From an uncultured Verrucomicrobiales bacterium (GTDB taxonomy: Bacteria > Verrucomicrobiota > Verrucomicrobiia > Limisphaerales > Palsa-1400), in the NCBI GenBank assembly GCA_903927905.1, contig CAIYOY010000133.1, positions 1-41,044 of the forward strand: a stretch of 41,044 bases of DNA, in the 5' to 3' direction. The notes under the pieces are model-generated. The model ran no database searches. It saw only the letters and a list, made by a program, of their open reading frames with translations, and had not been told where the DNA came from. Numbering within the stretch: position 1 is the first letter of the stretch; each line of letters begins with the position of its first letter. Shown one piece after another: positions 1 through 41,044 of the stretch. The position numbers and the translations under genes were made by a program.

Positions 1-120
1 CGCAGTGCCGAAGCCCGAACGCCGGCTGATTTAACCCAGGCGATTGGCCGGGCGTTGGCCACCATCACCCGCCAAGACGCCGTCAATTGGTTTGCCCATT
101 GCGGCTACAGTTTTATTTAA
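1..120 (+). CDS. C-terminal fragment of IS630-like transposase (truncated by window edge)
   Basis: Frame 1 reads RSAEARTPADLTQAIGRALATITRQDAVNWFAHCGYSFI*. This resembles the IS630 transposase C-terminus (..L..AIGR.L..IT...A.N.F.H.GY). Too short for the ORF track. Confidence 0.65.
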   Translation, partial: RSAEARTPADLTQAIGRALATITRQDAVNWFAHCGYSFI

Positions 121-355
121 TTTGCTCTAATGCCGTAGCTGACTATCCCTAGGCCCGTAGGGCCGACCTGTCTATAATACAAGCAGGCAAAAAATTCTGA
201 GCACCATAAGTGCGGCCTATTCTGCCTTTAACCCACTTTCGAAGGGACGATTTTCAAGAGTCCCTGACTGAGCCTGAAATATGAAATTTCAAATTTCAAA
301 TTTTAAATTCCTCCTGTTATTTTCTATCGGCTATCGTCTATTTTGCAGCCCTTTC

Positions 356-436
356 TTGATCTCTGTGTTCTATTGTGGCCATTAATTTCTTCTCCGCGTT
401 CCTCCGCGCAACTCTGCGTCTCTGCGTTTAAATTCC
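356..436. repeat. Intergenic low-complexity element of the CTCCGCG..CTCTGCGTCTCTGCG type
   Basis: ttctccgcgttcctccgcgcaactctgcgtctctgcgttt: degenerate repetition typical of dispersed bacterial intergenic repeats. Only one copy seen here. Confidence 0.35.
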
Positions 437-957
437 GTTCCCACTTTCTTCCCGTAGCGCCTTGGCGTAGGGGGATCCACCGGGCTGAAAAATTAAGAGA
501 ATAGTGAGAAATATGAGAACCGTGTCCATGGTGTACACGACACCCGCCCCTTTTCCTGCCAAACTCCCTTCATGAACGAAACATATTTATTACAGACGCC
601 CATAGCTGGACGATTGACCGCCGTCCAGCCCTCCCCGTTTTCGTTCGCGTGGTTCGAGTTTTTCGCGGTTAAAAATCCCCCTCACTCCGATATTTCACAA
701 AAAGACAAAACCAGCCAGAACAAGGCAAATCAAGGTAGAACAAGCCAAAACAAGGTGAGCCTCCAAAAAAAATTCCGCACCGCCGAAACACGGGGTGTGA
801 TTATAAGTGGGTGGCATGGTGGGGCGAGTCGTACCCGCGAGCCGGGGTGGTTTCTGCGGAAAACAATTAACTTCCCCAGCCGCTTTTTTAATCACACCCC
901 GAAACAGCCCAATCCACACTTCCTTATCCTCCATCCCTCTGCTACCTTCCTCACCGG

Positions 958-2070
958 ATGAATTCCATTACCGTGCCATTTGAAATCAGCGACCCGATCA
1001 ACGCCAAAATTCTGGCCGTCTCCGAAGACAAAATCCAGGGCTTCCAGCGCGATCCCTTTGCCGAAATCGCCCACCAATCCGGCGTCGAACTTCCCCTCGT
1101 CATCGAACGCATCCGCGCCATGCTCGAAGGCGGCACCATCCGTCGCGTCCGCCAAACCCTCCTCGCCACCAACCTCGCCCAGGGCGCGCTCGTCGCCTGG
1201 CAAGTGCCGCAGGACAAACTCGATTCCGGCTTCGATTACCTCTTTCAACAAGACCCGTTTTCCGGCCACGTCGTCACCCGTTCCACCGATACCGCCACCA
1301 CCGGTTCCAATTACAAACTCTGGACCACCTTGAAAGTGCCGCAGGGATTTTCCATGCAGCGCCACTGCGAATTTCTCGCCACCAAAATCGGCGCCGACCA
1401 TTTCCGCATCATGCCCGCCAAACGCCTCTTCGCCCTCGGCGTCGGCCACATGCGCCGTCGCGGCATGGAACCCGGTGCCAAAGCCGATGTCCCCGCCGAA
1501 GTCACCGAAGTCGCCATCGCCGAACTCAACGAACTCGAATGGCGCATCCTTGTCGCGCTGAAGCGCGAACTGGAACCGCACGAAATCATTCAAGACCTCT
1601 GGCGCGCCCGCGCCGCCGAAGCCAAAGTCCCGCTCGAAACCTTTTGCGAAATCGCCGAAGACCTAAACCGCCGCAAAATCATCGGTCGCTTCTCCACCTT
1701 CCTTGAGCATGTCAAACCCTTGAAAGACGGCGATCGCGTCACCCGTTTCAACGCCTTGTTCCACTGGGCCGTCCCGCCGGGGCGCGAAATCGAAGCGGGC
1801 CGGGAAGTGGGCCGTCACTACATCATGACCCACGCCTACTGGCGCGAAGGCGGCCCCGAATTTCACAACGTCAACGTCATGGGAGTCGCTCACGGCACCG
1901 AAAAACCGACCGTCCTCGCCCACAAAGCCGCCATAGACGAACACCTGAAAACGATTGGCATCCCTGTCAGCTATACGAACGTCTTCTGGGGTGGCCGCAG
2001 CGAAATCAAACCCTCCGAAATCGCACCCTCCGCCTACCTCGAATGGTGCGAAAAAGTGGGTTTGAAGTGA
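958..2070 (+). CDS. Two-domain Lrp/AsnC-family protein resembling fused siroheme decarboxylase subunits (AhbA/AhbB, NirDLGH-like)
   Basis: 370 aa, two halves. The first has IRRVRQ..GALVAWQVP...YKLWTTLKVP...GADHFRIMPAKRLFALGV. The second has an HTH-like region followed by RKIIGRFSTFLEH...FNALFHWAVP...FHNVNVMGVAHG. The pattern matches siroheme decarboxylase domains. Confidence 0.6.
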   Translation: MNSITVPFEISDPINAKILAVSEDKIQGFQRDPFAEIAHQSGVELPLVIERIRAMLEGGTIRRVRQTLLATNLAQGALVAWQVPQDKLDSGFDYLFQQDPFSGHVVTRSTDTATTGSNYKLWTTLKVPQGFSMQRHCEFLATKIGADHFRIMPAKRLFALGVGHMRRRGMEPGAKADVPAEVTEVAIAELNELEWRILVALKRELEPHEIIQDLWRARAAEAKVPLETFCEIAEDLNRRKIIGRFSTFLEHVKPLKDGDRVTRFNALFHWAVPPGREIEAGREVGRHYIMTHAYWREGGPEFHNVNVMGVAHGTEKPTVLAHKAAIDEHLKTIGIPVSYTNVFWGGRSEIKPSEIAPSAYLEWCEKVGLK

Positions 2071-2154
2071 AGTGGTCGCATCTTATCATTGTCCTTCTCG
2101 TCCTAACCCATTGTCAAACCAAGGGCTTAAATTATGCCGGAGCGCTGGATAAGA

Positions 2155-2245
2155 TTCTCCCTCTCCGCTCCATCGGATGGAGGGGAGAGAGCACCGCGAG
2201 CGGTGCAACAACCAACTGTCCTGACTGCCGGGGTGAGGTGAGGTT
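2155..2245. repeat. Dispersed palindromic repeat (CTCTCCGCTCCATCGGATGGAGGGGAGAG...GGGGTGAGGTGAGG), copy 1, with internal insertion
   Basis: Shares ttctccctctccgctccatcggatggaggggagag and ggggtgaggtgaggtt with 23891-23945. Contains an extra hairpin gcaccgc-ga-gcggtgc. Confidence 0.75.
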
Positions 2246-2346
2246 TCTTAACTGCCAATCAAGGACAGTGTCCAAATGCACCCAAGTGAAGTTGTTTAGA
2301 CATTTCCCACTCGCCACGGTTTTAAAATCAAGCTAGATTAAAACCG

Positions 2347-4776
2347 TTGAACTCTTTCGCGAAATTCCGTTCGTTTGGCATTGCGTTCTTATCCGCAATG
2401 CTGCTTTTCACTGCGCCTCCTTCCCGCGCCCAAACCCTCAACCTCCCGTCTCGCCCCGTCAATGCCATGACCGGGACGCAGTTCGCCAACTTCGCCGCCA
2501 ATATGAGCGAGACTGCCCGGGAGAACTGGATTTATGCCCAGGTGGCCGCCGGCAACATCCCCAGTTGGATGAAAACCCTTTCGCTCGTCACCACCAACGC
2601 CACCATCAACAGCGTCAATCATACCGTCAGTTATTACACCACGCCCGATTATTTGGCCGTCGGCTCCGATACTGATTACCTTTTGCAACCGATGTCCCCC
2701 TTGCTGGCTCAACGCCTGTCTCGACTTTTAAATTGCACGTTGCCGACCCGCAAGATGGTCAGCGACACTTGGACCAAAGCGGCAGTCAAGCTGGCGCCCA
2801 ATACCATGACTCCGTTCAACCTCGAATTATCTTTTTACACGAACAATCTGGCCATCTGGGCGCAGCGACAAACCTATCTTCCATCCTTTCCTCTCGGCTC
2901 GCTCGTTTCCGGTGATAAAAAAGACGTGATCATCTCCACTCTTATTTATAACAATCTGCAAACAGGTGTGCCCAATCCAGTCGTGATCTTCGGCTGGTAC
3001 TATCAAAATGGCACTTACATCCAGGGCGAGGTCAACGTCCACGATCAGACCTACATGGATTACAGCCACGGCGATCGCATGGTGCAGCAAGCCATCACTG
3101 TGGACGGTTCGCCCAACACCGTGACCAATGTTCTCACCGATCCAAATCTCGCCGCGCTCCTGAGCGATGAAACCACCTTCACCGGCAACACCATCCCACA
3201 ACCTTATTACACAGTCTCTGCCGTCGCGCCACTCATCATGACCCAGCCGTATAACCGTGCCATTCGTCAGGGAGATGCTGCGGTCTTTACCGTCGTTTCG
3301 ATCGGTGACGCACCTTTGGCCTATCAATGGAAACTCAATTCCGTCGCCATCGCCGGCGGAACAAATTCGAGCCTGACCCTGACTAACACCCAGTCCGCCA
3401 GCGCCGGGACTTATACCGTGGTCGTCACCAATGCCACCGGTTCCGCCACCAGTTTGCCCGCCTGGCTGACCGTCAGCACCACCAATTATCCGCTCCTGTT
3501 TTCTGATAACTTTGACACCGACACTTCCGCCAATTGGAGCCTCTACTGGGGTGCGGCCGATAACGTGGCTGATTTCACCACCAATTGGGCCTTCAATTAC
3601 GGCGCGACGGCCTACACCTATAACAGCGTGACCAACCTGATTCCGCCCGCGCCGAATTCCACCAACGGCACCGCCATCGGCACCAAGTTGACAGTCAATA
3701 GCGATGCGAACGGCATCATCGCCGGAGTGAACCTTTATCTCAAAAACCATTCCTTCAGCAACAACTACGCGCTCAAATTTGACATGTGGATCAACTATCC
3801 CGGCGGCGCAGGGGGTGCCGGTGCCAGCGGCACGACCCAATTTCCCATTTTCGGACTCAACCACACCGGCACGGAACCCAATTGGGGCGCGACCAACAAT
3901 ACCACCGCCACCGATGGCATCTGGTTTGCCGTGGATGGCGAAGATGGCTCCACTCGAAACTATCGCGCCTATGTCGGCAATGCCTCTGGTCTGCAAACCG
4001 AATTGATCGGCGCCCCCAGCGGCGTCACTCTGCCGGTCAGCAATACCAATGTTTTTTCCACGCCGCCATTTGAAACCTCCGGCGCTGTCGGCAAAAACTG
4101 GGTCGCGGTCGAACTCAATCAAATCAACGGCACCCTGACGTGGAAGATCAACGGCGCGGTCATCGCCCAGCGCGCCAACACCTCCGCTTTCACCAATGGC
4201 ACCGTCATGCTCGGCCTGATGGACATCTTCTCCTCCATCGCCAGTCCTGTTGCGGATTGTTTCGTTTTGTTTGATAATGTACGGGTTGAAGACCCGAGCG
4301 CCACTCCCACCGTCGCGCCGTCCATCAATACCCATCCCCAGGGCCTCAACGTCAATCCCGGCACCAACGTGACGTTCAATGTCACCGCCGTCGGCACCAG
4401 CCCCTTCAACTACCAATGGTTTTTCAACGGCTCATCCCTTTCGGCCCAAACCAATGCCAACCTTACTCTCACGAATGCCCAACTTTCCAACGTCGGCTCC
4501 TACTCCGTGCAAGTCAGCAACGGCGCCGGTTCCGTCCTGAGCAATCCCGGCGTCCTCACGGTGACCACCAATTCCACGCTCAGCGCGCTGCCGATGGCCA
4601 ATTCTCAAATCCGCTTTTCCGTCGTCGGTGCAACCAATTTCAATTACACCATAGACATTTCCAGCAACCTCTTTAATTGGAATTCGGTTTATACCGGACG
4701 TCCGAGCTTTGTTTTCACCGACCAGATTTCGACCAACGTTATTGCGCGCTATTATCGCGCCCATCTGGGGCCTTAA
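2347..4776 (+). CDS. Secreted immunoglobulin-like / LamG-like repeat protein
   Basis: 809 aa with signal peptide (FGIAFLSAMLLFTAPPSRAQ). Two Ig-like segments (AVFTVVSIGDAPLAYQWKLN..., VTFNVTAVGTSPFNYQWFFNG...) flank a concanavalin-like region. C-terminus ends ARYYRAHLGP. Confidence 0.8.
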   Translation: MNSFAKFRSFGIAFLSAMLLFTAPPSRAQTLNLPSRPVNAMTGTQFANFAANMSETARENWIYAQVAAGNIPSWMKTLSLVTTNATINSVNHTVSYYTTPDYLAVGSDTDYLLQPMSPLLAQRLSRLLNCTLPTRKMVSDTWTKAAVKLAPNTMTPFNLELSFYTNNLAIWAQRQTYLPSFPLGSLVSGDKKDVIISTLIYNNLQTGVPNPVVIFGWYYQNGTYIQGEVNVHDQTYMDYSHGDRMVQQAITVDGSPNTVTNVLTDPNLAALLSDETTFTGNTIPQPYYTVSAVAPLIMTQPYNRAIRQGDAAVFTVVSIGDAPLAYQWKLNSVAIAGGTNSSLTLTNTQSASAGTYTVVVTNATGSATSLPAWLTVSTTNYPLLFSDNFDTDTSANWSLYWGAADNVADFTTNWAFNYGATAYTYNSVTNLIPPAPNSTNGTAIGTKLTVNSDANGIIAGVNLYLKNHSFSNNYALKFDMWINYPGGAGGAGASGTTQFPIFGLNHTGTEPNWGATNNTTATDGIWFAVDGEDGSTRNYRAYVGNASGLQTELIGAPSGVTLPVSNTNVFSTPPFETSGAVGKNWVAVELNQINGTLTWKINGAVIAQRANTSAFTNGTVMLGLMDIFSSIASPVADCFVLFDNVRVEDPSATPTVAPSINTHPQGLNVNPGTNVTFNVTAVGTSPFNYQWFFNGSSLSAQTNANLTLTNAQLSNVGSYSVQVSNGAGSVLSNPGVLTVTTNSTLSALPMANSQIRFSVVGATNFNYTIDISSNLFNWNSVYTGRPSFVFTDQISTNVIARYYRAHLGP

Positions 4777-4872
4777 AGGCCACGCTTCCCGGCCAAGTTT
4801 GGCGAATTCGTCATTGCTATTTTCTATTCGTTCTGAGAGGGTGAAACGCTGCGTTAATTCACGCGTCAGTAT

Positions 4873-6906
4873 ATGAAACGTTTCTTTGCCTTCTCGATTG
4901 TCTTTATTCATCTCGCCTTGCGTTCGGCCTTGGCCTCGGGCCTCACGGTTGCCGTTAGTCCAGTCGCAGTCACCAACGACTACGTCGGCGCGATCTCGAT
5001 CAACATCTCCAACCTCGTCTCCGGCCATTCGGTCCGGGTGGAGCGTATCCTCGATGCCAATGGCAACGGAGTGATTGATGCCGGCGAAATTTCCTACCAA
5101 ACTTTCATCGTCACCAACGGCCAGCTTCCCCTCATCGGCGGCGTTCGTAATCTCAATGTTCCCGGTGACGAGGACTTGACCAGCGACACCGTCATTCAAA
5201 CCAGGGTTCCTTATCCTGATCTCAGCGGCACCTTGGACAAGATTGCGGCCAAATGGGTTTATCGCGTGACCGACATCTCCAACGGATCCACGGGCACGTG
5301 CGCCTTCACCACTTTGCAAAAAATCTATCCGCAGGGTGTCACCGGCCAGATCGTCGCGGCCGGCTCCGGCGCGCCCATCACCAATTGCCCCGTTGTTCTC
5401 GTCAATTTCAATTCCGATGGCGGCTTTGGCGCCATGACTGATGCCAATGGCAATTACACACTTTATTGTCCTCCCGCCCTGCAGTACGCCGTTCTGCCGA
5501 TCGCCTCGAGTGTGATTGGCGATCAATCGCTCAGTTTCAGCGTTAGTTCTAATTTATTCACCACTAATAATCTGACCAATACGTTCGCCGACCGCACTAT
5601 TTCGGGTCAAATCACTGATAGCGTGACTGCCAACGGCATCGCCGGTGTTTTTATCCAGGCCCAGGCCGGCGGCGAAGGCGGCTTGATGGCCGTGGGCTTC
5701 ACCGACACCAACGGCAACTACAGCATCCCGGTCAATTCCGGCCAATGGCAGGTCAAGCTGGACGGCGCGGCAGGTGCCGAACAGGGCTACATCATCCTGA
5801 ATAAAAAACTGAATGCCGATACCTCGTCCGGCAGCGTTTCCGGCAAGAACTTTCAACTGGCCAAAGCCACCGCGCTGATTTACGGCAGCGTTAAAGACAA
5901 CCTGACCAATGCGGTTCCTGGCCTGCGCATGGATGCCAACGATAATTCCAACAATAACGATATTCGCGGAGCCACGGACGCGAATGGCAATTACTCCATC
6001 GCCACCCTGGCCTCGACCTATAACATCGGGCCGGACAACAACGCGCTGAGCGGTCTGCCTTATGCTACTGCCAGTTCGACCAACGTGACCATGACCAACG
6101 GGCAGGCGCTGGCGGTGAATTTTATTCTTACGCGTGTCACCGCCCATCTGCGCGGATTCGTCCATTATGCCAATGGCAGTCCGGTGACCAATATTCAAGT
6201 CGCTGTTTCGCCGAATTCTGATTTAACTGGCAACTCCAGCATCTATATCAAGGTTGGCAGTGATGGCAGCTTTGACGCGGGCGTTTACAGCAATTCGTGG
6301 CGCGTGGCCCTGGAGGTGCAATCGGCCAACGATGCCAACATTGTCGGCCCCAACATTAATTTCAATGTTACTGATGGCGTGGATCAAAATAACATCATTT
6401 TGATTGTTTATCCCACTACCGCGCAAATCATCGGCAATGTCTCTGATAGCACCACGGCTCCGGTGGTGAATCTTGACGTCTTTGGCAACTGTGTCGTCAA
6501 TGGAACCAATTACAATGCCACCGGCCTGACCGATTCGAGCGGTAATTATTTCATGAAGGTGTTTCCGTCCGGTTGGAATGTTTTTCCTTCCGGGAGCGAC
6601 CTGGTTGGTCGTGGATACGTTATCCCTCCCGATCAAGTGACCACCGTGATTGGAGCCAATAATCAGACGGTGAATTTTGTGGTTCATGCCCCGGGACATA
6701 CGGGTCCTTCGTTGCTCAATGCGGCCCGGGTCGGCACCCAGTTCCAATTCCAGGTTGGCGGCAGTGTCAGTCAAAGTTACCGGGTCGAAGCCACCAGTGA
6801 TTTTATTACCTGGGTTCCACTCAAGACCAATGTGGGCAACTTTTTTTTTGCCGACACCAATGCCTTCCTCACCAACCGCATTTACCGCGCCCGCGAATGG
6901 CCATAG
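4873..6906 (+). CDS. Secreted protein with carboxypeptidase-regulatory-like (CarboxypepD_reg) repeats
   Basis: Signal peptide, then repeated ISGQITDSVTANGIAGVFIQ...TDTNGNYSIPV type segments. C-terminal module ends NRIYRAREWP. Confidence 0.75.
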   Translation: MKRFFAFSIVFIHLALRSALASGLTVAVSPVAVTNDYVGAISINISNLVSGHSVRVERILDANGNGVIDAGEISYQTFIVTNGQLPLIGGVRNLNVPGDEDLTSDTVIQTRVPYPDLSGTLDKIAAKWVYRVTDISNGSTGTCAFTTLQKIYPQGVTGQIVAAGSGAPITNCPVVLVNFNSDGGFGAMTDANGNYTLYCPPALQYAVLPIASSVIGDQSLSFSVSSNLFTTNNLTNTFADRTISGQITDSVTANGIAGVFIQAQAGGEGGLMAVGFTDTNGNYSIPVNSGQWQVKLDGAAGAEQGYIILNKKLNADTSSGSVSGKNFQLAKATALIYGSVKDNLTNAVPGLRMDANDNSNNNDIRGATDANGNYSIATLASTYNIGPDNNALSGLPYATASSTNVTMTNGQALAVNFILTRVTAHLRGFVHYANGSPVTNIQVAVSPNSDLTGNSSIYIKVGSDGSFDAGVYSNSWRVALEVQSANDANIVGPNINFNVTDGVDQNNIILIVYPTTAQIIGNVSDSTTAPVVNLDVFGNCVVNGTNYNATGLTDSSGNYFMKVFPSGWNVFPSGSDLVGRGYVIPPDQVTTVIGANNQTVNFVVHAPGHTGPSLLNAARVGTQFQFQVGGSVSQSYRVEATSDFITWVPLKTNVGNFFFADTNAFLTNRIYRAREWP

Positions 6907-6934
6907 GAGCGCCGGGCCTTGCCCGGCCCGCTCC
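6906..6934 (+). terminator. Stem-loop downstream of the 4873-6906 gene
   Basis: GGAGCGCCGGGC-CTT-GCCCGGcCCGCTCC imperfect hairpin starting at the stop codon. No T-tract, so it may be a REP-like element rather than a terminator. Confidence 0.45.
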
Positions 6935-6986
6935 ATCCACACGTTCTCTGCTTGCTGAATACTGAATACTGATTATTTTTCTGATC

Positions 6987-8894
6987 ATGACCCTAACGCG
7001 CCAACTTGTCGCCCTCGCCCTAACCGCGTTCACCATCGCCGCCGCCCCTTACCAAGATCTCAACACCCCGCGCACTTTTCCGAACATCTCTTCCAAACAG
7101 GAATGGCAAACACGCGCCCAGAAAATTCGCGAACAAATCCTGATCAGCGCGGGGCTTTTCCCCATGCCGGAAAAAACTCCGCTCAAATCAAAAATCTTCG
7201 GCAAAATCATGCGCGACGGTTACAGCGTGGAGAAAGTTTATTTCCAATCGCTGCCCGGATTTTACATGGGCGGGAATCTCTACCGGCCAGTGGGGCAGGG
7301 GAACGGCCCGTTCCCTGCGATCCTTAATCCGCATGGCCACGCCGCCGAGGGCCGTTTGGCTGATGACAAATCGTTCAGCGCCGCCGCTCGCTGCATCAAT
7401 TTCGCCCGGCAGGGCATGATCGCGTTTTCCTACGACATGGTTGGGTTTAACGACACCCATTTTCCGTATCCCGAAGGTTTCGTCGCCGGTCCCACCAACG
7501 CTTACAAAACCCATCGGCAATTTGCCACTAATGCCGAATGTCTCCTTTGGAATATCAATCTGCTCGGCCTGCAAACGTGGGACAGCATTCGCGCCCTCGA
7601 TTTTCTTGAGACGCTGCCTGACGTGGACAAAACCCGGCTCGCCTGCACCGGCGAATCAGGCGGCGGCACTCAGACCTATATGCTCGGCGCGGTGGATGAC
7701 CGCCTCGCTGCCCAGGCTCCCATCGTCATGGTCAGTCATATCATGCAAGGGGGTTGCAGTTGCGAAAATGCTCCCGGTTTGCGCCTGGATTATTCCAACG
7801 TGGAAATCGCCGCCGTTCCCGCGCCGCGTCCGCAGCTTCTGGTCGCAGCCAGCGGCGATTGGACCAAAGACACACTGACGATGGAAGGCCCCTCGATCCA
7901 AAGCATCTATAAACTTTTTGATCAAGCCAACCAATTTCATTACGTGCGCTTCGATTTCCCCCATAATTACAATCGCACCAGCCGTGAAGCGGTTTATCAA
8001 TGGCTCGGCGATGCCTTCCTGCACCGGGCCGATGCCGACATCATCAAAGAGACCGCTTACACCAAAGAACCCGACCTTGATCTGCGGGTTTTTCCAGGTG
8101 GCAAACTTCCGGGCGACGCGGTCACCCAGCAGCAACTGATCGAGTGGATGATGAAACGAACCAAAACCCAACTCGCCGCCCTGGAAAAAAATCCCGTCGA
8201 ACATCAAAAATTTCTGCGCACCGCCTGGCAGCATATCCTGCAACTCAACCTGCCCAAGGGCATGGTCAAATCCGACTTTGGCCTGACGCAGGAAACAGTC
8301 AATTACACGCGCTCTAGAGTCAACATGCAGCGCACTGGAAAAGGCGACCGTCTATCCGCCTGGCTGTTTTATCCGACGACAAATCTCCAACACACCTTTG
8401 TCATTGTTGCCGACCAGCCCGGCTGTCTAAACACCAGTGATGAGCCTATTGGTCTGGCCGAAAAACTTCTGGCCCGCGGGTATCCCATCCTGTTGCCGGA
8501 TGTTTTTCAATCCACCGATAAACACAAGGAAGTCGAACTCTATTACACCACCTACAACAAAACTCTCATGCAGGAACGGGTCCAGGACTTGATCGCCGCC
8601 TCCGCTTTTGTCCATATCGCCAGTGAAGCGGCTAAAAATCGCATCGTTATTTGCGGCGGCCCAAGCGCCATTCTGGCCTCCCCCCATGTGGACGCGGTCC
8701 TCGCTGACTGCCAACAACGCAATTTCACCGACGAAAAAACCTTATTGGAACCCGATCTGTTCGTTCCTGGAATTCAGGCCATTGGCGGCTTCGCCGCTCT
8801 CGCTGATCCCAAAACCGTCCACCTTCATAACATCAAAAAATCCGCGAAACTGGACGAGGACGCTGTGGTCAAATGGGTGTCGCAAGTTAAATAG
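6987..8894 (+). CDS. Secreted alpha/beta hydrolase (acetyl xylan esterase-like)
   Basis: 635 aa with N-terminal signal. GHAAEGR, FSYDMVGFNDT and nucleophile-elbow-like GESGGG motifs. Confidence 0.7.
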   Translation: MTLTRQLVALALTAFTIAAAPYQDLNTPRTFPNISSKQEWQTRAQKIREQILISAGLFPMPEKTPLKSKIFGKIMRDGYSVEKVYFQSLPGFYMGGNLYRPVGQGNGPFPAILNPHGHAAEGRLADDKSFSAAARCINFARQGMIAFSYDMVGFNDTHFPYPEGFVAGPTNAYKTHRQFATNAECLLWNINLLGLQTWDSIRALDFLETLPDVDKTRLACTGESGGGTQTYMLGAVDDRLAAQAPIVMVSHIMQGGCSCENAPGLRLDYSNVEIAAVPAPRPQLLVAASGDWTKDTLTMEGPSIQSIYKLFDQANQFHYVRFDFPHNYNRTSREAVYQWLGDAFLHRADADIIKETAYTKEPDLDLRVFPGGKLPGDAVTQQQLIEWMMKRTKTQLAALEKNPVEHQKFLRTAWQHILQLNLPKGMVKSDFGLTQETVNYTRSRVNMQRTGKGDRLSAWLFYPTTNLQHTFVIVADQPGCLNTSDEPIGLAEKLLARGYPILLPDVFQSTDKHKEVELYYTTYNKTLMQERVQDLIAASAFVHIASEAAKNRIVICGGPSAILASPHVDAVLADCQQRNFTDEKTLLEPDLFVPGIQAIGGFAALADPKTVHLHNIKKSAKLDEDAVVKWVSQVK

Positions 8895-8900
8895 GCGATA

Positions 8901-9005
8901 GGAGCGCGGCATTGATGCCGCTTCCGCGTGAATTCAGGAAAAATTTCGCAGCAAGGAAAACACCTCTTGGCAGGCTACTCTCAAGCGGGATAAATCCCGC
9001 GCTCC
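8901..9005. repeat. Inverted pair of REP-like palindromes (BIME-like)
   Basis: 8901-8923 GGAGCGCGGCATTGATGCCGCTT and 8983-9005 AAGCGGGATAAATCCCGCGCTCC (reverse complement GGAGCGCGGGATTTATCCCGCTT). Each carries its own internal palindrome. Confidence 0.75.
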
Positions 9006-9034
9006 CGATCATCGGTTTTGATCGCACCCCAAAA

Positions 9035-10120
9035 TCACTCGTTAATATCCTGGGCCGAAATCATGTGCTCTTCCATTTGCTTTTTGATCAACATGGCTCG
9101 GGTGAGGACCGTCTCCTGCATCTCGCCTTTGAATGTCTTTAATTTTACCCGGACCGCGCCGACCACTTCGCCATTGCGGTCCCGCAATGGAATGGTGACC
9201 TCGGCGCTTTTACCCTCCTTCAAATAATAAGAGTGTCCCTTTTCGAGGACGTCTCCCTCCACCTCGGTGCCTTCGGTGCCGATGGCGGTTTCATCATTAT
9301 CAGCGATGACCAACGGCAAGGGGGATTTTTTTTTGGCATAAATCCTCAACCCGAGCAGCTTGGGATTTTCCCGCATAATGTCGCGCACCAGCACCTGGGC
9401 AAACTTTTCGCGTGGCACATAATCAATGTGTGTATCGACAAAATAACTGACCGAATCCGACTTGGTCCAAAAACCGATCTGCCCGTGCGGAAAGGAAGTG
9501 TCGTTGAGCGCCAGATTATTCGTCGGTTTGCCCGGCAATGGAGGGGGAATCAACAAACGATCATCCAGATAACCGCGAATGGAGGAGCCGATACATTCCA
9601 CCTTCAAGGTGTGCCACTCGCCGGTGGGAATGGTTGCTTCCGGCCCCATCGGCTCGCTGCGCAGGCCGTTGACCATCTTGTAGAACTTGAAGGTGTTACC
9701 CAGCGAGCTGGCGCGGATGACATAATAATTTTTTTCATCCTGCGCGCGGAAAACAATACCCGCCATTTGTTCGGTGACACCCGAGACCGTCTTGAAACGG
9801 GTGGTCAGGGTGAAATCGCCAAAGTCTTCGTTGGTATAAAGCAAAACGGCGAAATGTTCGTCCGTCGGGTCTTTGGCCATTTGGGCCAGGACCGGGCGAA
9901 AAGTGTCCGCCTGCGCTTTGTGCGAGAGCGGAGCCATCAAGGGCGGGACCTTTTCGTTAATGACTTTCCAGTCGCCGGGTTGGCCATTGCCTGCGACCGC
10001 GCTGCGGAAGCCCGGCGGCGGGTGGCCAACCGGGTACACGCCAAAGTCAAAATCTTTGACCGCAGCCAGAGACGAAAGTTGCAGGCCGGCCATGACAACC
10101 GGGAGAAACAGTTTCAACAT
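9035..10120 (-). CDS. Secreted LamG / DUF1080-like domain protein
   Basis: Probable start MLKLFLPVVMAGLQLSSLAA at 10120 (track ORF extends to 10252). Core GIVFRAQDEKNYYVIRASSLGNTFKFYK...GEWHTLKVECIGSSIRGYLDDRLL is concanavalin/DUF1080-like. Confidence 0.6.
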   Translation of the reverse strand: MLKLFLPVVMAGLQLSSLAAVKDFDFGVYPVGHPPPGFRSAVAGNGQPGDWKVINEKVPPLMAPLSHKAQADTFRPVLAQMAKDPTDEHFAVLLYTNEDFGDFTLTTRFKTVSGVTEQMAGIVFRAQDEKNYYVIRASSLGNTFKFYKMVNGLRSEPMGPEATIPTGEWHTLKVECIGSSIRGYLDDRLLIPPPLPGKPTNNLALNDTSFPHGQIGFWTKSDSVSYFVDTHIDYVPREKFAQVLVRDIMRENPKLLGLRIYAKKKSPLPLVIADNDETAIGTEGTEVEGDVLEKGHSYYLKEGKSAEVTIPLRDRNGEVVGAVRVKLKTFKGEMQETVLTRAMLIKKQMEEHMISAQDINE

Positions 10121-10272
10121 GATGCGGAAAACCGTAGCAGAAACAGGGCTGACGGCAAGCCCGACGATTGCTGGGTCGAAATGGACATTGACACTCGGCA
10201 CCGTTGTTTTAACATCCTGCGCAATAAGCCATGCGTCCCCGGAGTCCCGCATGATGTCTTAAAACGCGTGAA

Positions 10273-10725
10273 ATGAAAACTACCCAGCCTGGCGCCATTT
10301 TAATCGTGGAGGATGATCCGAATGATGTGTTCCTTGATAAGGCTGTTCTCGCTTCCCTTGCCCTGCTCCACCCGTTGCACGCCGTTGGCAATGGTGAGGA
10401 AATGATCGCCTATCTGGAAGGGCAGGGCATCTATCGCGAGCGCTCGGCCTACCCCTATCCGACCTTGATTTTGCTCGATTTGAAGATGCCGGGCATGGAT
10501 GGTTTTCATGCCATTCAATGGCTGCAATCCCACCCGGAACATGCCGTTCCCTTCGTCATCCTGAGCACCAAAGGCGCGTGGCCGTGGACCGGTCGGGCCA
10601 AAGAATTCGGCGCGCGTAACTTTCTGCAAAAACCGATCCACGCCGGTGATTTCCTGACCATGGCCAAATCACTGGGCTTGCCTTTGGCATACCAAGACAC
10701 GCCCTCGGCTTTAAGGAGTGAATAA
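10273..10725 (+). CDS. Stand-alone response regulator receiver protein (Rcp1-like)
   Basis: ILIVEDDPNDVFL...LILLDLKMPGMDGF...PFVILSTKG...NFLQKPI: canonical REC acidic pair, phospho-Asp and Lys. No output domain. Confidence 0.85.
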   Translation: MKTTQPGAILIVEDDPNDVFLDKAVLASLALLHPLHAVGNGEEMIAYLEGQGIYRERSAYPYPTLILLDLKMPGMDGFHAIQWLQSHPEHAVPFVILSTKGAWPWTGRAKEFGARNFLQKPIHAGDFLTMAKSLGLPLAYQDTPSALRSE

Positions 10726-11034
10726 ACATTGGGGAAAAGGAATCCGCAAATTCCAATCTCAACCCATCGCCATGAAGGCGGCACTGAGAAGTTTGTCGTT
10801 GCTCCAACTCCAAATCTTTTGTCGAGTTTATCCGGTTGTTTTTCAAGTGATGCGCGGAAGAGGCGTTCGCCGTGCTTTGCGCTCCATTCATTGGCAGTAT
10901 TGCAGCCACTCATTAAAAAAAATCAAAATGTTGATTTGTGCGACACTCCCGTTAGCTACGCCCTTTTACCTTGTGGTTGAGCGATAACCAGTGGCTTTGG
11001 GCCAGTTTTCACACATCATGAGAGACGAGCAAAT

Positions 11035-11679
11035 ATGAAACCACCCACCATTCCGCTGGCCGCCAAAATAGTGGTGACGGCTTTCCTCGCGGTCATGGTT
11101 CCGGTTTACTGGCGCACTTATGGACCGACGAATTTTTTATGGTTTTGCGATGCCGCCCTGATGCTCACGACGGCGGGCATGTGGCTGGAGAGTCCGCTGC
11201 TCATCAGCATGTGCGCCGTGGGGATTCTGCTGCCACAGGCCCTCTGGCTGGTGGATTTCGGCAGCCAGCTACTCGGGCTGCGTTTGCTGGGTCTGACCAA
11301 TTACATGTTTGACAGTCATTTGCCGGTCTTTACCCGGGGACTTTCACTTTTTCACGGCTGGCTGCCGATTTTGCTGGTGTGGCTGTTGCACCGCCTGGGT
11401 TATGATAAGCGCGCATTGGCGAGCTGGAGCATCCTGGCCGCAGCCATCATGCTGGCCTGTTACGTCTTTACGCCGCCTGCTGGCGCGCATCCTTCCGATC
11501 CCAACATTCCGGTCAACCTCAATTACCTTTACGGTTTCAATGATCAAAAACCGCAAACGTGGATGAACCAAAATCTTTATGTCGTCCTGTGGTATGGCGT
11601 GCTGTGGCTCGTCGCCTATCTTCCCACCCACTTGATTTTGCGTAAAATTTTCGCCGCCGGGCCGCCGAATCCAGTCTGA
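11035..11679 (+). CDS. Integral membrane protein, conserved hypothetical
   Basis: 214 aa with multiple hydrophobic segments and a clean start. Confidence 0.6.
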   Translation: MKPPTIPLAAKIVVTAFLAVMVPVYWRTYGPTNFLWFCDAALMLTTAGMWLESPLLISMCAVGILLPQALWLVDFGSQLLGLRLLGLTNYMFDSHLPVFTRGLSLFHGWLPILLVWLLHRLGYDKRALASWSILAAAIMLACYVFTPPAGAHPSDPNIPVNLNYLYGFNDQKPQTWMNQNLYVVLWYGVLWLVAYLPTHLILRKIFAAGPPNPV

Positions 11680-11696
11680 TGGACAACTTATTGGTA

Positions 11697-11738
11697 GGGT
11701 GACACCCCATGGCGGTGAAATGATTTCCCGGGCTAATT
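11697..11738 (+). promoter_or_regulatory. Bipartite motif copy 1: GGGTGACACCCCATGGC-N17-GGCTAATT
   Basis: Same architecture as 14281, 25244, 31218 and 33823. Lies upstream of the decayed efflux locus. Confidence 0.45.
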
Positions 11739-11857
11739 TTGCGTGGTATGCAACTTGTCAGAATCGGCGGAATCAAGGAATTCAATCCCGACAGCGAATG
11801 GTCGCTGGTCTCGGAGACTGGCGTCCCGGGCATCGTGTCCGAACAATAATCCCAGCC

Positions 11858-12452
11858 ATGTCCGCCAGTTCTGATCGCGGCAATGCAACTAAAAGCGAGG
11901 CCATTGTTGCGACCGATCTGACCAAATGGTTCGGCGAAGGCGAGGCCAAAGTGACCGCTGTCAAAGGAGTCGAACTGGACGCTGAACAATGACCAATTGG
12001 CTGATTTTCGTTTGAACACCATCGGTTTTGTCTTCCAGGATTACCATCTGTTCCCGCGTTTAACCGCAGCGGAGAATGTCGCCATCCCCCTGATCCTGAA
12101 ACAGCACAATTGGGACGAGTCCATCACCGAAGCAAATAAATATCTGGAAATCGTCGGCCTGAAAGGTCGGGGTGAAATTCTTCCGGTGAAGTTTTCCGGC
12201 GGCTAACAACAGCGTGTGGCCATTGCCCGCGCGATCATCAGCCGTCCCGAAATCCTGATTCTCGATGAACCAACCGCTTCACTGGACGGCGACACCGGAA
12301 AGATGATCATCGCTTTCGTCAAAGAGAATATCCTGAACGAAAAGCGCTGCATCCTGATCGTCACCCATGACGCCCGCATCAACGAGTACGCCGACCGCAT
12401 CCTCAACATGGAAGATGGAGTCAGCCGGCTTCGACTTTTTCCATCAAGTTGA
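11858..12452 (+). pseudogene. Decayed MacB/LolD-type ABC transporter ATPase
   Basis: MSASSDRGNATKSEAIVATDLTKWFGEGEAKVTAVKGVELDAEQ* then LADFRLNTIGFVFQDYHLFPRLTAAENVAIPL...[37 protein letters not shown]...ILIVTHD. The Walker A segment is missing and a TAA interrupts the signature motif at 12204-12206. Confidence 0.85.
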
Positions 12453-12678
12453 AACCGCTGGCCACGAAGCCCATCTCAATTCCTTTTGGCCTTCCATCGC
12501 AATTACTCGAACGCCGTCCCGATATCTCAATGTCATCATCGCGCAAACCACTTTATTGGGCAATCAGCGGACCGCGCTGAATCTCCGCATGGAACAGATG
12601 ACTGCGAGCGTGCAGTTGATCAAGGCGCTGGGTGGAGGCTGGGATGTTTCAGGGGGAACGATTCAGCCGGCGTTTTAA
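12431..12678 (+). pseudogene. Remnant of NodT-family (RND/ABC tripartite) outer-membrane factor
   Basis: Frame starting 12491 reads IPFGLPSQLLERRPDI, a hallmark of OMF lipoproteins. A second frame then reads YLNVIIAQTTLLGNQRTALNLRMEQMTASVQLIKALGGGWDVSGG*, the typical OMF C-terminus. Internal deletion plus frame change near 12520-12530. Confidence 0.8.
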
Positions 12679-13991
12679 AAGTTCCAATGTATCCGCGTGC
12701 CGAAAACGGAAATCGGGCCGCGCGCCTGGTTGAAAGACGGATTGCCGATGAATTGGTAATCAAAGGAACCGTGGAGGTTTTTCCAGATTTGAAAATCGTA
12801 GTAGGTTTCCAAGACCTGCTCCCAGCCGTAATTCAGTTGTCCATCACCTGCGAGAATGCCTGTTCCACCCGCCGCAAGAAATCGTTGATGAACACGGGAG
12901 ATGCCGTTGAAAGCTCCAGCCACGCCAAAGGTGTCGTTGGGCCGGTGCCACGATTCGCCCTTGACGCTGACTCCCAAGGTGGCGGTGCGATCCACGTCGG
13001 CAAAGGTCCAGCCTTCATTTTCGCCGTCGCTCCAGCCCAGGCGCATGAACACGCCGATGTTTTTGACGATTTCCTGTTCGGCGTTCAGGCCGAAGCCGTA
13101 TTTGCTGCGGTAAGCGCGGGTGGCCTGAATATTGGCGGGGCGCACGGGATTATCGAGCGCGGCTTGATAGCTGCCCATGTGGGCACGGTTCAAAAAGGCG
13201 AGCAAGCGGACTGCGCCGGGATGATCGCCCAGGGCAAAACGGCGTTCCAATTCTGTGACCATGCCCCAGGCGTCCAAGTAATGTGAATCGAGCGCGGTGC
13301 CGTTGGAGACACGCGGCATCTGAAAGAACCCGTAGCGGACGGCCCATTTCGGCTGATTTAATTCCGCCGCGAACCCGGTCATGTAGCCCAGGCTGTCCGC
13401 CGGGTAATCCCAGGCTTCGTTGGCCATGAGGCTCCAATTCATGAATTGGGTGCGCGGATCGTTGGCGTAGGTGTTGTTATCGAAAATATCTTTGACACTC
13501 ATCCGGCCAAGGGTGAGGGTGAGGCGGGAAATGTCACGTTTACCGGCAAGTTGCAACGCATCGTCTTCGACCGTTTCCTGTTCGCCGCCCAAGCCGAAGG
13601 TTTGCCGGATAAAAGCGCGGGCGAGATTGACATTGGGAACCTGGGTGCCAAGGCGGAAGGCCTCGCCGTTCGGGAAGCCTTCGGCCCCGAGGGTCTTGCT
13701 GAAACCGAATCCCTGCCACGTCAACCCATCCACATGAAATTCGGCGCCCGGCCACAATTTTGCGCCGAGCAATAAATCCAAAGAAACGGTATCCCGAACT
13801 TCGGAGGCGCTGTGCATGCTGTTTGGGCCGGAATAGGCGGCGGCGAAGCCGGGATGGTATTGGAGAATGTCCGTGTTCTGCATGTGCCAATTCCAGCTTT
13901 GCTCCTGGGGAGCAGGGGGCTGATTGGTTTCCTGCGATTTCGCCGAAATCGCCAGCAGGGCAAAAGGAATTAGACAAACAAATTGTTTCAA
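12675..13991 (-). CDS. Carbohydrate porin, OprB-like
   Basis: Signal LKQFVCLIPFALLAISAKSQ, then WNWHMQNTDILQYHPGFAAAYSGPNS...RLTLTLGRMSVKDIFDNNTYANDPRTQFMNWSL...IGNPSFNQARGPISVFGTRIHWNF. Probable TTG start near 13991; the track ORF extends to 14351 through repeat DNA. Confidence 0.7.
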   Translation of the reverse strand: MKQFVCLIPFALLAISAKSQETNQPPAPQEQSWNWHMQNTDILQYHPGFAAAYSGPNSMHSASEVRDTVSLDLLLGAKLWPGAEFHVDGLTWQGFGFSKTLGAEGFPNGEAFRLGTQVPNVNLARAFIRQTFGLGGEQETVEDDALQLAGKRDISRLTLTLGRMSVKDIFDNNTYANDPRTQFMNWSLMANEAWDYPADSLGYMTGFAAELNQPKWAVRYGFFQMPRVSNGTALDSHYLDAWGMVTELERRFALGDHPGAVRLLAFLNRAHMGSYQAALDNPVRPANIQATRAYRSKYGFGLNAEQEIVKNIGVFMRLGWSDGENEGWTFADVDRTATLGVSVKGESWHRPNDTFGVAGAFNGISRVHQRFLAAGGTGILAGDGQLNYGWEQVLETYYDFQIWKNLHGSFDYQFIGNPSFNQARGPISVFGTRIHWNF

Positions 13992-14087
13992 CGGGTTTTT
14001 ATTTACCAGACCGCCAGTGGGCGGACGAGGAAGAAGTGACGTGTCAAACAAGTGGGGGTATGCGGACACTGCTACATTTGATGATCT

Positions 14088-14134
14088 CTGCCGATTAACA
14101 ATCGGCGATACAGCCGACTGCCAGTCGGCGCTAC
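14088..14134. repeat. Double-hairpin palindromic intergenic repeat
   Basis: GCCGATT-AAC-AATCGGC (14090-14106) followed by GCCGACT-GCC-AGTCGGC (14113-14129). The antisense translation contains RRSADWQSAVSPIVNRQ. Confidence 0.8.
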
Positions 14135-14280
14135 GCCGCAATAACAAGATGCCCTCGGAAAAGTTGCGCGGAAATAATTCGCCACGCCCGGGTGAAAAGT
14201 TCGTGCCAGGTTTCTTTTTTCTCTTTGCCTCCCCGCACGGCATTCTTTCCGCCATCTCGCTATCAGGTGTTTTACCCAGA

Positions 14281-14320
14281 GGGTTAGACCCCATGGAATG
14301 AACGGGGCCATGGCCTATTG
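14281..14320 (+). promoter_or_regulatory. Bipartite motif copy 2: GGGTTAGACCCCATGGA-N15-GCCTATTG
   Basis: Upstream of the giant DUF11-like gene (probable start 14424). Confidence 0.45.
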
Positions 14321-14423
14321 TTGCGCCGTGAGAAATCCCATGCATTTCCAAAAAGGAAATCCAGACCGGGCGCTGCCAACAGCGCCGGCCACGGCTTCGC
14401 TCACCACCAAAAGCAACAATATT

Positions 14424-17400
14424 ATGACCATCCCCACCTCAAATTCCGCGCCGAACACGCGCGGGCCATCCTCCATTCGATTCACTTTCGCAGCTCTGCT
14501 GGCGGGATTGTTTTTGCTTCTTGGCAGTTCGCCATCGGCCCGCGCCCAAGGGACACCGCCGTCGTGCAACGGCAGCGGCATCGGCATCACGCTCTTTACA
14601 GATGCCAATGACGCGCACATCGGTGATACGCTTTATTACAGCGCTTATGTCTATAACGGCATCCCGAACAGCGGTCGCACGGTTTGCGACGCCTCCAACA
14701 TCACCGCCTCGATCACCACGCCGGACGGGGTCATCCACCCGATGACGTTGTTGCGGACCTATCTTTCACAAGGCCAGGGCGATTTTTACAGTAACGTCGT
14801 GAGTTACGTCGTACGCGCCCAAGATGTCCTGCCCGATGGCACGGTTCGCGCCACCGACCAAGACCATGCCAAGATCCTGCAAAACGACACACCCAGCGAT
14901 GGCGACGGTCTGCAAGGTGTGAACACGGAAATCAGTCTGCCTTGCATCCTGCTGATCTCGACCTGCACCGGCGGCGTGGGTGAGAATGGGTTGATCAATT
15001 TCATCGGCACGGTCACCAACTGCGGTAACAACACGCTGGTCAATGTGGCCATCACCAACTATGTAGATGGCCAGGCTTACCCGGTGGCGTTCATCACCAA
15101 TCTCGCCTTCGGCCAGATTGCCAATTTCAGCGGCAGTTTCACCCCGACGAATCCCTGCGCGCAAACCACCCAGACGCTGGTGGGCACGGGCTCCGATCAA
15201 TATACCGCCCATCCCCGGCAATTGTTCAGCACCAACCAAAACACCTGCGGTGAATCTTTGACGCCGGGCATCGTGGTGACCAAATCGTGTCCTGTCTCGC
15301 CCGTTGCTCCAGGTCAATTACTTGTTTTTTCCGGCAGCGTGAGCAACTCGGGCAACGTGACATTGACCAACATTGTCGTGGTCAACAATGTGCCGACCAA
15401 TAACACCCCGGTCATCACCTATGCCACGCTGGCTCCGGGCGCGATTTCCAATTTCACCGGCGGCTATCTGGCCCCGACGAATTGTTCAGCGACCGACACT
15501 TTGACCGCGACCGCGAACAGCCGATGCGGCGTGCCGGTCAGCAGTTCAGCCACGGCGACCTGTTCGATCACGACGACCCCGCAGATTTTGGTGACAGCCT
15601 TGTGTCCGGTGTCCCAGATCTTGTCCGGCGGCACGTTCATCAATACCGGCTCGGTGCAAAACACCGGCAACAATGCGTTGACCAATGTGGTGGTGGTTTC
15701 CAGTTTGCCCGTGGCGAACACCGTGGTCTTCTCCGCCAACACCATGGCTCCCGGAGTCATCGCCAACTTCACCACCACGAACACCGTTCCGGCCAATGCC
15801 TGCACGGTTTCGACCACGTTCACTGGAACCGGTCGCGACAGTTGCACGCTCACCCCCGTCACGAACAGCTCCACGGCCAATTGCTCCGTCACAACGGCCC
15901 CGAGCATCGGCGTCACATTGTCTTGCCCCGTTTCGCCCGCCACCACGGGCGGTTTGATCGTCTATACCGGCAACGTCACCAATTCCGGCAACGTCACGCT
16001 GAATAATATATTTGTCGTGAACAACCAGCCGACCAACAACGCGCCGGTGGTCGGCCCGTTGACCTTGGCACCCCATACTTCCTCCAATTTCACCACCAGC
16101 TTCATCGCACCGGCTAATTCCTGTTCGGTCAGCAGCACGGTTAAAGCCACGGGCAACGACAACTGCACCAGTCTCCCGGTGACGAACACGGCGACGGCCA
16201 ACTGCACTTTGCTGACCAGCCCGAGCCTGGTCCTGGTCCAAACCTGCCCGGTGATTCAGGCGGTTCCCGGTGGCGCGCTGGTTTACAGCGGCACGGTGAG
16301 CAATGCGGGTAACATCACGTTGACCAACGTGGTTATCTTGAACAACCAGACCGGCACCAACGTGATCTTCACGGCTCTTTCGATGGCTCCGGGCGCAGTC
16401 TCCAATTACTCCGGCAGTTATACCGCTCCGGCGGCTTGTTCTTCCACCAGCACTTCGACCGGCACGGCTGTCAGCATCTGCGGCACCCCGGTCAACAATT
16501 CATCCACCACCACTTGCCCGATCAGCACGGCTCCGTTCCTGGTCCTGATCCAAAATTGTCCGGTGACTCCGGCGGTTCCCGGCGGCACATTGGTTTACAG
16601 CGGCACCGTGAGCAATGCGGGTAATATCACCGTCACCAACGTCATCATCCGCAACGACCAGACCGGTGTTAACCCGATCTTTACCGCCGCCTCGATGGCG
16701 CCGGGTGCGGTCTCCAATTATTCCGGCAGTTATACGGCTCCGGCGGCTTGCACCTCGACCAGCACCTCAACGGGTACGGCGACCAGCATCTGCGGCGTTG
16801 CCATGACCAACACGGTGACCACCACCTGTCCGATCACCACTACTCCGGGCATCGTGCTTACCCAAGCCTGCCCGGTCAGCCCTGTCAGCCCCGGTAACTT
16901 GCTGACCTTTACCGGCACCGTGAGAAACTCGGGCAATATCATGTTGACCAATGTTGTCATCTTGAATGACCAAATCGGACTGACGCCGGTCTATACCATC
17001 GCCAACCTGGCACCGGGAGCGATCTCCAATTACACCGGCAGCTACACTGCGCCGAATAGCTGCACCAGCACCAGCACCTCGACCGGCACGGCCACCAGCA
17101 TCTGCGGCGTGCCTGTCACGAACACGGCGAGCACGACCTGTCCGCTCACTACTGCTCCGGGTATTTTCCTCACCCAAAGCTGCCCGGTCTCGCCGGTCAG
17201 CCCTGGTGGACTCTTGATTTATACCGGCTCGGTGAGCAATTCCGGCAATATCACGCTGACCAACGTGGTCATCTTGAACAGCCAAACTGGCACCAACGTG
17301 ATCTACATGGTCACTAACCTCCCGGCTGGCGCGGTTTCCAATTACACCGGCAGCTATCTGGCACCGTCTAATTGTTCCGTCACCAGCACTTCGACCGGCA

Positions 17401-20400
17401 CCGGTCGCAGCACCTGCGGTATTGCGGTGACCAACACGGTTACTTCGACCTGTTCCATCACCACCACGCCGGTCATCGCGGTGACGGCGGTTTGCCCGGT
17501 TACTCCGCTCGTTCCCGGTGGTTCGTTTATCTATAGCGGCACCGTGAGCAATGCAGGCAATAACATCCTGACCAATGTGCTCGTGGTCGCCGACCGCCCC
17601 GTGGCCAACACGGTGATCTTCAGCGCGGCCACCATGGCGGCCGGAGCCGTCGCCAACTTCACCAGCACGAACACTGTTCCGGCGAACGCCTGTTTCGTCA
17701 CCACCACCTTCACTGGAACCGGCCGGGATAGCTGCACGCTCAATTCAGTGACGAATAGCGCCACGGCCACCTGCACGGTCATCACGGCTCCGAACATCGG
17801 GGTCACGCTGAACTGCCCGGTTACAACCGCAACTACTGGCGGATTGATCACTTACACGGGAACCGTGACCAACTCCGGCAACGTGATCTTGAACAACGTC
17901 ACTGTGATTGACAATCAAGCGTCACCCACGAACGTCCTGATCATCGCGAGCATGGCGGCACATTCCTCCTCGAACTTCACCGCCAGCTTCACCGCTCCGG
18001 CGAACTCCTGTTCGGTCAGCAGCACAGTCACGGCGACGGGTAGCGACAACTGCACCGGTAACATGGTGACGAATGCCGCGACGGCTAACTGCTCGCTGAT
18101 CACCACCCCGCTCCTTGTTCTCACCCAAAACTGTCCGATCACTCCGGCCGTTCCCGGTGGTCTGCTGATTTACAGCGGCACGGTGAGCAACGCGGGTAAC
18201 ATCACTTTGACCAACGTGGTCATCTTGAATAATCAAACCGGCACCAACGTGATCTATACGATCACCAACCTGGCACCGGGCGCAGTTTCCAATTACTCCG
18301 GCAGTTATATCGCCCCGGCGGCTTGTTTGAGCACCAGCACTTCGACCGGCACGGCGACCAGCATCTGTGGCGTTCCTGTCACCAACGCGGTCAGCACCAC
18401 TTGCGCGATCAGCACTGCTCCGCTCCTCGTCCTCACGCAAAATTGCCCGGTTACTCAGGCGGTTCCTGGCGGGTTGCTGGTTTACAGCGGCACGGTCAGC
18501 AATGCGGGCAATATCACGCTCAATAACGTGAGCATCGTGAACGATCAGACTGGCGGCTCGCCGATCTTCACTGCTGTCTCAATGGCACCGGGTGCGGTTC
18601 TTAACTACTCCGGCAGTTATACCGCTCCGGCGGCTTGTTCTTCCACCAGCACCTCGACCGGCACGGCGACCAGCATCTGCGGCCCCGTGGTCAGCAATAC
18701 GGCCACCACCGTCTGCCCGATCACCACGACCCCGAGTTTGAATCTGACGCAAAATTGCCCGGTCACGCCGATTGTTCCCGGTGGTTTGCTGACTTACACC
18801 GGCACGGTGAGAAACTCCGGCAACATCATGTTGACCAACGTGGTCATCGTGAACAGCCAGAGTGGAACCATCTACACTGTCACCAATCTCGCGCCGGGAG
18901 CGATCTCCAATTACACCGGCAGCTATCTGACGCCGACCAATTGTTCCACCGCCAGCACTTCGACCGGCACGGCCACCAGCATCTGCGGTGTCTCCGTCAC
19001 GAACACGGCGAGCACCACCTGTGCGATCACCACGACCCCGGTGCTGATCGTCACCCAAAACTGCCCGATCACTCCGGCTGTTCCTGGTGGTCTGCTGATT
19101 TACAGCGGCACGGTCAGCAACGCGGGTAACATCACCCTGACCAACGTGGTGATCTTGAATAATCAAACCGGCACCAACGTGATCTACACGGTCACGAACC
19201 TAGCGCCGGGCGCGGGCTCCAATTATACCGGCAGCTACATCGCTCCGGCGGCTTGCTCCTCCACCAGCACTTCGACTGGCACGGCGACGAGCGTCTGCGG
19301 TGTTTCCGTCACCAACTCGGCCAGCACGACCTGTTCGATCAGCACGGCTCCGTTCTTGGTCTTGACCCAAAACTGCCCGGTGACTCCGGCGGTTCCCGGT
19401 GGCCTGATGATTTACAGCGGCACCGTCAGCAATGCCGGTAATATCACCATCACCAATGTGGTTATCTTGAATAATCAAAGCGGGCCGACCCCGATCTTCA
19501 CCGCCGTCTCGATGGCACCGGGAGCCGTCTCCAACTTCAGCGGCAGCTATCCGACCCCGGCGGCTTGCACGACCACCAGCACCTCGACCGGCACGGCGAC
19601 CAGCATCTGCGGCATCGCCATGACGAACACGGCGACCACGACTTGCACGATCACCACCACGCCGAATATCACACTCACCCAAAACTGCCCGGTCGCTCCG
19701 GTGGTTCCCGGTGGCTTGTTGACTTACAGCGGCACGGTGCAGAACACCGGTAATATCATGTTGACCAATGTGGTCATCGTGAACAGCCAGACCGGCACCA
19801 ACGTGATCTACACGGTGACCAACCTGGCACCGGGTGCGATCTCCAATTATTCCGGCAGCTACGTTGCGCCGACGAACTGTTCCACTGGCAGCACCTCGAC
19901 CGGCACGGCGACCAGCATCTGCGGCGTCTCCGTTACCAATACGGCGAGCACCACTTGCACAATCACCACGACTCCGGTGCTGATCCTTACCCAAAACTGC
20001 CCGATCACTCCGGTGGTCCCGGGTGGTCTGCTGACTTACAGCGGCACGGTGAGCAACGCGGGTAACATCACGATCACCAATGTGGTCATCTTGAACAGCC
20101 AAACCGGCACCAACGTGATCTACACGGTCACGAACCTGGCACCGGGCGCGGTCTCCAATTACAGCGGCAGTTACCTGGCCCCGACCAATTGTTCGGTCAC
20201 CAGCACTTCGATCGGCACCGGTCGCAGCGTCTGCGGTATCGCAGTCACCAATACGGTGATCTCGACCTGTTCCATCACCACCGCGCCTCAGATCAAGGTA
20301 ACCGTGCTTTGCCCGGTGACTCCGATCACGCCCGGCAGTGTGTTCACCTATACCGGCTCAGTGAGCAATGCGGGTAATATCATCCTGACGAACGTGCTCG

Positions 20401-22739
20401 TGGTCAGTGACCGGCCTTCGACCAATACGACGGTCTTCACGTTGGCGACCCTCGCCCCTGGCGCGGTCACCAACTTCACCGCCACTTATACGGTTCCGCC
20501 CAACGCCTGCACGGTCACCACGACCTTTAGCGCCACCGGTCATGACAATTGCAGCGGCAACAATGTCACCAACATCACCGCGACCACTTGCACGGTCATT
20601 ACGACTCCGAACATCGGGGTCACACTGAACTGCCCGGTTACGTCTTCGGTCACTGGCGGCTTGATTACCTACACTGGAACGGTGACCAACTCCGGCAACG
20701 TCATCTTGAACAATGTCATGGTGATTGACAATCAGACGTCGCCCACGAACGTCTTGATCATCGCCAGCATGGCGGCGCATTCGTCCTCGAACTTCACCGC
20801 CACGTTCATCGCCCCGGCTAACTCCTGCTCAGTGAGCAGCACAGTGACCGCCACCGGCAGCGACAACTGCACCGGCAACATGGTGACGAATATCGCTTCG
20901 GCCAACTGCTCGTTGATCACGACCCCGGCACTTGTTCTGACCCAGAACTGCCCGGTCAGTCCGATCTTCCCCGGCACGGTGATGACTTATAGCGGCACGG
21001 TGAGCAACGCGGGTAACATCACGATCACTAACGTGGTCATCGTGAATGACCAGAGCGGGATCACCCCGATCTTCACCGCCGCCTCGCTGGCGCCAGGAGC
21101 AGTCTCCAACTATTCCGGCAGCTATACGGCTCCGACGCTGTGTTCCACCACCAGCACTTCGACCGGCACTGGTCGCAGCATCTGCGGCGTGTTCGTCACC
21201 AACGCGGTGACCACGACCTGCCAGATCACCACGACCCCGGGCATCCAAGTGGTCCAGTCCTGCCCCGTGACCAATGTGCTGGCCGGCGGATTACTGACCT
21301 ACACCGGCACGGTGCGGAACACCGGCAATATCACGCTGACCAACGTCATCGTGACGAGCGATCGCCCCAGCTCGAATACGGTGATCTTCACCCGCGCCAC
21401 TCTCGCGGTTGGCGCCATCGCCAACTTCTCCGGCAGCTATCAAGTGCCGAGCAACTGCTGTGTGGTTTCGAGCACGGTCACCGGCACTGGCCAGGGCTGC
21501 GCTGGAGTCACCGTTAGTGATACCGATACACGGACCTGCACGGTGTTGACGATTCCGGCCATCGTGGTCACCAAGAACTGCACCTCCGGCACCATCCGCG
21601 CGGGCGACATGCTGACCTACACCGGGTTTGTCAGCAACTCCGGCGACATCACCTTGATCAACGTCACCGTGATAAATAATCAACCGAACGGCGGCACCAC
21701 CCTCTTCGGCCCTGCCACTCTTGCCCCGGGCGAACGGTTCTACTACTCGGCCTCTTACGTTGTTCCGGCGGACTTCTGCGGAATGGACACGGTCACGGCC
21801 AGCGGCATGAATGTCTGCACCTATCAAACGGTGACGAACAGCGTGACCTCGACCTGTCCGGTGACCACGCCTCCCCCGCGCATCGCCCTGACCAAGAATT
21901 GCCCGGTGACACCGACGCCGCGCGGCGGCCTCTACACCTTCACCGGCACGGTGAGCAATCCTGGCACGGTCACGCTGGTCAATGTCTTCATCGTGGACAA
22001 TCAACCGACGAACAACAGCCCGATCATCGGGCCGATCAGCATCGCGCCCGGCGCCACAGTCATCTTCACCAACAGCTACATCGCCCCGCGCTGCTGCTGC
22101 TTGATATTTGACACGCTCACCGCCAACGGCCAGGACCGCTGCTCCGGCAGCAGTGTGACAACGACGGCTTCGACCGTCTGTCCGATCTTGTCCACTCCGA
22201 GCCTCTCGATCACCCGGGTTTGCCCGGTGACCGGACCGGTCGGCAGCACTTATACCTACACCGGCTTCGTCACCAACACCGGCGACGTGGTCCTGACCAA
22301 CGTGCTGATCTACAGCAGCCAGCCGAACGCCAACACGCTGTTGTTCGGGCCGACGGAACTCGCCCCCGGCGAATCCACCTCCTTCACCGGCAGTTACACG
22401 GTGGTGACCAATTCCAATCCGGCGAACGATACCGTCACTGCGGTCGGCACGGACACTTGCCAGGGTCGGACAGTTTCCGCCTCGGCGAACTGCGCTGGCG
22501 CTGTGGGAGAACCGGTTCCGCCGACGATCACTTGGCTGACCGTTTCCAATCACTTGGCGACCGTCACTTGGTCGGCCATCTCCGGGAATACCTATTCGCT
22601 GCAAAGCAAGGACTACCTTGGGACGAATATCTGGGGCACGGTTCCCGGACCGGTGGTCGCCACGACCAACAGCGCGTCCAAACTGGACCCGACGCCGATC
22701 ACGACGAACCGCTTCTACCGCGTCAAGGTCGGGCCATAA
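14424..22739 (+). CDS. Giant secreted protein with tandem DUF11-like (TIGR01451-type) repeats
   Basis: Track ORF 14298-22739 (2813 aa). Likely start ATG 14424 with signal SIRFTFAALLAGLFLLLGSSPSARAQ. About 23 modules of ~105 aa with pattern L.LTQNCPV.P.VPGG.L.YSGTVSN.GNITLTNVV...LAPGA.SN..GSY.AP..CS.TST.TGT..S.CG...TN...T.C.ITT.P. Confidence 0.85.
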   Translation: MTIPTSNSAPNTRGPSSIRFTFAALLAGLFLLLGSSPSARAQGTPPSCNGSGIGITLFTDANDAHIGDTLYYSAYVYNGIPNSGRTVCDASNITASITTPDGVIHPMTLLRTYLSQGQGDFYSNVVSYVVRAQDVLPDGTVRATDQDHAKILQNDTPSDGDGLQGVNTEISLPCILLISTCTGGVGENGLINFIGTVTNCGNNTLVNVAITNYVDGQAYPVAFITNLAFGQIANFSGSFTPTNPCAQTTQTLVGTGSDQYTAHPRQLFSTNQNTCGESLTPGIVVTKSCPVSPVAPGQLLVFSGSVSNSGNVTLTNIVVVNNVPTNNTPVITYATLAPGAISNFTGGYLAPTNCSATDTLTATANSRCGVPVSSSATATCSITTTPQILVTALCPVSQILSGGTFINTGSVQNTGNNALTNVVVVSSLPVANTVVFSANTMAPGVIANFTTTNTVPANACTVSTTFTGTGRDSCTLTPVTNSSTANCSVTTAPSIGVTLSCPVSPATTGGLIVYTGNVTNSGNVTLNNIFVVNNQPTNNAPVVGPLTLAPHTSSNFTTSFIAPANSCSVSSTVKATGNDNCTSLPVTNTATANCTLLTSPSLVLVQTCPVIQAVPGGALVYSGTVSNAGNITLTNVVILNNQTGTNVIFTALSMAPGAVSNYSGSYTAPAACSSTSTSTGTAVSICGTPVNNSSTTTCPISTAPFLVLIQNCPVTPAVPGGTLVYSGTVSNAGNITVTNVIIRNDQTGVNPIFTAASMAPGAVSNYSGSYTAPAACTSTSTSTGTATSICGVAMTNTVTTTCPITTTPGIVLTQACPVSPVSPGNLLTFTGTVRNSGNIMLTNVVILNDQIGLTPVYTIANLAPGAISNYTGSYTAPNSCTSTSTSTGTATSICGVPVTNTASTTCPLTTAPGIFLTQSCPVSPVSPGGLLIYTGSVSNSGNITLTNVVILNSQTGTNVIYMVTNLPAGAVSNYTGSYLAPSNCSVTSTSTGTGRSTCGIAVTNTVTSTCSITTTPVIAVTAVCPVTPLVPGGSFIYSGTVSNAGNNILTNVLVVADRPVANTVIFSAATMAAGAVANFTSTNTVPANACFVTTTFTGTGRDSCTLNSVTNSATATCTVITAPNIGVTLNCPVTTATTGGLITYTGTVTNSGNVILNNVTVIDNQASPTNVLIIASMAAHSSSNFTASFTAPANSCSVSSTVTATGSDNCTGNMVTNAATANCSLITTPLLVLTQNCPITPAVPGGLLIYSGTVSNAGNITLTNVVILNNQTGTNVIYTITNLAPGAVSNYSGSYIAPAACLSTSTSTGTATSICGVPVTNAVSTTCAISTAPLLVLTQNCPVTQAVPGGLLVYSGTVSNAGNITLNNVSIVNDQTGGSPIFTAVSMAPGAVLNYSGSYTAPAACSSTSTSTGTATSICGPVVSNTATTVCPITTTPSLNLTQNCPVTPIVPGGLLTYTGTVRNSGNIMLTNVVIVNSQSGTIYTVTNLAPGAISNYTGSYLTPTNCSTASTSTGTATSICGVSVTNTASTTCAITTTPVLIVTQNCPITPAVPGGLLIYSGTVSNAGNITLTNVVILNNQTGTNVIYTVTNLAPGAGSNYTGSYIAPAACSSTSTSTGTATSVCGVSVTNSASTTCSISTAPFLVLTQNCPVTPAVPGGLMIYSGTVSNAGNITITNVVILNNQSGPTPIFTAVSMAPGAVSNFSGSYPTPAACTTTSTSTGTATSICGIAMTNTATTTCTITTTPNITLTQNCPVAPVVPGGLLTYSGTVQNTGNIMLTNVVIVNSQTGTNVIYTVTNLAPGAISNYSGSYVAPTNCSTGSTSTGTATSICGVSVTNTASTTCTITTTPVLILTQNCPITPVVPGGLLTYSGTVSNAGNITITNVVILNSQTGTNVIYTVTNLAPGAVSNYSGSYLAPTNCSVTSTSIGTGRSVCGIAVTNTVISTCSITTAPQIKVTVLCPVTPITPGSVFTYTGSVSNAGNIILTNVLVVSDRPSTNTTVFTLATLAPGAVTNFTATYTVPPNACTVTTTFSATGHDNCSGNNVTNITATTCTVITTPNIGVTLNCPVTSSVTGGLITYTGTVTNSGNVILNNVMVIDNQTSPTNVLIIASMAAHSSSNFTATFIAPANSCSVSSTVTATGSDNCTGNMVTNIASANCSLITTPALVLTQNCPVSPIFPGTVMTYSGTVSNAGNITITNVVIVNDQSGITPIFTAASLAPGAVSNYSGSYTAPTLCSTTSTSTGTGRSICGVFVTNAVTTTCQITTTPGIQVVQSCPVTNVLAGGLLTYTGTVRNTGNITLTNVIVTSDRPSSNTVIFTRATLAVGAIANFSGSYQVPSNCCVVSSTVTGTGQGCAGVTVSDTDTRTCTVLTIPAIVVTKNCTSGTIRAGDMLTYTGFVSNSGDITLINVTVINNQPNGGTTLFGPATLAPGERFYYSASYVVPADFCGMDTVTASGMNVCTYQTVTNSVTSTCPVTTPPPRIALTKNCPVTPTPRGGLYTFTGTVSNPGTVTLVNVFIVDNQPTNNSPIIGPISIAPGATVIFTNSYIAPRCCCLIFDTLTANGQDRCSGSSVTTTASTVCPILSTPSLSITRVCPVTGPVGSTYTYTGFVTNTGDVVLTNVLIYSSQPNANTLLFGPTELAPGESTSFTGSYTVVTNSNPANDTVTAVGTDTCQGRTVSASANCAGAVGEPVPPTITWLTVSNHLATVTWSAISGNTYSLQSKDYLGTNIWGTVPGPVVATTNSASKLDPTPITTNRFYRVKVGP
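15268..22500 (+). repeat. Coding tandem repeat array (~105-codon modules, ~23 copies)
   Basis: Recurring CPV / SGTVSN.GNI / CG / TTC.ITTTP landmarks counted by eye. Confidence 0.85.
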
Positions 22740-22764
22740 GAATCAATTAGTTGGGGAATTCCAT

Positions 22765-22799
22765 CCCAGCCGAAGGAAAGTTCCTTCGGCTGGGTTTTT
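22765..22799 (+). terminator. Rho-independent terminator of the giant gene
   Basis: CCCAGCCGAAGGAA-AG-TTCCTTCGGCTGGG-TTTTT: perfect 14-bp stem plus T-tract. Confidence 0.93.
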
Positions 22800-22824
22800 C
22801 GGTGAATAAATAAAAAAGACAATT

Positions 22825-23859
22825 ATGAAAGAAACCAATATGAAAAAAACAACATCAGTTTTAGCGAGCGTCTCCTGGTTGAGCGCATTATGCGTGGTCG
22901 CCACGGTGCAAGCCGCGCCGAAAATCCAATTCAACCTGACGACTTATGACTTCGGCAAGACCTCGCAGGTCGCCTCCGTCTCCGGCGTCTTCACTTACAC
23001 GAACACCGGCGATGCCACGCTTGTCCTCCAGCCGCCCCAACCTTCTTGCGGCTGCACCGTCGCCGCGTTGAAGCCGAACACTCTCGCGCCTGGCGACAGC
23101 GGCGAATTGTCCTTCACCCTCAATCTTGGCCAGGCCAAGACCACGATGGAGAAACATATCTCGGTGAAGTCCAACGATCCGCTGACGCCAGAAGTCTCGC
23201 TCATCATCCGGGTGGATTACACGCCGCTTTACGCGCTTGATCCGATGACCATTTCGCCCAGTCTGGTTTTCGGCAAAAATGAAACCACGCAATTTGCCAC
23301 CCTCACCCGCACCGATGGCAAAGCGCTGCGCATCAGTCGTCTTGACCCGTCCAAGCCCTGGATCACGGCGACCATCGAGGGCGCTGGCACCAATGAAGCC
23401 GTCGCCACCATTCGCATCGTCACCAAACGGGATGGAGCACCGCGCCGGTTCAGCGAATTCGTCCAGATCTATACCGACGACCAGTCAAGCAAACCCGCCA
23501 CCAGCATTTATGTCTATGGCCAGATCATGGGCGAAGTGGCCGTCACGCCGGAATCACTTTATTGGAGCATCCCCAACGCCACGACCGCGCTGGCCGATCG
23601 CCCGGAATCACTCGTCCTGCGGCGCATGACCATTACGTCCGCCGAGGGCAAGGTGTTGGAATTGAAAAATCCGCAAAGCACCATCAAAGGCATCAAGGTG
23701 GAACTCGTGCCCAAGGAAGCCGGCAAGACTTATGAACTCGTCGCCCGCCTGGATGATCTGCCAGCGAGCAGCATCAGCGGCAATATCAGTTTTGAAACCT
23801 CCGTGGCCTCGCAAGCGAGGATTGAAGTTCCTGTTATTGTCAACGTGTTCAAACCGTAA
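22825..23859 (+). CDS. DUF1573 domain-containing secreted protein
   Basis: Signal peptide, then YDFGKTSQVASVSGVFTYTNTGDATLVLQPPQPSCGCTVAAL...LAPGDSGEL, typical DUF1573. Confidence 0.85.
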   Translation: MKETNMKKTTSVLASVSWLSALCVVATVQAAPKIQFNLTTYDFGKTSQVASVSGVFTYTNTGDATLVLQPPQPSCGCTVAALKPNTLAPGDSGELSFTLNLGQAKTTMEKHISVKSNDPLTPEVSLIIRVDYTPLYALDPMTISPSLVFGKNETTQFATLTRTDGKALRISRLDPSKPWITATIEGAGTNEAVATIRIVTKRDGAPRRFSEFVQIYTDDQSSKPATSIYVYGQIMGEVAVTPESLYWSIPNATTALADRPESLVLRRMTITSAEGKVLELKNPQSTIKGIKVELVPKEAGKTYELVARLDDLPASSISGNISFETSVASQARIEVPVIVNVFKP

Positions 23860-23890
23860 ACGTGTGAACTTTACCCACGACGGTAGCAGT

Positions 23891-23945
23891 TTCTCCCTCT
23901 CCGCTCCATCGGATGGAGGGGAGAGGGCTGGGGTGAGGTGAGGTT
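23891..23945. repeat. Dispersed palindromic repeat, copy 2 (cf. 2155-2245)
   Basis: ttctccctctccgctccatcggatggaggggagagggctggggtgaggtgaggtt. Confidence 0.75.
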
Positions 23946-24109
23946 CTTGGCCTTTTCTAATTATCTTTCCTCTTTAAACGATCTTCCCCGAGGCCGGTGC
24001 GCAGTATTCTGTGCCACCACGAAAGGCTTCGCCGAAGGCCGGTCCGGCGACCGGGCGGGTATCGCGTCGGTTAGTGTGTAGCAGCCCTCCCCGGTGATTG
24101 TCGAAACCA

Positions 24110-24142
24110 ACCCTGCGACTGGGCTCAAAACGGTCGCAGGGT
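24110..24142. terminator. Stem-loop downstream of the DUF3179 gene
   Basis: ACCCTGCGAC-N13-GTCGCAGGGT: perfect 10-bp arms 27 bp past the minus-strand stop. No strong T-tract. Confidence 0.5.
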
Positions 24143-24168
24143 AAATTTTTCACCACCGATCGCCCGGT

Positions 24169-25170
24169 TTACTTCCCGAAAATTGATGTCTGCGGATGTT
24201 CCGCCGCCCAGGCGAACCATTTGACTTGAACACTGTCCATCCAAATAAGATGCGGCCCTCCATCAGCGGAACGGCCAGTGATGTCCCAATGCTGCGCTGT
24301 GCGCTCATCGGTGAATGGGGCCGCGCCGGCCTTGGGATCTATATGGAAAATCCAGCCCGCATCACCCTTGATCCCGGAAGTGCCCCAGGGCTGATGATAG
24401 GCCGCCGCCGTACGCGTTGGGCCGTACCATAAAATGATGCGCGGCTGGCCGTTGGTCGAATCATGGATGACCCCGGCTTTCTCTACGACGTCGAGCGGAT
24501 AGGCCCGCGCCTGTTTTCCATCCCAAACTCCCAGCACCATCGTCTCCGCTGGCAGACGCGGGTCGGCGGGAATGCGGCTCTTGACCGAATCCTCATTCGG
24601 CGCGTCGGGCAAATCCACGGGTTTATATTTGTCATACATGAAATAGGCGACCGATGCCGGATATCGTTTCTGCCAAAAACCCCAGTCGCTCAAAAGCGTG
24701 GCCTCGGGTTGCAGATGGCTTCCCTTCCTCGGACCCTCCAGCGCGATCCCTGTCAAACACGAATAAATCGTGCCATCCTTGCTTTTCATCACCATGACGC
24801 CGTTGCGCCAGCCGTGGAATTTAAAGGGCTGGCCGTCCGGAATAAAGCCCCGCGCATAACCGGCCTCGGCATCATTCGCAAAAACACCCCAGCCATCGCT
24901 CAACACCCGGTACTTGTTCAGAAAAAAACGGATGGGGATCGCGCCGTCGTTGACATAACCATCCGCCTGCACTTGCAGCCAGCAAAGCACCCGGTCATCG
25001 CTCCGCAATTCGTCTTTCCGGCGGACATTCTCGATCTGGCAATGGGAACAGTTGGGATGCAGCAGCGTTTCAAAGGCGTCTGGTTTCACCAGCACGTCAA
25101 GGGTTTCAGTCCCCGAGGCCAAACCAGCTGACAGGCAGAGTGCGGTTATGAAAACGCAGCGTATAATCAT
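24169..25170 (-). CDS. DUF3179 domain-containing protein
   Basis: Probable start MIIRCVFITALCLSAGLASG at 25170. VLGVWDGKQARAYPLDVVEKAGVIHDSTNGQPRIILWYGPTRTAAAY is DUF3179-like. Confidence 0.8.
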   Translation of the reverse strand: MIIRCVFITALCLSAGLASGTETLDVLVKPDAFETLLHPNCSHCQIENVRRKDELRSDDRVLCWLQVQADGYVNDGAIPIRFFLNKYRVLSDGWGVFANDAEAGYARGFIPDGQPFKFHGWRNGVMVMKSKDGTIYSCLTGIALEGPRKGSHLQPEATLLSDWGFWQKRYPASVAYFMYDKYKPVDLPDAPNEDSVKSRIPADPRLPAETMVLGVWDGKQARAYPLDVVEKAGVIHDSTNGQPRIILWYGPTRTAAAYHQPWGTSGIKGDAGWIFHIDPKAGAAPFTDERTAQHWDITGRSADGGPHLIWMDSVQVKWFAWAAEHPQTSIFGK

Positions 25171-25243
25171 GGCAAGGACATTGGGGCAAATCACCATTGC
25201 GCTCAAGTTGCAATTCCGCCATGGCCAAGTCAGATCAGCCTTC

Positions 25244-25283
25244 GGGTTATACCCCATAGCGCCCGCGACTCCATCGCCTATCC
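25244..25283 (+). promoter_or_regulatory. Bipartite motif copy 3: GGGTTATACCCCATAGC-N15-GCCTATCC
   Basis: Upstream of the DUF3309-led small-protein cluster. Confidence 0.5.
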
Positions 25284-25352
25284 TCATCGCATTGGGATCA
25301 TGTAACTCTTCCGCCCCGGAAAGTCGGGTTCCTTGTCAACGAAAGAAATATT

Positions 25353-25508
25353 ATGTTAGGAACGGTTTTATTGGTGCTGCTGATTCTCATGGTCCTCGGC
25401 GCGCTTCCCACCTGGCCGCACAGCAAGGGTTGGGGCTATTACCCCAGTGGCGGGCTTGGTTTGGTGCTGGTGATTTTGGTCGTGCTCCTTTTGCTCGGTC
25501 GAATTTGA
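25353..25508 (+). CDS. DUF3309 family small membrane protein (51 aa; absent from ORF track)
   Basis: MLGTVLLVLLILMVLGALPTWPHSKGWGYYPSGGLGLVLVILVVLLLLGRI* matches the DUF3309 pattern (GALPTWP.S..WGY.PSGGLGL.L.ILLILLLLGRI). Confidence 0.92.
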   Translation: MLGTVLLVLLILMVLGALPTWPHSKGWGYYPSGGLGLVLVILVVLLLLGRI

Positions 25509-25522
25509 ACAGGAATAAATTT

Positions 25523-26161
25523 ATGCTGCAAAGTCTTAAACAATTATACGGCGATAAACTCGGCGCAGCCGAGGGCGAAATCGGTCAGGTGAAGGATTTT
25601 TATTTCGACGACCAAAGCTGGACCATTCGCTACATCGTCGCCGACACCGGCACCTGGCTCTCAGGCCGGCAGGTTCTTCTCTCGCCCCGAGCCTTCGGCC
25701 ATTTTCACGAAGCTGGAAAAGTCTTGGACGTGAATTTGACCCGGAAACAAATCGAAGGCAGTCCCTCCATTAATCTGCACAAACCCGTCTCGCGCCAATA
25801 CGAGGAGGAATACCATCGCTATTACAATTGGCCGTTTTACTGGGAATCACCTCTGCCCGACGGAATAATCGCGCCGCCGCGCGAATCCGATACGCACCTG
25901 CGCAGCGCCCAAGCCGTGACCGGCTATCACATCCAGGCCAGCGACGGCATTTTCGGCCACGTCTCCGATTTTATGATGGACGCCAAAAACTGGGCCATCC
26001 GCCAACTGATCGTGAAGACCGGCCATCGCTTTTCCGGCAAGGAAGTGGAGATTCCGGTGAGTCAGGTCGAACGCATCAGTTACGATGAGTCGGCCGTCAT
26101 CGTGAATTTAACCACGGCAGCGGTCGAAAACAGCCCTGCACCGCTGAAGGCCAAAGCTTAA
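25523..26161 (+). CDS. PRC-barrel domain protein (two PRC-barrel-like halves)
   Basis: MLQSLKQLYGDKLGAAEGEIGQVKDFYFDDQSWTIRYIVADTGTWLSGRQVLLSP... and GYHIQASDGIFGHVSDFMMDAKNWAIRQLIVKTGHRFSGKEVEIPVSQVERISYDES. Start 25523 is better than the track's 25052. Confidence 0.88.
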   Translation: MLQSLKQLYGDKLGAAEGEIGQVKDFYFDDQSWTIRYIVADTGTWLSGRQVLLSPRAFGHFHEAGKVLDVNLTRKQIEGSPSINLHKPVSRQYEEEYHRYYNWPFYWESPLPDGIIAPPRESDTHLRSAQAVTGYHIQASDGIFGHVSDFMMDAKNWAIRQLIVKTGHRFSGKEVEIPVSQVERISYDESAVIVNLTTAAVENSPAPLKAKA

Positions 26162-26180
26162 TCTCAGTCAAATAATTTTT

Positions 26181-26414
26181 ATGAAACACAATAAACATCA
26201 GCAAAAAGAGGCAGCCGCCGATCGGGCGAACTTAAGCACCAACGGAGTTGATTTTGCTCCGTCCGCCGACGAAGTGGCCCGCCGGGCCTATTTCAGTTAC
26301 CAAAACGAAGGCTCGAAGCCTGGACGCGACGTGCAGCATTGGCTCGAAGCCGAAGCGCAACTTCTCGCCGAACGTAATCTCACCCGGATTCACGGCTTTC
26401 ACAACGCAAACTAA
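26181..26414 (+). CDS. DUF2934 domain-containing protein
   Basis: EVARRAYFSYQNEGSKPGRDVQHWLEAEAQLLAE matches DUF2934. Confidence 0.8.
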   Translation: MKHNKHQQKEAAADRANLSTNGVDFAPSADEVARRAYFSYQNEGSKPGRDVQHWLEAEAQLLAERNLTRIHGFHNAN

Positions 26415-26421
26415 TATTCTT

Positions 26422-26877
26422 ATGCCCACTCCATTTATAGACCGCGACTTGACCCAGCAAGCTCCCCACAGCCCGCGCGAACGCCTCGCCGGATTCGCCA
26501 TTGCCCTCCGCACCCTGGACAAATGCCGCGCCAGCCTGACGGGAAAATTGGGCGACTATCATTACGATTGTCCGCTGGACAAAATGCTTTTCGGTTTCAA
26601 GGGCATCACTGGCGACCAATTCAAAACAGCTGTTCAATCCTCAAAAAATTATGAAGAAGTCGGCGCCTGGCTGCTGGCTAATGGCACCCAAAAAACACCG
26701 GCGGAAATTAAAGCCTGGTCGGATGAAATGGAAGCGGGCAGTCCCATGAAAAATCCGGAAAAACGCGCTTACTTCATCGAGCAATGCTCCAAACTGATGA
26801 TCAATCCTCAAACCAACACCACCTTCGACTGGCTGGAAGCCGACGACCGCGCCTCGTTCAGCCAAAAACCGAAGTAA
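26422..26877 (+). CDS. DUF5069 domain-containing protein
   Basis: RDLTQQAPHSPRERLAGFAIALRTLDKCRASLTGKLGDYHYDCPLDKMLFGFKGI. Confidence 0.75.
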   Translation: MPTPFIDRDLTQQAPHSPRERLAGFAIALRTLDKCRASLTGKLGDYHYDCPLDKMLFGFKGITGDQFKTAVQSSKNYEEVGAWLLANGTQKTPAEIKAWSDEMEAGSPMKNPEKRAYFIEQCSKLMINPQTNTTFDWLEADDRASFSQKPK

Positions 26878-26891
26878 CACCTGTTCTATTT

Positions 26892-27119
26892 ATGAAAACA
26901 ACTGCCCGCAAACTCGTGGAAGTGCTGCAAACCCCGGTCTTCCCCAAAACACTTCACCGGCTTCGACCGAATTCCAAGACGGCTGCCGGCAAGGCGAATT
27001 CGCCCAAACGGGACAATATTTTTTCCCAATCCCGTGATCTTCGCGAGGATCGCGGCACGCGCCAGATAAAAGCAAAACTGAGCGCCCAAACTCTTTTTCG
27101 CATCTGCGCCCTCCTTTAA
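26892..27119 (+). CDS. Small hypothetical protein
   Basis: 75 aa, in line with the cluster, TTTATG start context as in its neighbours. Confidence 0.4.
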   Translation: MKTTARKLVEVLQTPVFPKTLHRLRPNSKTAAGKANSPKRDNIFSQSRDLREDRGTRQIKAKLSAQTLFRICALL

Positions 27120-27123
27120 ATTT

Positions 27124-27345
27124 ATGAACATAAATTCAATACCCTTTAACTCCTCGCTCCGTCAGATGATGCGCGAACGCACAGTTAAATTCGCCGTCAA
27201 CAGCGGTCGTTCCGCTCTTGAAATTTGGGCCTCCGATTGGGAACACGCGGCGCACGAATTGGCCATCGAAGGCGAAATGGAGTCGCGGCCGCATTCCACC
27301 TATGCAGAAAACTCCGCCTCGCAAACAGCAACACTAAGCTTATGA
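27124..27345 (+). CDS. Small protein with divergent DUF2934-like motif
   Basis: MMRERTVKFAVNSGRSALEIWASDWEHAAHELAIEGE, paralogous to the next ORF. Confidence 0.6.
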   Translation: MNINSIPFNSSLRQMMRERTVKFAVNSGRSALEIWASDWEHAAHELAIEGEMESRPHSTYAENSASQTATLSL

Positions 27346-27725
27346 ATACCAATCCACTGAAAGAGGGAACCTTGACGGAAAACTCCGTCGGCCTTGGCAC
27401 CGTGACCCGCAAAATGGTCCGCGAGCGCGCGGTGGAACTGGCAGTCATCAACGGTCGTGCCGCCCACGACGTCTCGAAGTCTGATTGGGAACAAGCCAAA
27501 CTCGAATTGACCGGCGGCTCCGAAGTGGACTCGAGCGAATCTGTCACTGAACATTGGAATCCATTGCCCGGCTCCACCGGCCACAAAGCGCCGGTGTCGG
27601 GCAGCGAAGACGAAGACGATGAAGGCCGCAGCGACAATGAAAATCTCACCGAAGAAGGCATCGCGGGCGCGGAACACGACCAAATGCTGCAGGCCGCCAA
27701 AGCAGATTTAAAAAAGAATTTGTAA
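27342..27725 (+). CDS. Small protein with divergent DUF2934-like motif and acidic tail
   Basis: MVRERAVELAVINGRAAHDVSKSDWEQAKLELTGG plus SEDEDDEGRSDNENLTEEG. Start overlaps the upstream stop. Confidence 0.65.
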   Translation: MNTNPLKEGTLTENSVGLGTVTRKMVRERAVELAVINGRAAHDVSKSDWEQAKLELTGGSEVDSSESVTEHWNPLPGSTGHKAPVSGSEDEDDEGRSDNENLTEEGIAGAEHDQMLQAAKADLKKNL

Positions 27726-28218
27726 TGCCGCCGGAAAATCCAATTTCAACTTCGACCCAGGGGTCAGCCCTTTATACGCTTATTTCGCAACAGCCTTTTT
27801 TAAAGGCTTGCAGCCCGTCCATTTGCAATTGCTGACCGATTCCGCGATGGAAATGCAATTTGAAACCGGCCAGTCCATCTTGCAGGAAGGCAGCCCGGCC
27901 AATCGTTTTTATCTTATCTTGGAGGGGAAAGTGGCGCTGGAATCGGAATTGGAGAGGCGCGGTCAGATCCCTGTTAAAACCCTTGGGCCGGGCGATGATC
28001 TCGGCTGGTCCTGGCTGTTTCCGCCCTATTCCCTGCATTTCAGCGCGCGCGCCCTGGAGCCAACCAGAACGATTTTTTTCTACGGGACCCGTTTGCGGGA
28101 GCAATGCGAAGCAGACCATGAACTGGGCTATCAACTGATGAAACGAATCGCGGAAGTTTTGATCCAACATCTCCAAGCCATGCAACAACGTTTGAACAAG
28201 CAAGCCTCTAACAGCTGA
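27725..28218 (+). CDS. Cyclic-nucleotide-binding (Crp-type) domain protein with apparent -1 frameshift at a T6 tract
   Basis: ATG 27725 overlaps the previous stop (TAATG). Frame reads MPPENPISTSTQGSALYTLISQQPFLK, then after T_TTT_TTA (27796-27802) in the -1 frame GLQPVHLQLLTDSAMEMQFETGQSILQEGSPANRFYLILEGKVALES. Confidence 0.7.
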
Positions 28219-28444
28219 GCGCGTCCATTCTGGGATAAACTTATTGCTTCCGCCAGCAGCCGGTTCGTATGGGTAGAACACCTGATGGTATCCATTTGCC
28301 TTTCTCTTGTATTTTCAGCTCAAGAATTAATCACACGATTGCCGGCTGCTCACGGGACACAGAGCGGCTCAACAAAATATGGCTAACAAATGACAAGAAA
28401 GGGAGAGCGCAGAGCCACCCTGTCCAATAGTGTGCCAACAGCAA

Positions 28445-28927
28445 ATGAAAAAATCGCGTCACAAAACATGCCGTTCCAGCAATGGACCGGCCAACCCAAA
28501 CCGGGAGCGCAAGAACAAATTTAAAAAGTTGAAAGCCGTGGCGCAAATCTGTTTCTCCGTCGTTATCGCCACTTTGGTCGGCGGCACGCTGACGTCCACC
28601 CTATGCTCAGCCGAGCCGAAGGCTGAAGCCCAACCGCCAAAAACGGATGCAACCATTACGATCACCAACGCCACTCCGGCGAAAACAAATTCGGCGGAAC
28701 TAAATACCAAATCAGCGGAGAACAAGAAGGTCTCGGTCAAAGGAAAACTCACCGGCGCGGAACTTTACTCGATGCACTGCAACCGTTGTCATCCCGAGCG
28801 CTATCCCACCGAACGGACGTCGGCCCAATGGAACACCATCCTGCTGCACATGCAAATCCGCGCGAACCTGCCCGGGTCCCAGGCCAGGATGATTTTGAAA
28901 TATCTTCAGGAAAACAGCGGTCGTTGA
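28445..28927 (+). CDS. Membrane-anchored/secreted monohaem c-type cytochrome-like protein
   Basis: N-terminal hydrophobic segment, KLTGAELYSMHCNRCHPERYPTERTSAQW with a CXXCH haem motif. Confidence 0.7.
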   Translation: MKKSRHKTCRSSNGPANPNRERKNKFKKLKAVAQICFSVVIATLVGGTLTSTLCSAEPKAEAQPPKTDATITITNATPAKTNSAELNTKSAENKKVSVKGKLTGAELYSMHCNRCHPERYPTERTSAQWNTILLHMQIRANLPGSQARMILKYLQENSGR

Positions 28928-28939
28928 CTTGAACCTCCA

Positions 28940-30283
28940 ATGAAAAAGACAATAAAAACACAGTGTTGGATGGTTGGACTTTTGGCCGCTGTCTGTCTGT
29001 CGGCCTGCCCAGCGGGGGCGCAAGTGAGCAATGACGATTTCAACGCGTTGAAGAAAACGGTCGAGCAATTGGTGGACAAGGTGCAAAAACTGGAGCAGAC
29101 GCACGTCAGCGATGCCCAAACGCACCAGCAAGACATGGCGCAGATCCAACAACTCCAGTTGAAGCTGGAGCAAACGCAACAGGCGGCCAGAAACGCCGAA
29201 AGCCAGGGGGCCACCGCCGCGCAGAGCCAGCAGCTGGCGCGCATGCCGCTGGACGAAACTACTGTCAACCACAACTTTATGATTTTGGGCGACGCCGAGT
29301 TTCAATACGCCAAAACGTCCGGCCAGCACGGGGCCTTTTTGCTGGCTGATTTTGCCCCGATCTTCCTGTATCGCGCCGGGAGCAATATTTTGTTCGAGGC
29401 CGGCTTTGATTTCACAATGCAGAATGTCGCGCCCGCCGGCAGCGGGTACAACACCGCCATCAATTTGAGTTTTGCGCAGTTGGATTACGTCATCAATGAT
29501 TACGCGACCTTCGTGGCGGGAAACATGTTGTTGCCGCTCGGAACCTACAGTGAACGGACCGCCGGATGGCTGAACAAATTTCCCGATGATCCATTGGCGC
29601 GCGATCTGGTTCCCGGCAGCGGGGTGGGGGTGCAACTGCGCGGAGCGGTTCCGCTGGGCGAGTCCGGCAAGTTATTTAACTATGCGGTGTTTGGGGTGAA
29701 TGGGCCAAGTTCGGCGGATGGCACGGGCAAGGCCGGTTCGCTTGACCTGGGCGGGAACGTGGGGCTGAGATCCGATAACGCCGTGGCCAATCTGCACGGA
29801 CGACCAGTCGGCGGCGCGCGGTTCAGTTTATTTTTGCCCTTCAAGCCGCATTACGACTTGGAAGTCGGACTGTCCGGCCAATCAGGCCAATGGGATGATG
29901 CAGGCCAGCATCTCTGGTCGGCTGGTTTGCTGGATATGAGTCTGCACTTGGGACCAAATTTTGAAGTGAAAGGTGAGTATGTCAAAAGCCGTTACGGCAG
30001 TGACGACTTTGGTCTGATCCATCCGCAAGGTTGGTGGGTGCAGGCGGGCTACAAGCTGGCCGGATTGAATTTGGAGTGGCCGGTGATCAACAACCTTGAA
30101 CTCGTGGGCCGCTACGACTCGGTGCGCGACGGCCTTGGCACCAGAACCCGCCGCGCCAGCGTGGGTTATGTTTACTACCTTTCCAACACGCTGCTTTTTG
30201 AGGGCGATTATGAATTCGTGCACAGCAGCGATGTGACCCAGTCAGCCAACCAGCTGATTTTGCAACTTTCCTACGGGTTTTAA
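28940..30283 (+). CDS. Outer-membrane beta-barrel porin-like protein with N-terminal coiled coil
   Basis: Signal peptide, then a Gln-rich coiled coil, then alternating beta-barrel-like sequence ending in aromatic residue (LILQLSYGF). Confidence 0.7.
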   Translation: MKKTIKTQCWMVGLLAAVCLSACPAGAQVSNDDFNALKKTVEQLVDKVQKLEQTHVSDAQTHQQDMAQIQQLQLKLEQTQQAARNAESQGATAAQSQQLARMPLDETTVNHNFMILGDAEFQYAKTSGQHGAFLLADFAPIFLYRAGSNILFEAGFDFTMQNVAPAGSGYNTAINLSFAQLDYVINDYATFVAGNMLLPLGTYSERTAGWLNKFPDDPLARDLVPGSGVGVQLRGAVPLGESGKLFNYAVFGVNGPSSADGTGKAGSLDLGGNVGLRSDNAVANLHGRPVGGARFSLFLPFKPHYDLEVGLSGQSGQWDDAGQHLWSAGLLDMSLHLGPNFEVKGEYVKSRYGSDDFGLIHPQGWWVQAGYKLAGLNLEWPVINNLELVGRYDSVRDGLGTRTRRASVGYVYYLSNTLLFEGDYEFVHSSDVTQSANQLILQLSYGF

Positions 30284-30329
30284 AATTACCGATGAAAATC
30301 AATCCTGATGATCGAAACGGAAAGCAGCC

Positions 30330-31151
30330 ATGAGTATATTTCAATCACTAAACCAAAGTCGGCGGGTGCGATGGCTGTTGCCTTGGGCCCTGGTCGCGCA
30401 CGGGTGCATGTTGTTTACAGCATCGGCGCAGACGGTCCCCACCGCCGCCGCGTCAGAAACGAAGCCGCCCGCGCCCACGTACCTCCGCGATATCCAGCCG
30501 ATTTTGATGGGACATTGTTCCAGGTGTCATAACAGCCAGGCCAGGTTCGTGTACGATTGGCTGGATTATAAAACCGCCTTCCGGGATCGCTGGGAAATCA
30601 AAAGAAGGATATGGGACAGTTGGAAAGGTTCTTATTACAAAGAGTCCATGCCCATTCAAAACAGTCCGGAATCCCTGTTGATCAGCGAGGAAGACCGGCA
30701 GTTGATCAGAGATTGGGTGACCTCCGGCGCGGCTTGCGGAACCCAGCCAGTAGATGACGGACACAAATCCAAGTCTGAACGGGTGGTTCTTGGCCGGAAA
30801 CTTTTCAACTCCATTTGCGCCGCTTGTCATCAGCCCACCGGCCAGGGTCTGCCGAATGTGTTTCCGCCTTTGGCCGGATCGGATTTTTTGAACGCCGATA
30901 AAAAGCGGGCCATAAAAATCGTCATCAATGGCCGGCAGGGCGAGGTGGTGGTGAACGGGATGAAATTTAACAACAGCATGCCCTCTTTCCCGCTGAGCGA
31001 CCAGGACATCGCCAATGTCCTGACGTTCGTTTATAATTCATTCGGCAACGCCGGGCTTGAAGTGAACCCGGAAGAGGTGAAACTTTTCCGGGCCGAGCCG
31101 CCCGACCCATCCGGCCCGCCCGCCGCCCCGGTAAAAAATCAGTACGAGTGA
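30330..31151 (+). CDS. Dihaem c-type cytochrome
   Basis: PILMGHCSRCHNSQARF... and LFNSICAACHQPTGQGLPNVFPPLAGSDFL: two CXXCH motifs. Confidence 0.85.
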   Translation: MSIFQSLNQSRRVRWLLPWALVAHGCMLFTASAQTVPTAAASETKPPAPTYLRDIQPILMGHCSRCHNSQARFVYDWLDYKTAFRDRWEIKRRIWDSWKGSYYKESMPIQNSPESLLISEEDRQLIRDWVTSGAACGTQPVDDGHKSKSERVVLGRKLFNSICAACHQPTGQGLPNVFPPLAGSDFLNADKKRAIKIVINGRQGEVVVNGMKFNNSMPSFPLSDQDIANVLTFVYNSFGNAGLEVNPEEVKLFRAEPPDPSGPPAAPVKNQYE

Positions 31152-31217
31152 AGTTAATAAAAAACAACTTCATGTTCAGGGCTGTCTTCCTGCCTTGAAG
31201 GTCAATTGATGTCCATG

Positions 31218-31260
31218 GGGTGAATACCCCATGGCGAACCAGCCCGTTCCCCGCCTATCC
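31218..31260 (+). promoter_or_regulatory. Bipartite motif copy 4: GGGTGAATACCCCATGGC-N17-GCCTATCC
   Basis: Upstream of 31342. The core CCATGGGGT-GAAT-ACCCCATGG is a perfect 9-bp inverted repeat. Confidence 0.5.
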
Positions 31261-31341
31261 TCCCAGTGCCCAAACCTCATCGCTTGGGGTGGAGTGTGTC
31301 TCATGCTTCAGGCATCCAAAAAAATTGTTATCAGAAAAAAT

Positions 31342-31764
31342 ATGAAATTAAACGCAGGACTCTGGATTGACCATCGGGAAGCCATTATTGTGACCCTGAC
31401 CGGATCGGGTGAAGAAATCAAACACCTCCACTCCGCCGTGGAAAAACAGCTCCGCCGCGAGGGCGAGCCAGCCAACGGCGCGTTTGAAGCGCAACAGGCT
31501 CCGGCCGACGATTCGCGCCAGCGGGAATACACCGGGCATCTCGCACATTACTACGACGCCATCATTAAACACTTGCACGACGCCGGCTCCATCCTGATTT
31601 TCGGTCCCGGCGAGGCCAAGGGCGAACTGAAAAAGCAATTCGAGAAACACGATAATCCAACCGCCCCGCGCGTCATCACTTTGGAAACCACCGATAAATT
31701 GACCGAGCCACAGATTCTCGCGAAGGTTCGTCATCATTTCCATCGCGATCCGCCCAGGATTTGA
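31342..31764 (+). CDS. Conserved hypothetical (possible BaeRF/eRF1-like family)
   Basis: MKLNAGLWIDHREAIIVTLTGSGEEIKHLHSAVE...YYDAIIKHLHDAGSILIFGPGEAKGELKKQFEKH. Family assignment is tentative. Confidence 0.5.
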   Translation: MKLNAGLWIDHREAIIVTLTGSGEEIKHLHSAVEKQLRREGEPANGAFEAQQAPADDSRQREYTGHLAHYYDAIIKHLHDAGSILIFGPGEAKGELKKQFEKHDNPTAPRVITLETTDKLTEPQILAKVRHHFHRDPPRI

Positions 31765-31786
31765 AGATGCCCAACCGCCACAACGT

Positions 31787-32686
31787 GTGACTTGGACGCC
31801 GCTTGATATCACCGTGCGGGTGGGGTGCAATCTCGCCTATGAATGCACCGTGCCCACGCCGGTGCTTTTCGTGCTCAAGCCCCGGCTCGAAGGCCGCATT
31901 CTGATCATGCAGGAAAAACTTTCCTTCGGCATCGGCCTGCCGTCGTATGAGTTTCAGGACAGTCACGGCAATATCACCTATCGCTCGACTTTCATGCCGG
32001 GCCGCAACGAAATCCGGCACGATGCCATCGTCGCCGTTTCTTCCCTTCCGGACAGCCGCGAAATTATTGGCCCGATCATCCCGGTGGGAGAATTGCCTTC
32101 CGATCTGCTCCGCTATACTTTGCCCAGCCGTTATTGCGATTCGGATAAATTGATGAATTTCGCCTGGCACCATTTCGGCCAGATTTCTCACGGACTCACG
32201 CGCGTCCAAGCCATCTGCGATTGGGTGCATAATAATATCGAATACCGCTACGGTTCCGGTCGGCCCGATCTCTCTGCCTCCGAGGTGCTCGCGCGCCGTC
32301 ACGGGGTCTGCCGCGACTTCGCTCATGCGGCCATCGCCTTGTGTCGCGCGTTCAATCTCCCCGCCCGCTACGTCACCGGCCATCTGCCGGACATCGGGTA
32401 TGTGGATCCGACCGGGCACATGGATTTTCACGCATATTTCGAAGTCTATCTCGGCCAGGAATGGCTCACCTTTGATTCCCGTTTCAACGTCCCGCGCATC
32501 GGACGAGTCAAAGTCGCGCACGGCGCGGACGCGGTGGATGGCGCCTTTGCCACGATCTACGGCGAAGCCAAGCTGACCCATTTTGAAGTCTGGGCCTATC
32601 AAGTGAATTCAAAGCAAGTTTCCGTCGGCGATCCCATTGATTTATCGGAAAGGCTCGATAACAGTTCGACCGTGCGGCTCAGTTAA
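31787..32686 (+). CDS. Transglutaminase-like cysteine peptidase family protein
   Basis: YGSGRPDLSASEVLARRHGVCRDFAHAAIALCRAFNLPARYVTGHLP...DFHAYFEVYLGQEWLTFDSR: Cys/His/Asp transglutaminase core. Confidence 0.85.
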   Translation: MTWTPLDITVRVGCNLAYECTVPTPVLFVLKPRLEGRILIMQEKLSFGIGLPSYEFQDSHGNITYRSTFMPGRNEIRHDAIVAVSSLPDSREIIGPIIPVGELPSDLLRYTLPSRYCDSDKLMNFAWHHFGQISHGLTRVQAICDWVHNNIEYRYGSGRPDLSASEVLARRHGVCRDFAHAAIALCRAFNLPARYVTGHLPDIGYVDPTGHMDFHAYFEVYLGQEWLTFDSRFNVPRIGRVKVAHGADAVDGAFATIYGEAKLTHFEVWAYQVNSKQVSVGDPIDLSERLDNSSTVRLS

Positions 32687-32700
32687 AGAGTTTTTTCCTA

Positions 32701-32783
32701 TCGTAGCAGTCGAGGTAACGAGACTCTAATTCAATTTCTTGACCTTAAGAAAAGTTAGAGTCTCGTTACCTCGACTGCTACGA
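32701..32783. repeat. Perfect 29-bp inverted repeat element (MITE/REP-like; possible terminator)
   Basis: TCGTAGCAGTCGAGGTAACGAGACTCTAA (32701-32729), 25-nt spacer, TTAGAGTCTCGTTACCTCGACTGCTACGA (32755-32783). Confidence 0.93.
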
Positions 32784-32969
32784 AGACCTCGCCCCGCCTC
32801 GTTCTGATAGCGAGCCGGATTTTTTGCCGGCGGGCAGCAATTTTAAGAAAAAAACGAGGAAAAATATCCTTTACAGGCGGAAACTCCGATTTTAATGTTC
32901 CTCATGCCTAAAGGCACGCTATTTAAAAGCAATAAACGGACATTTTTTCGTATATTAAATTGTTAGACC

Positions 32970-33191
32970 ATGTCACGCACCATGAGCAAACGAGACATTA
33001 TCTTTTTCAGTCTTATGGCGGCTTCCTCGCTATGGTGGATGTCTTTGGAGTATTTCCAGTATCGCATGGAGAAGCGCTACGCGACCAGCGGCACGGCAAT
33101 CTCCAAGCGTTTTCGAGTTATTGGTTATTTGGGTACGCTGGCGCTTGTGGCCTTGGCAGCTTTTGTCCGGTTTTGGCTCTTAAAACGTTGA
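32970..33191 (+). CDS. Small membrane protein, hypothetical
   Basis: 73 aa with two hydrophobic segments. Confidence 0.4.
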   Translation: MSRTMSKRDIIFFSLMAASSLWWMSLEYFQYRMEKRYATSGTAISKRFRVIGYLGTLALVALAAFVRFWLLKR

Positions 33192-33211
33192 CTAGCCGGA
33201 AGGAAAAACCA

Positions 33212-33607
33212 ATGAAAACAATCACCATTGAAGAATTGGAAAGTGAAGGATATTCGGAGGATCCTAACGGTCGGAAAGAATTTGAAAGGCCCTACTTGAT
33301 TCCATCCCTTGTTGGCTTAAGCGCATTTGTTATCTGCTTCATTTTGCTGGTCCGTGGAAAAGTGAGCGCCAGGGTTGGGATGATTTCGGTTGGAAGCGCC
33401 TGGCTCTTTTGCGGGGCCACGATCTTGATCGGGTATCTGTCCCGGCCGAAAAGCAAGCTCACGGGGAAACCCCTGATAAAATACCAGAATCGGTCTCCTG
33501 ATTCCGACGTGCGTTTGGAATTGATCTACGTCTGCCCCGACAGCAAAACATTTTTCCGGAGAGTTTTTATGAGGAAGGGTGACGTAGCTGTGGTCGGGGG
33601 CATGTAA
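33212..33607 (+). CDS. Hypothetical membrane protein
   Basis: MKTITIEELESEGYSEDPNGRKEFERPYLIPSLVGLSAFVICFILLV... with two TM segments. Confidence 0.45.
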   Translation: MKTITIEELESEGYSEDPNGRKEFERPYLIPSLVGLSAFVICFILLVRGKVSARVGMISVGSAWLFCGATILIGYLSRPKSKLTGKPLIKYQNRSPDSDVRLELIYVCPDSKTFFRRVFMRKGDVAVVGGM

Positions 33608-33645
33608 ACAATCGCTGAAGTCGGCGGTTTTCGGATGTGATTTAA

Positions 33646-33795
33646 CGGAGAGTGGACATTCCTGTCCGCAGCGAGGTGGAGCGGATCAGAAATATAGCCA
33701 TTTTCCTGGACGATCGGTGCGGACGGTTGGCTCCGGTAAATTCGGACGCGTTTTGGGCTGGTCACGCTGCTGCGGACAGGAATGTCCGCTCTCCG
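33646..33795. repeat. Inverted pair of palindromic repeats, ~150 bp (BIME/MITE-like)
   Basis: Left CGGAGAGTGGACATTCCTGTCCGCAGC (33646-33672). Right 33769-33795 is its reverse complement with 1 mismatch in 27. Each arm contains the internal palindrome GCGGACA-GGAA-TGTCCGC or a near-match. Confidence 0.9.
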
Positions 33796-33822
33796 CCAGA
33801 ACCCCCGTCACACTGCTGGTTC

Positions 33823-33863
33823 GGGTTACACCCCATAGCAAATCGTCGGCCCAAAGCCTAACG
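33823..33863 (+). promoter_or_regulatory. Bipartite motif copy 5: GGGTTACACCCCATAGC-N16-GCCTAACG
   Basis: Upstream of the FecR-MlaE-MlaD operon (start 33888). Confidence 0.5.
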
Positions 33864-33887
33864 TGTTGCCAGCAATAAAAGCTACCC

Positions 33888-34604
33888 ATGAAACCAAAAA
33901 TATTTATCCAATTATTCGCCCTGGCCCTTTCGTCCTGGACCATTACCACCCTGGCCGAAGACATCACCCATCCCTTTCAAACCCCGGCGTCGTCCGATGT
34001 GCCCCAAGCCATCGTCATTTCCGTGAACGGCAAATGCGAATATTCCGAGGACGGCACCCACTTTGCCGGTTTTAAAGCCGACCATATTTTCAAACAGGGC
34101 GACGTCATTCGCACGGGCGAAAAATCGCGCACTGATATTTTTTTCAAACGCATCGGCACCACCGTCCGCCTGCAAGCAGGGACCGAAGTGAAACTGGAAA
34201 AAATGGAGCGGCACATGCAAGGCGGCATCCCGGCGATGGACACTCTGGTGGCCCTTCATACCGGAAGAATTTTCACCGTGGTCCGTTCCCTGGTGCTGGG
34301 GACCACGTTTGAAATCAGAAATGCCGCCGGTCGCTCCGTGGTGGAAGGGGGCGGCGGCGAAGGCCGTTATATCATCACCGCCGACGGCACTCATGTGACC
34401 GACCAAAACTCGACCGTTCCGCTCAAACACATTGGCGAAACCGGCATCACGATCATTACGCCGGGCATGAAATTCAGCGCCAAAGACGGCAAGATGCTTC
34501 CGCTGGCCGCTTCGCACGAAGTGGAATTGCTGATAGACATTGATGAGCTTCACTCGCTGGCCGAACAAACAAATGCCCAGGGTCAAGTGACCGTAAAGAA
34601 GTGA
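33888..34604 (+). CDS. FecR domain-containing secreted protein
   Basis: GDVIRTGEKSRTDIFFKRIGTTVRLQAGTEVKLEKME...GRIFTVVRSLVLGTTFEIRNAAGRSVVEGG. Confidence 0.75.
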   Translation: MKPKIFIQLFALALSSWTITTLAEDITHPFQTPASSDVPQAIVISVNGKCEYSEDGTHFAGFKADHIFKQGDVIRTGEKSRTDIFFKRIGTTVRLQAGTEVKLEKMERHMQGGIPAMDTLVALHTGRIFTVVRSLVLGTTFEIRNAAGRSVVEGGGGEGRYIITADGTHVTDQNSTVPLKHIGETGITIITPGMKFSAKDGKMLPLAASHEVELLIDIDELHSLAEQTNAQGQVTVKK

Positions 34605-35428
34605 ATCAAGGCTGCTCCATGACGATGCCCACTTCCTTCCTGCGAGCGGTCGGCGGATTAGGCGCTGAAGTTTGGGCGCAATGGCATGAACTGCGGCATG
34701 TCATGGCCGTCATCGGCTCGGTTCTTTTCGAATGCGTTCAACCGCGATACTGGGTGTCCGCTGTGCGAAAAGTTTTTGCCCGCCAGGTGCTGGCCATTGG
34801 CGTCGAACCTCTTTGGATCGTTGGCGTCGTGGCTGTTTTTGTTGGGATTTCTGTTGTGGTGCAACTTACTTTTTGGGTGGGGGAAGCGGGCCAATCCCAA
34901 ATGGTCGGCCCCTTGCTAGTCGCGGTCGTCGCCCGCGAACTCGGCCCGGTGCTGATCAATCTCATCATCATCGTTCGCAGCGGCAGCATGATGGCGACCG
35001 AATTGGGCATCCTCAAAATCAACGGCCAGGTCTCCGCGCTCGAAACGCAGGGCGGCGATCCATTCACCCAACTCGTCTTGCCGCGCGTTTTGGCCATGGC
35101 CGTTTCCGCCTTTTGTTTGACTGTAGTTTTCATTCTCATCGCCTTTGCCAGCGGTTACTTGTTCGCGGCTTGGTTGGGTAAAGGCAGCCACGATCTGTTT
35201 TTGTTCGCCGACACTGTGTCGCGCGCGGTTCAACCCAAAGACATCGGCAACATCCTGGCCAAAAGCATCCTGCCCGCTCTCTTTGCCGGAGCATCCTGCT
35301 GCATTGGCGGTCTGGACGTGGGCAGTTCAGACAACGAAATTCCAAATGCGACCCAGCGCGCGCTCACCCGTTCCGTCGCCGGACTTTTCGTCATCGCGGC
35401 CGTGGTTTCGCTGCTGACTTATTTGTGA
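34601..35428 (+). CDS. mlaE: MlaE-family ABC transporter permease
   Basis: VQLTFWVGEAGQSQMVGPLLVAVVARELGPVLINLIIIVRSGSMMATELGILKINGQVSALE is characteristic of MlaE permeases. Confidence 0.85.
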   Translation: MNQGCSMTMPTSFLRAVGGLGAEVWAQWHELRHVMAVIGSVLFECVQPRYWVSAVRKVFARQVLAIGVEPLWIVGVVAVFVGISVVVQLTFWVGEAGQSQMVGPLLVAVVARELGPVLINLIIIVRSGSMMATELGILKINGQVSALETQGGDPFTQLVLPRVLAMAVSAFCLTVVFILIAFASGYLFAAWLGKGSHDLFLFADTVSRAVQPKDIGNILAKSILPALFAGASCCIGGLDVGSSDNEIPNATQRALTRSVAGLFVIAAVVSLLTYL

Positions 35429-36366
35429 TCATGAATACCACGGAAGAACCTTTCAAATTCCGCCGGGTCAATGAAATCACCGGCACCTTCGTGCTCGTCA
35501 TCATTGCCCTGCTCATCGCCTCAGTCATCTGGACGGGGCGAAGCCAGCGCTGGTTCAAAAGCAATGTCACCCTGCGCATCGCCTTTCCTGAAGCCGGGGC
35601 CGCCGGCATCCGTCAGGGATCGGAAGTCTATTTTTTGGGTACCCTGGTCGGTTCGGTTTCTGCGGTTGAAGTGGATGAAACGGGCCGCATGGAAGCGCGC
35701 GTCAAAATCCGCCACGATTTCTTCCGCTTCGTGCGCGATGATTCTTCCGCCTCGGTCAAAAGAAAATTCGGCGTGGCGGGCGATTCCTTTTTTGAGATCA
35801 CACGCGGTCAGGGCAAACCGTTATCGGAAGAAAACGCCACCATCGCCTGCAAAGAACAATTTCAAAGCGCGCTGGAAGCGGCTGTCGAAGAAGTCCGCAG
35901 CGAAGCCATGCACGTCTTGAAAAAGGTCAATAGCGGCCTCGACACCTGGACCACGCTTGGCACCAACCTCCTCGCCTCGCGCGAACGCCTGGACCAACTC
36001 GTCGGTCGCGCGGACCAAATCGCTGCCGACGTCCAGGCGGGCAAAGGCACCGTGGGCAAATTGCTCACTGACCCTGCTCTGGTGGATGAAACCCAAAAAC
36101 TTTTGGCGCGAGCGAACGCCACCATGCTCCATTTGCAAGGGACGATGACCAACCTGAATATCGCCGCGCAGAACGTCCGCAACGGCACCATGCGCCTGCC
36201 CGAAATCACCGACGCCGTGGCCGATGAAACCAAAAATCTGCCCGGCCTCGTTCAGCAAACCCAAACATCCATGCGCGAACTGGAACGCCTGATGGAAGCC
36301 ATGCAGAAAAGTTGGCTCATCCGCAAACACGTCAACCCGACCAATCCGCCCCCGGCTCATCACTGA
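35425..36366 (+). CDS. mlaD: MlaD/MCE domain-containing substrate-binding protein
   Basis: N-terminal TM, then NVTLRIAFPEAGAAGIRQGSEVYFLGTLVGSVSAVEVDETGRMEARVKIRHDF (MCE) and a long helical tail. ATGA overlap with the permease. Confidence 0.85.
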   Translation: MIMNTTEEPFKFRRVNEITGTFVLVIIALLIASVIWTGRSQRWFKSNVTLRIAFPEAGAAGIRQGSEVYFLGTLVGSVSAVEVDETGRMEARVKIRHDFFRFVRDDSSASVKRKFGVAGDSFFEITRGQGKPLSEENATIACKEQFQSALEAAVEEVRSEAMHVLKKVNSGLDTWTTLGTNLLASRERLDQLVGRADQIAADVQAGKGTVGKLLTDPALVDETQKLLARANATMLHLQGTMTNLNIAAQNVRNGTMRLPEITDAVADETKNLPGLVQQTQTSMRELERLMEAMQKSWLIRKHVNPTNPPPAHH

Positions 36367-36479
36367 TTACTCCGTCATTGAATTGGCAGGAAATTCGCAA
36401 TTTTTTCCGGCGCGAATCGTTAATAGTCAACCGAGCGGGCAGGGGACTGCGAACATTGGTGGGAGGCGAATTCTCGTCG

Positions 36480-38018
36480 CTATCGGCCTTCTCTGAGCGT
36501 CACGGCAAACACCGTGGCGTTAGACAAATGAATCCGAAGCAGGTATTGCTTTTCCGGCAGATCAGAGGCTTTTTGAGCTTTCCACTGCACCGCGTGTTTT
36601 AGTGAATCTCCTTTGATCGGAATAGCCTCATCGTCACTGAAACCTCGAACCCGTTTTCCGTCCGCATCCAAAACCTCCACGCGAATTTCCCCGGCGGAAG
36701 CATCCGCATTGACCTCGATGCTGGTGGACGGGCCGAGTTTTATCGGCTTGAGCGTTACTTGTCCGATGTTTTCCAACGGGTGTTTCAAAGTGGGTTGGTC
36801 GCTTCGGGCCAAAGGCCGCAATCCCGCGAAACGATCCAGCGGCATGGTGGCAAAACCAATTCCATTGGCAAAGTTGTAATCGGTGCCGCCCGTCGCGCCT
36901 GACCCGTAAGCGCCGTAATAAAATCGAATCACGTCCCCAACCACAATGGGTTGGGCCGCGAGAAAAATAGAACCGCTGTCAAACTCGTGTCCGGCGGATC
37001 GCGCCAGCCAAAACGGCTGGCGAAAGTTCCGTTCCCAATGGAAACCATCGGCGCTGGTGGCCAGTTCCACATCCACCACGCCGCCGCGCGTGGCCCGATC
37101 CAGAATCTGCAACGCGCAAAAATAACGCTCGTCATAGTAAAAAACCGGTGTGGTGTGAAACTCCACCCAGGGCGGGTCGGCATCGTCCGGCGTGAGAATC
37201 AATTGGGGCTTTGACCAATGGATAAAATCCTTGCTCTCAATCCGGCCCATGGCGTGTTTCCAATACATCCCGCCGTCCGGCCCGTCTATCCACATCTTGC
37301 TGTAGTTGACAAAACATTGGCGCGGGACATCGTAAAAAACATCATAAGCGTCGGCCATGGAAAGCGGGATGGTCCAAGGCCGGTTGGTGTCATTTTGGAA
37401 GGGTACCGGCTCCCCGTGATTTCCCCGCGAAGTCAGCGACAGAGTGCCCATTGGACATTTCGTCCAATGAATGCCATCGGGAGAAAAAGCCACGTTAAGG
37501 CCGGGATATTCATGACCGCTGCTATCACGAGTGAAATCGAAGTAAGCCATCTTGTAACGGCGATTGATGTCGGGATCGCGCGGGTCCACCACGACCAATG
37601 CGCCATAACGGTCGGATGTGCCGCCATTGGCCACGAGGACAATGGAAGTGTCTTTGATGCCGTTGAAATCAAACAGGCCGAGATTGGGGTGGGTGAATTT
37701 GATGCCGTCATCTGACTCCGCGTAACTGACGACGCAACGGCGGGTTTTATCATGCGAGGCATTTCCGGCAAAGGCTTGGTACCACATTTGATATTTGCCC
37801 GTGGCCGGGTCGCGATAAACACTGACCCACGCGATGGCTGATTCCCCGGGACGCTGGCCATTCTTGACGATGGGATTGGCTGCACTGCGGGTCAACGGGC
37901 AAAGAACGCGTTTCGTGCCCGACCGATAGAGAATATCCGTGTCATCCACCATGAGGAGGGTGCGTTCGGCGGCGCAGGCCATGACCGGCAAAATAAAAGC
38001 GAGGATAAATCGGTTCAC
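36480..38018 (-). CDS. Secreted GH32/GH43-like beta-propeller glycosidase-like protein
   Basis: Signal peptide, PGESAIAWVSVYRDPATGKYQMWYQAF, FSPDGIHWTKCP, TSADGFHWERNFRQPF repeats typical of five-bladed propeller enzymes. Confidence 0.6.
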   Translation of the reverse strand: MNRFILAFILPVMACAAERTLLMVDDTDILYRSGTKRVLCPLTRSAANPIVKNGQRPGESAIAWVSVYRDPATGKYQMWYQAFAGNASHDKTRRCVVSYAESDDGIKFTHPNLGLFDFNGIKDTSIVLVANGGTSDRYGALVVVDPRDPDINRRYKMAYFDFTRDSSGHEYPGLNVAFSPDGIHWTKCPMGTLSLTSRGNHGEPVPFQNDTNRPWTIPLSMADAYDVFYDVPRQCFVNYSKMWIDGPDGGMYWKHAMGRIESKDFIHWSKPQLILTPDDADPPWVEFHTTPVFYYDERYFCALQILDRATRGGVVDVELATSADGFHWERNFRQPFWLARSAGHEFDSGSIFLAAQPIVVGDVIRFYYGAYGSGATGGTDYNFANGIGFATMPLDRFAGLRPLARSDQPTLKHPLENIGQVTLKPIKLGPSTSIEVNADASAGEIRVEVLDADGKRVRGFSDDEAIPIKGDSLKHAVQWKAQKASDLPEKQYLLRIHLSNATVFAVTLREGR

Positions 38019-38064
38019 CAGATAAGTTTATGCCGTGGCCGCAAGGATTCAGCGAGGATGAAAT

Positions 38065-38154
38065 TGGCGGAAGGGGTGGGATTTGAACCCACGCTAGGAT
38101 TGCTCCTAGGCCTGATTTCGAGTCAGGTGCCTTCAACCACTCAGCCACCCTTCC
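38065..38154 (-). tRNA. tRNA-Ser (anticodon CGA), CCA encoded
   Basis: Minus strand GGAAGGGTGGCTGAGTGGTTGAAGGCACCTGACTCGAAATCAGGCCTAGGAGCAATCCTAGCGTGGGTTCAAATCCCACCCCTTCCGCCA: acceptor, D, anticodon (CTCGAAA), long variable arm and T arm all present. Confidence 0.95.
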
Positions 38155-38333
38155 GCTCGCAGGTGGTTTATTATCCGCATGAGAGGGGTCTCCGGCAAGT
38201 TTTTTTCACCGCCGTTATTAAGGCTTTACCTTTGGTGTCAAATAATCTACAAACGTAACCATGCTCCAGCCGCTTGGCGGTCCGGGAGTTTTTGTGTGAG
38301 CAAAAAAGACAACGCCCTTAACCAATATTTATT

Positions 38334-38582
38334 ATGAGCGAAAAAATCCCCGGCGCAGAAAAGAAAATATCCGCAGGCATTTGCGGCATCCTCCTCGGCG
38401 GCCTTGGCATCCATAAATTCATCCTCGGTTACAAGAAGGAGGGCATCATTCAATTGATCCTCGGCGTTTGCACCTGCGGCCTGGCCGGCATCGTCGGCTT
38501 GATCGAAGGCATCATTTATTTGACCAAGAGCGACGAGGATTTCGTCAAGACTTACATTCAGAATAAAAAAGGCTGGTTTTAA
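38334..38582 (+). CDS. TM2 domain-containing protein
   Basis: KISAGICGILLGGLGIHKFILGYKKEGIIQLILGVCTCGLAGIVGLIEGIIYL: TM2 domain. Confidence 0.9.
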   Translation: MSEKIPGAEKKISAGICGILLGGLGIHKFILGYKKEGIIQLILGVCTCGLAGIVGLIEGIIYLTKSDEDFVKTYIQNKKGWF

Positions 38583-38648
38583 AAACCGCCCCCCCGGGGG
38601 GCAGTTGGCCTTGGCTGGCACCGTCGCTCATTTCGGCTCGAATGTCTT

Positions 38649-38676
38649 TTGACACTCCGCCCCAGTTGTCTATACT
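38649..38676 (+). promoter_or_regulatory. Sigma70-like promoter of the rod protein
   Basis: TTGACA (38649-38654), 16 nt, TATACT (38671-38676), 25 nt upstream of the ATG. Confidence 0.65.
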
Positions 38677-38700
38677 CGCGTCATAAACAACCATCTTCCC

Positions 38701-41044
38701 ATGAAATTGTTAAAACGCTGTTCTGTTGGTTTGCTCGTTATCCTGCTCGGGGCGCCCTTTCTTTTTTCCCAGCCGATGCTCCTCCGACCCGACGACGGGG
38801 GGATGGCCACCACGGGCATCACCAATCTTCGCGCCGGCCAGCCGTCGGCTGACGGCTCCGAAGTCCAGTTGACCATGGAAGTGAATTACGATGGCGCTTT
38901 TGGCTCAACCATCAAAGTCGTGCCCGTCATCGTCAGTAAAAAACAGCCGGAGATTTCCCGTTGGTTTGGCGCTGATCCCGTGATCGTGGGCAAGGGGCGC
39001 AGCCCGATTGTCATCAAGGTCAAGTATTTCAATGATGAACCCGGTGTCCCGCCGGAAATCACTTCTGATCGCGTGCGCGTGTTGATGATCAACAGCGGCG
39101 GCACGGCGGTGGTCGGTTCTTCCGTCATTCTCAAAACGATCAAGTGGGGCAATCCCAACGCAAAATCTATTCCGTTACCCGAAGTGAAACCGGGTGAACT
39201 CGTCGCCACTGCATCATCACCGGAAAACCGCGCTGCCGCCGAGGCCGAAGCGAAACGTTTGGCCGAAGAAAGCGCCAAGGCTGCCGCCGCCGCGAAGGAA
39301 GCGCAATTGAAAGCCGAAGCCGAAACCAAAGCCCGCGAAGAAGCCCGCATCAAAGCTAAATCCGAAGCGAAGGCCCGCGAACAAGCTCGTCTCGCCGCCG
39401 AAGCCGAAGCAAAACGTCTCGCCGAAGAACAGGCCAAAGCCGAAGCCGCCGCGCTGGCCGCAAAACAACAAGCCGAAGCCGAAGCGAAGGCCCGCGAAGA
39501 GGCCCGCCTCAAAGCCGCCGCCGAAGCCCAGGCTCGCGCCGCCGCCCGCGCCGCCGCCGCCGCTGAAGCTCAACGTGTGGCCGAAGAACAAGCCAAAGTC
39601 GAAGCCGCCGCCCACGAAGCGCAATTGAAAGCCGAGGCCGAAGCCAAAGCCCGGGAGCAAGCACGCCTTGTCGCCGAAGCCGAAGCCAAACGAATTGCCG
39701 AAGAAACCGCCAAAGCCGAAGCCGCCGCGCGTGAAGCGCAATTGCAAGCCGAAGCCGAAGCCAAAGCCCGTGCCGAAGCCGAAGCCAAGGAAGAAGCGCG
39801 TTTAAAAGCGGAAGCAGATGCCAAAGCCAAAGAAGAAGAGCGTCAAGCTGCGATTGCCGCCGCTCAACGCGAGAAGGAAGAAAAAGCCCGCGCCGAAGCC
39901 GCTGCCCGCGAACTCCAACAAAAAGCCGAAGCCGAAGCCAAAGCTCGCGAAGAAGCCAAACTGAGAGCCGAAGCCGAAGCCAAAGCCCAACACGAAGCCC
40001 AACTCGCCGCCGAGGCCGCCGCCCAACACGAGGCCGAAGAAAAAGCCCGCATCGAAGCCGCCAATCGCGAAGCAAAAATTCGCGCCGAAGCCGAAGCCAA
40101 AGCCCGCGAAGAAGCCCGCCTCGCCGCCGAAGCCGAAGCCAAACGCGTCGCCGAGGAAAAAGCGAAAGCGGAAGCCGATGCCTTGGCCGCAAAACAAAAA
40201 GCCGAAGCCGAAGCCAAAGCGCGTGAAGAAGCCCGCCTCAAAGCCGAAGCGGAAATGAAACATCTCGCCGAAGAACGCGCCAAGGCCGAAGCCGCCGCGC
40301 ACGAAGCCAAACTTCAAGCCCAGGCCGAAGCCGAAGCCAAAGCCCGCGAACAAGCCCGCTTAAATGCCGAGGCCGAAGCCAAAGCCCGTGAGCAGGCCCG
40401 TCTCGCCGCCGAAGCCGAAGCCAAACGTGTCGCCGAAGAAAAGGCCAAAGCCGAAGCCGCCGCCCTCGCCGCAAAACAAAAAGCCGAAGCCGAAGCCAAG
40501 GCCCGTGAAGAAGCCCGCTTAAAAGCCGAAGCTGAATTGAAACGATTGGTTGAAGAAAAAGCCAAGGCCGATGCCGAAGCCCTCGCCGTGATCCGCAAGG
40601 CCGAAGCCGAAGCCAAAGCCCGTGAAGAAGCCCGCTTAAAAGCGGAGTCCGAAGCGAAAGCCCGAGAGCAAGCCCGCCTCGCCGCCGAAGCCGAAATGAA
40701 ACGTCTCGCCGACGAACGCGCCAAAGCCGAAATTGCCGCGCTCGAAGCCAAACAAAAAGCCGAAGCCGAAGCCAAAGCCCGCGAAGAAGCCCGCGTCAAA
40801 GCCGAAGCCGAAGCCAAGGCCCGCGAAGAAGCCCGTCTCGCCGCCGAAGCCGAAACCAAACGTCTGGCCGAAGAAAAAGCCAAAGCCGAAGCCGTCGCGT
40901 TGGCCGCAAAACAAAAAGCCGAAGCCGAAGCCAAAGCCCGCGAGCAAGCCCGTATCGCCGCCGAAGCCGAAGCCAAACGCCTGGCCGAAGAAAAAGCCAA
41001 AGCCGAAATCGCCGCGCAGGAAGCGAAACAAAACGCCGAAGCCG
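38701..41044 (+). CDS. Secreted protein with N-terminal beta-type domain and very long Ala/Glu/Lys/Arg-rich helical rod (open at window end; absent from ORF track)
   Basis: [24 protein letters not shown]..., ~170-aa N-terminal region, then >600 aa of [39 protein letters not shown]. No stop before the window edge. Confidence 0.9.
39229..41044 (+). repeat. Coding repeat, ~39-aa (117-bp) Ala/Glu/Lys/Arg units, plus insertions of ~13 aa
   Basis: E.g. [39 protein letters not shown] repeats with 39-residue spacing. Confidence 0.8.

Follow-up and report, generated by a model that had tools for sequence, protein, structure and literature searches.

The motif that recurs in the window, the 41,044-nucleotide stretch of DNA from an uncultured Verrucomicrobiales bacterium that was analyzed as a whole, is probably the bipartite, activated promoter of a clustered stress regulon, most likely driven by a NarL-family response regulator whose binding is predicted. 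The sites point at stress-type genes across several bacterial lineages, and the candidate regulator both co-occurs and co-localizes with them.

Architecture of the five sites in the window

Exact-palindrome and two-box pattern searches, together with inspection of the sequence at the coordinates, recovered all five copies of the motif reported in the first-pass annotation, each with its operator and -10 element on the + strand. Operator 1 (GTAGGGTGACACCCCATGGC, N3 form, 11694..11713) is followed by the -10 element TAATTT (11734..11739), with a predicted transcription start site (TSS) at ~11746, and has a broken ABC-transporter ATPase gene downstream (11858-12452). Operator 2 (GGGTTAGACCCCATGGA, N3 form, 14281..14297) and its -10 element TATTGT (14316..14321; predicted TSS ~14328) precede a gene for a giant secreted repeat protein of DUF11/DUF7507 type (14424..22739, + strand). 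As the start at 14298 given by the ORF finder lies upstream of this TSS, translation of the giant gene probably begins at 14340 or 14424. Operator 3 (GGGTTATACCCCATAGC, N3 form, 25244..25260), with the -10 element TATCCT (25279..25284; predicted TSS ~25291), precedes a stress-type operon on the + strand (25353..26877) that encodes DUF3309 (25353-25508), PRC-barrel (25523-26161), DUF2934 (26181-26414) and DUF5069 (26422-26877) proteins. Operator 4 (CCATGGGGTGAATACCCCATGG, N4 form, 31213..31235) is a near-perfect palindrome that matches on both strands, whereas its -10 element TATCCT (31256..31261; predicted TSS ~31268) is present on the + strand only; the genes behind it (31303..32686, + strand) encode a 153-residue protein without a Pfam match (31303-31764) and a transglutaminase-like protein (31787-32686). 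Operator 5 (GGGTTACACCCCATAGC, N3 form, 33823..33839), with the -10 element TAACGT (33859..33864; predicted TSS ~33871), precedes an operon for a FecR-like/DUF7354 protein, an MlaE permease and MlaD (33888..36366, + strand).

The window sites obey one shared rule: a palindrome (GTA/ATG)GGGT-N3/4-YACCCCATRGC, in which the gap between the half-sites can differ by a single base, and then TAnnnT. The inverted repeat GGGT/ACCC described earlier as the 5' box is real, but its left arm is longer than had been noted, reading GTA-GGGT in the N3 form and ATG-GGGT-R in the N4 form. The left half-site is symmetric with the right one, and the conserved palindrome extends upstream to about -52. The second box, previously written as GSCTAWYB, contains a -10 hexamer of the general sigma-70 type, TAnnnT, plus letters upstream of it, whereas its G/S and last letters are unconserved. 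Counted from the A of ACCCC, TAnnnT starts at position +28 to +30 in all five window sites (5/5). Relative to this phased element the palindrome is centered at ~ -43, the position of a class II activator. As the hexamer at the -35 position (TRGCRM) matches TTGACA poorly, the promoter can be expected to depend on an activator.

Distribution, orientation and target genes

In the 4.74-Mb host genome the two-box pattern and the exact palindrome each gave 12 matches, compared to 0 for the reversed pattern, all confined to four contigs (C133, which is the window, C236, C302 and C335); a scan allowing two mismatches gave 89 matches versus 59 for the control and is mostly noise. Across 293 genomes of the order there are 936 palindrome matches, with the reversed pattern found 0-5 times per genome, mostly 0. 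The sites range over Verrucomicrobia, Lentisphaerae, Kiritimatiellae and some Planctomycetes, in a patchy and clustered manner. A phased -10 element (TAnnnT at +28..31) is present in 266 of 426 collected sites, compared to 20 +/- 4 in shuffled sequence, and the histogram of offsets peaks at +29.

Enrichment upstream of gene starts, proposed as a check in the first-pass annotation, and strand orientation are well above the controls. The sites are intergenic in 93% of cases (15% for random positions), the next gene is codirectional at 88% (22% when flipped), and a gene start lies within 250 bp at 73%, against 10% for flipped and 6% for random positions. The first genes behind the sites (n=124) encode BON (14) and PRC (11) proteins, and also DUF883, OsmC, YflT and HSP70; site-preceded classes of stress type comprise BON, PRC-barrel, DUF883, CsbD and OsmC. 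The data strongly support a stress regulon that is oriented and linked to promoters, in line with the envelope/stress regulon suggested earlier.

A candidate response regulator and its kinase

A NarL-type response regulator and a HisKA_3 kinase recur in the site clusters. The candidate regulator consists of a receiver domain (PF00072) and a GerE helix-turn-helix (HTH) domain (PF00196), ends in ...HDTAGLTRYAISAGIIESSVQLTIV, and has an invariant Asp56 in the A1 set, A1 grade being a match of <1e-105. In the host genome its locus on contig C302 encodes a KaiC-like protein (11324-12895), the kinase (12904-14661) and two regulators (14668-15345 and 15362-16039), and lies next to six sites. The HisKA_3 kinase gene adjoins the regulator gene, and the kinase often carries an RsbU_N input domain. 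Several kinase operons begin at most 273 bp behind a site, which suggests autoregulation. In addition, the kinase gene often follows one for a short RsbU_N-DHp protein that lacks the ATPase domain and usually the phospho-accepting histidine; Gln, Lys or Arg takes the place of this histidine in 17 of about 25 cases. A search of plasmids returned relatives of the regulator with <60% identity, about 40% in the best rows. A receiver-less LuxR-type HTH protein was also considered as the regulator and set aside, having been found in just two clusters. Among the matches listed, a sigma gene near sites was seen in a single case (G285:C241).

Regulator and sites co-occur: at least three sites are present in 52 of 69 genomes with an A1-grade regulator versus 25 of 224 others (Fisher 5.5e-24), and outside the order the regulator is found in 14 of 18 site-rich versus 0 of 18 site-free genomes (Fisher 1.6e-6), the counts being not fully phylogeny-corrected. 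The co-occurrence persists within family f7 (3e-4) and is weaker in genus g46 (0.011). When site-dense stretches were picked by the motif alone, distant classes included, the regulator was present in those of five of nine genomes. Moreover, 31 sites lie no more than about 7 kb from one of 20 regulators, compared to 3 near 20 NarL paralogs with the RQQVMNKL signature, which served as the negative control; loci with sites number 10/20 and 3/20, respectively (p = 0.04). The suggestion of a palindrome-binding regulator is supported by an operator at ~ -43, a canonical -10 element in fixed phase and a NarL-type regulator that co-occurs and co-localizes with the sites.

Co-occurrence by itself is compatible with the regulator or with a mere member of the regulon, and cannot tell the two apart. 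It is unlikely that a different transcription factor owns the palindrome and that the NarL-type protein merely belongs to the clustered regulon. Several genomes with convincing sites and no A1-grade regulator (G041, G112, G195, G203, G291, G111, G140 and G569) would fit such a factor; some of these are incomplete, and G041 (96%) and G112 (94%) are nearly complete. The one-base variation in half-site spacing, unusual for a rigid dimer, and the receiver-less LuxR-type protein in two clusters would fit as well. By contrast, no other DNA-binding family was seen to recur across clusters, the NarL-type regulator lies inside clusters picked blindly by the motif in distant classes, and at A1 grade it is absent from 18/18 site-free relatives. 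Three genomes (G287, G019 and G172) have the regulator and only 0-1 exact sites.

Mode of action and relation to known stress systems

A repressor covering -52 to -32 and blocking the promoter is a rather improbable use of the operator. Its overlap with the -35 region would suit a repressor too, but the poor -35 match leads one to expect an activator, class II activators sit near -41 to -43, and repression does not need the strict phase with the -10 element. Slightly less probable still is the ECF-like sigma promoter proposed in the first-pass annotation, in which the two boxes would be the -35 and -10 elements of an alternative sigma factor. The box spacing resembles that of -35/-10 elements and the right half-site, ACCCCATRG, which faces the promoter, is conserved, yet the -10 element is TAnnnT and conservation of the symmetric left half-site reaches about -52. 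Furthermore, a PF04542 search of eight genomes for the co-conserved sigma factor revealed no recurrent association with site clusters among the matches listed, nor, among these, any sigma gene on the motif contigs of G000, G072, G055, G104 and G041; on this test the ECF reading was rejected as a general account of the motif. A mobile repeat (REP-like) or an RNA hairpin (riboregulator) would account for an inverted repeat with a short loop in many copies but is most improbable, as the sequence logo shows only background beyond the palindrome and the -10 element, leaving no conserved flanks, the sites are aimed at gene starts, and the palindrome lies upstream of the -10 element and would therefore not be transcribed from that promoter.

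We favor activation by a two-component response regulator, previously unlinked to the motif, as the most likely switch. The palindromic operator at ~ -43 would overlap a degenerate -35 element and keep a constant distance from a -10 element of sigma-70 type (TAnnnT). The HisKA_3 enzyme would be the kinase of the NarL-family regulator, which, once phosphorylated, most likely docks as a dimer on both half-sites of the predicted target GTAGGGTTAYACCCCATRGC and activates the physically clustered stress-protection regulon in class II style. We infer this binding and activation, an inducing signal, and a role for the short RsbU_N-DHp partner, a predicted modulator that would pair with the kinase.

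The system is best read as an undescribed stress regulon under a two-component system that works in a DosR/OsdR-like way. Like DosR/DevR of Mycobacterium and OsdR of Streptomyces, it combines a NarL-family two-component regulator and a GGG...CCC palindrome with stress genes that group near the locus of the regulator itself. The operator consensus of OsdR is AGGGCCGATCGGCCCT (PMC5069765). Unlike that of DosR/DevR, the operator here is GGGT-N3/4-ACCCCATRG and not of the GGGACT/AGTCCC (or AGGGCC/GGCCCT) type; compared to DosR/OsdR, the targets are BON, PRC-barrel, CsbD, DUF883 and Mla proteins and the kinases carry PAS or RsbU_N domains. The regulator scores higher against VraR (193 bits) than DevR (128 bits), and VraR/LiaR and NarL, of the same domain architecture, are its best relatives of solved structure; we know of no operator or regulon that they share with it. 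The general stress responses of RpoS, SigB and PhyR-EcfG have similar targets, including OsmY-like BON proteins, CsbD, OsmC, YflT and DUF883. Here, however, the reader of the code is apparently an activator acting at a -10 element of sigma-70 type and not an alternative sigma factor, and the output domain is a GerE HTH instead of the sigma-like domain of PhyR-EcfG. Kinase-kinase interference is known from RetS-GacS, which the module predicted to pair with and modulate an active kinase resembles, although the partner here is a short RsbU_N-DHp protein without an ATPase domain, encoded beside the kinase.

Our literature search for the motif strings or a Verrucomicrobia stress regulon returned nothing on point, the listed string matches being unrelated papers, and no general stress regulator or operator for these bacteria was found in the literature searched. 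More tentatively, Verrucomicrobia, Lentisphaerae, Kiritimatiellae and some Planctomycetes might share a general stress response that relies on a two-component activator, which has an operator code to itself, and on no alternative sigma factor. Its kinase would be tuned by a linked RsbU_N decoy, ATPase-less and usually histidine-less, joining a partner-switching input to a two-component output, and the cluster would move patchily between lineages. That a two-component activator, with an unusual degenerate partner of its kinase, replaces a stress sigma factor is a testable claim. With a compact DNA code of high specificity and a named candidate regulator, the stress regulon can be predicted in hundreds of genomes, most of them from uncultured organisms, and many small proteins of unknown function, such as the DUF883, DUF3309, DUF2934, DUF5069, BON and PRC proteins, acquire a context.

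Architecture and placement of the sites

All five motifs described in the first-pass annotation are present at exactly the reported positions in the window, which is the complete contig C133 of a 4.74-Mb genome (427 contigs, 81% complete). Pattern search of this genome with GGGTN{3,4}ACCCCATRG gave 12 matches, compared to none for the reversed pattern; adding the downstream TAnnnT again gave 12 versus none, including all five window sites and others on contigs C236, C302 and C335. Allowing two mismatches yielded 89 matches against 59 for the control, the extra ones being mostly noise.

Alignment of initially 306 and later 426 unique sites revealed two forms, N3 (GTA-GGGT-WAY-ACCCCATRGC) and N4 (ATG-GGGT-RWWY-ACCCCATRGC), the latter of which could form a full palindrome, as at 31213-31234 in the window. 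Downstream lies a -10 element, TAnnnT. Counted from the A of ACCCC, its first T is found at +29 in most of the N3 sites that possess the element, and at +29 or +30 in the N4 form. Altogether, 266 of the 426 sites have TAnnnT at +28 to +31, compared to 20 ± 4 in shuffled downstream sequence. Taking TAnnnT as -12 to -7, the palindrome is centered at about -43 and extends from about -52 to -32. As the sequence at the -35 position, TRGCRM, poorly matches TTGACA, the operator seems to take the place of the -35 element. The flanks beyond the motif are not conserved, which argues against a mobile repeat.

Among 60 sites on long contigs of seven genomes, 93% are intergenic (random, 15%), 88% are codirectional with the next gene (22% with the site flipped), and 73% have a codirectional start within 250 bp (flipped, 10%; random, 6%). 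The 124 first downstream genes most frequently encode BON (14) and PRC-barrel (11) proteins, followed by kinases, DUF883, OsmC, YflT, HSP70 and others. The window sites precede a decayed ABC-transporter ATPase gene (11858-12452) that has internal stops and follows an intact operator and -10, a giant DUF11/DUF7507 protein (ORF 14298-22739), the operon DUF3309/PRC/DUF2934/DUF5069, a transglutaminase pair and FecR-like/MlaE/MlaD. Transcription is inferred to begin downstream of 14298, so that the giant protein more likely starts at 14340 or 14424.

Taxonomic range

Within the order, 141 of 293 genomes possess sites, which are often clustered and vary in number from 0 to 37 inside one genus; contig G209:C13 of an 8.2-Mb genome has 10 in 43 kb. 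Inside this cluster, locus L095 (G209:C13:337305-344057) resembles an alternative F-type ATP synthase operon, judging from its ORF run. In a phylum-wide sample, sites were found in 68 of 289 genomes. A GTDB scan with GTAGGGTWWYACCCCATRGC returned at least 112 stretches, compared to an estimated 7 or so by chance; nearly all of those listed belong to Verrucomicrobia, Lentisphaerae and Kiritimatiellae, with a few Planctomycetes. Small genomes of family f95 (G464:C17, C32 and C50; G532:C24) contain GGGTCNGACCCCATGG sites matching both strands, which probably represent a different palindrome family; G464 lacks the A1 regulator described below.

Candidate regulator of the sites

Comparison of proteins across organisms showed that BON proteins, HisKA_3 kinases and one subfamily of NarL-type response regulators (A1) recur in the clusters. 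A1 consists of a receiver and a GerE HTH domain, its nearest solved relatives being VraR, NarL, DesR and DevR. With A1-grade matches defined as below 1e-105, at least three sites occur in 52 of the 69 genomes possessing such a match versus 25 of the 224 others (n=293; Fisher 5.5e-24), and the co-occurrence is also seen within family f7 (3e-4) and genus g46 (0.011). Outside the order, A1 is encoded by 14 of 18 site-rich genomes versus none of 18 site-free relatives (1.6e-6); in distant classes, where stretches were chosen by site density alone, it lies inside the site cluster in 5 of 9 genomes. Moreover, 31 sites lie near 20 A1 regulators, compared to 3 near 20 paralogs (loci with sites, 10/20 versus 3/20; p = 0.04). 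This co-occurrence fits a regulator and a regulon member alike, and A1 is a candidate binder of the sites.

Sites are also found without an A1-grade regulator in G041, G112, G195, G203, G291, G111, G140 and G569, and G068 retains sites together with an A1-type regulator (L326:7100-7792) frameshifted in its HTH. Such genomes may have a diverged regulator, an assembly gap or another factor. Two site clusters include HTH proteins of the LuxR type that lack a receiver and have coiled-coil repeats of the RTEQAET type (L102:5465-5905 and L187:1659-2204).

The first-pass annotation had also offered an ECF-like sigma factor. Among the PF04542 matches listed for eight genomes, no sigma gene falls on a motif-bearing contig in G000, G072, G104, G055 or G041; one is on G285:C241, and two are on G209:C13, where they lie at 283 kb and not within the site cluster. 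Together with a -10 of the form TAnnnT and an upstream arm that is symmetric, this makes an ECF promoter unlikely. The nearest model is OsdR/DosR, which belongs to the NarL family, has a palindrome of the GGG...CCC type and lies among grouped stress genes (PMC5069765). The two systems are probably alike in their mode of working but do not share an operator, and no description of the present motif was found in the literature searched.

The kinase and its short partner

Contig C302 of the window's genome (locus L036) has six sites. It encodes a KaiC-like ATPase with a double domain (11324-12895), and directly downstream of this a kinase of the PAS-HisKA_3 type together with two NarL-type regulators of the A1 subfamily, an order that recalls the KaiC-SasA-RpaA architecture.

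In many clusters, the full kinase adjoins a short protein that has RsbU_N and HisKA_3 but lacks the ATPase domain (L036:10339-10893, L115:2089-2787, L157:1194-1955, L164:4499-5197 and others). The phospho-histidine is kept in 68/68 long kinases, whereas among the true short proteins, about 25 in number, 17 have another residue in its place (Gln 15, Lys 1, Arg 1) and 8 have His, leaving out two further entries that are kinases cut by contig ends. A site lies between -3 and 273 bp upstream of 9 of the 27 listed short proteins. These sequence features suggest that the kinase operon is autoregulated, and that the short protein might pair with the kinase as a decoy or modulator.
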